A stretch of DNA of 64,000 bases, taken from NCBI GenBank assembly GCA_030062745.1, contig CP099839.1, positions 15,360,044 through 15,424,043 on the forward strand. The letters are read 5' to 3'. This DNA is from Capitulum mitella. Taxonomy: Eukaryota > Arthropoda > Thecostraca > Pollicipedomorpha > Pollicipedidae. Below the pieces are notes generated by a model, which was not told where the DNA came from, did no database searches, and saw only the letters and a list, made by a program, of their open reading frames with translations. This document shows, piece after piece, positions 1-64,000 of the stretch (position 1 is the stretch's first letter; the number at the start of each line of letters is the position of its first letter). A program made the translations under genes and the position numbers.

Positions 1-3000
1 GATAGATCGGAACTGCCGAAAAGGAACTCTGGCCCTAGCAACTTTCAAAAGACTCCTACATCCGTCATGCCTTTAACATTTGCTTTGAGCCGAGATATCA
101 AAGCTGTAGCTTTCTGCGTAAGAAGTTATTTTTTTTGCAAACACTGTCTCATAAGTCTATATTTACAAAGTTATGAAGCGAAGTCCTTCGAGCATCCTCG
201 TGTGCTATTCACCCGCGTCCTATTTTCAGCTGCTGCGTGACGTCACTAGCGGGCGCAGGGGAATGCATGTTTGTAGCAAGCTCGTATTAAGCGATGTCGG
301 GGGATTATATACAGAACATATCTAGATTTTAATTATTTTCGGTTGCTGGGGCTGCTAGGCATTGTTTTCAGGGACATGAAAATGTGATCAGTGGCATTCT
401 TCAGGCCAGCCTTGTCTATTTATGAAAAAACGACCGAAGCGGAACACCCTTTTTAGCGAGCAGCAGAACACCATGCAATGTACCGCTACGCTCCATCAAC
501 AACCAATCGTCAGAGGCTACCGTAAACTCCAGTAAGTTCCAAAACACATTCGTTTGGGACTGTCGACATTGGTTGGGCTTATCAAATGGAATGTAGGAGC
601 TATGTTTGGCTAACCTTAGAAAATCTGCGTCAGACCTATGTTGTCAGGAAGGGCAGAGTTTGCATGATATGCGCTGAGACCAAACATGGAAATAAAGGGT
701 TTTGCAAGTTTCGCAAACATTCAGCACGATAATACTTCATGCTTATTGATTTTCATGGTTCTCTATATAAAACATGCGAAATTCCACTTCTAAATCGAAA
801 GCATACTACAAAACTACGTTTTCGAAGGAAATTTTTCCAAACTTTGTGGTCGGTCAAAACTCTCCGCATTTTACCATCATCATCATCGTCACCATCTTCT
901 ATGTATGCTTCTAAAGTCTCCCACCGGGCTTTAGAAGCCCGACGATTGCATTGTTTTTGTCTCATTATGGTCGTACCAGATGATGATGGTGTCATCGCCA
1001 AACAATGGCAAACAAAGAAAATGATGAACATGACAAATACACTGAATTTATAGTAAGCTTAATCAGAATTTACAGTTAACGACCGTAAAAACACATAACA
1101 AATAAACTGACCTGGCGATGAGCCTGCAGCGCAAACCCGTGAAAATGTTCGAAAAAGCAACTGGCGATTTTCTCCCCACAGCGCTGCCGCACAAACACTA
1201 CCACTTCCTCACACAGAGTTCAATAGACAACTACTCAGCCCAAAAACCCGCACAGTGCGCACCATGCTCGAAAGGGGCTAACGGTCACGTGACCTGGGGA
1301 CAAGGGTTGGGTCGGGCCTAGGGAGAGAGGAAAAGGCATGACACGCGTTCTAACTGAGTGTTGATAAGAGGATGCAGCAGGGTAAGTAACAAAAGATGGG
1401 CCCGTTAAAAGGCGAGTTTAGAAGTTGGTTTGAATGTTCATTTTACTCGAAGAAACAAATGCCCTTTCTAACTGTCCCTTCCTTCTTCTTTTTCCCTCCT
1501 CTCTGCCCCCCTCTCTCCCCCCTCTCTGTTTTCCTCCTTATTTTCGGTTTCTCCTTGGCCTCTACTCGAAGAAAGCTAATGGCAGAAGCCATACGGGCAT
1601 TTTCACGCGTCTTCTTTAATTTATTTACATTACACTTGGATTCGAAAGATAAACTAATTGCCGAAGTAAGTCAGGTTTTGCGTTAAGCCTGAACTCAGCA
1701 GCTTAGCAGTAAAGCCCTCTTAATATGCTCGAGCGTGAGTGTTTCGCCGATAGAGCGCATCTTTTGTCTTGCTATTTTATGCAAGTATTGTGTTGCTATG
1801 CCAAGAACAAAGCAGCGCTGTGTAACTAAAACCCCGAGAAGTGTGGTCATTCGGTGCAGAGGTGAAGAGGTCCACAACATTCGCATGCCATTGAGCTGGA
1901 TCTGTTCTATGAATGTCAGCACAGAACATATGTTAGTTTATTTTCTCGAACACTTGGCGTCTGTAGACCGCCAATTTATTTTTTGTTGCAGACACCTCGC
2001 GATCTGAGTTCGCCTCAACAAAGTAAATCTTTTTCCAACTCATGGTTCCTCTGCATTGTACACTTATTAGAAGACGTTCAGAAAAATGGCATCTTGATAT
2101 CAGTGATATGCAATTATGTTGCCGTAATTACATCACGTTATAATTAATTAATGTAATTATAAGCAATCATTAAACTTTTATTACATTATATTAAATGTAA
2201 TGCCGTCACATTATGCTGGCTGAAAACATGAGTGATCTCAGCAGCGATGATTATTGATACAAAACAATGTAACAAGGCCAGGAGGAGGGAAACTAGAGTC
2301 AGATCTCATTTATAAACTGGGTCCCTGCGCACTTTCGCTTGGAGGTGAGACAAGTCGGAGGAAAAAATCGCAATGGACGCTGTGGTCCTACAACGATTTA
2401 CATTACCTCAGCAGATTGTGTTGGCTGTGCTATGTGCCGCCTGTTTCATGAGCTGTAAAATGAAGATTTCACCTTCTTCGGAAGATTGTTTTGGGACAAA
2501 GACGTATGGCGCGTCAGGGTAAACTGCCTGAGATATGCACGCTGGAGCTGAAAAAGATACCCAGGGCAGAAACCATGGGACACTTTTGGGCTGTGCCTAG
2601 CAAGCAAATTTTGTGTCTGCGAGCGGTTGTGTACAAATGTTTTATCAGGTAGGCCTTGGACCTTGCGTTTACCCTCGAAATACGTTTTCCTCCTGTCCCG
2701 CGCGATTTTCGCAACCACGTACCGGGAACGACATGGAGCATAGACATCTCCACCAGTACCTACTAATGTGCGCACCGTAGGCAAAACAGGTCATACCGCC
2801 TGACGTTACAGAACCGGCAAAGACGTCAAGTCTTTTTTGTTCTTTACCCACGTATCTGATGGCCCAACATGGCCCTCTGATGCCGTCAAAATGCTGAAGT
2901 GTGACAGAAGCAGGTGCGGCGGTCATCCCATTCTATTCATGAACAGCACAAATGGATATCAGTAGTCCGCAGTCCACCAGCACCGTTTTGGAACAGAACT

Positions 3001-4470
3001 AATGAACTGCGGCGTCCGCACTTTGAATTCTTCACAGTAACGATGGTAAAGTTTGCCATATTTATCACGATGCCATGGACTAGGAAATCGGCAGCTCCAT
3101 TAAAATGGTTTCATGCTGCAGTCTTGTAGCGAATTCGACTACAGTTCGGTCAGCTCCTTGGATGAGCTGGCCACTACCTCTGGTCAAGCGCCAATGTGAA
3201 ACATTTCCTCAGCAAGTCAGTGGGTGTTGTTAGCCACAGTTAGATCAATAACTCTAATCTCCTATCCAGGATTACCAAAACATCAGGGTTTTAAGAAATC
3301 CGCTGACACATTTTGGGAGTTTTACACGGAGCCATGGGCTTAGACATGCAGGAAACGTTTGTGCGTGGAGGGATATCGCTGATGTTTTTGGTAGTTCTGT
3401 CTGCGCAGCACTCTGCAACTAGTTTCGAGATAATAGTTTAATTTCCCTGCCTTCCGGCCTTGTGTATGGACTTCAAACATTTACGTACTAAATCACTTTT
3501 GCATTTGGGGCTCGAACGCAAAGAGAAGATTCTGGAAAACTGCACAAAAAAGTGCAAGGACGATTTTTAATGACATGTACGTCGGTTGGTGACAGAAAGA
3601 AGAGTATACTAGGCGTTGTCTTTGTTGCGGCCGACGGCTGTTGTTTCTTAGTGTGATCAGGTCCAACTAAAGGTCGGCGTAACTGGCCGAGCTGTCTGAC
3701 ATGAGTGAAGCTGTAGGTCAGGCTGCCGTTATCGCTCTGAAGGTTTAATATCTGCTCATTCAGCAAGCTGGGGCCGTTGCTGTGCAGTGTGTATGACAAA
3801 TACCGCAGCTTTAGAGCTGCCCATTCTTCTGACACAACCACAGCCACGACATATTTCTCCTGGAACTCATTAGTCGAGACGTCTGCCTCGGATTAAAAGC
3901 CACCAACGTTGGCAAAAAAGCAAATGTTTTCTATGTTAATCTGCTGAACTTTACACTTCGCGTGAAAAGCAAAACCAAATGTTTCTGGGGTAGCCATTCA
4001 TAGTAGACGAGTAAGCGAATCGTGCGTTACGCCTATTCACAGTTTCGTCGGCGTTTAAGCCGAACAGAAATTTTAAAGACATTTCATTGGAGCTGATGAA
4101 GCCGTACTTGTCTATTATGCAGTATTCTTATATAAAATGACATATTTTCTGAGGGTCGCGGAATGCTCGTTGGGCGGCGAGTTTCAGCAGTCTTAAAAAG
4201 GAGTTTGGTTCGGTCTTTTGAATACACATCTAACCGTCTTTTTGTGAGAAATGGGCTACTCAGTGGTGTGCAGACAGCCTCAACTCTAAGAATAACAATC
4301 AGCGCTCCAACAGCGCTCTTACGTCTTCTTACCGCTTTCGAAGGTAAGCCTCGAACGTAGGATTTTTTCCGCTCATATATCTAAATTCCGTCTCAGGACA
4401 GGAAAACAAAAACAAGAGAATCAGCGAGAGTCAAACCATAACCACTAACCTTGTTCGTGGCATTGAAACG
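1..4470. other. Intergenic sequence without a recognised gene
   Basis: I see no exon chain or protein family here. Short open frames exist on both strands but none resembles a known domain or shows matching splice sites. The left part (about 60-560) is related to a second stretch at 26.66-27.11 kb and is probably an old dispersed repeat. A CRE-type TGACGTCA occurs at about 238. Positions 2,100-2,200 are AT-rich. Nothing else stands out. Confidence 0.6.
60..560 (+). repeat. Dispersed repeat, diverged copy A
   Basis: This stretch aligns by eye with about 26,660-27,110 in the same orientation. Shared blocks include TCTATTTTCAGCTGCTGC versus TTCTATTTTCAACTACTGCC, and ATTTATGAAAAAACGACCGA versus ATTTATGAAAAATTGACCGA. 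The copies are diverged and have indels, so the element ends are unclear. No terminal repeats or coding capacity were seen. It is probably an ancient non-autonomous transposon. Confidence 0.45.
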
Positions 4471-4478
4471 GAAACAGA

Positions 4479-4484
4479 TTTATT
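4479..4484 (-). terminator. Candidate poly(A) signal of FoxD
   Basis: AATAAA on the minus strand (TTTATT on plus), about 670 bp downstream of the FoxD stop codon. It is the first canonical hexamer I noticed downstream. Use is inferred from position only. Confidence 0.35.
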
Positions 4485-5156
4485 TGTATCACTCATGTGC
4501 AAATGAGGTAGCTATTCCCTTTGACACAAGTAAATAGAGAAATTCATTCAGCTGACTCCTTGACAACCAGTCGTCAGTCGTATTTTCCGGCCGGTCTCTG
4601 CGACAGCTCTCCTCCGTCTCTGCCTGATCTGTGTCCAGGCGCTGCCGACTCGGTGCAACACGCAACGGCAGAGCACATTCAATATGTATTCTTTGAAAGC
4701 GGCAGGTGTCAGACACGCACTGAGATCATAACGACTCCAAACAACGCCACTGGCCGCTGCCGACCGGCCCGGCCCCGCGCGCCCACCCGCGGTACACACA
4801 TCGGACCCGACACCGGCCCCTGACAGGGGACCGCGCCACGGCCAAACATACACCTCTGAAATCCGTCACACGCACGGAGCGCCGACACTGGCACGGGGCA
4901 AACGTTGCACTAAAACACATTTAAATTAACCAACAAAATACGATAAATATACTCTGCGAGCGGCGTCAGGCCGCCGGCCAGGCTGGCAACCGCCGGTAGC
5001 CAGCGGCCGGTTACCGCCGGTCACCCGGTAACGCCGCCGGGTTAGTGCAGTCAGCGCGGCGGGGCGGGAGGCGCCGCCGGGCCGGCCGGCCGGCAGCGAC
5101 ATTGCAGCGAACACCGATCACAACAGGGCGGCGGCGGCGCGGCCGGGCCGGACCGC

Positions 5157-6200
5157 TCACCTGTTCAGCGAACACTGCAGCCGGTACAGCTCCTGCGCCG
5201 CCAGACGGAACGGCAGCGGCGGCGGCGCCAACGCCGGCGGCGGCGGCGGCGGCGGCGGCTGCGGCGGCGGCGAGCGGCCGGCGTCGCGCGCCATGATGGC
5301 CTCGATGCTGAAGGGAGCGGCGCGCGGCGCGGCCGGCCGCGGCGCCGACAGCATCGGCACCGGCTTGATGACGGGCGGCGGCAGCAGCGGCGCCGGCGGC
5401 AGCGCTCCGAACGGGAACGGCGCCGGCAGGTAGGGGTGCAGGTGGTGGTGCGGCGCGGCCGGCTGGCGCAGCATCAGCGCCGCCCGGTACGGCTCGAGCC
5501 GCGCCGCCGGCCCGTACAGCTCGGCGAACGGGTCCGGCTGGTGGCGCTTGTAGCGCTTACGGCGCCGCAGGAAGCTGCCGTTGTCGAACATGTCGAGCGA
5601 GGCGGGGTCCAGCGTCCAGTAGTTGCCCTTGCCCGGGTTGCCCGGCTCCCGCGGGATCTTGACGAAGCAGTCGTTGAGGCTGAGATTGTGCCGGATGCTG
5701 TTCTGCCAGACGGGGAACTTGGCCTTGTAGTAGCTGAAGCGGTTCATAATGAAATCGCAGATGCCGCTCAGCGTCAGCTTCTTCTGCGGCGACTGCAGGA
5801 TCGACATGGTGATGAGCGCGATGTACGAGTAGGGCGGCTTGACCAGGGCGCCCTTCTTGGCGTCGTCGTCGTCGGCCGGCTCCGGCTTGGCCGGCGGCTC
5901 GTCCTCGTCCTCGGCCGGCGGCCGCTCGGCCGGTTCGGCCGGCTCCCCGGCGCGCTCCGGCACCTCGGCCGCGCCCTCCTCCGTCCCATCGCTGTCGACG
6001 TTCACGTGCTCGTCGTCGTCCGAGGCCACGTCGCTGGAGCAACGGAGTCGCGTCAGGTCGGCGGCCGCCCGCTCCGGCGCCTCCCCGCTCGCCAGCGTGT
6101 AGTCCAGCGCCGACTCGGCGAAGTGGGCGATGCCGCGCAGACCGAGGATGTCGCGCACACTGTAGCCGAGCGGACCGGCCGTCTCACCGTGCACCTCCAT
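5157..6200 (-). CDS. Forkhead transcription factor, FoxD class
   Basis: Single-exon gene of 347 residues, a nuclear DNA-binding regulator. The forkhead domain spans residues 121-217, from [12 protein letters not shown] to RRRKRYKRH. It carries the recognition helix [18 protein letters not shown] (165-182) and wing sequence [25 protein letters not shown] and [14 protein letters not shown] are typical of FoxD3-like proteins (Drosophila fd59A, nematode UNC-130). Residues 296-303 (FSIEAIMA) resemble the eh1 motif that recruits the Groucho co-repressor, as in other FoxD proteins, so repression is likely. The N-terminal arm is acidic (DDDEH, EDEDE, DDDD). The C-terminal arm is rich in proline and alanine, with a run of proline near 314-322. 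I chose the ATG at 6,198-6,200; the frame stays open only nine codons upstream from a GTG. A long antisense frame opposite this gene is a GC artefact. Family assignment is firm; the exact orthologue within FoxD is less so. Confidence 0.93.
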
Positions 6201-6294
6201 GGCTGCCGACTGGCCAGCTCGCCCCACTCCGTAAACTGTTGTAACAGAACTGCCGCCAAATGTTTATCGCCCTCCCCAAACAAATTGTTACCGC

Positions 6295-6490
6295 GCGCAG
6301 CCAATGGAAACATGTCTATCAGTCAAACGTCACCAGACTCCGCCTCCGGGGGCGGGGCCGCGCGCTCATTGGCTGCGGCCGGCCGCTGGATTAGCTGGCG
6401 AGCGCAGATGTGAGACAACTTTGGCATGGAGAAAATAATTATTATCCGGGAGTGCAAACAACCCATTTCGACGTGTTGAGATATAAGAGA
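6295..6490 (-). promoter_or_regulatory. Probable FoxD core promoter
   Basis: Upstream of the FoxD start, the minus strand has a CCAAT box within CAGCCAATGAGC (about 6,362-6,375). A second CCAAT lies in plus orientation at about 6,300. A TATA-like TCTTATATCTC sits at about 6,478-6,488. The start site is not determinable from sequence; these motifs and their spacing are suggestive only. Confidence 0.3.
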
Positions 6491-8713
6491 GGCCTGGATT
6501 TGCAATGTCGACAGCGGCGCGGCCTAGGCGGGCGTTTGGTGAGAAAATATTGCCGCGGGCGCGGCCAACCCGCTCCGGTCACGGCCGGTGCGCCGCCGCC
6601 CGCTAGCTAGCTCTGTTTGCAGGCCGGCCGAGTTAAAAATAATCCGAGCCCGTTGAGCGGATGGGATTAGGAGAAGGGTGTAACGAGCGAACGAGGCCGC
6701 GGACAGATGCTGAGTCGGGACGCGCGGACGCCTTTGGCGGCGCGGCGCCGGCGCTATTTACACCGGGATTAGCCGGCTATCAAACGGGCGCCGCCCGGCT
6801 GCCATGCTGAGCGCGCTGCCGCCGCCGCCGCCGCCGCTCAATACCGGCCTGTATTTTCGGCCGCGTCCTTCACGCGTAAATCAAATAGCCGACACTAAAC
6901 AACACATTCCGGCCGCTCCGCGGCGCGGCGTCGACAGGCGACAATTCGCCGCGCGCCGCGCGCCAGCACGCTGTCGAAATATTGCCGCCGCCGACTCAAT
7001 TCCGCCGGCGGGAGCTGACGCCGCGCGCCGCCCGTTCTCTGTGATCTAATATTTGTTATAAGATCAGAAATATTTGTCGGCTGGGGCGCGTCAAGCGCTG
7101 ATATTGCGTGCTGATTTGTAATAGCTGGCGGGGAGCGGCGATGAAGAGAACGAGACAAAAGGATATGAGTCGGGCGGCGAGCGCCATATCAGGCCCATCA
7201 GGCGGCGCCGACAGAATGTCTAATTCCGTCCGGACAGATAGCATCGCCGCGACGCGACCCTCTTTAACACGGCACGTTAGGCTATCGGTAAATAAACCGT
7301 CTATGATGCCGGCGACGGCAGCGGCAGCACGGGACGGACCGGAGGAGGGGGAGGGCGGGCCTGCAGGTCGGCGGGAGAGGGGGTGGGGCGGGGGCCGGGG
7401 GGAGGGGGCGCCGCAGGTCGGCCAGAGCGCGCGCGCCGGCGGCGGGCCGTGACTGCCCGTTTACGCCGGCCGGCCTGCTCCAGGTGGCCGCCGTCTATGG
7501 CGGTTTTGTCACGGAGGCAAAATATTTACCACATCAACAGGCGCTACAAGAGGAACGGCCTGTCGAAACACGGGTCACGGCTGGGCGGCGGCGGCGGCGG
7601 AGTGAGGCGCAGAAGCGGCATGCAGCAGCGCGTTCACAACGGCCCTGGGCGCCGCACCCCGGCCGCGGGCGCCCCCCCCCCCCCGCCCTGGACGCCGGTT
7701 TCATGTGAGCAGGACCGGCCTGAGGTGCGGCACAATGCCGCAGGCTGCCACACTGAGAGTCCTGCCATTCCATCTCACGAGAGGGCTCCGTACCCAGAAA
7801 AGGAATGGGCTTGTCCAGGTGTCTTTCTTGCTGGGCTCGGAAAACGTGATGTTAACCGCTCTTTTCGTGCATCTTTATTTTTGTTCCAAAGAATAAATAT
7901 AAATAGAAAATGCAGTATTCTAAAGCTTAACACGAAACAGAGGAGCGTTTTATAGGAGGGTGGGATTAGACCCTTTAGAGGCGGTGGACATTACTTCTTA
8001 TTCAAACAGTGTTCAGTCTTCACTTACTTTTGATGAGTCGGTCATCCGGATCAACGGAACCTTCTGAGCACCGACCACCAGTACAGGCTCCCAAAAATCA
8101 TTATGGTTGTCCGACACGGTTTCAGACGCATTCTTTCGATGTTTTACCGTGAGCAATAGGCACAATGTCGGTTGAAAGATGAGTGATGTTTCTCTGACAA
8201 CACGGAGGATGCAGGCGGTGCCTTAACTTCTTCACGTGACCACGGGGAAAGTAAGTCCTTCGTAAACAAGCCCCGACAATTAAAACCAAATGTGCTTCCA
8301 TCCTTTTCGCGTTTAATTTATGTTCACCGCCGGTATCTGTGCAGAAGTCCCGAGGGCCTAAATCTAGGCATCTCTTCCGGTCCACCACCACCGAAGGTGA
8401 TGGCTGGCCAGAAAGAAAAATTACGTGTGTCTGCCCCAAAATTATATTTATTGTCCCGTCGCCAACAGCGGCCCACAGTCGCCGAAGCCGCAACCAGGGC
8501 GCTACAATACCGCAACGTCTCAGTCAAGAACTTTTGAAAGCTTCCAGCAACCACCCGCCTATCTTCAACTGGGAGGCCTTTGCCGTGCAGGACTGTCCGT
8601 AATTTGAGATGGTTAGGGGTTGAACTGAAGCTGCATTTGCGCATTTGCGGGACAATGTCATAAACCGTCTGTCTGGTGGTGTTATGTTAAATGCAATGGA
8701 GTACAGTCTGATG

Positions 8714-8893
8714 CGGGGGCGCAGCCAGGATTTCTTTGAGTGGGGAGGGGGGGGGGGCGGAGCGCAGTGTGAACTGAAATCATACGAAAACCGCCTGCCG
8801 GGAAGCCGATGTGCAATGGTTTTCGCAAAAACTGTGGGCCTAAGGGGGAGGGGCCAGGCCCGCACGCCTCCCCTCTCCTTGGCTGCGCCCGTG
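8714..8893 (+). mobile_element. Short non-autonomous element with terminal inverted repeats (hAT-like MITE)
   Basis: The ends GGGGGCGCAGCCAGGATT and TCCTTGGCTGCGCCC are inverted repeats of each other. The element is flanked by an exact 8-bp direct repeat GTCTGATG (8,706-8,713 and 8,894-8,901), the target duplication size of hAT transposons. There is no coding capacity. A related copy lies in reverse orientation at 54,345-54,491; the two share internal blocks such as GTGAACTGAAATC versus GTGAACTGCAATC. The transposase source is not in the window. Confidence 0.7.
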
Positions 8894-11800
8894 GTCTGAT
8901 GTCAGTTCCATGGCCGCAAAAGCAAGAGGGATTAGCAACTTTCTGAATGTGAAATTAGTGTTCGTTGATTTGGAGAGACCCTATTCTTTTATCCATTGTG
9001 AGTTGCCTTGTTTTGAGCCGTAACAATGGAATGAAGCAGGAGCCGCCATGCCAACCATACCTACGACACTTTAAATCCACCACATTTTAAACGCTTCAGA
9101 AAAAGGCCTCAGCATTTTGGGCTCTTGGAGATTTATACCACTTGCTTGTGGTACTTTGGATGACGGATTTTGGAAGGAGGTAATGAATGCTCGGGTACGC
9201 TCACCTAGCGGCGCATTCTCACGTCTATAGTCCACAAGAGCAGAACACACATTGCCTGACTGGATGTCCAGTAGCTCCGTCTCCAGGAGATCTCCATAGA
9301 GAAACGAACTTCCAACAATCTCCATAGTTGCTTATTTCTGCCTTCTTTTCTTCCGTTTTCCCGTTTTCTGGTAATGTTTGTTTCCATGTGCCTTATAGAA
9401 CTTAACAGTTTCCTCTTCAAATACCGTTTCTTACGTAACCTCGGTTTTGGTTGGGCCCCGTGTTCATGATTATGCGACTCAGGCGATGAAAATTTAGCCA
9501 AAACGTCGATGTACGGACTGCCGGCGGTAACGGCTTCTGTTGCTATGCGGTTTACGTGGTTACCAGACGCATTAACTACGGAAACCATTGGAACACAAAA
9601 TAAAAGTCTGCAGTCGCGAGTATAACTTCAGCGGAAACATGAGAAAGTGATGACATTTGCTATGGAACATATAAAAATTGATTTTTTGGAGGCGTTGTGT
9701 ACTGAGGAACGTAAACCAAAGAACTACGAGCATAGTTTTGTTAAAATGACGTATCGCTCCATTATTCATGTAGTATTTTGTTGACTATGCTAATCGTGTT
9801 AAACTCAGTGTTCAAGCAGCCTTCCAGTCCATCAATGATTCCGTCACCGGCGCCATTACCATAAAAACATACTTTCTGATATCATCTGAATTTTGAGTGC
9901 GCGTGCTGTTATCAATTTTTGCCAGCGACATTAATACTTTTTAAATCCCTGTGCGTTGCCAAAATTGGCAACGTTTTAAGTTACACTCCGCTTAGAACTG
10001 GCCTTGCGATACGACTTAATTAAAAACTTTAAGTCGGTTATGAGTGCTCCAGTCCACTCCACTTTCAGTGAATTATATAAACATCAAGATCTGTCATTAA
10101 TAAACGGCCTAGCCACATTAGAGAAAAGGTATGGACTCCTGCATTTTATCCTGTCTAATTTATCATTCCACGAAAAAGCGAAAAACTTACTATTTGGTAG
10201 CGCAATAAAGCTTTCCGGCGGTGCTCTGTTCTACACGAGTGAGTTGGATTCGCCTGTCCGCGCCGATCACCAGTATATCGTCTCTCGGTTCGTCAGCTGT
10301 TGCAGATGCATTTTCAGGCAGCGTAGTCTTCTCAGCAGCAGCCCTCCTGACCTGTGAACGATTCCGAGTTTTGTCTCGACGTATCGATAGAGTCGAGGGG
10401 GACAGAGACAGGTCGTAGAGGCCTTTGACTCCGGTATACTCGTAACGTTAGATTTATTTTATGCTACTGCATGTAGGGCAAGGAAATCAATATGCGCCCC
10501 TGTAAGGAAAATTGAGCTTGGAGCAAAAACTTGACAAACTATGATAACGCCACCTGTTTACCTTTTTTTCAGCTGTTTGAAGATAGCCTAATCTATCTTC
10601 CTTTCATTACGTCCATTTTTTTAGTTCCGACAATAGTTTTTCCTAAGCTGCATGTTCCGAAACATTATAAAGAGCGTATTTACAACCATCTGAATGCAAA
10701 TAGGCCACAACGATAACAGAAATGTGCCATAACTACCGTTACGATATGGCTGTTCTCACAGCTAACAAAAGAGGGAATGCCTGAGCTGCTGTTTCTTTGG
10801 CCAGGGGTCAGTGAGCAACAAAAGCGAAGAGCAACTTTCCTCAGACCCTTGATGATCTCTTGGCAATATGTACGTCACCGTGAAGAAGATGCGGATCTTG
10901 CGTAAGACGATGCGTATCGTCACTGCATATCAGACTGGTACGCGGTCTAATACAACACACTTGGACAGCGACCATATCAATGAAGCTAAATAGTGGTAAA
11001 AATGTACTTAGAAACGAAATCCAACCAAAAACCGAACCGATTGCTTGCATATCTGTACAGTGGTACAAGATAATACCTCCTCCCGTTACTGTCACCATCA
11101 CTGTACGTCCGTCATTGTCATCATTTAAGAGTGCCGTTGTGACCTAGGTGCTCGAAACGAGCAATATCATCTCCATCGCTTGCACATTCCGTTTTTAACT
11201 TTATCTTTTATCGCCAGTTGTTACCTAGGTCGCTTACAGTGTTCCATCGGTGTCTTGTTTGTCTCGATGTCTTATAGCTTGCAGTGTCCTTATCGGTGAT
11301 TTGTATGTTCATGACAAAAATCCGTGACAGCCATTGAATGAATGGATCTTAGATGAAAGACATACATTCATGCTTTTCATATCTCATCGCGCTTAGTTTG
11401 ATGGCTTGATGTAGCATGATGCATTCGAAACTGCGCTATGAAAAGGAATTTCTGCCCTCTGAATTGTAAGTCCCATTAATAAACTGCTGAGCTGTCCAAC
11501 CAAAACTACACTGTTCCACGGTAGGCTGCACATAAACTCACAAAAGTCGCAAATGCATCTTTTTGAGCTGGAACTCCTAGGGCAAGCCTCGTGGTTCCGG
11601 CGTAGGTCACACAGAAGCGACGGTTCCGATTGCCCCACGATTCCTTCACCTCACAGTCCACACACGTCGGCGGAAACGCCGGGCGTGATGCATCGAGGCG
11701 CTGGCTCTTGTTCTTTCGACCCGTCTTGATAAAGGGACCGACCTCTTCTCCGCCTGCAGTCTGCTCTTTAACGGGGACGAGATAATGATCCCTGATCTCT

Positions 11801-13196
11801 CCGTCCTCATCAGAGCCCGCTTCCTCGGGACGGCCGAGGGCGAGACAGGACCTCTACGACTGTCGGATGCGGCAAGATGCCCCGTAATGGGGACCCTCTC
11901 ACATTGTCGTAAGTCGGTGCCACTCTGATCGTGATCAAAATGCTCATCTTATCCAACCGCATCTGACTTTCTTCCTCGCTCTGTCATCAGAATGGCGGCT
12001 ATTTTCTGGACTATTTCCAGGTCCACGCCCCTCCCCCCAGCCACTCTTCAACGGCCTGGCACGGCACCGTCAGGCCGCAGCGCCCGCGCGTCCGTGGAGG
12101 CAGCACCGCCCCCGGCGTTTACGGCCATGTGTTCGGTGTCTGCCGCCGACGCTGGAACATCTGGGCTAAAGAGGCCACGTGGACGGCAGCCGCGCTGAAG
12201 GACAGAAGCCATCGTGACGGGGGGGCTCACTGTTTTTTCTCAGCACTACTCGGTGGAACGTAAAAAACGAAACATACGAAAACGTCGTACGCCCGTTCCC
12301 CCGCTCAAGCGCTTCAAAGTCAATGATCCGGACTTCCACGATTCTCAGAGCACGACTTATTGAGGAACTTGCCTGGATGGATCGTTGAATCTAGCAGGTG
12401 CCAAATGTCCCTTGAGTCGTTGGCTCCTTGATAATCTGTTTCCCGTTTTTCACAAGCATGGCACAAAGAACAACGGCCATACCCATTTGTTCCAACGTGC
12501 CATCCCAGTGGCCAGATGCCTTTTCGTGGATACAGGCACATCATGGCGATGGACTACACGGTTATCACTCCTCAGTTTTTCGCGGTTATCACAGACCCGT
12601 AGGCCTGAAAATCTACAGGTCATATATTTCTCATTTTCATTTACAGGTGTCCGGTATTCCCCATTCTTCTTCGTAATTTTCGCATGTTTTCAAATGTATC
12701 TTGTATCGTATGTGCGTACGCTTTCCTAAGACATATTGATTATCACAAACATCATCAAAGATTTTCTGCTTTATTTCCTGAAACCAAAAGGATTCCGACA
12801 AACCACGTGTAGAAGAGCTTGCACACCTGGTTTATGCATGCTTCGAAGGTGAGGTAGCGGGGGTGTCCAGATTTTTGTTTAGGCGAAAAAACACCTAAAA
12901 CGCCCTGAAACCTACAGTGCGACATGACGGCGATGGGCACCTGTGGACGTTGGCCCCGTCTATTTCTCCCCTGTTCAGGAGCGGCCAGCGTCCGCCGCTG
13001 CGGCAGCGCTAACGCCGCCCACTGGCGGTGTTAGCGTATCAACACGGTACCGAACAGCCGACAGTTCCGGCAGCGACGGTGCCGCATCATTCGCAGCAGA
13101 CCACCGGCCGACCTAAATCAGTCGCCAACGGCACTTCATCGGCGTCAAAACAGCCACACTGGGCTCAGGGCATCCTCGGCACGCTCGGGCCGGACG

Positions 13197-13225
13197 TGAC
13201 GTCACACCCGCTGTCAATGACGTCA
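13197..13225. promoter_or_regulatory. Pair of CRE palindromes
   Basis: Two perfect TGACGTCA octamers at 13,197-13,204 and 13,218-13,225. Their starts are 21 bp apart, two helical turns, so they face the same side of the DNA. This is the CREB/ATF consensus. No gene start was recognised next to it. Confidence 0.45.
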
Positions 13226-15699
13226 CGCCGGGCTATCGGTGACGACTGGCACGGCCGACTGGAAGGCCGTGCTGAGCACCTCCCGGTCCAGGTACCGGCC
13301 TGAAACACCCAGACCCGGCCTCAGTCCAGCGCCAGCAGTGCTCGCAGATCCGGCGACCTACCGTCGAACAGGACGAGCATTATGTCAGGTCCAACACTCA
13401 TCATAACATACCCATACCGCGTGTGTAATAGCTCCAGTCACCATCAAGAAAAATTGTTATTTCCGGTCACGATCATCACATCATGAGGACCTGACGCTTC
13501 GGCTACCGAAAGTAAGCAACAGACATTGACCTGCAGCTCAACAGGGAAACAAAACGCGCCGGGCCAATCATCTGCAGACACACCGCGACCACGTATCAAC
13601 CGCCCAACAACTGGGAGTCAATCAGGTGAAACTACTGCACAAAAGTCGCAGGCTCTCGCACATTCTAAGTCAGTCGTTCCCGACCCAAGGGTACTTAACT
13701 CATTTGGGGAACTCGGCCTTTCCCGCAGGGTAACGAACTAGTGCTGAATCCTTCCAAACGCAATATTTCAAACTTCAAAGTCCACAGTGTTTTTTATTTT
13801 TATTTTCTGGATGTTGACAGAGTTTTGTGTCACATGTACAAACTGTCAAAGCAAATATATGTTTATTTCTGACTGCAGAACAAATGAGGGATAGTGGCTG
13901 GATATCTGTGTCAGCGCGATATCAGCCTTTTAGAAAGCAAAAGTTTCTACTTCTTGCATTTTTCTTGTGATTTCGTCATGCCTCAGGCCAATATCAAAAT
14001 TCATCATTATTCCTGTGCATACGGGAACTATACTGCAGCCTCCGGAATGTCACATTTTGCGATATTTTGAGAAATACGGCATGCGACAGATATGGTTGAT
14101 TTTCGTCAAATTCAGGCCACTAAGTCGCCGGTTTTTGGTACATTTAACTTTATTTGAACTGAACGTTACTGACCTACGTCCAGATAGCTTTGTAAACAAT
14201 AAGTTCTGTCCCGGCGCAAAATGCCACTGAAATCGGCGAGTAATTTCCGAAGTTCGGCGGAAGCGAAATCTGCCTGTCCGGCTCAATGTGACTCTGATTC
14301 TCTCCGGTGTGCGTGTTCGCAGTTCGCATGATTATCGACGTACCTGCTGGAATATATGCGTAAAAATATATATTCATCTGTTAATTAATTCCAGCAGGAA
14401 TGATACCGGAAAATTTCACGGAAATTTCACGTTTTCTACTAATAAGAACGGCGAAGGCGCGCCATAATGATTGGAAATTACTGTTTAAAGTCCATTCATC
14501 TTAGTACATGATATACTTAAAGCCTTACACCTAAATTAACATTAAATAATACGCCAATATAATGAACTAATTGTAGATAATGTGCAAGACGAAACTTCGC
14601 TCGCAGGTAATTATCAAGTTTCACTCTCAGTGAGGTAATGGACACCAATGGAAATGGGTAACAGTGCCAGAAAATTTGAGAACCACTGTTCTAAGCGGAA
14701 ACAAACGACAAATGCGTGACATGGAGACACAACACTATTTTTGAATGTTTTAAGCCTGCGATATGGGGATTAAACAACTTTTATTTCGGTGTCTTTTCCA
14801 CAGCGAACTGCGTCGTGCATGGTGGGGCCAAACTTTGGCGTTGCAAAGGCATTAACTTCTGCCAGTACGGGGGCTAGTGCAACCCCCTGAACGGCTGCTT
14901 TGATCATCATGAAACTCTGCATAGCTGAGTGCTGAATCTTTTTACACCCTATGCGCAAATTTGGGCTCAGTACCTGAACCCAAAATTGCTCTGTTTTGAA
15001 TTTTTAAATCTTAAAGACACCACCGACATATGACCTCTTTCTTGAGGACATGCCATCGAGAAATCATGTTACGGCGACGGTCCTCATCAGGCAACGACGT
15101 TTTCGATATTTTACGATTGCTAATCTCCCTAAGTCCCATGAGTGTCGTCCATGGTGTCCGCGACTTCCGCACTGAAGTCCTTACTTGAGTCAATGTCACT
15201 CAGGCCCAAATCGCGAATCAAGGTCAACGACCTTTCCTAACTTTTTGTAACCTCAGAGGAGTCACGGTGTAATCGTAGACACTGATTTGCGTAAAAACAA
15301 TAGCTTGAGTCCTCCTTCGTTCAAAGTCGCTCTGAGCCCATTAAAAGCACCCTACACGTCGCGTTCCATAGGATCCAATAACAACCAGTCCAAAAACATG
15401 ACCTCATTTGATGTCGCCTGTAAGGCCACCGTGTGACCTAAAAGGGTGACACCAGGTATCGTCGCGTTGGTACAATACCAAGCTATACACACGTTTTCGT
15501 TTCGTCGTTCTAGCACAGTACATCTGGAAATGGCCTGGGGGCCGTACCAACCCCCAAAAATGTCGACGGTGACCAAACAGCGAATAGTGGCGAGGGTTAA
15601 AAACATCAGATACTCTATGACGACATTTTCCACCAAGTCTGCCGGCACGACGGCGGCCCAGGCGCTCCGTTCTCTTTGAGCCGTGCTCGTCGAAACATG

Positions 15700-16760
15700 T
15701 AAAGTCTGTCAGGATGTACGAGATATTCGCTGACATTCCAGCCTTCTGCCCCACGGCGGCTGCTGGGAAACCTCCTGGTCTCCGCAACACACTCCTCCCG
15801 TTCCCTGACTCTCCCCGGACCACCCGCATGCGGCCACGGCGCGACCTGACCTTCGCCGTCCAATCGGGCCGATTTCCGCGGTCGCGACCTCCTCCGACAC
15901 GGCCCGTTCTTGCTCGGCGAGCCGGCTGGGCCGCCGGCGGACGCAAAAAGCCGAGCGGAGCGGCCGACCGGACGGCGGGAGGAGCGGCGGCCGGGCCACA
16001 ATCGGCAGCGTCCCGTCCCGTCCCGTCCCCGCCCGGCCCGGCCCCCGTATCACTGCCGGCTCCCCGCGGCGCGCCGCTCAGCCGGAACGGCCGCCCGCCG
16101 CGCCGAAACCGCCGCCCGCCAGAACACAACTGGCCGCCCGGCGCGACGCCGACCAACGGGGCGCTCAAGACACACACGAACACCTGCCGACCGCGCCTCT
16201 CAGCATTCCCAACACACGCCCACACTGCACCATGTACACATCAGCGTACCGTCATACGCCGTTCGGAAACACAAAAAATAAATACACCAAATTCACGCGC
16301 ACATGCACGACCTCTGACACCGAGAGGCCACCGAACGCAAACTCAGGCGCGCAGGCACAAGTCAGCACGCCACAAACGGAACATCGCCTGCGCACTGGAA
16401 CTGCTGCACACGGGCACTCATCGGCGCGAACATACACCCGCTTCCGTGCCAATATACGACACACAATAAAACACGTATCCGGATGGCGGCGCACAGTGAT
16501 GAAGAGCCGGACCGGGCCGGGACGGATCAGACGGCGGGGTGCCGGCCGGCCGCCAGCTGGCTCTGTACACGGTCGGCTGGCGCTGTAGGCGCGATCACGG
16601 CTCAGCAGGTCCCAGTGCGGCGACGGCGCTAATGCCGCGCGCCGCCGCCGCCCGATATCAACACTCCACGGCCGGGCGCGGCGGCCGCCGGGCCGGACGC
16701 CGCGCCGGCCGGCCGGGACGCCCCGTCTGTCGTCACACTGGCGCCGGATGTCCCCCATAC
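15700..16760. other. GC-rich island without recognised gene
   Basis: About 1 kb of very GC-rich sequence with long open frames on both strands. These frames are what high GC produces by chance: their translations are Arg/Pro/Ala/Gly-rich and match nothing I know. It could be an orphan CpG island promoter or a distal FoxD element. Confidence 0.4.
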
Positions 16761-19306
16761 TGGGCTCTGCTCAAACGGCTGTGTCGTCAGCAGTGGACCT
16801 CTGTGGTGATGGGTCTCAATGTCGATAATATCAAGACTGGGCGTCTGTGATAACGGAACTAAGTATTCGTGGGAGTAAAAAAGAACACCAAAGAGAACGG
16901 AGCCGGAAGTAGGTAATGCTGATGTTCGATGTCTGTCACAAATGAAACGGTTAAGAGTATTGATTGGGAAACGTGTCACATGGACCCGGCCGGATCCTAG
17001 GCAAACCCAGGAATGTCATTGGGGCTCGATCCCTTCTTAACAACCGAAAATTCACGTTTGCTCACATCATGAAGATGAACTTGCACATTCATGGCCAATT
17101 CTGGGGCCAGTTTTTTCTAACATAGATACTCGATGTGTTGCGAATGTGAGACCAATGGCAAATTCATATTTAATCGTCAAAAAGAGAAGTCAAAAATGCA
17201 CGGCCGGGTGATGGCCAACATCGCAGAAATCGGGACCAGTGCATCTCTTCAGCGTCCTGCTGGGTAGATGCACTGGTAGGTCCAACTATTTTCGTCACCG
17301 TATGAAAATACGAACGAGGCAAATAAAACTGGGACATAATTTGGTAGAGTACGTAGGAACGCACGACATCTCCAGCCATACTGCTGACATCGAATAAAAT
17401 CTGCACAAATAACAGCTAAGACAGAATAAAATTAAACAGATTAGTTTCTGACCGTTTGTTTCAAAACACCAAAACGGGGAGTAACGATCTGCGACCACCA
17501 ATACCGGTCTTATGGATAAAAATTTGCCTTGAAGTGTGGACCACATAAAACTGCTTTTAAACAGACCAAAATTCATTTTTAACCCGGCACCTCCGGGGTA
17601 TTCTCGCACCAGCGGACACCTGGGAAGAGGGGTAAAATCGGTCTCCTTGTACCTCGGCAATTAAGAGTCCGATTTAAGTAATTTTAAGGTCAATCTATCG
17701 GACGTGTATTTCTCATCTTCCAGTGTGCAATTTCAGGGGTTTGGATGACCTATGACGCCTCAGGTCAAGAAAATGTCCGAATATTTCATAAAGAAAATCT
17801 GTGACGTTCCAGACAAACTATATTAAATGCACTGACTGTGTGAAAGCTTTAAACTTCGTACGAACGATTACAGTTTTGCATACCTAGCACAATGCCACAC
17901 GTACAGCAAAGGTTATCCTGGGGCACCTGAGAAAGTTTTGCAACTTCCGACTGTCACGCGATGGCCAGATGTGCGGCAATGCTGACCAGCCACCACCAAT
18001 GCGGTCGTCTCCTCACCGCTGTTTCCTTATCAGATTCGGCTCGCTCCCCTCGTGTTGTCTCAAATTAACGGCATGCATGTACACTGCGCGACACGATCCC
18101 TACATCTCGCACTGCCAATAAACAGCCCGGGGAACTCAAGCGGCACTCGGCTGGTGGCACTCGGCCGGCGGCACCCGACCCAGACGACGAGGCAAGGAGA
18201 GCCGGTCCGTAAAACGTACGGCGGGTCACAAACGCTACAGTTTGGATCGGAATACTATGGGTTCAAACACCTAGACGCAGGATCAATTAATGATGATGTT
18301 CGCCTTGACGATGATCATGATGTAATTAATGATGTTCGAACAAATGATGATGATGTTCATCACGATATTGTAATCAATTCATGGTGTTTGAACAAAATAA
18401 CCAGCACGCTATAGTTCTTTGCTGGTGTTCGCTTGCATAATACCTTTCAAAATATACTACATGTATGCCGTAAAGTATTTCTTCTAACTAACTCTGACCA
18501 TCAAAGTAACAGGAATAGTTATCATGCTCCGTTTACCTATTCAGTTCTCAACGAGATGATGTACATTTTCTTACTGTTTTCTTGGAAGCATGTCAATATT
18601 ACCGAAGAGAAACCAACGAGTGTCGGCCGCACCTGCGGTCCGTCGTAAGATTCGGCGCACAGAAATAGTTCTGACGTCACCACGCGCAAAAATGATCAGA
18701 TGACAGGTACGCAGTGTCTGGTGATTCCATCGTGTTTAATTCGGACGCAATCGGTATAAAACAGGGGAGGGGGGGGGGGCTGCCTCTAATCTGCCAGGTG
18801 GTAGCGGATTAAACAAATGATTCCACCAAGTGTCGAGTGTCGTTCTCTAACACCAGCACGGTATTACGCATTCCAGATGAGAAAACAGCTCCACAGTGTA
18901 GTCGTTCCCAACACACTGTGATTTTAACTTGAACACCAGTAAAGTTACTTTTCAAATCATCTTTTCAAGATTCTCAGTATCATGTTTTTTCTCAATCAAA
19001 AGACGAATCGGCAAGATCTTATTAAATGTCTTCAAAAAGTTACTCTTATCCCCTAAACGTGGCTACCAGATCACAACCCATGAGCAGAAGATATCATTCC
19101 GTTATGGCACTTCTGTAAACAGGGAACGTACACAAATCCTCCGACCCAGGGGTGTCGATTGCTGTAAATGATTAGGGGGCTGAACAGAGAGCCCGACAAC
19201 CTAACCTCCCCACCCAAAACGTGGGTTTCTCAACGGATTTGGCCCAATTCATTTTCATCAACGGAAATTTATAATTTTTTGTTACTATTTATCACGAAAA
19301 ATTCTA

Positions 19307-19308
<2 letters not shown>

Positions 19309-19351
<43 letters not shown>

Positions 19352-19364
19352 GTGTGTGTGTGTG
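19309..19364. repeat. (TA)n then (TG)n microsatellite
   Basis: About 20 TA dinucleotides followed by a short TG tract. It lies at the junction between the dispersed repeat and its insertion. Confidence 0.9.
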
Positions 19365-19563
19365 AAGTCTGGAAGCAGGTTATTAAGTATGCATTGGTCG
19401 TTAAATATCACCGTAGATCGACAGTTAATAAGTTTTTTTGGACAGCCTTTCAATCTCTCTTACCGCTACTATAGTACAGACATCACACTCTCTTAGAATG
19501 TTCATCCTTAACGTGACTTGGTTAAGAAGAGACAAAGTCTGAATATAAAATAATAGTATATTC

Positions 19564-19760
19564 GTCGACGTTTCGTCCTTCCTAGGACATTATCAAGACT
19601 GATGAAATGTTAAATGCGTTAAATAGTAAAAAGCGGAATTGGAAAATTCCAACTGGGATATTTCAACGCTTAGCATGACACTTGAATTTTCTTCTGGTTT
19701 TTACCATTTAACGCTTACGTTAGTCTTGATAATATCGGGGGGGGGGGGCGAAACGTCGAC
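19564..19760. repeat. Inverted repeat with hammerhead-like arms
   Basis: The left arm starts GTCGACGTTTCGTCC and the right arm ends GCGAAACGTCGAC; both contain TTATCAAGACT or its complement AGTCTTGATAA, and then TTAAATGCGTTAAA or its complement. Read outward, each arm gives TTGATAA, a short stem, then CGAAACGTCGAC. That is the layout of a hammerhead ribozyme core (CUGANGA, stem II, GAAA). Two core bases differ from consensus, so activity is unlikely. Such motifs occur in Penelope-like elements and other retroelements. Confidence 0.4.
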
Positions 19761-20401
19761 AAATATCCTATCATTTTGTTTTTAAACTCAGTCTCTTCTA
19801 AAGCAAGTAACATGAAACATGAACATAAGACGAGAGCATGAGGCCAGTAATATAGTAAGTAAGTGACACTGAAAGGCTAATTTATCAAGTGCCGATCTGC
19901 GGTGACATTAAACGAACACTGCATACATATATACATATATATATATACATATATACAGGGGTAAAAGATGGATGCATCACTTATGCTTTATTCTATACTT
20001 CCTGCCTGTCCCTTACCTCCTGCGGTCGTTCTTTTCATTATAACTGCCCATTTCCATCTCAAGCGCACAAAATATCGGGGGGTGGGGGGCAAACCAACAA
20101 TGGATGGGCCCAAATCAACACTGGGGAGGGGCGGACCAGGGCCCTCTCAAAATAATACAAATCGACACTCCTGCTCAGCCCAGACTGGCTCCATGTCTTT
20201 GAAACTCGCTGAACATGCCAAAGGTACTTTTCCTTACCAGTTAACAGTTCGCCGTCATAGTCAGGCCACGGACAGAACGGACTGAAAATCCCCTCCGAGC
20301 CGATCTCGGGTGATAAATCACAGCCGTCACCGCCACTGCTCGGGGGACGGTCGAACAAAACACGCCGGCGGTCGGGCCGGCAGCCGGGCGCCCCGACTGA
20401 C

Positions 20402-23400
20402 CTATACAGATGAGCCGGACCAGTCGGCACTCGTCCGGCCGCCAGACGCTGGTGAACTCTGTGTCGCAGATCTCGCCGACCGCCTGCAGAATTAGCCGGC
20501 GGGGCTGGCCGGCCACACTGACCACACCCTGGCGGCAGAGGACACAGATCTCCACACCACGGCACACATTGACCACACCCTGACGGCGGAGGACACAGAC
20601 GGAACACTGCCATCTAACCACACCCTGACGGCAGAGGACACAGATCTCCACACCACGGCAGACACTGACCACACCCTGACGGCAGAGGACACAGATCTCC
20701 ACACCACGGCAGACACTGACCACACCCTGACGGCAGAGGACACAGATCTCCACAACACAACAGACACTGCCACACTGACCACACCCTGACAGCAGAGGAC
20801 ACAGCTTTCCACACCACGGCAGACACTGACCACACCCTGACGGCGGAGGACACAGATCTCCACACCACGACAGACACTGCCACACTGACCACACCCTGAC
20901 AGCAGAGGACACAGCTCTCCACACCACGGCAGACACTGACCACACCCTGACGGCAGAGGACACATCTCCACACCACGACAGACAATGCCACACTGACCAC
21001 ACCCTGACAGCAGAGGACACAGCTCTCCACACCACGGCAGACAATGACCACATCCTGACGGCAAAGGACACAGATCTCAACACCACGGCACACACTGACC
21101 ATACCCTGACGGCGGAGGACACAGACCTCCACACTACGGCAGACCCTGCCATAATGACCACACCTTGACGGCAAACGACACAGATTTCCACACCACGGCA
21201 CACACTGACCACACTGTGACGGCGGAGGACACGGATCTCCACACCACGGCAGACACTGCCTCTGGCCCCAATGGCCATACAGCAACGGAAGACAGCAGAT
21301 TCACAGACCTCCAAACAATGCAAGCGAGATCACTATCATTCACAGACCTCCACAGTTCACAGCGCTTCCACGGAACAATCAATCGCACCAACGGCTTATC
21401 TTATCAACCGGGTACACATAGTTTCTACAGCAAAGACCATCACACTTCGCCGCTCACACTAAACATGACTGAAACGATACAAAACGGAGGGCGCCGACGA
21501 GAGGGGCTCGAGAATCTGTCAGCCAGTCCTCCATTTAACACCATCTGTAGATCGGCCGGGGCCAAATCTCACACGGGACGCGCGGGACCGGCCGCTGTGT
21601 CGGCCCTCGGCGGCCTTTGAGCGCGCCCGGCCGGCCCATTCCGACCCGGTTGCGGAGCGGCCTGCAGAGCACTGCTCGGCACCGTCGGCCGGCGCCCGTC
21701 GGAGCCGATCGGCGCCGATAATCGGCCGACGGCCGCCGCCGCTCAATACGGAAGTGTACGCGCCGCGCCGCCGGCAAAAAAACCAGCTTTTCAGGCACGC
21801 AGCCGTCCTTTCACAGCGTGGAAAACTATTATGACAAGAGTTTGGCGGCGGGCCGGCGGCGGCGGCCTCTCCGGGAGCGGTTCGGCCGGCCCGCGCCGCC
21901 ACTCATCCACTACAGGCCGGAGCGCCTCCATTGATATCATACTACCTTTTATATTCATGAGGTAAACAGCCGCCTTTGTCGGGCCGGCCGGCTCGCGGTC
22001 TTTCATTAAGTGCGTGTGAATGGAGTTTACCGGGGCAGATAGAACTGGCCCACTGTGCGCCAGGGACAAAGGCGGCGGCCGGGCAGCTCCGGCGCTCTCT
22101 CCAGCGCTCTCCGGCCCCTCTCCGGCCGCTCTCCCCGGCCGCACGGAGCCCGGCAGCTCGGATTGGGACCGGCACCAAATGGCGGCCCGGCAGCCCGGAT
22201 TAGCACCACTCGCAGCCGGCCCGGCCCGGCCCGGCATGAACGGGTCGACGCCCGGGCGGCGGCGACGGACAGGACAGGACAGGACAGGACAGGACAGGAA
22301 AGAACGGAAGAGGAGGGGAGACGACATTACCAGAGGCGCATGGTGATCAAAATGAAAGCCTGACAGAAAAAAACAAAATTGCAACACAGCTCTCTGAGCA
22401 CAATCTCCCTCTACCCAACGAGGGAAACATGGTCAACCCGGAAACATAGCCTAACAAACACAACCGTATACAGACCATGCTAATTCATGAGCCAATATTA
22501 CCACAGGCGCAGTTACGAACGAGGACACACGGCAAAATCACGGAAGCGACTTGCCTTCATTCGGAGCATCTCCACTGGCTGGCCCCTCGTGTTCAGCACG
22601 CTCTTCTCCCAGAGCAGGCCGTGGACGAAGGTATCAAAGTCCTCCCGCCGCACACTGCCGCTGATCTCCAGGGTGACCGTACTCAGGCTCTGGAAGCAAA
22701 ACAACGTCCATAAAGACACCGTAAATTCTCACAGACATCGATCGCTGTTCCGCTGTCGTTGCATTTACTAAAAAGGAAACATGCTCCAATTATCGCCCAT
22801 TTCGATTCCGGATCTTTGAATGAAAACACTTCATAATGCCGCTTAGCCCACAACAGTACCTCGCGCAAATTGTTTAGCGACTTACACCACGGCACTGATT
22901 CAAACTCTGACAACAAGGCTGCAAAGAGGCATAAGAACAAGAGAAAAAATAGGTGACGCGAAACACCACATAAATTATGGTTGTACGTTGGGAGCTTTCC
23001 AAATAAAAAAGTGCCGTCTTATTACCTCATCTATATGTGATCCCTCAGGCAGAGCGAACTGTTTTTCTAGGCTGAAACAGGCAAACACACGTGTCCCACT
23101 TTGCCGCAGTTTTCACCGTCCCTGACGTGACGACAATCGCGATATCATGGTCGCCACGATAAGCTAAAAGAAAGATAAGCAGCGAGCGTACAAACACAAT
23201 AGTCGGGTCCGCCTGATCTCCTGTCTGCCCGAGACCAGACAAGCGCGCTGCGTCCCCTGATAACCTCTGCATCCACACAGCGACTCCCCAGCAATACCGA
23301 GCACCGTCTGAGGGACACCCTGCCAGTCACACCGAGCACTGTCACACGTGCACCGAGTCAGTCATACCCACCGCTGTCAGACGGACACCGTGTCGATGAC

Positions 23401-26108
23401 ACCGAGCACGGTCAGGCAGACACCGTGTCAGTGACACCGAGCACTGTCACACGTGCCAGTGACGCCGTCTAACAGTGGTCGGCCGTTTCAGTCTTATGCC
23501 CAAACGATGACGAACCGGAACCGGACGGAACCATTTCCACAGCACGAACTCGCACGGCCATTTTTGTACGACTGAGCCCGGCCAGTGTACCCGCTGGCTG
23601 TCGCAGCGGTCATCGCGTCACACCCTGACCGGCCAGCTCTGTACCAACCCGGTCAGACCCTTGCTGGCCAGCTCTGTACCAACCCGGTCAGACCCTTGCT
23701 GGCCAGCTCTGTACCAACCTGGTCAGACCCCTGCTGGCCAGCTCTGTACCAGCCCGGCCAGACCCCTGCTGGCCAGCTCTGTACCAGCCCGGCCAGACCC
23801 CTGCTGGCCAGCTCTGTACCAGACCGGCCAGACCCCTGCTGGCCAGCTCTGTACCAGACCGGCCAGACCCCTGCTGGCCAGCTCCGTACCAGCCGGCCAG
23901 ATCCCTGCTGGCCAGCTCTGTACCAGCCCGGCCAGACCCCTGCTGGCCAGCTCTGTACCAGACCGGCCAGACCCCTGCTGGCCAGCTCTGTACCAGCCCG
24001 GCCAGACCCCTGCTGGCCAGCTCTGTACCAGCCCGGCCAGACCCCTGCTGGCCAGCTCTGTACCAGACCGGCCAGACCCCGGCCCAGTGCAGCTGATTCT
24101 GGCCAGACGGCGGCCGCGGCCGGCCGGTCCGCCAGCTGACCGGCCGGCCAGAGCAGTGCGGGTGGCGACTGTCCCCCGCCGGCGAGCAAACAGAGGGGGC
24201 GTCACGCCGGGGGCGGGCGACATTTGCCGGTCATTGGCGGTGCGCGGCCACCATTAGCCGCCGGCCGGGCGGCCGCCGCCGGCGCCCCACAATGCCCGCT
24301 GACAGGTGCCCGCCATCGTTTATAACGCGTATGATAATTTTATAGAGGTGGCTTTTGTGGGGCCGGTTTATGACAGGGATGCGGCGGTCGGCCCCCGGCA
24401 CGAGCAGATTGGTCGCGATTAATTTCACCGAGGGGGCGTGATGAGGATTAGCCGCGGCGTATTAGACGGCAATGCTATACGGATGGGCGGCGTAACACCA
24501 TGCGCCGACTGATACACATCAGGGCGCGTGCACGGACGCAACTCTTCAGTACGTGCTGTCACTTCAAATAAGTCTGAGCGACCGCGATGTTGTTAATTAT
24601 AGCAATGCCGCTACATAATACCCAACATAAACAGGTATCAGAGCAATCGATAGTAAACAAGAAGCGTGCCGCGTCAAGACATCTACAATTTCGCAGCAAA
24701 ATATCAACGTGATGTCTAATGCGTCTTTATGCCTTCCCTGAAGTTCCCACTCCTCATTAAAATGGATGAATATCGCGTTATAACATAAAAAATAAATGGA
24801 GACGTGCCACTTACCACTGAAAATCCACCTGATCATATGCGTGAAGGTCTAAAATGTAGTCCAGGTCTACCCTGAAAGACGGGCATAAAAGTGATACAAG
24901 CGAAAAACCTTTCGGTTGTGCAGAGTTCCTTATTCTCTTGCTTGTCTGCCACTATCTAATTCAGAGCTTTCCTATATTTCCAAGTTCTAAAATACAGTCA
25001 TAACTTGGCAGAAAAGAACATTCGGAACAGTTACATGTATTTGGAGGCATCTTCGTTGCTACGAGCAAAGACATGGCGCGTGTTGGTAATAGCCGATCTC
25101 ATGCAAAGCTTTTAAGCAAGAATTGCGAAAGCAAGTAAACTGTAGTATAGCAAAGAGATATATAATCTGCCATAAAAACGTTCTTTTGGGGTCGATATTA
25201 ATGGCCGGTACGACACCAAGAAGCCAGTCCTATACTGCTCATTCTATCCAGCATTATTTAGGGTTCTGCTAAGCACATTACTCACTTTCCTGCAATAGCA
25301 CAACATAAATCGGAAAAAATGAAGCACTGCCAACACCTTTCGAACAAAACACCATGGAAGAAAAAATACCATCTTGAAGCAGTACACTGAGGCAATAAGA
25401 AATGCATCAAATATTTTTCATGGCCGGGGCAGCAAACTGTTCACAGGAAGCCAACGAGCATATGCATAAAAGTCCACTTCAACAAAAGGAGCAAGAGAAA
25501 TGTATACAAAGAATATTCCAAACTGCCCCATTCCAAAACCGATTTAAAAACAAAACGAATGCGACATGATATTACGCCCCAATAGGACTTTCAAAAGGAA
25601 ATGTTTCATTATAAGACGAGTCACTTTGTACCAATGATTCAGGTGAAGCAAAGTTCGATGTCTGACCATTCAACAACACCAACCGTATGATCAGACAAAT
25701 CAGGACATCTGACCACGATCTGCAGCGAGACATCTGACCACTGACCTGCAGCCGGACATCTGACCACGACCTGCAGCCGGACATCTGACCACGATCTGCA
25801 GCGAGACATCTGACCACGACCTGCAGCCGGACATCTGACCACTGACCTCCAGCCGGACATCTGACCACTGACCTGCAGCCGGACATCTCACCACTGACCT
25901 GCAGCGGGACATCTCACCACTGACCTGCAGCAGGACATCTCACCACTGACCTGCAGCCGGACATCTCACCACTGACCTGCAGCGGGACGTTTCCAGCAGT
26001 CGGGCGGCGCCGTTGATGGCTCGGAGCCGAGCTCGGACGCCGGCCAGCTGCTCGGCCGTCACCAGGTCCGTCTTGTTCAGGATCAGCAGGTCGGCCAGCG
26101 CCACCTGT
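20402..26108 (-). CDS. ZNG1 exons 6-10 (G4 motif and CobW C-terminal domain)
   Basis: Exon 6 25,977-26,108 ([16 protein letters not shown]). Exon 7 24,815-24,871 ([13 protein letters not shown]). Exon 8 23,026-23,071, only 46 nt ([15 protein letters not shown]). Exon 9 22,555-22,689 ([25 protein letters not shown]), ending AAG|GCAAGT, a GC donor. Exon 10 20,402-20,528 ([28 protein letters not shown]) with donor GTCAGT, so another exon follows. Exon 6 has a minisatellite on its donor and exon 10 one on its acceptor, each made of copies of that junction. Confidence 0.88.
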
Positions 26109-29100
26109 CTGCAGTGCGGAGCGGAGACGGAGCGGAGCGGAGACGTGGGACATTGTCGAGTGGCGATCGCTGCACTCCAAATATCGGCTAACGTAGACGA
26201 AGAGGCAGCCGCGTTGTCCGCACATCCCACTCGAACATAAATACACAGCTGGACAGCCTCCATCTTGTGATCCGTACGGCAGTTCATTCGGCAGCAGTTG
26301 GCACGACGACAGCAGTCAGAATAAAGCACATCCTAGACCAGTGGTTCCCAAACCTTCCCGTAGTGATGCCACTTCGTGACTGAGGTCCATTACCCCACTC
26401 AAAAAGAAGCTTGATACCTTGCTTTGGAATGAAACGCTTTATCTAGTTATGAGTGCCTGAGCACCAGTAACTTTTGTGGGACTTTATGTTTAGTACTATG
26501 GCTTTACACTAAATCGATCTGACCTTTAAATAATGTAAACCCTTGAGCGCCTACCTTTTTGAAAGGGTTCCCACCAGCTCATTTCCTCACCAGAACGGTC
26601 AAAATACTCCAAGTGGGATTATTATCCTCTGGGTTGGGAACCACTGTCTAGGACGGACTGTTCCACTTCAGCACGTGTTTTGAAACAGCCTCATTTTAGG
26701 ATTTAGTCTGAGAAAATCCGGTCAGTAACATACATATTACGTCTCGAAACTCTACACTTTAAGAAGCTGAAAGCGATTTCCACGGTTTTCCCGTGCGTCG
26801 TAATCGGGCGTGTTCTATTTTCAACTACTGCCTGAAGTCAACAGCGGGTGTCCGAGAACGCTTGCGTTTCTTGGTCTGCGTGGGCCAGTACTAAGTCATA
26901 TCCGCTCTATTGCGTTCAATCAATTCCATTTTCCGGAGCTACTTGACATTTTATTATGTCAAATAGACTATTGTTCGACATTCAAGACATTCTAATGCCT
27001 GACATTAGAAAAAGTAGGTATTAATAACGTTTTCAGCATCACCTTGTCAAACCAACCAAGTGCATTTATGAAAAATTGACCGAGTGGAAGTTCCCTTTTA
27101 ATTAAGTTAATGCGACGCATGTGCCACTGCAATTACAGACACTTATAAACGCTAGGGAACGAAAAGAACGAAACGAAAAATGCCATAAAGGCAACATCAC
27201 AGGACTGACTCGGCAAACTGGGCCAACAAATGGCATGCATCCGCAACATAGTGATAATGGAATCAGGGGCGGTAGACCATATTTTGTACATTATAATTAT
27301 AACTATTAGAAATTACTATTCGGAACATAACTGGGAAAACTTGGTATTCTTTGGGATATATTTGTTAATGATATGTGTTAGCTCGTCAGCCATGGTTGCG
27401 AGGATCCACCTTGAATATAACTGAATGACGACATCATAACATGACGCAAGTAACATAACTAACGACAACATTCCTGCCTATCGCGACAACCGTCACACGA
27501 TGGTGTGATGCAAAATGATCTTGACAGTCAAAAGCCGTCCAAAAATAATCCCATACTACTCAAAAACTGCATGCTATTTGCAGGAAATATTCGCACGCCG
27601 GAAAAAAACTGAGTATGCATTGAACCAAGATCGGTGCTGTGTGAAGGTTCCTGCCATCACTCCTCAGCCACCTTATAGCATCAAAACTGACGAATGTCCC
27701 CAACTGGTAAAGTCAATGATCAAACTCAGTCACCATCAGTATCAGTCGTTGTCTTATGCCAGCCGCCATCAGTCATCGTCCTGACCAAACATTAGCCACC
27801 ATCTGATGTACACCGCCATCATACGTCATCCTCCATTCAACGCCCGACATCACTGCTCGACATCAACGCCGCCTCCTGCCAGCCGCAACTTGACAAAGGC
27901 CACAACCTAGTGCTCTGAGCCGTCGACGGGACGAAGGACCAACACCCCAGGCCTGACACCGTCTGGTGATCAGACCTGATCCCGACGCCACTGATTGGCT
28001 CAGGCCAACAGAGAGCCGCACGTCCAGACAGCTGACAAACCGCATTACCGATATTAATCTGCCAATTTGGAAAAACGGATTAGCCACGAGCGAGAAGGCA
28101 CAACGAAATCAGCGCGGCCGGGCGCGGCTAATCGAATGTGGGCCGGCCCCACCCGCCGACGGCGGATACCAGAGCGAAGAGATCGAATCAGCCAGCAGAG
28201 ACGGCGGATAGCCGACAGTCGGACGGCAGACGGCGGGCAGGGGGACGGGCAGCAGACGGCGGACAGGATAGTAAGACGGCAGACGGCGGGTAGGGGGAGA
28301 CGGACGGCAGATGGGCCGCTCAGCCGCTTGATTCTCCAGCGACGAGGCTAGTCGACAGTGGAATACGTGGGTTCTTTTATCCGCAATTCAAGCGCCACAA
28401 TGGTCATCTGCGATCCCAATGGTGAGCTGCGTATTCGAGTTACGAGTATATCCCTTGGCTGAATGTCTGGCTCTCCATGTTCGGGTTCTCCGTTATGCTT
28501 TCCCCTTCTCGCGTGCGGCCCAGCAGACCACTCGCCGATCTGTCGGCGATGTCGCCACACCAGCGACATCAGAGCGTCAGCAGTCAGCACGGCCAGCGGA
28601 AATCGTAGCTCCGAGAGTCCTACAATGGACACCGGTTCTGGCCGCGTCCTTCTCCTCCGCCGCCATCAGAGCTACCACAGCTCACCTGGCCGGCGTCTGC
28701 GACACCCCTTCCGACTCCGCGCCGCCGCCGCCGCCGCCGGCGGCCCCGTCCAGCGCCTGCAACAGCAGCAGGGCCAGGCGGGCGTCAGCCGTGCTGGCTC
28801 CCGGCCGGCGGCAGCGGACCCCATTCAGTCCGGCCGCATAACGGCCCGACGACGGGCGCTGTTCTGCGACCCCAGCTTTACGAGGCCGACACCAGCCGTC
28901 GTAATGGCCAGTTTCGCAGCAGCGCTATTTGCATTGGCCCCTCCGTTCGGCCCGGTATGCCTCTGCAGCGCCAAAAACACCATCTGCTGGGCTTTAAATC
29001 AACTAGTATTTAAACGGCGATCGGCCGTTTCAGGCTAACAACACGCTCAAGTTACGACGGCGCCGACAGAAAGGAGTAGAGGCAGCATCATCATTGATCA

Positions 29101-31351
29101 CTCACCCTAACTATGTTCTTGGCATCAGCAACGGTAACTATGCCTGCAAGCACCAATAAAATCGTCATAAAAGATAACACATACACGTCTTAGAACACAA
29201 CTGTTCCTTTTCATAGTGCACGGCACTTCCGCAATAAAATCGCATAAAAATGATCACAAGCAATACGCAGACTTCGTTCGGACAAATCAATAGTGTTTAG
29301 CAGTCAAAAGGTTTATCATTTTCCAGAGAAGTCATAACGTGACATGTAAATGACGCGTAACGTGCGACGAGGCAGGAAGTAACACCAGGAACAAGCTCAC
29401 GGTTTGAACATGCTTTGAAATGATGTCCCCAGCACCCTTGAAGTGATGTACTAGATTACTGTCACACGACTTGATGTATTTCCCGCAAAAAAATCACCTA
29501 CTGTTTTAGGGGACATTAGTTATAAGTTGCTGTTTGCAAAACATGGGATACACATGACAATGAAAAGGACAATGATAGATCATTTTCTTCAAAATCAATG
29601 AGGATGGCACATCACCTGACTGATTAATTCCCAAAGAACACTGTAATGATGGGGAGACAGAATAGGAGAGAGGACTTACCATCCAAGTAAACATCGCTAC
29701 CGAGCTCTTTGTCTAGCCAGAATATGGAAGCCACAGGTCCTGGAAGCAATCCATTTGTGAACATCAAAAACAGAGCTATTTGCCACTCCAAGCTTGCGAG
29801 GACATTAATTTCCGCCGAATACGAGCAATGCAAGTCAAGATCGGACATTCTGAATGGCCTGCAAACATTTTTGACAGGAAATTATGACCAGGCTGAGTGA
29901 AATGAGGTTGGACGAGAAATTAATACCACTCACCTGGGTCTGCCAAGCCAGTGGTTTCCAGCAGAATGTAGTCAAAGCGACCTCGCTTCTGCATCAGATT
30001 CTCTATTGCCTTCACTCCATTATCCCTGTGACAGAAGCAATGACATCTGAAAGCATATATTTCCCCCAAGCCCACTTTCACAAATGAGCAATGCATCTAA
30101 AAACCACTTCAAAGAGTTTTGCAAAAAAACTCGGTAAGGGTGTTCCGGATCCTGGCCAGGGAGATCAATTCAGTGATAGGTTAGGATTATCTTCAAGGAG
30201 AAAAAGGGCCAGCCAAACAATAATTAGCCCATGCATTAAGTCAAACACCTGTGAAGCAAGCAGTGCAAACAAGCAGCAACAAAATCATCACTGTATAGAA
30301 GCATGACCAGTCACTTAGACCTTTGAAAACAATATTCCATGGGTATGCAAAAGACTGACAAAACTAGCCATTTGCCAGCATCATGGTTCAACAGCTCCCA
30401 AATGGTGCAATAGCTGATTGACAAAATTATCCTCATGCAGAAGCAACTAGTTCTCCAGCATTTCACAGCCACATATCTCTGAGATATGGCTATGCAAGGG
30501 ACAGTCTGATTCTGCAGCAGCCTGAACTAATGTGCCTGTTATGTTGTACACTACCAAATCCCAGATGTGCTTGGCACTTGGGAGACAGAACAACCAATGA
30601 TTTGCTGAGTCATTTCCTGTTTTCCCTGTATCAAATCCTGCTCTGACATGGTTATATTTACTACCAATTAGACAAAAAGCAAACATGAATTGATTGCACC
30701 AATGAAAATCAGCCAAACCAAGGACAGTTCATTGCAAAATGGTCAATAAGGATGGTGAATGATGCAATCCCACTGCATTTGATGAGGGTATCTCACTTGA
30801 CAGAACAGCATAAGCATCCATTTCTCAGCTCCAGCCACTCCTCATACATATTTCCTTGTTCACCTATGGATAAACTCTTTTCCATAGCACTACCTGGAAG
30901 CAGAAGAATCATCTAGGTGTGACAGGCAATGCACAAACAAGCAGTGACAGTGACTGTGTTGGATCAGTGGGCAACTTCTCTGCTCCCATCATTACTTGAC
31001 ACATTGCATGGTGCATGGTGAATAATCAGCAATAATTGACATGAATATCTATCATTGTTTTAGGACTTAATCCTGCAAATTTTGATCCATGCAATCAAAC
31101 TATGAATAAATGCAATTAAACAACATTCTAATCCTAAGGTACACATGACAATATAAACACGTTCCATGCATAATACTACCTTCTCCAAATTCATTCAAGA
31201 TGACTGCTATCCGCTTGTTATGCTGTTCCGTCAGAATGTAGTTCAGTAATGTGGTTTTTCCAGCCCCCAAACAGCCAGTGATTATGAGCACAGGAATGGG
31301 TGCATATTCAGCTGGTACCAGCTCAGGAATACAGTCTTCATCATCAGACAT
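20402..31351 (-). CDS. ZNG1/CBWD zinc-chaperone GTPase (COG0523), ten exons, 3' end missing
   Basis: GTPase metallochaperone of the CobW/COG0523 family that delivers zinc to methionine aminopeptidase 1. Ten exons were joined by eye; all phases agree and give 1,030 nt (343 codons plus one base). The usual length is about 395, so about 30-50 C-terminal residues are missing and their exon was not found. Motifs in order: PELVP near residue 10 (METAP1-binding segment), P-loop GCLGAGKTT (26-34), the zinc-binding GCLCC (83-87), [11 protein letters not shown], and the G4 motif NKTD (189-192). The C-terminal CobW_C domain begins at exon 9 (STVTLE, LLWEK). The exon 9 donor is GC instead of GT. Introns are large for so small a gene and carry three minisatellites and a hAT-type MITE. 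It lies downstream of IntS1 in the same orientation, 1.4 kb apart. Confidence 0.92.
20529..21290 (-). repeat. Junction minisatellite at the ZNG1 exon 10 acceptor
   Basis: About 13-14 tandem units of roughly 50-60 bp. On the minus strand each unit contains CTCTGCCGTCAG followed by GGTGTGGTCAGTGT. The real exon 10 begins at 20,528 with the same CAG|GGTGTGGTCAGTGT. So the unit is a copy of the 3' splice site plus the first 14 coding bases. Units differ by a few substitutions (GTCAG or GCCAG or GCTGTCAG), so the array is not freshly homogenised. Long open frames across the array are an artefact of the repeat. Confidence 0.9.
21900..22060. promoter_or_regulatory. Candidate regulatory island inside ZNG1 intron 9
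   Basis: Inside a GC-rich block (21.55-22.26 kb) lies an AT-cored segment with a forkhead-type GGTAAACA (about 21,960), CATTAAGTG, and TTGATATCATAC. A GGATTAGC follows at about 22,197. It could be a FoxD or homeobox enhancer placed in a neighbouring gene's intron. Supported only by motif density. Confidence 0.25.
22267..22300. repeat. (GGACA)n microsatellite
   Basis: About six tandem GGACA units at the edge of the GC-rich block. Confidence 0.9.
23290..23455. repeat. Degenerate tandem repeat
   Basis: Imperfect repeats of ACACCGAGCACTGTCAC-like units mixed with ACGGACACCGTGTC units, about 30-60 bp apart, in ZNG1 intron 7. No exon copy recognised. Confidence 0.6.
23625..24075. repeat. 35-bp minisatellite in ZNG1 intron 7
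   Basis: About 12 near-identical units of 35 bp containing CCAGCTCTGTACCAGCCC and GGCCAGACCCCTGCTGG. The array is far from both flanking exons, and the unit matches neither. It is therefore an ordinary minisatellite, useful as a contrast to the junction arrays. The first units (CAACCCGGTCAGACCCTTGC) differ from the later ones, giving the array a direction. Confidence 0.92.
24240..24480. promoter_or_regulatory. Candidate regulatory island in ZNG1 intron 7
   Basis: A GC-rich block with embedded AT cores: CCATTAGCCG, CGTTTATAACGCG, ATGATAATTTTATAGAGG, GGTTTATGACAGG, GCGATTAATTTC and GAGGATTAGCCGCG. TTTATGA/TTTATAA and GGATTA are Hox-like and K50 homeodomain sites. The pattern resembles the FoxD flank at 6.6-7.3 kb. 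Function inferred only. Confidence 0.25.
25690..25976 (-). repeat. Junction minisatellite at the ZNG1 exon 6 donor
   Basis: About 11 tandem units of 26 bp. On the minus strand the unit reads CCCGCTGCAG, then GTCAGTGGTGAGATGT. The exon ends with CCCGCTGCAG and is followed by GTCAGTGGTGAGATGT, so each unit is the last coding bases plus the 5' splice site. Every unit offers GTCAGT and GGTGAG donors. Substitutions such as GGTGAG to GGTCAG and GTCAGT to GTCGTG are shared by neighbouring units. Confidence 0.93.
26339..26646 (+). mobile_element. hAT-type MITE in ZNG1 intron 5
   Basis: Starts CAGTGGTTCCCAAACC and ends GGTTGGGAACCACTG, which are near-perfect inverted repeats of the hAT CAGKGGTTC type. 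The flanking octamers TCCTAGAC and TCTAGGAC are a diverged 8-bp target duplication. No transposase frame. Confidence 0.75.
26660..27110 (+). repeat. Dispersed repeat, diverged copy B
   Basis: Partner of the copy at about 60-560. Similarity runs from the region before TTCTATTTTCAACTACTGCC to GAAAAATTGACCGAGTGG. It sits in ZNG1 intron 5 directly after the MITE. Confidence 0.45.
27110..28680. other. ZNG1 intron 5, remaining part
   Basis: No coding exon seen. It turns GC-rich from about 28,000, with CGGATTAGCC (28,076) and GGCTAATCG (28,125). A minisatellite of GACGGCAGACGGCGGG-like units lies at about 28,198-28,315. Confidence 0.5.
28686..31351 (-). CDS. ZNG1 exons 1-5 (GTP- and zinc-binding part)
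   Basis: Exon 1 31,180-31,351 holds the ATG, PELVP and the P-loop. Exon 2 30,797-30,893 holds [10 protein letters not shown] and the CxCC motif. Exon 3 29,934-30,025 holds [19 protein letters not shown]. Exon 4 29,680-29,739 holds [14 protein letters not shown]. Exon 5 28,686-28,797 is weakest: both splice sites and phases fit and it reads [14 protein letters not shown], then a run of glycines encoded by GGC repeats, where other animals have a conserved VD-containing strand and a charged loop. Exons 1-3 lie in a CpG-depleted block and use AT-richer codons than exon 5 onward. Confidence 0.88.
30150..31159. other. CpG-free block over the 5' part of ZNG1
   Basis: About 1.0 kb between the CpG at about 30,147 and the one at about 31,160 contains none that I could find, and the wider 29.94-31.6 kb region has fewer than ten. 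It covers exon 2 and intron 1. TG and CA are abundant. The rest of ZNG1 is CpG-rich. This pattern points to germline methylation and decay of the 5' gene body. Confidence 0.75.
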
Positions 31352-32735
31352 GCTGCATGAATTCTGGGAAAAAAGAAAACAATACTGTGCAGAAGACCCA
31401 CATCACAAGCTTTGGTTAAAATACCAATGCAATATACCCAGCCCATGTTACCAATTTTAAGGCATTTAAAGGCCTCTCAACTACATGTGAAGTGCAATCA
31501 CACATGTTTGGACAATATTCGAGCATAATGTTGACTGCTAAAGCAAACTTCTAAAGCATTTCTTCTTCTCTGGTACAAGCATCTGGCCTCATTTTTGGCA
31601 TGCCGTGATCCACATCCAGGCGGTGTACATATACACAGAGAGGACACACTCAGATTCCCTAAAAAAGGCACTTATGCCCATGGGAAATTTCTTACACGAC
31701 CCATTGTGTAACAAGATTTTGGGGCATTAGCCCAAAGTTGCCATGGTTTGCAATCAGATGCATTAATAAACAACCCAACACATCGGGATACATGGGTCAT
31801 TGCTCTCAAACAGACGGGCGAAAAAAATAGCTCTCTTTACCCTGAAGCTTCCTTGTATCAGTAGGGTTCTTGACTACGGCAAAAACCCTGACACTCCGTT
31901 TTCCGTATTTCTGATTTCGCTGCATGCATTGCGATACAACAGTTTAAAGAAACACACAGGTGCAGAGTACTTTTGACGATTGTCTCAGCTGCACCAAATC
32001 TGTAGTTGTACAATCCTACCAAATCAGAGAAATTTTACCCAGTTCTTCTGCTCCTTACAATGGAAAAACGTCAAGTTTAACCGCAACCTCAGGCTGAGTT
32101 ATCCAAAGTGCTGCACAATACAGTTCACGCCCTGACCACTTAACGCCCATGCCTACTGATGTGATTACGTCAGTTCCATCCGCATTACAGTTTAAGATTG
32201 TTTCGCGAAACCTGCGAAACACTAATGAAATCTCAGTCGAGCAATTAGCAAGGATTAAGACTCTTCATCTGTCTACTTTTACCACCGTAACACGATTTCA
32301 CAAAATATCGTCGTTTCCGTGGGATCATCCGCGTAAAAAACGCGACGCTTAAACGACCCTTCGTCGGGAACGAAGACGTTAATGCAGGTACGAAACACGG
32401 AACTAAATATAATATCAGATAAGTTCGGATGGAAGGTAAAAGACCGACACATATCACATTCAGACACATTCATAACACCCAGCACTTGTGCACAAGGTGT
32501 TACCTAAGACCAGTCATGAAACTCGCCTACGGGCGGCCAATGATAGTTGCCGGCTGGGCGTTGTATTATCTAGGAGCTCTAAAACCGAGCCGGCGATTAA
32601 AAGAGCGGCGTTTTGCTCTGTGAGACATCCCGCTACAAAGAATGAAAAAAGCCCGTGCGACCGACAAAATGTATTTCAACTGTCACAACACATCCAGTCA
32701 TTGGCCCGGGTGACTGAGTGGCAGACACCCGCCAC
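31352..32735. other. IntS1-ZNG1 intergenic spacer with the ZNG1 promoter
   Basis: About 1.4 kb between the IntS1 stop and the ZNG1 start codon, both genes on the minus strand. CpG content returns to normal from about 31,800, which suggests the ZNG1 start site lies at about 31.6-32.3 kb. No TATA box stands out. No IntS1 AATAAA was noticed. Confidence 0.45.
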
Positions 32736-35700
32736 TCAGGCGCCCGTCTGCACGTTCAGAAGCGCCATGGCGTCGCTGATGTACGAAGCAGTGTTCACGT
32801 TAGTCGAAATCGCAACGTCAAACGCCTTCTGCAGCAGCTGGCTGGCGTACTCTGGAAAACGGACGAGCAGGTTATTCGTCTCTGCATGACGTAACGAACA
32901 CGAACAAGGACGAAGTGTGTGCAAACAGCGTCCACGTCGTTATCGGCAGTGTGTCTTTGCATGTCTAAAAAATGATTTACCTCAATGCCTGTTCTGCACT
33001 GGTTGTATCGTAGCACTCGCATCCTTCGCGCGTTTAAAAATTGTAACAATTCGCCCTATCCGCCAGGAGACCAGGCAGTCGTCCATCTGCCCCACACCAC
33101 TGGCTGTCGGCACTGCCCAGTGACGGTCAACAGTCCCACAGAGGGCCCGGGACCGACTCACCCTGGGCCAGCACCACGATCTCGGGCAGCCTGTCCAGCA
33201 CCATGGCGCGCACACACTCGTCTCCGCTGTCCAGACACTCGAAGTAGGCCGAGACGCAGCGGTCGGCAGCCGTCGGCGTCTGGCGCAGGTGGCGCAGCAG
33301 CAGCTCGTGCGCCAGCTGGCGCACCGACGCGCCGCTGCTCGACAGCAGGTCGCACAGGTCGTCCTGGCGCAGAACGTCAGCAGCACAGTCAATGGCTGAC
33401 GGCAGGTCATGTGAGATATCGCGTGTCAAAATAACGCGGGTTGTCGAACACATCGAACGACGTTTGCCACACATCAAAGGCTTCCTGGCTCCTTATCCAC
33501 CAAGCAAGGTAGGCAGAAGTCGACAATACATTCGCTGATGGTGCGGACAAGAGCTGGAAACCTTTCTTAAACCGTCTCCAGCCATGTAGAAGGTAAAACG
33601 GACTTTCACTGCCACATCCAGGGCATTCTACAAATCAGAAACAGACTTGAGTGTAGATTCCGATGGAATGTAGTATATTACTTTTTTCCAGTGAGACATT
33701 CATCGACCTGGTTTCACTGGAGCCAGTGAGCCATTAGTCATTACGTCATCTCACAAACTGCCGTGTCCGACAGAACGAAGCCGGACCCAAGCGAGGGAAA
33801 ACTCTTCCCAGCCACCTTAAAACTGGGCGCAAATGGGATAAAACATCCCATCAATCGCCGCGTCTCACCACGAACTGGTCGAGGACGCCGACGCGCCGGG
33901 AGGCCAGCGCTTCCAGGTCCTGCAGCACGGCCGTCAGCTCGTCGCTGCTCTCGGCGCTGTTGAGCTTCATCATGAGGCCGGACAGCTGGGCCGCGGAGGG
34001 GCCCTGGTCCGGGCCAACCGGCAGCGGGCCCGAGCCCGCACCGCCGCCGCCGCCGCCCGACGTCAGGCACGACGCCAGCGTGCGCAACAGCGGCTGATCG
34101 TGAAACCGGGCCGCCAGCGAGCTGCGGCACGTCACACGTCACACGTCAGTCACGCAAACCAGCCCGCAAGTCCCGACCAAGGAAAACCAGCGCCAGCGCG
34201 CAATTCCAACATTCGTGAAAACAAAACATACACGGTAAAAAGACAAAACGCGGCCCCAAAAGGACATTCTTATGTCGTATGTACACACAAGTTCCATAAG
34301 CATTCCCCGAAACAGGCCACACCAATGCATCACAAAAGACAATAACGTGGAAAACAGCGTCATTCTCCTTTTCGTTTACATCCCTCAATGCAAGCGCATT
34401 TCTGAAACATGACTGTGCTACGATAGCAGTTCTTTACCTGATGAGATCCGAATACTTGTTGAGGAACTGGGAAGCTTCGTTGGCCGCATGGGATAAAAAG
34501 TTGTTCAGGATGACGGCGATGCGGGGGACCATTGCCGACACCTCCTTCAGGTTATGTCTCTGTCAAAATGAACGCCGCGCGTTAACATTCCGAGGACACC
34601 CACGGTCCGCATGTACCACGATTGTTTATCGACAAGCAGCCGCGACCTTGCCGGCTACATGATGCACACGCACACACACCCAGCCCCACACCCACACTCA
34701 GCCCCCCCTCACACACACTGAGCCTCTCAGCGTTATCGCATCGCGCAGCTACATGGAAGCATCGAAGCCCAGTGTCACCAACACATGCAATCGTACCTTC
34801 CCGAACACCCAACGGCAAAACCTTTACTCCACGTAATTCTGCGTCACTGTGGAGAGAACGACCGGCGGCATTCGCGGCTGTGTACCTGAAGCATGTGGCA
34901 GTACGAGTCGAGGATGTCGACCAGGGCTGGCCGGTGCTGAGACAGGTAGACGTGGGGCTGCAGCAGCTCGAGCACGCCCAGCAGCTGCGAGAAGAGCACG
35001 GCGTGGTTCCGCTGCCGGAACACGGGCCCGTCCAGGTGCGTCCGACCGCGCAGCAGCGAGGCCACCATCGGCAGCTGTCTGCAGACACGTCCAGACACGT
35101 GCCGGTCATTACTGCTCCAGCAGCGAGGCCACCATCGACAGCTGTTTGCAGACACGTCCAGACACGGACCGGTCATTACTACTGCAGCAGCGAGGCCATC
35201 ATCGGCAGCCGTCTGCAGACACGCCCAGACACGGACCGGTCATTACTCCTGCAGCAGCAAGGCCATGATCGGCAGTTGTCTGCAGACACGTCCACACAAG
35301 GGCCGGTCATTACTCCTGCAGCAGCGATGCCACCATCGGCAGCTGTCTGCAGACATGTCCAGACAAGGGCCGGTCATTACTGTTGCAGCAGCGAGGCCAC
35401 CATCGGCAGCTATCTGCAGACACGTCCAAACAAAGGACGGTCATTACTCCTACAGCAGCGAGGCCATCATCGGCAGCTATATGCAGACATGTCCACACAA
35501 ACGACAGTCATTACTCCTGCGGCAGCGAGGCCATCATCGGCAGCTGTCTGCAGACACGTTCACACAAACGACAGTCATTACTGCTGCAGCAGCGAGGCCA
35601 CCATCGGTGGCTGTACGCGCACGTCCAGACACAGAATACGAGCCTTCTGCGACGCAGAACGGAGCGCCACCCTCTGCCTGCCGCCTGTCCAGTATCAGGT

Positions 35701-38700
35701 GCCGGGCCATGGCCTCCCCGGGGCCACGGGCCGAGTCAGCCTCTCCCAGTGTTACTGACCTGAGGAAGAGCACCGGGTGGGTGGCAGCCATCTTCCGCAA
35801 CGATATCTCGAAGTCCTTCATGTTGTTGATCCATTCCTTGCCAGGCCTGGTGGCTCCGATGGCGGTGAGCAGGGTGTGCGACAGCGAGTCCAGCACGCTG
35901 ACACCGCCCTCTGGGGACGACACGCCTCGCTGACATACCGAACCAGTGACCGCCGAGATCAGGTAAAACAGACAGAAGACAACGTGGCGGGTGAACAACA
36001 GTCGACAAATAAAACGTCATGGCAGCTCAACAGCTGCGCAGATCTCACGCATCTATCGCAGCTCTAGATGTACCTAGACGTCAAGGTAGTTTCGTGTGCA
36101 CACACAAGTCGCCGACACTACGAGACTGTGCAGCTCATCACTGAGAAGCACAGTCTCGTAGTGTCGGCGACTTGTGTGTGCACACGAAATTACCTTGACG
36201 TCTGGGTACATCTAGAGCTGCGTTAGATGCGTCGGCTCTGCACAGCAAGTGAGGTGCCATGACGTTTCATGGCTGGAGCTGCCCACCCGTCCCACCTATC
36301 AGCACCGACTGCAGGAACTCCCTGCTGCGGTCGCCAACACTGACCTATGAGAGCCGACTGAAGGAACTCAGAGTCGTCCGACAGCTGGGCGATGATGTGC
36401 GGCAGCTGCAGGTACAGCTCCAGCAGGAGGCGCTCGGCCGGCGCCGCGACCGGCCCGCCGCCGGAGCGCGCCGTCTTCAGGTGCGAGACGGCGGCGGCCA
36501 CCAGGGCGGGCCGCCGCCGGCAGCAGCGCAGCAGCAGCGGCATGCGGCAGCGCACGTCCGCGCCGTCCGAGTCGCCCATCTCGCTCACCACGTACCGCAC
36601 CAGGTTGGTCAACTGGGGCGCGGGCGGCGGCGAGTCAAGGGACGCCGAGCGTCGCTATCGTCAGCCCGACTGATCTTGGTGACACGTTCAGGGCTTATTT
36701 ACCCTCGGTGGCATGTTCAGAGATACTCAAAGAGCAGAGTGCAGGGAGGCTGGACAAGCGACTGACCGGGACCACAAACGCGGCAGTGCCAGCCACCCCA
36801 AACACGGGGGTACTAGGGACAACAGTACACGACAGTGATGAGTCCCACGATAACAAAGACGATGCGGTCCAGTTAGGCATACGAGCAACGCTGGAAAACG
36901 TGGTGTTGTTGAAGAACAACACCACGTTTTGGGGTTGAAGAACAACAGAAAATAGGTGCTCCAAAAACGTTATATACTCCAAAAGTTTGATCTCGTGCTT
37001 CCATGAAAAAGTTAAGCTATAAAATCGTCTTGGCAAACTCTGTAACTTTGCAAGCAAATGATTTTGTCTCTATTCAGTAAGAAGCAGGTATGATGTTACA
37101 AGTGATTTACACAAAGAATGCCAACTTAAACCAATAATGCTGTTTGCAAAATTTTGCACTCCAAAACAAAAATTATACTCTGACACCAAGAACAAAAACC
37201 AAGTTTACAATCCTGCATAAGAGGGACATGGTTGCAGCAATTCTCAATTTACAAAAAAATATCATACACGGTACCCCCTCGAAAGAGCTGAGACTTTCAT
37301 CATAGAACACACCAGTTCGGCAGGCTCGGAGAGGGGTGACACCCACCTGAGACTCGCTGAGACACAGCACCTCTGTGGACTCCTGCCGGGGCGAGACGGA
37401 CTTGTCCATGCCTTGCCACAGCCGCGGAACGTACAGGCACGCCCACAGGAAGTCCAGCACGGTGGTCGGGTCGTACCTGGGGACACCGCGGGCGGCACAC
37501 ACATCATGGCCGAGTACTTCTGGCCAGTGCTGTTGAGGAGGGGGATAAGACCAGCAGAGGACGGGAGGGCAGCGGGATAAGGGTAATCGCAGCTCACAAC
37601 ATTACATCGTGTCGATACAACCTGGCGGAGCATTACCGACTTCCGGAATTTCTGCGTCTCACCTCCACGACGTGTTTACAGCCTGACAACTGAGATGCCC
37701 ATCCGGGTAACGCTTGATCATTCTCAAAAGCACAGCCTACATCATGTGATGACTAAACAACATGCCTATAGGACGTCTAAGCTAAAGCCAGTTATACCCT
37801 GTCATTTGATCAATGATGTCCTTAGATAAGTACAGCTATAACTACTACGAAAAATACATTCTAACAATAATGAAAAATGCAAACAGTGCGTACAGGGTGC
37901 CGCAAAAATGACCGTCATACTCCAAAACACGCGGCGCCTGCAGCTTAGAAACGGCCAATAAAAAGGGATTCTTTTGTGGCACGGACCAATCAGATGTGAA
38001 TTCGGAAGGTTACGAAGAAAATGGAAAAAATAAACCAAAAAAAGAAAGATGAAGAAAATGGTTCCCATTATCGGCTTCATTTAGCGCAATGCTCACTCCG
38101 CCGCACCCTGTAAATGACGGGCGAATAACAGCAAGCATTAACAAAAGAAAACCAAAGTGCACTTGAGCAATTGCATTATTGAAATTCTCACTGCAAATCA
38201 TACAACTGGAACTGCCCGAAAGATTCTAAGGATGGCTGACCTGTTCGCACAGCCTGCTTTAACAAAACGAACAAAGAATATACGCACACTACACAATGAA
38301 AGTGTGGCAAGACTTACGAGAACGTGACCCACTACATCATGCATGAAATGTAACAAGGCGGAAAACAGTGGGCTCGTCCGGGATTTGAACCCGGGACCTC
38401 TCGCACCCTAAGCGAGAATCATACCCCTAGACCAACGAGCCACTGCCGAGCACATTCGAACTGAATAGAGTGACCGTATTATGACACGACACATACAAAC
38501 GTGTCTCTACCCTTCCCCCGGCGCCTGCCGAGGGCCTGAGTTTGAGCTCGAGACAGACTAAGAACCTTGAACCCAATCTGAAAACTCGATTATCTGCCTG
38601 ACTTCACTCAACAGTACGGCCGTTTTGGCCTTCTGTAACGCCGCAACACCATACTGTTGAGCGCCAATGGATCCAGTCAGTCCTCGAAAGTGGCTCCGAT

Positions 38701-39798
38701 CCTGCCAATGAACTTGCCTGCACGCCTAGCGATCTGGTGATAATCTGATACGGTAAACGGTAAGAGGTAATACAAGAAACCGTCGCGACGGAAAAAAAAC
38801 AACCCGGTCTACTTGACGACAACAGTCTGCTACAACCTTTCGAGATAAAAAAAAAAACGGATGGGCAAAAGCGAAACCCAAGTAGGTACTGCCATGTCCA
38901 TCTTATTTTTACCTTGACCACTGTAACATTCAATCTTGCAAGAGCGGCCCAATGTTTCACCTTTTCTCCGAGCGTTTTTTCGAACAATGACTGGGCTCTT
39001 TTAAAGTTGCACTAAGCTTTTAAAGGCTCTACCTTCGTTGCAGACATTCTCCATTATCTTTAAGAAAACCTTTACGTAAGTAGTAGACATCTTACGACAA
39101 ATCATGCAGCGAAAGGTTTCAAATCTGGTCTTTTCTTTCCATAAATGCGCTACAGCAACGTCCTGACGCAGACCGGAAAGTAGCTATATTTGCATCCGAG
39201 CTGCTTTATTGTTAATGCCCAAAAAACATGGTAAATTTATCTGTAGGTTTGTTGGAATGGGAGTCCACATGATGCACTCAACCTCTCACCCGCATTGGTG
39301 GCTGTCACTACAGGGCTGACGAGCGATCAGGCGCGCCAAGCCAATTCAAATCCGTCCGGTACAAGGGGACCGAGTCACCAGGGCCAACTGCACCAGGACC
39401 ATCTCACCATTACACTCACCACAAGCAGTCACAGTACTCACAGTGGTCTCTAAACAGTGCTATGACACCAGGGCCATGGAGTAAGCCCCTGGGCCCCAGG
39501 TCATTGACGATGCCGTTGTCTTTCCGTCGTGTCGTGAGAACCTGTCTAGGACGACCCCACTGAGCCACGGATGTCAGTGTCAGCAATGCATACAACAGTG
39601 ACAACCACACTGCCTCAATGTGAAACCCACCCACTCCCAGTCGGCAGCCTCTCACCTGTCCGACTGGTCCCCCAACAGGACGTCTATGGTGGTGTGCAGG
39701 GTGCCCCAGCTGGCCTGGTGGGTCAGCAGTGCCAGCAGGTAGGCTCGGTTGCTCAGCTGACCGCTCCGTTCCGACTGACTGCGGCGGGCAAACAGCAT
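32736..39798 (-). CDS. IntS1 exons 27-35 with the stop codon
   Basis: Exons: 27 39,656-39,798; 28 37,347-37,476; 29 36,345-36,612; 30 35,760-35,925; 31 34,886-35,078; 32 34,438-34,559; 33 33,869-34,121; 34 33,162-33,363; 35 32,736-32,881 with TGA at 32,736-32,738. Exon 30 ends and exon 31 begins within HPVLFLRQLPMVASLL. Exon 33 has a glycine run coded by GGC repeats. The exon 34 start (GACGAC after CAG) was chosen by phase over a nearer upstream AG at about 33,394. Confidence 0.9.
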
Positions 39799-42700
39799 CT
39801 GCCGCCAGCAGAGCTGGGTGTTACGGCACACACACAGCGCATCCCGGTACCGCATTCAAATATACACAGACGTCTCTTCCTACTGGAGAAAAAAGCGTGG
39901 GATGGGATGTGGGAGGAGGCTTCAAAAAGTTCGACTCTTAGATCATACAAAACGGCTTCCTGGTGGAGAGAGAGAGCGCGGGGTGGAGCGTGGGGGATGG
40001 GGGAGATGGAAATTTCAAACAGTTCGACTCTCAAAACACACATAAAGCACCCACGCAGCGTCTGAAATCGCCCATAGCCGACCGGCCGCACGATGCTGCG
40101 ATCGGCTGTCTCTGACCGGGACCTAACGTGGGCGAGAGGCGCACAGGCCGGGGAGAGCTCACCTGACGCTGAATGTCCGGACAGGACGAGATGATCTCCG
40201 GCTCCAGCAGCTCCAGCCAGTCCACCAGCAGGCCGACCTGGCCCTGGGTCAGCTGGCCAGTTTCAGACGGCTCCTCCACCTGGGGCGTCACAGACGGCAC
40301 TCAGCGCCGGAGGCAATCTCGGCTTCAGCCAGAGCCCATCGGCGACACAAGTCGTCGGCCTCCTAGTGCGGGTTCGAGACGAGCTTCATCCACACGGCAC
40401 TGCCCTCTCCTAACCCTACCGGCTCTGTTCCGATCTCGCTCACTCGAACAAAGCGGTGGACCGCAGCCCCACGCACCTTGACCTTGACTGTCGCTTGGTC
40501 TCCACTGCCGGCGGCGGCGGCGGCGGCGGCGGCGGGGGAGCTGTGCTGCAGCAGACAGCGCGATATGGCGGCCACCAGGTGCGGGGTCCTCTCCGTCGCC
40601 ATACACTCGTCCACCAGCCGGCGCACGGTGCACTCCATGCGGGCGGCAGCCGTGCCGCAGATCACTGCACCGAGCACCGGCCGCACACTCGTCAGCACGG
40701 CCGTCACAAAACAGAACAGACAAACAGCTGGCCGACCACCGATCGGCGGCGGCACACCAAACACGTCAGACGCGCCAGGAAATAGGCTGGCCGAGTCATG
40801 TCAGTGTCATCAGAATCCGCCCAAAATCTTGCCTGTGTATACCACCTGCTTTGCACCTACAGACGCAGCTATAGCGAACATCAGACAGACCGGCGTCCAC
40901 TCACGGTCGGCCAGCTGGCGTTCGGTGAGCGCCGCGGCGGCGGGCCGGCCGGCGGCGGCCGGCGCGCGCCGCTGCTGGCGCCGGTAGCTCTGGCAGATGG
41001 TGACCAGAGGTCCGGGCGGGGACGGGGAGCGGGCGGCGATCGTCTCACACACGGCCAACAGGTCGGCGCTCAGCGGCGAATCGGGCCGCACCTGCCGGCC
41101 ACGGGCGTCGTCAGAGCTGCGCAGCTGGCAGAAGCCATGAGCACTCCTGGGTTGCCCCAAATACACGGAATGTGAAGCAGCCAGATACTAATGCAATATG
41201 CTAAAAAATGTTACAGCGCCGATCTCCTCTTGAGCCAACACTGGAAGCAAGCAGGCAAATATACGCACGCCAGTACCCAGCAGTCTGAGTAAGGACGGGG
41301 CGTGGGACGTACCGCGGCCAAGAAAAGACTGAGCAGGCAGCAGACAGCAGTCTGAACTGGGACGGGACAGGGGACATACCACGGCTGTGAGCAGCCGGAG
41401 CAGGCAGCAGGCGGCCGTGGGCCGAGAGTGCAGTTGGCCGAGGAAGGCCGAGCCGCCGGCCTCGCTCAACAACTGCAGCAGGGCGCCGATGGTCGCCTTC
41501 GTCACCAGACGGCCCTTTTCGCGGGCCTCCATCGAGATACACTGCCAGGTGACGTCAGACCTGTTACCGCGGCCCGCCATCTGGCCTGCACAGTAGACTA
41601 CATCCGCCACGAGGCATAGCGACAACGTAACTTAACATTATAATTAATAGCAACCTAGGCATCGATATACATCCACCAAAGCATCTTTCCATGGAGAAAT
41701 CACAACACAGTTCAACACCACCCAATACAGCATTCTACAAGCCAATGCCACGCCATGGTGGGCATCTGTTATCGAGGTGCACTGACAGCATGTTCCGGCA
41801 CATAACATGGAGAAAAGGTATAGCGACAAGTCTGCCCTTCTTGAAACTGTGAATTACACACCGATGTTGACGAGCAGGCCTCGTTCGCTTCCGCCCGACG
41901 CACCTAAACAACACACCAATAACGCAAGTGCTGCAGACAGAGAGTAAGGGCTGTCTCAGCGTGCGGCCCCGGCCGGACGTGCGGCGTTCCGTACCCTCTG
42001 CAGACTGCGCAGCTGATCCTGGTGAGTGGTCTCTGACTGGTCCGAGAACAGCTCCCGGACAAACCAGAGCACCTGAGAGGGCGCCAGCGCCGTCACCGGC
42101 CGACTGATGGCCACTGGACTGGGCCGCGCCGGCGCTGGCGGCTCCAGCACCACTGAAACACCACACCAGCAACCGTAACATCACAGTTCCAGCACTACTG
42201 AAACAGCACACCAGCAACCGTCACATCAAAGCTCCAGCACCACTGAAACAGCACACCAGCAACCGTAACATCACAGCACGAGCAGCACTGAAACAGCACA
42301 CCAGCAACCGTCATATCACAGCTCCAGCACCACTGAACAGCACATCAGCAACTGTGAACATGTGATCAACTCCAGCACCAGTGAAACAGCACACCAGCAA
42401 CAGACACATCATAGCTCCAGCACCACTGAAACGCCACATTAGCAACCGTCATAACGCAGCCCCTGCACCACTGAAACAGCACACTGACAATCGTCACACC
42501 ACCAACCGTCACAGCGCAGCTGCTGCACCAATGAAATACGCCCCAATGCGGCAACGAACAACAGAACAACAACGGATTTCTCCCCGCTTGTCCGCATTTC
42601 CAGCCAGCAGTAATCCACCTGAGACCAGGACATCGGCCTCCGCCCGTCCGAGCGTCCAGCTCACCCTCGGGTGACTTTTTCTCGGCGTCGGCGTCGATGA

Positions 42701-45700
42701 TGGCCGCGAACTCGTGGCCGCCCTTGGCGCCGCGCTGGTGCTGCACCTCCACCAGCTGGGCCATGTACTCCTTGTTCATGACGGCCCCGGCCACGGCGGC
42801 CGGGTCGGCCGACACCGCGGCGTCCAGAGCCATCAGCAGCTTCCTGTCGACACGCGGCCGCTGCTTCAGTACACGAGGTAACGTTCGCCGCCGCGGTGGT
42901 GGCTGCCGCAGACAACAGAAGACAACGGCGCGAGGTTACGGAAATCCGCAACTGTCTGTGACGTTGCAGTCGCCGTGATATTTTTGATGACGCCATTTTT
43001 TCTAATGTACTTCCACGCTCTGGGATAAAGCTGACTGGATGCTGACACTATAAGGCAGAGGTACTTTTATGAGTCCCACAAGCTATTTCCATTATTTCAC
43101 AAAGACAAATCGCCGTTTCCCGGGCCACACAAAGCAGACCCTGCCGGCCTGCCGTGCCGCTGGAGTATCCTCTGCCGCGTCCTCTCGCCGCCCACTCACG
43201 TCATGCTGGCCACCGGCACGCCGAACGACTGGATGAAGAGCACCAGCTGGGCGGGCTCGAGGCCGGCCAGGGCGGCGTCCACCAGCCGCGGCGCCGTGCT
43301 GCGCACCATGCGCAGCTTCAGCCAGTCCGGGTACAGCGGGGTCGAGTCCAGCGTGCGCGGCGCCGGCCCAGCCGCCGGGAACCAGATGTCCATCAGCTGG
43401 TCGAACAGCTCACAGTCTGCGGGAGGGGGGGGGGGGCCGGCTGGCGTCTCGATACGTCGGCAAGTCGGGCGGAACGGCGTCGTCAGCGCGCAGCCGGCAG
43501 TGTTCAGCTCCACGGCAAACGGGTGTCCAACTCGACAACGGCGTGGGTACGCGGCTCTGAGTGTAATGATTCTCCGCCGAAATTCTGGTTCTACTGATAC
43601 AATGCTCGCTCTGTCGCTCTGTCATAACAGCCATGGGCGACATGACAACATGTGACAGTACACAACAGCCATTACCAGGCGTCAAACTGACCTGGGCCCG
43701 GGTGGTACGTCAGCAGAATCACTACAGCGTGCACGACCAGAGTGTTGATGGCTGCGGTGCGACCGGACGGCCAGCGGACCAGCACCAGGTCAGCACTCTC
43801 AGCCCAGCTGTACACACCCTCCGGCTCCCCCACCTGCAGACAGACAGACAGCGAGCGACACATCGTCACCAGAAGACCAGCACTAGGTCAGCACTCTCAG
43901 CCCAGCTATACACACCCTCCGGCTCCCCCACCTGCAGACAGACAGACAGCGAGCGACACATCGTCACCAGAAGACCAGCACTAGGTCAGCACTCTCAGCC
44001 CAGCTGTACACACCCTGCGGCTCCCCCACCTGCAGACAGACAGAGAGCGACACATCGTCACCAGAAGACCAGCACCAGGTCAGCACTCTCAGCCCAGCTG
44101 TACACATCCTGCGGCTCCCCCACCTGCAGACAGACAGAGAGCGACACATCGTCACTAGACCAGCACCAGGTCAGCATTCTCAGCCCAGCTGTACACATCC
44201 TCCGGCGCCCCGACCAGCAGACAGACAGACAAACAGACAAACAGGCAGACTAGCGACAACTGACGAGGCGACCGCGTCATTTACGCAAAGCCTCAGACTA
44301 AGAGGTGAGGGCAAGCTAATTTACGTGGCAACCCATAAATCTAAAGCCCACAAATGTGAGCGCATGATGCGACACACTGGCAAAGACAAAACGAAACAGC
44401 CGACGTCCCCACGTAGCCACGCTTGGACAACCCACAGCATGCACACAATACACAAGTCACGTTCTTATCGGTAAACCAGAAAACGGATGTCATTCCTTCA
44501 TCGCCAGGAGCACCACACCACATCACACGTAGCACCAGGACAAAGGGCATCGCAGTACCGTGCACACCATCTCTGGCCACATGCACCACCCATTCCTTCC
44601 CAGCACTCCTCCGGGCCTCCTGGCAGTCCCTCCCCGGCCGACCACGGGCCGGCCGGCCGCTCACCTGCTGCATGTAGGTGTTGAAGATGTGCAGCAGGGC
44701 GCGCAGGCAAAGCTGGGCGGCCGGCGGCGCGCGCGGCTCGCTCGGCAGCAGGGCGGCCACGATGGTGCTGCGCTCGACCACCAGCTGAGCCAGGTCCACC
44801 ACGGTCTCGGTCAGCTCCGGCAAAGGGTCGGACGAGCCGTGCGCCGCCAGAAACTGCACGTACGCCCCCACCAGGCCCGGCTCCGTCTCGTACTGGCAAC
44901 ACACACGCATCGTGACGGTGTACATACGCAGCCGGATGGCAGGATGACGAGGAAGCCTGGTAACGTTGGGCATACAGAAATATACGGCCGATGAAATGCA
45001 GGGATATAATAAGACATATTGGTTATGGTTGAAGCCTTCTTCGCAAAGGTCTCCGTGCAAAAAAAGCAGATGAACTGGCGGTACTCCGTCTACCATCACC
45101 AGGAGCGACAGCAATCTTCTTTCACCCTTCACTTCGTCCTTGAAACTTATTTTGCTCGAAAAACATGGCAGCACACCATGAAAGCCATATCCACAGAAGG
45201 ATGACCAAACATGTGCGACACCTGTCTCAGGTAGGGGAGGCTGGTCAGGGTACACTCACGTGACAGGCGATCCGCAGGCCGTGTACGGCTTCCTGCCTCA
45301 GGCGCGGGAGGCTGGTCAGGGAACACTCACGACAGGCCACCGCGGAGGCCCCGCCCAGGTGGGGAGGCTGGTCAGGCAACACTCACGTGACAGGCGATCC
45401 GCAGGCCGTGTACGGCTCCCTGCCTCAGGTGGGGGAGGCTGGTCAGGCAACACTCACGTGGCAGGCGATCCGCAGGCCGTGTATGGCTCCCTGCCTCAGA
45501 TGGTGGAAGTTGGGCACGGCCGGCAGGTGACGCAGCAGCCATGCGTACGGCTCCTGGCTCTCCGGTGATGTCGGCTCCGGCGGGAGAAGAACCAGCTCGA
45601 ACCCCTGCACAGAGCGACAGCGACCTCGTCAACAGCGCAGGCAACATGTGACGCTGTAGGCTTCTTATAAACGCTTCCAATCGTCCACTGAAGTGAACGC

Positions 45701-48700
45701 GTCTGTGGCACCATCCGCTGATTGGAATCATTCAAAGCACAGAGTAAAAGATGACCGGAGATGTCCATTTTAAGTCATTACACCTCGGCACTTCCAAGAC
45801 AACGACCACCGCCGCATCGTCCGTATGAACACCACCCGAGTAACGGCACATTTTTATGCCGGTCTTCCACAGCCCACCAAGAGAACACAAAACCCCATGC
45901 CATGAGATACCACTCGAGCCCCTTTCCTCGCCAACAGAGGCCGAGGTGGTCCGGGGTAAAGCGGGTCTCCCTCGCACCTTGGCCGCCTGCAGCCGTGCCT
46001 GGCGCTGCTGAGAGCTCAGACGCCGCAGGAAGTACTCCACCAATTCGACGTTGGCGCGCTGGTCGTGGCTGGGATGCCGCACCAGGCGCTGCAGGTGCGA
46101 CAGCAGCTCCTGGTGCTTGGCCTGGGTTGGCGGCCGCACGGCGCCGCCTCCGTCGTCCACGGCACCCACCGATTGGGTCAGCAGGAACTCACACAGACAC
46201 TGCACCGGCAGTACACTGCGAACAACAGACACCAATTGGGTCAGCAGGCACTCACAAACACTGCACCGGCAGGACACTGCGAACAACACACACCGACTGG
46301 GTCAGCAGGAACTCTCACAGACACTGCATCGGCACGACACTGCGAACAACAGACACAGACTGGGTCAGCAGGAATTCACACACAGACACGGCCCCGACAG
46401 GACACCGCCAACAGCAGACACCGACTGGGCCAGCAGGAACTCACACACACATGGCCCCGACAGGACACTGCAAACAACAGATACCGACTGGGTCAGCAGG
46501 AACTCACACAGACATTGCACCGGCAGTACATCGTGGACGACGGCTGGACAAGTTACTGCCGACTGTAGCCGGATAACCAATGAAATGTCAGCACGCCGGA
46601 TAACAGACGCAAGCTGGTTCAACAGGAACTGTCAAAAACAATGCGCCCACTACACGCCGCGAACAACGCTCAAAATGGGAAACAGCGGCCGGGCAATGTT
46701 CTTTAAAAATGAATTGCATCAAGGTGGTAGCGGGCAAACAAATCATACATAACATTAGGATGCTTCCATGGACGACGAATTGATGGATGAATTCCATGGA
46801 TGAATCCGACATGATGCTCTTCGAAACATTCTGTCCAGTCCAGTGCTCCGCCAAACAGGAAAACGCCCTAAACAGTCCAGCTCCCCGTCAAACACATTCA
46901 CACAGACCACGCCACGCACTGGTCAGAGTACCTAACCAGCCGGCCAACGCCCGTCGTGCCAGCGCCAACCGAGCAGCTTGCGGCCGCCGCTCACCTGAAG
47001 GCGCCCTCGTTGTTCTGCACCAGGTCGGAGAGCCAGGGCATGCTCTGGTTGGGGCCCTGCCGGTGCAGAATGTCCAGCAGGAAGTCGGGATCGCGCGAGG
47101 TGCAGAGCAGCTGGCCCAGCCGCAGTGAGCTGTTGAGCTGCGCCAGCTGCTCCAGAACGGGCGATGGCGGACGGCGGCAAGGCCCGGTCGGGTCCAGCGA
47201 GATTAGCTGAAACACACGCGCTCGGTTTGTCGGAGACGGTTCCAGATCACGATCAGCAGCGGCAGCAGCAGCAGCACTCCTCGGCTGACAGCGACCAAGC
47301 GGCGGCAGGTGGGTCCAGAGAGCAGCCGTTACCTCAGCCATACACCAGAGGTGGCCTCCGCGCCAGAGTCCCAGAGCCTAGTACCGGGGCCAGCAGCCGA
47401 CTGTTGGCCGCTGAGATGGTTTGACCTCTCTGTGCCTGTTCACTGATAGACTGCCTGTCACTGATAGACCAGGGTTGGCCTCTGCGATGGTCTGGCCAGC
47501 GGGCGCCGCCGCCGGGTCAGTTAGGTCTGAGACAGTCCGGGGACGCGCCGTGGCCACAGTACCTGGCTCAGCAGTAGGCTATTGGTCTCCGTGATGGTTT
47601 CGCCGGTGGAGGCGGCCGCCAGGTGGGACTCGTACTCGAGGATCTGGCGGCGCTCGATGGCGACTATCTGCAGCTCCTTGGTGCGCGCCTCGTCCGCCCG
47701 CTCGCCGGACGCCATCGTCGGAGGCGGAAAACGAAACGAGCTGGCAGCAGACGGCGTCGGACAGTCACCGGTCGGCACCGTGTCACTGAGTGGCGGCCAT
47801 ACGAATAAATCACTGGCGGTACGCCCTGTAGAAGCGATACCATCACGTATCAGCGACACCATTACAGCGTGCTGGATTACAAATTCGTGACGTTAATACT
47901 CTTGCACACACAGAGGTATGCAAAATGAATCACGTAAATGTGTGGAATGCAGAGTAGCAAAACCTAATACGCACAGCGTTTCCAGTACATCAACCATCCA
48001 TCATTCGCCAGCTACAAAACAAAACACCAAGATGCGATCCACGCTAGGACATCGGAAAATTCCCGACACCACATCAGCTCACTTGGTAATGCACATCTCC
48101 ATGAGCATCTTGAGCGTGTCGTAGTGCTCCCAGGCCATCTTGCCGAAGGTGGCCGGGTTGTGGGCGCAGACGATGAGCAGGATGACCCAAACGCGCCAGT
48201 AGCGCTCCTGAATGGCCAGCTGCGGCGGCACGTAGCCCTCCGGCAGGCTCATGTGCTCCGGCTGCTGGTACACCGTCAGGTTGAACAGCAAGTCGACGAT
48301 CTCCAGCTTGTCCAGCTGCAGCGTGGCCGTCTCCGTCTGCAGGTGGCACTGGGCCGAGCGGCGCACCAGGTTCTCGGCAACCTCCAGCGCGTTGGCCGCC
48401 GACATGGCCAGCGTCTGCCGCGCGGGGAGCGGACACCAGGTCAGTGTGCACCAGGGCGGCGTCAGAACGTGGGCGGGGAGCGCCCCTCAGATCCTCGCCC
48501 CTCAAATCGTCGGCGGCGCGCTGTCCGAGGACAGGAAACTGGCGCGACGCAGGCGGCCACACTTCAGGTCAGGCGTGCCGACAACGAACGCGGGAGACGC
48601 CTCATTACGCTGGCCCAACCCAAGAGACCCCGTCAGCATTGACTGACAGCACGACAGTGCAGAGCGTCCCGGCCTCATCAGGACGGTCCCACCGCGCGGC

Positions 48701-51700
48701 AAAACCCCGGCCTCCGCGCCGCCGCCGGCGCTGGCCGGGCCGCTACCTCCGGCTCGGCGCCACGGAGCGGTGCCACCGGCAGTCGGCGGCGTACCTTGGA
48801 GAATCCGATAAGCAGCACGCGCAGCAGGGTGTCCTGCAGCACGGGAGCATCGGACGCCACGCGGATCATGAGCGCGCGCTCGTTCTCGGTCGGCCAGTTG
48901 TCGTGTTTGTGGTACGATTCGGCCGGCTCCAAGAACAGCACCTGACGGAGCACGTACAAACGAGTGCTGCGGGACGGGGTTGGAAGTCCAGAAGCCACGA
49001 ATCACTCAACATGGTGGCCAGAGCTGATAAATCACTGGCTCGAATGCTCAGGGCATCGTGTTTGATGATCTGATGTTTGATACTTGATTTGCATGAGCAG
49101 CATCAGTTTAAGTTCAGACACAGCGAGAGCCCGGCACACGTGCTGGGGTCCCAATGGAATGCGGGTCATCCTCGTTTTGCGTCGGATTCTAAGCTGACCA
49201 GGGCAAATGTTGCGTCACCTGGGCACCGCTTAGCTCCGGAAGGACATAACCCTTTCGAGATGACGCAATGGCCCTCCCAGGTCAACGAGGGATTGCATAC
49301 AACATGGGGATGATCCGCATTCCGACGGGATCCAGGCATATGTCTGGCGCCCGGTCACGAACACAGACCGATGTACGGACATCCTGCAACAGACTTTCAC
49401 GGCCGACTGGCCTGACACACCTTGTAGACGCAGTGTGGAAACTCGGCCCAGTTCTTGGCGGTCATGTCCGGCACTGCCACGTGCAACCAGACAATGGCGT
49501 CCCTCTGAATCTGCGACACCAGCGCCTGGTACGCCTGCGGACGGCACGGCCGGCGTAGCCACGTTATCAGGCTCCTGTCCACAGGCGTCTGCAGTCGGAC
49601 GACGTCCAAGCCACAGACAGAACTGGCGCACACTCCACAGGCCACTAAAGTGACGTCTCAAAGCGACCAACACCACATCTGATCTCAATACGTGACCGTT
49701 CATCATCCACAATGACTGGCTTATCGACACGGCCATGTTGCCTCTCGACCGGCGGCGTCCGCCCACGGCACGGCACACGAGGACCCTGGCCCCGGAGCAC
49801 GCGCCGCCCGGCGCCGCGTCTGCGCCGTCCCAGCTCCGTACCGTGAGCGGGGCCGTGTCGGGCTTCTCGCCCGGCCGGCACGACGCCGCCTCCTTGACGG
49901 CCGGCGTGATGGCCAGCAGGATGCTGAGCGCCACCAGGTCGCAGACGGACGTCACGTACCGCTCGCGGAACTCCAACTCGCGGAAAGCCGCGTCCTGGCG
50001 GCGGCGCAGCGGTTAGCAGGACGTACTGGCGGCGGCGCAGCGGTTAGCAGGACGTCCTGGCGACGGCGCAGCGGTTAGCCGGGCGCGGAGGGTGCGGTCA
50101 GCTGAAACGTCGCGATGTGGCGGCGGCCATCGCAACCATCATGGCATCCGGCGAGGACGTGGTACCTCACGAGGAACTGGGACGCCGTGGAGCGCGACGT
50201 CGGACAAAGCTGGTCTGGCCCCTGAAAAGCTCACCTAATTTTTTCCATGGACCGTGCCCATCATCTACCGAGCACTTGGCCACCAAAGAATAACGTGCCA
50301 ATGAAAAGGAATCGATATATTTCTTGAGAAATCGAATGCTTCTTTTGCACGACCGCTAGAAAAAATACCTGTATCGATGAAGGCCACAGACATCTCACAC
50401 ATCCCATTCATGCACGTAAGCACAGGTCTGCCGTCAACGCACCTTTCGATCCTGGAAGAGGCCGGAGCAAAACTTGTAGAAGTCGACCTCGTAGCGTAGC
50501 GAGCGGCAGATTTCGCGCCAGAGCGGCCTCAGCGCTCTCAGGTAGTCGTCCTTGTTCATCAACAGCTCCTGCGGTCAGGCGGAACAGCATGCCGAATTAA
50601 TCACGGCCAGACAGGACAGTCAAGCGAATGGCAAACAGCGGCCGACGAGACGCTGGACCATTAATCGTAAAACGTTAAATCCTTCTCCAGCAATGACCCG
50701 ACACCTGCACCACAGACTCGCTCTATCAGCACAGGTCATTCACGGTTCCCCTCCTCGAGCCTCGCGGCAGCACTGACCAGGAACACCTCGGCCAGAATCG
50801 CTGCCGCCTGCTGCGCGGAATGCTGGAACACGGCGCCCAGCACGGCCATGTTGTGCGGATTCCGGGTCACCGACAGCTCGTTGTAGATCGTGTGCTTCAG
50901 CAGGGTGGTCATGTTGTCCGGGTGGGCGGCCAGCAGCTCCCTGCCCGGTGGGGCACGCGTCACGGTCGGCACACGAGGTCATTGCCCCAGCTGGTCAGAG
51001 TGACACTATTCAGACGTACAACTGTCATCAGCAAGTTACGCAGAATCATAAAGACCGGTAAAACGGCATCCTTTTGGTTTGGTGTTAGCGCATTGACCCT
51101 GATCAATGGCGCATGATTCCATGACGTTTCACTTTTACTTAATTATATACTCAGCTTTTAAATACGCCTGAAATATTCGCAGGTAACATTCTGACAATGT
51201 CTGAAGAATGTATTAAGGTTCATGGGCATCGAGATCCTCGGAAAGTGGTATCGCCACCCACCTCATGCAGTTCAGATAGAGGTTGATGATGGGCTTAGCC
51301 TTGAGCCGGAAACGGACCAGCTGGGAGATGACGTCAGTGTCGAACTGCGTGTGTGACGTCAGGTTCGTACAGAGCGAGACGAGCAGCTCCTGGGCGGGCC
51401 GGGACCACTTGGGGCTCTGCAGCCACACCTCCAGACGGGAGACGACACGCTGCCTCACCTGCCGCACGTAACACGGGACGGCCTCAACCCACCGTCTGGG
51501 GCAGTCACCTGTTCGGCGACACTAACTTGGGATCTCTCAAAAATGGTCACCACCATCCCCAGTCAGCGAGGCGCCAAGGAAATTAGGACACAGGTCAACT
51601 CATGGTCGTGGCTAAAACAGTACGGCCAAAGGAAAGAAAGACCCTATGCTACACCGCCTCAAACAAGTCCCACATTTTCCAAATGATGGGCGATGGGCGT

Positions 51701-54700
51701 CGATGGGCGCCAGGGGGCGATTCGGGCCCAGATTTACAGGAGCGACCATCCCCCTGGAGAGCACAGACGTCCAGTCGCGCGGACGGTCCGGCCCACCGCA
51801 GCGCCGGCCGCCCCACCTCCGGTATTCCGCAGACCGAGGCCAACAGGCGCAGGATGTTCCTGGTCACCGTCTCGATCGGCTGCTTCCTGGGGCCGATGTA
51901 CTCCTTCACAGCGTCCAGCACCAGTGTGCGGATCCGCTCCTGCTGTGTCTCGTACCTGGCGACACGGTGCGGGACAGGGTCAGGGATCCGCTCCTGCCGT
52001 TTCGTACCTGGCGACACGGTACGGGACAGGGCGTCTCGTACATGGCGACACGGTGAATAAGCGAGACCGCTCCTGCCGTCTCGTACCTGGCGACACGGTG
52101 CGGGACAGGGTCAGGGATCCGCTCCTGCCGTCTCGTACCTGGCGACACGGTACGGGACAGGGTCAGGGATCCGCTCCTGCCGTCTCGTACCTGGGCAAGC
52201 GGTCCGGCGCGGGGCCGGGAATCTGGACCGGTTCCCCGACTCTCGCCATGGCTAGAACGCCGTTCCGCAGTTCTGGGATTCACGATCAGCATCCAAATAA
52301 CAAGCGAAATTGTTTGAACGAGGCTGCGGCTCGTTTCTCCAGTCGCAGGATTTCAGCCGTCGTCGATTAACCTGGATTTCAGGACGCTGGTTTTGTACGT
52401 CGCGCTTAGCCAGAGAAAACACTTCGGCCCAAACCAGTCCTCTTAATACACGGAACACGCAGGGCGCCGGATCCCGTGACCCAGTCGCAGGTCCGGCCGG
52501 TCAACTCACCGCGGCGTCACCGTGTGGCCAGACTTCTCGTCCAGCACGATGCTGAAGCCGGTGCTGTCGTCGTCATCCATGCCGGGAGCCGAGCTGGAGG
52601 AGGCTGCCGGCGACGGAGAAAAACAGCCGGTCTCGGTCAGCCACAGCCAGACACGGCAACTCAAGCGGCAACACACCGAAGGAAAATGGCCCGCCGCCGA
52701 CGGTCGTCCGGGGCAGTGCAGCCCTAGAGACAACACCCAGGCGCGGAAAAGACAGACGGAAAGCTGCAGCTTCGCAGCCTGGGGCGGATTCCGCGCGCAG
52801 AATCAATGACAATGTTAACCGAAACGAAGTCGTGAGTACCAGAACGGCGAGACAAAATGCCTACTGTACGATGGCGCAAATGAGGACATCGGCTACACAG
52901 GACAGCACGACACCGACAGACCTGGAGTGTTAGTCAGTAAGGTCAGTAAGAGAGAGGGAATTCCATATCTAATGGAGTGTGAGGACAAGGGACCCGTAAA
53001 AGAGTGGGGGCTCCGCATTTGCTGGAGCCTCAGGACAGGAACTTTGGCACTGGCTCGATTGACAGGCCGTGTGCCACGTGCCTGTCTACATTTGAGCCTG
53101 GCAGAGTACCGATGGTGGTCAGCCAGCGTAAGAACACAATAGTTTTGTGTCCGTCGCAGTGCAAAATCTCGAGCTCCGTCTTAGTTAGTGTGCGAGTACC
53201 GCAGTTCCGCGCAAATAGAATGGCAACAGGAGTAGAAACCAGTCCACCAGAGTGTAAGGTCAGTACTCAGCAGGAGTGTGACATCGCACGCTCCGGATCC
53301 GTCAGAATGTGCGATCTGGAATTTCCCATCCCAATCCGAGGCGCTGTGCTCACAGGCGCCGGGCGGCGAGGGGCAGTCTGGCCGAGCGCCCAGCGTGATG
53401 TCCGGCTGCAGCATCGACTTAGGCGACACACGCGTGCCGAACGCCGTCACCACGTTCTCCACGAACGGCTTGCACTCCTCGCTGTCCACCCATAGGCGGT
53501 CGCCTGCGGCGTCGTCCAGGTACACCTGTTTGCCAAAGGCAGGCTCGACGTCACTGCCAAGGAAATGCGCATGGACGGCAAATGTTGCGATTCTGGTAGG
53601 ACCAGTCCAGAAAGCCACATCAAAAATAATTTGGAGATACGATGGCCTTGGCCAACATACGAGAATCGTAGCAAGATGCCTCTTCCATGCATGTCGCTGG
53701 GGATGCACGACACAGACATTCACACATGCACCATGTGACACAGACCGATAAAATCTTTCCAATACTTCCAAAGGCTTTGCCACCCACACCCGCCAGACCC
53801 AAATCACTCAGCGGCCCATTTACCAGCCACTCACCCGGACGAAGATCTCCTTCCAGTGGTTCTCGTCGCGGAACACGGAGTAGAGCACGTTGGCGGCCAG
53901 TACCTGCACCTGCGGGTTGCCCTTGGACTTGAAGCTGGCGGCGGCGTCCCGGCGCAAGAGCCAGCAGATGGCGGCCAGAGCCGTCTCCGAACAGAACACG
54001 GCCGGCTGCGTCTTGGCCAGCAGCAGCAGGCTCAGGCTCAGGCCGGGGTCAGGCTTGGCGCGCTGGGCGTGCAGCTGGCGCACGGCGCCGCAGATGAGCG
54101 CCTCGGCGCGCAGAAAGTCGGCCTCGGCCACCGCCGAGACCAGGTCGGTAGAGGGCGGCAGGTCCACGGCCACCGACTGCCAGGCCTCCATCTCGGCCGG
54201 CCGCGCCACCTACCGACGGCCGAGACCGCGTCACCCACGGACTGGCTGAGCTGAGCCAAAGCCGCGCACACCGCGTCACATTCGCACTAGCTGTGCAGAA
54301 CCAAAACAGCAGAGACTATGTCACACCAGGACCCCCAGACCAGGGGTCTGGGGGCCCAGACCCTCCTTAGACCTGCATTTTTGTGGGAAACATTACACAT
54401 CATTTTCCCAGCAGTCAGTTTCTCCACGATTGCAGTTCACAATGAGCTCCAGGCCCTCCCACCTTAGAAAATCCTTGCTGCACCCCTGATGTCCCATTTT
54501 GGCTAAATGAGCCAAACCAAAACAGACTTGATGCTGGAGGGATGTAGACTTTCACTGCTCCAAAATGGCGTGAAAGGCATCTAGGCTCATTTAAGTCCAT
54601 AAAAAAACAGAGCATTTATAAATGGCACTTCACAAGCACAATTACTCCCAAATTAGAAAGGCTCCAGGACAGTAATATGCAAAAAAGGTAACCAGAACAT

Positions 54701-55242
54701 TTACCTGTCTGTCTCCAGTTGACCTTCCAGCTGAAGCCATACTAAGCTGTGGTTTTGGCTTCTTCAGCATGCCAGATGTCCCAGCTTCCATCTTCTTCTC
54801 AGGCTTGGCTGTGACACAAAAACTGGATCAAAAGTAGCTCACTACAGTTCATTCACACCTTACCAACATCACTTAACATGCATGATACAAATCACATGTA
54901 CCAGAAGCAAGATCATGCCACAGAGAGACCATTATGAGAAAATTGCAGTCTGTCAATTTCAGACTTTAAAAATGAATGTGTTCAAAATCTTTAAATGACT
55001 GAAAACAATGGCCTGACCTACAGACATATGACAGTTTAAGCAAATGTACCAGATGTCAAAGTTTCATTACCTAGTAAGATATTTCCAGGCTTCATCTGAG
55101 CAGCCTGCTGGTGTTTGGCCTCCATTTCCAGTCTTGAGCCACCCTTTGCACCCAGGGCAATAAGGTCTCCATGAAGTGGAGCCATGGATTTGGCCTTTCC
55201 TCCCCTTTTTGAAGGGCCCATACCATGCTTGTTCCTCTCCAT
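32736..55242 (-). CDS. Integrator complex subunit 1 (IntS1), complete, 35 coding exons
   Basis: Nuclear scaffold subunit of the Integrator complex, which cleaves snRNA 3' ends and terminates promoter-proximal RNA polymerase II. Thirty-five exons were joined by eye; every junction has GT-AG and matching phase, and the sum is 6,297 nt, a 2,098-residue protein (vertebrate INTS1 is about 2,190). Family hallmarks in order: GDLIALGAKG near the N-terminus, GAVRQLHAQRAKPD, LLRRDAAASFKSKGN, RLWVDSEECKPFVENV, NKDDYLRALRPLWREI, QRDAIVWLHVAVPDM, LPVQCLCEFLL, VYSWAESADLVLVRW, YMAQLVEVQHQRGA, LVDWLELLEPEIISSCPD, LDFLWACLYVPRLWQGMD, GVLELLQPHVYLSQH, and a C-terminal FPEYASQLLQKAF. The protein is mostly helical repeats with no enzyme motif. 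Exons 1-2 lie in CpG-free DNA. At least ten introns carry copies of their own splice junctions. A tRNA-Pro gene is nested in intron 27. The gene faces Polycomb across a likely shared promoter. Confidence 0.96.
35079..35610 (-). repeat. Junction minisatellite at the IntS1 exon 31 acceptor
   Basis: Eight intronic units of about 66 bp beside the exon. On the minus strand each holds GTGTCTGCAG followed by ACAGCTGCCGATGGTGGCC and TCGCTGCTG, the 3' splice site plus about 28 bases of exon 31 (RQLPMVASLL). Between copies runs CAGTAATGACCGGTC, an intron-derived linker with an in-frame stop. A long plus-strand open frame here is a by-product. Confidence 0.93.
36012..36269. repeat. 258-bp imperfect palindrome in IntS1 intron 29
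   Basis: Two arms of about 120 bp face each other around a centre near CAGCTCATCACTGAGAAG (36,130-36,148). The inner 72 bp of each arm differ at only two positions; the outer parts (AAACGTCATGGCA... and its complement) are more diverged. No terminal target duplication is obvious. It is a fold-back type MITE or a recent inverted duplication. Confidence 0.85.
36296..36345 (-). repeat. Two-copy duplication of the IntS1 exon 29 donor
   Basis: The exon ends GAGTTCCTTCAG, TCGGCTCTCATAG, then GTCAGT. Exactly 49 bp further into the intron GAGTTCCTGCAG, TCGGTGCTGATAG, GTGGGA repeats it. Use of the second donor would shift the frame (49 is not a multiple of three). It looks like an early stage of the junction arrays. 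Confidence 0.85.
36895..36930. repeat. Perfect 36-bp hairpin in IntS1 intron 28
   Basis: Arms AAAACGTGGTGTTGTT and AACAACACCACGTTTT, 16 bp without mismatch, around the loop GAAG. It would form a stable stem in RNA or a cruciform in DNA. No terminator role is expected in a Pol II intron. Confidence 0.9.
38370..38441 (-). tRNA. tRNA-Pro (AGG)
   Basis: A full cloverleaf: acceptor GGCTCGT pairs with ACGAGCC, anticodon stem CTCGC/GCGAG with loop TTAGGGT (anticodon AGG), T arm CCGGG-TTCAAAT-CCCGG, discriminator C as usual for eukaryotic tRNA-Pro. The internal B box GGTTCAAATCC and A-box region are intact, and a TTTT Pol III stop follows 4 nt downstream. No intron and no encoded CCA. It sits in sense orientation in IntS1 intron 27, so Pol II also reads it. 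Confidence 0.96.
39880..40060. repeat. Diverged tandem duplication
   Basis: Two copies of a GGGATG/GGAGA-rich stretch followed by AGTTCGACTCT (about 39,930 and 40,020), roughly 90 bp apart, in IntS1 intron 26. Confidence 0.5.
40163..43833 (-). CDS. IntS1 exons 19-26
   Basis: Exons: 19 43,692-43,833; 20 43,200-43,416; 21 42,665-42,843; 22 41,995-42,152; 23 41,380-41,541; 24 40,905-41,124; 25 40,477-40,664; 26 40,163-40,279. Exon 20 has LYPDWLKLRMVRS and LVLFIQSFGVPVASM. Exons 22-24 are the least conserved part; their boundaries rest on splice sites and phase. Exon 25 contains an alanine run coded by GCC repeats after QHSSP, a replication-slippage product in a loop. Confidence 0.88.
41277..41380 (-). 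repeat. Two-copy duplication of the IntS1 exon 23 donor
   Basis: The exon ends TGCTGCCTGCTC...GCCGTG, then GTATGTCCCCTGTCCCGTCC. Sixty-seven bp into the intron TGCTGCCTGCTC...GCCGCG, then GTACGTCCCACGCCCCGTCC repeats it, followed both times by CAGACTGCTG. Confidence 0.75.
42153..42540 (-). repeat. Junction minisatellite at the IntS1 exon 22 acceptor
   Basis: About eight units of about 45 bp. Each has, on the minus strand, CTGTTTCAG followed by TGGTGCTGGAGC, the exon 22 acceptor and its first 12 bases, then GTGATGTTACGGTTGCTGGTG. The array fills almost the whole intron between exons 21 and 22, and the units far from exon 22 are more diverged. Confidence 0.9.
43834..44220 (-). repeat. Junction minisatellite at the IntS1 exon 19 acceptor
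   Basis: Four intronic units of about 95 bp. Each holds CTGCAG followed by about 60 bases of exon 19 (translating GEPEGVYSWAESADLVLV), then breaks into CTTCTGGTGACGATG. It has the longest coding content of any array here. The copies stay nearly identical to the exon, including synonymous sites, so the array is young or being converted. Confidence 0.93.
44665..49994 (-). CDS. IntS1 exons 10-18
   Basis: Exons: 10 49,842-49,994; 11 49,421-49,534; 12 48,795-48,941; 13 48,083-48,414; 14 47,563-47,740; 15 46,995-47,206; 16 45,978-46,215; 17 45,458-45,604; 18 44,665-44,892. Exon 13 includes LPEGYVPPQLAIQERYW and HYDTLKMLMEM; exon 15 includes RDPDFLLDILHRQ and SMPWLSDLVQNNEG. The exact end used for exons 10, 16 and 17 is ambiguous in principle, because intronic copies of the same splice site follow. 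I chose the copy contiguous with the conserved coding sequence. Confidence 0.92.
45219..45457 (-). repeat. Junction minisatellite at the IntS1 exon 17 donor
   Basis: Three units of about 65 bp plus a partial one. Each contains the exon end (CCTGCGGATCGCCTGTCAC) and the donor GTGAGTGTTGCCTGACC. The middle unit is degenerate, with CGGTGGCC in place of CGGATCGCC. Confidence 0.88.
46216..46672 (-). repeat. Junction minisatellite at the IntS1 exon 16 acceptor
   Basis: Five clear units of about 63 bp plus one decayed unit at about 46,600-46,670. Each has TTGTTCGCAG followed by about 45 bases of exon 16 (VLPVQCLCEFLLTQSV) and then GTCTGTTG. In distal units CTGCACCGG changes to CGGCCCCGA, showing local spread of variants. 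The first upstream copy carries TGA in the exon frame. Confidence 0.93.
47390..47562 (-). repeat. Decayed copies of the IntS1 exon 14 end
   Basis: The exon has GGCGAAACCATCACGGAG, ACCAATAGCCTACTGCTGAG. Downstream in the intron GGCCAGACCATCGCAGAGG, CCAACCCTGG (about 47,475-47,505) and GTCAAACCATCTCAGCGG, CCAACAGTCGGCTGCTGGCC (about 47,395-47,430) repeat it with many changes. Two old junction copies are the simplest reading. Confidence 0.65.
49995..50085 (-). repeat. Junction minisatellite at the IntS1 exon 10 acceptor
   Basis: Three units of 31 bp. Each has GCTAACCGCTGCGCC, then GCCGCCAG|(G/T)ACG. The unit thus carries a branch-point-like CTAAC, the acceptor and the first 4 exon bases, a complete minimal 3' splice site. 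Confidence 0.85.
50443..55242 (-). CDS. IntS1 exons 1-9
   Basis: Exons: 1 55,071-55,242; 2 54,705-54,808; 3 53,835-54,209; 4 53,354-53,525; 5 52,510-52,603; 6 51,817-51,955; 7 51,262-51,458; 8 50,778-50,940; 9 50,443-50,568. The ATG at 55,240-55,242 begins MERNKHG; a 5' UTR acceptor may lie just upstream. Exon 3 is the longest coding exon (125 codons). Exon 2 joins exon 3 in phase 0 through VARPAEM, so the linker is shorter than in vertebrates. Exon 5 encodes a serine- and aspartate-rich linker (SSSSAPGMDDDD). Exon 6 has a junction array on its acceptor. Confidence 0.92.
51956..52205 (-). repeat. Junction minisatellite at the IntS1 exon 6 acceptor
   Basis: Five intronic units, mostly about 52 bp. 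Each has CACCGTGTCGCCAG followed by GTACGAGACGGCAGGAGCG, matching the acceptor and first coding bases of exon 6 (YETQQERI). The exon itself has ACACAGC where the units have ACGGC, so the units resemble each other more than the exon. Confidence 0.92.
54345..54491 (-). mobile_element. Related copy of the 8.7-kb short element
   Basis: In reverse orientation this aligns with 8,714-8,893: GGGGTGCAGCAAGGATTTTC at one end and GTCTAAGGAGGGTCTGGGCC near the other. It lies in IntS1 intron 2. CpG sites of the other copy are mostly TG or CA here, in line with the CpG-depleted setting. Confidence 0.6.
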
Positions 55243-55878
55243 TTGTGCTGCATATGATCACTGAGCCCTGAAGGAAGCCATTGTTAGAGCATTCCCCTTA
55301 CAACAAATTCCTACATGGACAACAAACAGTAAATGACAAATATTGCACCAAACTGCATATACTCCATTTTCTTATGACATAACAACTGAAGAAATGATGA
55401 TGAAATGGGAGCTATGCAAAGTGATGCTCAAGATAACTTTCAGCCACTAATAAATATGCATGTGAAATGTGCATTTTCAAGGCAATGTAGGTGAGCTTTT
55501 AGGGACATATTTGAATTGCAGTGATGTCATTTTCCTTCTCCTTTTTTCTAGCATGACTTTGGAGATTTCAAAACATTTACACCATGTTGCTGTCATTTTT
55601 CTACTCTTTCTTGCAGCCTGGCTCCCAGAACTTAACTCTCTAAAATAAGTAATGGGACCATTCCTCCAATTGGCTGCAATCTGCACCTTATATTTGTCAT
55701 ATGACTTGCTCCACAACAGTCAGCTTCATATTAATGTTTAAGATGTGTTTAAAATATAAAAAATATAATAAATAATATAAAAATAAAACATAAATATGTT
55801 TAAGATATAAACATGACAGAATATTTTGCCACATGGAAATTATCTCACAGTAGGGCCCATGCCCAAACACCACATATT
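54569..55878. other. CpG-free block over IntS1 exons 1-2
   Basis: About 1.3 kb with no CpG that I could find, including 276 coding bases. Exon 3 onward is CpG-rich. It is the strongest example of 5' gene-body CpG loss in the window. Confidence 0.8.
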
Positions 55879-57190
55879 ATCGCACTCCAGCTCCTAAAAA
55901 ACAGCAGAGATGAACATTTGAATAGATATATCAACACGAAACAACTCATTCGCTGCGAACCCAGCCTCCTTTGGACTAAGGCCCTCAAAACGCCTGGAAT
56001 CGTGGTCTCGTTGTTTGTTTGCGAGTTAGAACACACCGCCTCCTAGGCTCAGACCAAAGTCTTGCGCCGGGACCGTAGCCTCGGTTCGCGTACTGCGAGT
56101 AGAATTTGGGACTTGCGGATGCATTTGAAGGCAATCTGCGTCGGTATTGTCAGTTGCGCGCAGTGATTACGCTTGGTACGTCGCCAGAGTGGTAAGTGGT
56201 AGCCAAAAGCTTTATCGGCTCCGAGGGATACGTGATGAAGCCTAGCGGTCACTCAGGAGGATCACATTTTTAATAGGACGTAAAATCATACTGTGCAAAG
56301 AACAATGCTAAAATAGCTTTGGTAAATAGCAAAATTTTGTTCATATTTTATGGCTAACTTTATTTGTAATTCTTCATCGTTCTATTCAGGAATTATAAAC
56401 GTACTCTGCATCCTTATGTTTCGCTACTAAATGCACTATTAGCGACAACTGGAGAAGTTTTTAGAAACGTCGGGTTATTACCAAAATAAATTGCGGGTCT
56501 GCGAGTCGGTGGGATCTGCGCAAACAAGGCAGTTTGACACGGCGGTTGTAGACCGACATTTCGATTATTGCCGTTGGTGAGTATTTTTTTTGTCGGAAAT
56601 GGTGTTCAGACGAAGACTACAAAAAATGTTATTCGTTTCCAAAGCTAATGTGTAGACCGAGATGTTCTGTTCTACGGGGGCGGTATCTTACTGGCAATTA
56701 TCTGGCTGAATATCGAACATGCTTTTCGGCATTCCTGACCGACCTCACACCATGCGTCATCATGCCCTTTCCTTTTGTAAGGGTTTGATAGTTTGTGTTT
56801 CCTATGTTTTGTTGCAAAATGTAAAAAGATCATTGTACTGGAGGACTACACCTCCAGCCCCAAAATGATTCATGATTCCTATTGGAACTGGTCATTGCAT
56901 CACAAATGATGGCTAAAGGTAAGTTTCTGCCCGACGAAATCGCAAACAACCCTTTGTATAATTGCCACCAATGTAAAGAATGTATCATCCTGTTTCTAAC
57001 CGTACTTTCCACTACTTGATTTTCTAAACAATAACAACAAAATCGTAATGATAATGTACCACACAGTAATACCAAGCTGCAGTCGACTGGCGGAGAACAA
57101 CGTTATTCCGCGGCGGAAAATGTAGTGCCACCAGGGTTAATGTTATCAACATCAAGGACGTGTAGACCCTGCATGCATCTTCAAGCGATT
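55879..57190. promoter_or_regulatory. Probable bidirectional promoter of IntS1 and Polycomb
   Basis: A 1.3-kb segment with normal CpG content lies between two CpG-depleted blocks. IntS1 runs left from it and Polycomb runs right. No TATA box was recognised. The start sites are inferred from the composition boundaries only. Confidence 0.45.
56400..56576 (+). other. Candidate 5' UTR exon of Polycomb
   Basis: A CpG-containing stretch ends GATTATTGCCGTTG with a strong donor GTGAGTATT at 56,577. A matching acceptor could be CTGCTACCAG at 60,839-60,848, 38 bp before the Polycomb ATG. The left end is unknown. The intron would span the CpG-poor block at 57.2-60.4 kb. Confidence 0.35.
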
Positions 57191-57343
57191 AATGACGTCA
57201 TATATGGGAAAATTCTATTCTGTTGCCACAAACTGAACTTGGAGGAACTGCTGAATTATTATGCCATTATATTATTGTATTAGATAATTTTTGGGATGTC
57301 TGATATCAGTATTATTACATTATGGCATTTAATACTCATTAGA

Positions 57344-57503
57344 TTAGGTTGCTAGGTTGGGTTGTGCTGGGCTAGGTTAGATCAGGTTAGGTTAGGTTAG
57401 GTTAGGTTAGGTTAGGCTAGGCTAGGCTAGGCTAGGCTAGGCTAGGCTAGGCTAGGTTAGGTTAGGTTAGGTTAGATTAGGTTAGGTTAGGTTAGGTTAG
57501 GTT
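57344..57503 (+). repeat. Interstitial TTAGG telomere-like repeat
   Basis: Tandem TTAGG units with an internal block of at least eight CTAGG variants (about 57,414-57,455) and TTAGA sports. TTAGG is the ancestral arthropod telomere repeat. The array is short and internal, so it is not a chromosome end. Confidence 0.9.
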
Positions 57504-58632
57504 ACTATGTTAGGCTAGGGTAAATTTTTATTTATTGTTTTATTTCACTTCCTAATATTTTCCAGTTGTATGGTAAGAAAGCATAACATAGTATATGTAC
57601 GCATAACTGTTTGGTGCTTGGTACATGGTCCCTGTTAAGAAATAATGAAATACTGTGCTTTGTGCAACCTAACTGCTTTGTTGGACTGAGCAAAACAGAG
57701 GAGTTCTCTTGTACCCAATATGATATTAGAGGACTTCTGGCCACTAGTATTTAATACCACACCCTTACCATAAAATTTCTGTCCATTGTTGTCAGGTACA
57801 TAGCCAGTTGCATTTTCCTCACATAGAGGCAAAAAAACCTGCACAACCCAGTGATGCATCAACTGTGAATGTGGCATGCCATCATAAAATCACAATTTTA
57901 TCTGGTGACATTGGCACTTCCAGAATATGTGCCAGTTCATACTGACTAATCAGAAGATGCTCTTTCCATTGGTAGTACTTTCTAGCAAAACAAAGGCTCC
58001 CTAGTAAGGTGCAGTTCCCAGTATTGCCCAGAAAAGATTTGTGTAACCATGGACATCAACTGTAAATAGGATGAGGCACAGTATCAGATCACTTGAAACA
58101 TTTGTGAGCATAGTGCAGATGAATGTGTACAGGTTAATGATGTAATGCACTGTGGCAGTTGGCTTGTTGGATTGCACAGGTCTGGAGAAATGTGCATATG
58201 GGACTGATTATTCATGCACCACAGTGTGATGTATTGTGTATTAGAGCCAGCAGTGTTATTATACACAGGAAAGTCTAAAACAGGTTGCTGTGTTAAATAG
58301 TAAATTTCAGATTTGTAGTAATAGTAAATTCAGACATGCAACCCATGCATTTTAAGTGGGTTATGTGTAGTGTTTTTAGTTGACCCAGGAATGGTATATG
58401 GAACACTTAAAATATTCACAGCTGCGTCATTCTTATACATTAGCAATGTGAATGCACCAAGTCCCTGGCAAACTTTCTAGCCAGATTGCTGGTTGGCCAT
58501 AATGGTGATATCAGCAGCCAGTTTCTTTTTCTGTATCTATGGCAGCTGGTCCTTAGTCCTAAGCAATGCTGTTCCCAATTTCCTGAAGTCCAGTAAAATG
58601 GCATTTTCCAGATAATTGCAATAATGTAAGAC

Positions 58633-58680
<48 letters not shown>

Positions 58681-59899
58681 GTAATTCTTCATATATATAA
58701 AATAAAAAAAGGATCACATTCTGACATTGCACATAGTTTGCAACTAAATATTGTGGTGCAGTTTTGTAAACTCTGACATTTTTAATTGACCAGTTTCTTT
58801 TATGTCTTGGTTGCAACTAGTCGCCTAGCCCAAGAGCATAAATCCTTGAAAAGCTGAAACTCAGAGACATCAGTACTCATAACTTTTCACATTGTCATAA
58901 AATATCTTATTTGTAAGGAGCTGAATGTATGTAAGATTGTATTGACTAGATGTATGTTACACAATGAAGTATTTGATGAGAAGCTTTTCAATTTTTTTCA
59001 AAATTTTCCCAAATAGGTTGTGCATGTGCATTTTTTTTTTACCAGCTTTCTGTTCTAGTTGAACATTCACAATGGCCCAAAATGCCAGTACTTTTCAAAA
59101 TGGTAAGGTAGATGTTTAACAGAAGCCTATTACATTTGTGATGCATCAATGCAATGAATGCATGAAAGAATTAGTGAGTGACAGAGGTTGCTAACATTGC
59201 ATGTGAGGTGATACATCATGTCTGGTAGGTCTAAGCCTACTAGCTCTTGTTGAATATTCCTGGTACCTGTGTATGTATGTAACATGTAGCCATTACATAA
59301 TGCAATGAAGTATTTCTCAGCTTTGTCAGTCATCTTGGACATGGCAGTGGCAGATGAATTTGGCTATCAATTAATTTTCTAGTTTGTTGTATGGTCATAA
59401 CTATATCATTAGTAGTATAGGTATCAAGGCTATAACTTAATAATATGGAAAACCAAATTTACTTGTTCTGGATGCAGAGTTCCTGGTAAACAGGAACTGA
59501 TAAACAGGTCCAAAATACAGTAACATTATTTGTCCCATTTGTAGGAATGGGGAAGTGGGTTGAAACTGTACATCTCCCTTACTTTTGTTCAAGCACTGCT
59601 TTGTGTTAAGTCAGTCTCAAGGTTAAATCTGGTATGGTTGATTATCTCATTATTCATCAAGGTTGACTTCCAGAGTTGCAAGATTTGGTACACTGTTATG
59701 GTTTTTGGTAAGGTATTTGAAACATCCAAAACCTACACAGTGAGATGATTCTGAACAACTGATTTCCTTGCTGATGTCTTTGGAAGATTCAGGTTTTCTC
59801 ATCTTGTTATTCTGTTAAAGCCCAAAGGGGGGGGGGGCATGGAGCTATGACCCCCTGAGCAAAGCAGTCTACACTGGATATATAACAATTTTGCTGGAA
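57504..59899. other. CpG-poor, AT-rich stretch without exons
   Basis: No protein-coding exon recognised. Only a handful of CpGs in about 2.4 kb (57,600; 58,424; 58,631; 58,823). Best explained as the first intron of Polycomb. It includes an (AT)n tract and a G run at about 59,827. Confidence 0.5.
58636..58678. repeat. (AT)n microsatellite
   Basis: About 21 AT dinucleotides. Confidence 0.95.
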
Positions 59900-60292
59900 T
59901 ACATAGTAATCATGAGAGGGACCTGGCCCACCCCATGTTGATTTGGGCCCCTCCGGTGTTGGTCCAGGCCCCCCCAATATTTTCTGCCAGCTTTAAAGGG
60001 AAATGAGCAATGATTATGGAAAGAGCAGGCACAATAGATAAGAGGTAGAAAGTAAGGAATAAAGTCTAAAGTGATGTATGTATTTATCTTTCTGTCACCT
60101 ATCTGTATATTTGTATACCTATAAACATGGGGATAAATCCAATTTTGTATTTGATAAATAGTAGCAGAAAATCTTGAAAATTTCCTTTGGTCAAAATAAA
60201 ATGATCCAAATCCACCGAAAAATTGGCATTTGGGGAGGTTGAGTTGTTGGCCCTTTGCTCGCCCCCCCCCCCTCCCCCAGCCATTTACAGAA
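59900..60292 (-). mobile_element. Dispersed repeat family member, uninterrupted copy
   Basis: Reverse-complement partner of 19,157-20,155. This copy shows the continuous structure, about 390 bp from CTGTAAATGGCTGGGGG to GGTCCCTCTCATGATTAC. It serves as the reference that exposes the insertion in the other copy. Confidence 0.6.
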
Positions 60293-60886
60293 GTTGCCTT
60301 CCATAGCCCCTGCATAATAGTGATCATATATGTGTTGCAAAAACAAACATATGTTTTTCTTTGCATTGAACGTGAGGTAAATTACATAACATTACTGCTT
60401 TTTCCTACAAGTCTCATCATATGCTGATAGTGATGGCCAAATTCGACATTTGCTCCTGCTCCCGATCAGAATCCTGGCTACGTGCCTGATTATCTCTCCC
60501 AGTGATCATAGCGTGACCTGTTCTGAGAACCGAAGTATCAACCACCTATGACACTTTTCATGGAAATGCTTTGTTGTTTTCCATGCACTTGATACAGCCT
60601 TTGACTAAAGTTTCCATGCTCAAGTATTTTATTTTCCCTACAATTTCATGCCAAATTTTCAGTGCTTCAGAGGACTGTTGTACCCCATTCGTGGTCTCGC
60701 CCATGCTCAGACGTTTTATTTCTTTACAATCTCATGCCGCATTTTCGGTGTTTTTTGAGAATTATTGTGCTTCATTCGTTCGCCATTGATCTGCCGAGAT
60801 GCTTGTGTGGGCAGCAGTTCAGACTGACGCGTGCTGGACTGCTACCAGGTATTTCCCGATGAGAGAGCGGTGCACAGTGCTCCGCT

Positions 60887-61723
60887 ATGAGTGACAAGAT
60901 CGGCAGCCTGCCCAGCGGCGTATACGCCGCCGAGGGCATCCAGAAGCGGCGCTACCGCAAAGGCCGCATCGAGTTCCTCGTCAAGTGGAAGGGATGGAGC
61001 CCCAAGTACAACACGTGGGAGCCGGAGGAGAACATCCTGGACAAGCGACTGATCGACGCCTTCCAGAGCAAGGAGAAGGAGCGGGACGGCACGCCGAGCC
61101 GGCGCGGGCCGCGGCCGCGCCGGCCGCGCGACGCCGACGAGCGCGCCGGCGCCGCCGAGCCGGCCGAGCCGGACGAGCCGGCCGAGCCGGAGCCGGGCGA
61201 CGAGCCGGACGACAAGCCGGAGCCGGAGCGGCCCGGCAAGCGGCGCGCTGAGCTGCTCAACGACGCCGGGAAGATCGGGGTCACCATCTCGACGACGGGC
61301 CCGCGCTCGCCGCCGGCCAAGCTGGCCAAGCTGTCGCCGCGCCGCGCCTCGGCCGACGCCGGCGACGCGCCGCCCAAGTCGCCCAAGATCAAGATCATCC
61401 CGCCGCGGCCGCCGGAGCCGGCCGAGCGGGGCCGGCGCCGCGCCGAGCCGGCCGACGACCAGCTGGTGATGCCGCCAGCCGAATTCTGGCGCCGCGTCAA
61501 CCCGCTCATGGACCGCATCGTCATCACGGACGTGACGGTCGACTCTGGCACGGTCACCATCCGCGAGTGTCCCACCGCTGAGGGGTTCTTCCGAGGCGCG
61601 CTGACGGATGCCACCGACGTCCCCGCCCCCGCCCCCGCCTCCGTCTCCGCCGTCAAACCGGAAGGCGGCAAGGACGAGGCGACGCCGACGGCGGGGGCGG
61701 CGGGCCGGGACGAGCCGGCCTAA
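60887..61723 (+). CDS. Polycomb (Pc/CBX) chromodomain protein
   Basis: Chromatin reader of canonical PRC1, 278 residues, binding trimethylated H3K27. The chromodomain spans about residues 11-60 ([35 protein letters not shown]). The aromatic cage residues are Y13, W34 and W37, with the same spacing as in Drosophila Pc. A basic AT-hook-like [10 protein letters not shown] follows at 72-81. The middle is acidic and rich in Glu, Pro and Ala. Residues 197-237 are the Pc box ([29 protein letters not shown]) that binds RING1 in the repressed complex. The coding region is one exon. The ATG at 60,887 is the first in frame and fits the family's short N-terminus. GC at third positions is extreme, giving false long frames on the other strand. 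It is the only Pc-class gene visible. Confidence 0.95.
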
Positions 61724-62363
61724 ACCGCGGCGACGGTGGCGCCGCTCGGCGGCCACCACGGACACCGAGAAATGTGCGAATGGTGATGAGAAGAGCGCAT
61801 GTGTCCATGTCTTGCAGCGCCCGTACTCCGAGAACGTTTGATGTTTGAGGAGCTATTTTTCAACCGGTGTATCTTGCGCGGGCGCAGAACTTTGCAAGAC
61901 TGTAATTTGTATGCCATATAAGATGTAAAACTACTCCATGGCTGTTGAATTGTGCATGTCTTTACATGCGCCAGTCATGAAATGTTCTTCTCCGTAATGA
62001 CTGTTTCTTTGCATGCCTTGTGTTGAAATTCGTCCAGTTGTGGTAAGACGGACGTTCAGCATGCAATGGATTCCCGCTTCAGGGGAATGGGAGCCTGCGT
62101 CTGCCTTGAGATGTACGTTAAAGCCATATTCTTTGGTCTCGCTGTGTCGTGTAATTACATCAGAATGTCGACTCCCGATAGTTGCATATCTTTCCCCCGA
62201 AATCCCAGGAGTTTGTCAAGATCTATCATGTTGAATCGATTTCGTGTGATGGAAGGCTTTGAACCCGTGGAGGAAGCTGCTGAAAATATATCGGACGTAA
62301 GGATATCACTTTGTATTTGGAATCGGACGGATACCATGCATACCGGTTGGACTAATCGGATTC

Positions 62364-62369
62364 ATTAAA
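62364..62369 (+). terminator. Candidate poly(A) signal of Polycomb
   Basis: ATTAAA, 640 bp after the stop codon. Use is inferred from position only. Confidence 0.3.
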
Positions 62370-62374
62370 CGGAA

Positions 62375-63900
62375 ATAATTTGGGAGCAATGGTCGTCGAT
62401 CAGTTGTTCCAGATGCATCCATAGTTAGCCAAGACTTGAGCTAGGACATTGAGTCATCAAGCAGGTCTCTGCACAATAGCCTCTAACATAATAGAGGGTT
62501 GGGAGGCTGTCTGTTGATCGATGTAAAACGAATCATTGGCCGCTTTTTGAACACGGCGCCCTAAAAAAATGCCATGAAGATGAAGCAGTATGCGAAGGAA
62601 TAACGGAGAGTCCGTTTCCCACGTCCATAGGACGCATGTGAGATGGACGAAGACAGCTGCACGAAATGCATGGCTGGTTGGTCGTGCGTAGGTTTTTCAA
62701 AACGTTCTGTAATATATCATTGCAAAACACAGTGACTGAACAACAGAGACAGTCGTGGGCTTAACCGTGGCCAACCTGACCGAAACAAACCGAGCCCTGT
62801 CTTATCCCGTCGCCTCTTGGCGAAGCTTAGCGAGGAACTGGTCTGGCCGCAGTTGGCACTGGTGCCTGATTGGCTTAAGGTCTACAAGTGGCTGAACGCA
62901 CGGAACACATGGGAAGCAATGACAGCGGACGGGCACTTTGAAAGCAGGAACACGAATGACTAAACACTGTCACCTATACTTGTATGCAAAAGTGATGGAG
63001 GCTTTGTGGAGATGTGGAAGGTGGAGGACAAACGTGTTTTTTATCTCGTTTCTTTCCACACGACGCCATAGGGTTAATGTTAAATGTCGCCCAAGTTGGC
63101 AGGGAGGGGGCGGCTGTCCCCTGTCCCCGGCTCCAACGCCCCTGCTTGCATTGCAGCGGCGCGGCCATTGCCAGCAGATTGGAAACCAGAGCTTGTGCTC
63201 TAACCACTCAACGTAACCAAGAATCAAAATGCAACGATCATTGGCTGAGAGCAGCCCACCTTCAGTCACCAGTTTTCACCGGTTGAGCCGTGCTCAACCA
63301 AAGTCGGTTGAATGATGAGTTCTTTCGGTCTTCGACTCCCTTGCGGTTACTCCATTTTCTGGCAAACGGTTCACGGTAGCAAAGCGGACAAGCAGTCTGG
63401 ATAGCGATGCGCTCCACGCATAACCGAATCCGAGCGGCAGGTTTACCATGGCTAAAGATTTATTCTGTAGAACTTTTACAGACATCTGCATATTCTGATC
63501 TCGGGGTGTGTCACCCGATGATCGTGCTGGGCCCAATGCGTGCTGTCGGATTGACTCATCGAGGGTTGTACTCTCAGTAGTGTCGACGCATTTTTGCTCC
63601 TCGCTGCAATGCCGGGCCCCAGGCGCGAGGCAAACGAGGGCTAAACGCGCGGGGCTGACGCGGTCTGAACGGGCAGCCTGGATGGGCCTCATTCGGGCAA
63701 TCCGCATTCGGTTCATGCTTTCTGCCTCTAAGCCCTCTTTGGGCCAGTAACGTGTAATGTGCTGGGCAGCCCGCTTTGACTCCTTGCGGCAACGGAAAGC
63801 CAATAATCGTCTAACGCGGGCGTTCCTCGTTCAGCACGTGCCCCAGCTCGCGATGGATCCGAGCTTTGTACCCATGCAAAGTCCAAAATACTGTTGGGCA
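62375..63900. other. Intergenic sequence, right side
   Basis: No exon recognised. It includes a tRNA-like stretch at about 63,160-63,222. Short open frames on both strands have no family resemblance. Confidence 0.5.
63060..63222 (-). mobile_element. Possible tRNA-derived SINE
   Basis: The minus strand starts with GTTGAGTGGTTAGAGCACAAGC, closely similar to the D arm and A box of a tRNA, then GGTTTCCAATC. The second half of a tRNA is degenerate, and a GC-rich tail of about 100 bp follows. No flanking duplications were checked. Confidence 0.3.
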
Positions 63901-63910
63901 CAATAACGTG

Positions 63911-64000
63911 GCGGGACTGGAGGGCGGAGGAAAGTCCGCGTGATCACGACACCATAACGCCGTGACGCAATCATTCCGCAGTAGTATTCTATTTCACTTT
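63911..64000 (+). ncRNA. Possible 5' end of RNase P RNA gene, cut by the window edge
   Basis: AGGGCGGAGGAAAGTCCGCG at 63,921-63,940 resembles the 5' region of metazoan RNase P RNA (human starts with GGGCGGAGGGAAG) and the conserved GAGGAAAGTCC of region CR-I. The rest lies outside the window, so the fold cannot be tested. In many arthropods this gene is nested in an intron. The motif is short and could be chance. Confidence 0.35.

Follow-up and report, generated by a model that had tools for sequence, protein, structure and literature searches.

Do splice junctions seed tandem repeats more readily than the DNA around them? The question is raised by two adjacent genes of Capitulum mitella that lie in a 64,000-nt window, the whole stretch analyzed here (GCA_030062745.1, CP099839.1:15,360,044-15,424,043, forward strand; coordinates below are window positions). 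The initial annotation described tandem arrays in their introns whose units copy the adjoining exon edge. The IntS1 gene (bp 32738–55242, minus strand) is modeled with 35 exons that encode 2077 amino acids and no internal stops, and human Integrator subunit 1 chains match it (first part, 1045.6 bits; second part, E = 1.2e-166). ZNG1 (bp 20402–31351, also minus strand) is modeled from exon 1 through exon 11, its last exon or exons not having been located, and carries CobW and CobW_C domains. Its exon 2 (bp 30797–30893) had been missed, so the junctions formerly assigned to exons 10 and 6 are here those of exons 11 and 7.

Repeats were sought in both genes by a lag scan that is blind to the exon map; it was used instead of a BLAST self-comparison, which missed close tandem copies here. 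At a score of at least 18 the scan gave 201 matches, compared with 2, 1, and 0 in three shuffles, and these collapse to 19 repeat loci. A poly-alanine coding match (IntS1 exons 24/25) is left out of every locus count, and the GGACA repeat (bp 22267–22324) is left out of the tests below, which use the remaining 17 non-microsatellite loci in or beside introns. A splice junction lies inside 12 of the 17 (seven acceptors and five donors), and these are the same 12 junctions that the initial annotation had named. The number is 11 if at least four matching bases are required on each side of the junction; with the score cutoff it goes from 12 of 21 loci (16) through 12 of 18 (18) and 10 of 13 (25) to 9 of 11 (40), GGACA being counted where it was found. 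Borders and unit lengths of several loci were fixed manually.

All of the junction loci are assigned to the minus strand. The IntS1 acceptor loci are a 52 bp array at exon 6 (bp 51930–52223; exon at 51817–51955) with 26 exon bases in its unit; a 31 bp array at exon 10 (49991–50085; exon at 49842–49994), which is thin in that it includes only four exon bases; a 63 bp array at exon 16 (46154–46668; exon at 45978–46215) with 53–62 exon bases; an array at exon 19 (43771–44231; exon at 43692–43833) with 57–63 exon bases, whose spacings of 91, 94, and 98 bp are taken as a mean unit of 96; a 45 bp array at exon 22 (42138–42536; exon at 41995–42152) with 12–15 exon bases; and a 67 bp array at exon 31 (35050–35633; exon at 34886–35078) with 29 exon bases. 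The ZNG1 acceptor is that of exon 11 (20402–20528), where a 51 bp array with higher-order periods of 110 and 379 (20509–21260) includes 17–20 exon bases. At the donors there are a 71 bp array at IntS1 exon 17 (45221–45519; exon at 45458–45604; 50–62 exon bases), a 26 bp array at ZNG1 exon 7 (25703–25993; exon at 25977–26108; 12–17 exon bases), and three IntS1 loci with degenerate duplications: exon 14 (47380–47624; exon at 47563–47740) with up to 62 exon bases, exon 23 (41271–41418; exon at 41380–41541) with a 67 bp duplication and 39 exon bases, and exon 29 (36294–36369; exon at 36345–36612) with a two-copy duplication at a lag of 49 and 25 exon bases. The last is also thin, its intron side being GT alone, and it is counted only by the looser rule.

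Tandem Repeats Finder (TRF) lists arrays at nine of the 12 junctions and none at IntS1 exons 14, 23, and 29, where there are two or three degenerate copies. Thus repeats are present at all 12 junctions as claimed, and the word array is appropriate for nine; these carry about three or more copies across the junction (at least 2.9, from TRF or, for IntS1 exon 17, from alignment) and in this respect resemble boundary-spanning VNTRs of the CBS type. The 17 units are 26–107 bp long with a GC content of 0.55–0.75, compared with 0.52 for the collapsed introns, values typical of GC-rich minisatellites (units of roughly 10–100 bp with GC above their surroundings).

Five loci, with no strand assigned, contain no junction. 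TRF and the lag scan both find a 35 bp array in ZNG1 intron 8 that is 217 bp from the nearest exon (23288–23456), a second 35 bp array of 13 copies in the same intron (23617–24083), and a 53 bp two-copy repeat in ZNG1 intron 6 (28214–28298). The lag scan alone finds a two-copy repeat with a lag of 93 bp in IntS1 intron 26 that comes within 81 bp of an exon (39894–40045), and a repeat with a lag of 45 bp that lies 16 bp from IntS1 exon 3 (54225–54325).

The junction repeats are not copies of one another. In a comparison of 15 of the 17 units (12 junction and three intronic, loci 39894 and 54225 being left out), none of the 12 junction units matched another, as had been stated previously. The only similarities are two weak ones, between the IntS1 exon 23 unit and an intronic unit (70% over 57) and between two intronic units, which argues against a single spreading repeat or introner-like element. 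Assembly error is unlikely, since copies are mostly 5–25% divergent and one array has higher-order periods. Nor do the arrays behave as coding repeats: copy spacings are not all multiples of three in eight of nine arrays, and in the exception, IntS1 exon 22, rival sites 45, 90, and 135 nt upstream reach an in-frame stop. At IntS1 exons 16, 19, and 31 the exon copy is the source of the repeat, since its exon part encodes residues shared with human IntS1.

If loci are placed uniformly, 3.1 of 17 should contain a junction rather than the observed 12 (P = 2.2e-6). Base composition accounts for a good part of this. The five purely intronic units have a mean GC of 0.66, compared with 0.51 in 50 bp intronic windows (P = 0.005), and junction units (0.641) are not clearly richer than junction windows in general (0.610; P = 0.17), so the case for a GC preference lies mainly with those five units. 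Its strength is loosely constrained (weight 1.2–10), and allowing for it raises the expectation to 4.5–5.6 of 17, leaving an excess of 2.1–2.6 fold (P = 1.3e-4 to 1.1e-3); with strict borders as well, P is 0.003–0.014, the upper value by GC matching. Every seed null applied to the two genes jointly gives an excess of junction-spanning loci; in ZNG1 alone there are two among five (P about 0.055). These probabilities come from two adjacent genes and from the same data in which the pattern was first spotted. Per base there is no excess: repeats cross 11 of 89 junctions, lower than the 16.9% of intronic points that they cover. We think that counting seeds is the fairer measure because arrays lengthen introns, though the choice of measure matters. 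The earlier claim of a junction preference is thus upheld by seed counts for the two genes together, and is reduced by GC content and by the lack of any elevation in per-base coverage. Taken together, the counts, which are two to four times what chance would give in these genes, hint that exon-intron borders in these two genes have been duplicated, or tolerated as duplications, more than other gene DNA.

Mere closeness to exons does not explain the counts. Near exons, 12 loci contain the junction and one lies within 60 bp without it, where GC weighting predicts 6.9–7.3 containing loci out of 13 (P = 0.003–0.004). The exon share of the unit (mean 0.50, sd 0.18) is indistinguishable from uniform (P = 0.43), these shares being hand-entered and that of IntS1 exon 29 ill-defined. 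Splice sites at array junctions were not clearly weaker than others in a comparison of donors (P = 0.48) and acceptors (P = 0.20).

The reading we favor, with moderate confidence, is that these are GC-rich minisatellites made by tandem duplication at the DNA level and filtered by splicing, with a residual junction bias. Ordinary slippage or unequal exchange would act on single-copy DNA across a splice junction. If an exon were duplicated internally, the protein would be harmed and the duplication lost, whereas one that spans a junction would bring its own splice site, so that only the outermost copy would be needed and the remainder could become intronic; it is the copy next to the exon that agrees with the conserved protein. 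This filter, with the GC preference shown by the purely intronic units, would account in part for the clustering of repeats at exon edges, and the remaining two- to threefold excess of junction-including units would suggest that the junction itself is favored, for which a first guess might be some property of the DNA at the exon edge, for example a sharp GC step or the edge of a nucleosome. It is possible, and we suggest it only tentatively, that in this lineage tandem duplication has genuine hot spots at splice junctions. The exon edge (through a GC step, the edge of a nucleosome, a paused polymerase, or a hybrid with nascent RNA) would then make the DNA across it duplicate at several times the rate of similar DNA nearby, and introns would lengthen away from the exon edges by gathering decayed copies of their splice sites.

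A junction bias might also be illusory. GC-rich DNA could seed minisatellites anywhere, those internal to exons being purged and the rest reflecting luck in two genes and the way the pattern was spotted; we consider this a real but lesser possibility, to which the GC-raised expectation, the modest strict-border probabilities, and the per-base coverage all lend weight. It does not predict an excess that persists under every seed null for the two genes together, or the scarcity of loci that are near a junction without including it (one seen, 4.0–4.1 expected with GC weights). Arrays might instead start anywhere and remain recognizable only where exchange with a constrained exon copy maintains them, purely intronic ones having decayed. 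Exon-nearer copies do resemble the exon more in seven of eight arrays (sign test P = 0.035), a result that we count toward the favored reading as well, but the excess is no weaker among loci with TRF identity of at least 90% (five of six at junctions; P = 0.003–0.005 with GC weights) than among the others (seven of 11, including five absent from the TRF list), and such selective survival seems rather unlikely.

Two further causes had been proposed. Repair at the boundary templated by transcripts or splicing intermediates would fit the location of the high-scoring multi-copy minisatellites, which occur within these two intron-rich genes, assumed to be transcribed, and, apart from a TTAGG tract, not in the 29 kb of flanking DNA. 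Alignment of the copies shows, however, that the units cross from intron into exon without a break, and spliced mRNA, excised lariat, and free 5′ exon therefore cannot have been the template; this leaves unspliced RNA or, at acceptors, the lariat-exon intermediate, and we regard the idea, narrowed in this way, as improbable. Selection favoring redundant splice sites or regulated alternative splicing is the least probable of these readings, and we see hardly any room for it. It could draw on the copies, where AG or GT is retained at 106 of the 119 aligned letters, and on 65 rival sites in the arrays whose scores are at most 3 bits below those of the true sites or else exceed them. The same 65 sites also weigh against the favored reading, in which just the outermost copy need be used. 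Against it, the junction dinucleotide is retained no better than other dinucleotides of its unit (mean percentile 0.50 in nine arrays; P = 0.49), unit length is divisible by three at just four of 12 junctions, and just eight of the 65 rival sites would extend the exon in frame with an open reading.

Single cases of such repeats are known, and the pattern is to that extent less new than had been thought; a literature search, thin on subscription journals and hence a weak negative, turned up no report that minisatellites favor splice junctions and none of a clustered pattern like this one. Human CBS carries a 31 bp VNTR, variable among people, on its exon 13/intron 13 boundary (PMC5188458), which resembles the present arrays in position and has the same unit length as that at IntS1 exon 10, but is one locus in one gene rather than 12 junctions in two adjacent genes. 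In CBS 844ins68, the intron 7/exon 8 junction is duplicated, the more distal site is strongly favored, and the mRNA is normal (PMC2630376); this is the behavior proposed here for the acceptor arrays, although there it involves a single extra copy in one gene. Internal tandem repeats also lie on exon-intron boundaries and alter splicing in human segmental-duplication genes, with 27 intron modifications after manual inspection (PMC2812944); those cases are recent primate paralogs spread over many genes, and the portion available states no boundary preference. Tandem duplication has produced introns in potato RdRp (PMC4974935), in fission yeast with 24-nt repeats (PMC3629103), and in Drosophila (PMC2891723), where, as here, duplicated copies bear splice signals and end up intronic. 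Those events created new introns, whereas here the end of an existing intron seems to have been amplified with no clear signature of birth: in 44 introns, 20-nt identity between intron start and next-exon start is 6.05 matched versus 5.59 mismatched (sd 2.04), and between intron end and previous-exon end 6.70 versus 6.52, no clear excess, though any such duplication of great age would no longer be recognizable.

A rule for the whole genome cannot be established from two genes. If the pattern did extend across the genome, it would imply a mutational process linked to gene architecture and a source of intron growth, and it would supply a natural series of genes with many near-identical decoy splice sites in which the choice of the outermost one by the spliceosome could be tested. 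Gene annotation would then be biased, since spliced-read aligners may err among repeated sequences, as noted in PMC10632439. In the 29 kb of flanking DNA there are ten repeat loci: two AT microsatellites, the TTAGG tract, two GC-rich coding-frame stretches, and five weak matches with scores of 18–22; the weakest loci within the genes are comparable in strength to the latter.

The IntS1 and ZNG1 models were built from minus-strand stop-to-stop reading frames and splice-site scoring with phase matching, and IntS1 was additionally compared with the solved human IntS1. As modelled from the window, IntS1 (32738..55242, minus) has 35 exons and 2077 residues with no stops, and its exon numbers agree with those of the initial annotation, an earlier reading made from sequence alone. 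ZNG1 (20402..31351, minus), which encodes CobW and CobW_C domains, has 11 modelled exons; one or more exons at its end were not located in the window, and the earlier exon numbers are off by one here because the model has an additional exon 2. ZNG1 exon 10 apparently uses a GC donor site (22553-22555), and a tRNA-Pro (AGG) gene lies within IntS1 intron 27 on the same strand as IntS1 (38370-38441, minus).

Between 20300 and 55400, Tandem Repeats Finder (TRF) and a lag scan detect 19 repeat loci; at score ≥18 the scan gives 201 matches, while three shuffles give 2, 1, and 0. One locus reflects poly-alanine coding sequence shared by IntS1 exons 24 and 25, and 12 of the other 18 include a splice junction, which bears out the initial annotation's description of junction-containing repeats in these genes. 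Under a stricter rule (at least four matching bases on each side of the junction) 11 loci qualify; exon 29 has GT alone on the intron side. Of the six loci that contain no junction, three lie in long ZNG1 introns (two 35-bp arrays and a 53-bp pair) and one in IntS1 intron 26 (a pair with a 93-bp lag); another, with a 45-bp lag, is 16 bp away from IntS1 exon 3, and the sixth is a GGACA repeat at 22267. With GGACA included wherever it is detected, junction loci number 12/21 at a score threshold of 16, 12/18 at 18, 10/13 at 25, and 9/11 at 40.

The excess over chance was judged by collapsing the arrays and placing each of 17 loci (GGACA omitted) as a single-copy unit anywhere viable, that is, in introns or across junctions, exon-internal positions being barred. 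This null expects 3.1 junction loci and 12 are seen (P 2.2e-6); when 8 or more bases are required on each side of the junction, 9 are seen vs 2.5 expected (P 1.9e-4). Counted by per-position coverage, repeats cross 11 of 89 junctions vs 16.9% for introns, so that junctions are crossed less often; counting original units is preferred here because arrays inflate intron coverage. GC content is a confounder of the excess (exons 0.65, introns 0.52, repeat units 0.55-0.75): the five units that lie wholly within introns have high GC (P 0.005), and junction units are not clearly higher in GC than all junction windows (P 0.17). GC matching raises the expectation to 5.6 vs the 12 seen (P 1.1e-3), or 4.5 vs 9 with strict borders (P 0.014), and when skew is matched as well as GC, the expectation is 5.4 (P 5.8e-4), or 4.3 under strict borders (P 0.009). 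A GC weight fitted to intronic units only predicts 5.2-5.3 (P 6e-4 to 7e-4), and the maximum-likelihood weight 4.5-4.6 (P 1.3e-4 to 1.7e-4; 3.5 to 5.4 across its interval). IntS1 alone has 10/12 junction loci (P 0.001-0.005 under GC weights) and ZNG1 alone 2/5 (P about 0.055). When the two thinnest cases, IntS1 exons 10 (4 exon bases) and 29, are scored as misses, 10 remain vs 4.3-4.9 expected (P 0.003-0.008). What excess is left comes from 17 loci in two genes.

Mere closeness to exons could be offered instead, but 12 loci contain a junction and just one lies within 60 bp without containing one; 6.9-7.3 of these 13 would be expected to contain a junction under GC weights (P 0.003-0.004), and thus containment seems to outweigh nearness. 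The exon share of the units is scattered around one half, with no distinguishable departure from uniform. Differential decay as the sole cause of the junction excess is argued against by the high-identity loci, which show it as much as the others (5/6 at TRF identity ≥90%, and 7/11 of the remainder, five of these unlisted by TRF). The initial annotation also raised selection for redundant splice sites, and this fares poorly. The junction dinucleotide is kept in 106 of 119 letters across copies, which is average within its own unit (mean percentile 0.50, nine arrays); intron-derived positions are 86% conserved and exon-derived ones 81%. With weights derived from non-array introns, 65 rival AG/GT sites in the arrays score within 3 bits of the true sites or higher, and 8 of them would give an in-frame, stop-free extension. 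Unit length is a multiple of three in 4/12 (including exon 19's 96, a mean), and copy spacings ignore the reading frame in 8/9 arrays. The copies look like tolerated decoys rather than useful spares, and the conserved protein suggests that the outermost copy alone is used in splicing; in CBS 844ins68 the distal copy is reported to be strongly favoured (PMC2630376). In the exon 22 array (42138-42536), 15 of 15 listed lags, which are not independent, are multiples of three, and extensions by 45, 90, and 135 nt run into a stop.

The units are continuous across the intron-exon junction, so spliced RNA is unlikely to be their template, which tells against that form of the earlier proposal of repair templated by transcripts or splicing intermediates. 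The exonic portions of the arrays at IntS1 exons 16, 19, and 31 code for residues common to human IntS1, which marks the exon copy there as the source from which the intronic copies descend. Exon-proximal copies are more similar to the exon in 7/8 arrays, and one array has higher-order periods of 110 and 379 (TRF). Tandem duplication of GC-rich sequence at the DNA level, followed by exchange, would suffice for the arrays themselves; splicing may then act as a filter, in that junction-spanning duplications would survive and exon-internal ones would not.

Repeats of this general kind are known from the CBS 31-bp VNTR (PMC5188458) and CBS 844ins68, exon-intron boundaries in human segmental duplications (PMC2812944), repeat-bearing introns in fission yeast (PMC3629103), and a junction duplication in potato (PMC4974935). 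The initial annotation's suggestion that the pattern is undescribed is thus too strong for single junction-spanning repeats. Here about a dozen junctions in two adjacent genes are involved, and neither such clustering nor a GC-corrected junction excess turned up in the literature searched.

The flanks (1-20300 and 55400-64000) contain 10 repeat loci. Five are weak matches (score 18-22), and the others are AT microsatellites, GC-rich stretches within coding frames, and a tract of TTAGG; except for TTAGG, the flanks contain no high-scoring multi-copy arrays. They are a poor control for junction bias because the two identified flanking genes are single reading frames, one with a Forkhead domain (5160-6263, minus) and one with Chromo and CBX7_C domains (60863-61720, plus). 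The TTAGG tract, an interstitial pentamer array of the arthropod telomere motif (57373-57504), has 14 exact copies and points to a probable arthropod origin of the DNA. IntS1 intron 29 holds a 129-nt inverted repeat (36009-36270; arms 89% complementary, 4-nt spacer), and a perfect 16-nt inverted repeat lies at 36895-36930. Each 2-kb step across the gene region (20001-54000) has more A than T and more C than G on the plus strand, the coding strand being T- and G-rich; the strong A > T skew is absent from most flank steps.
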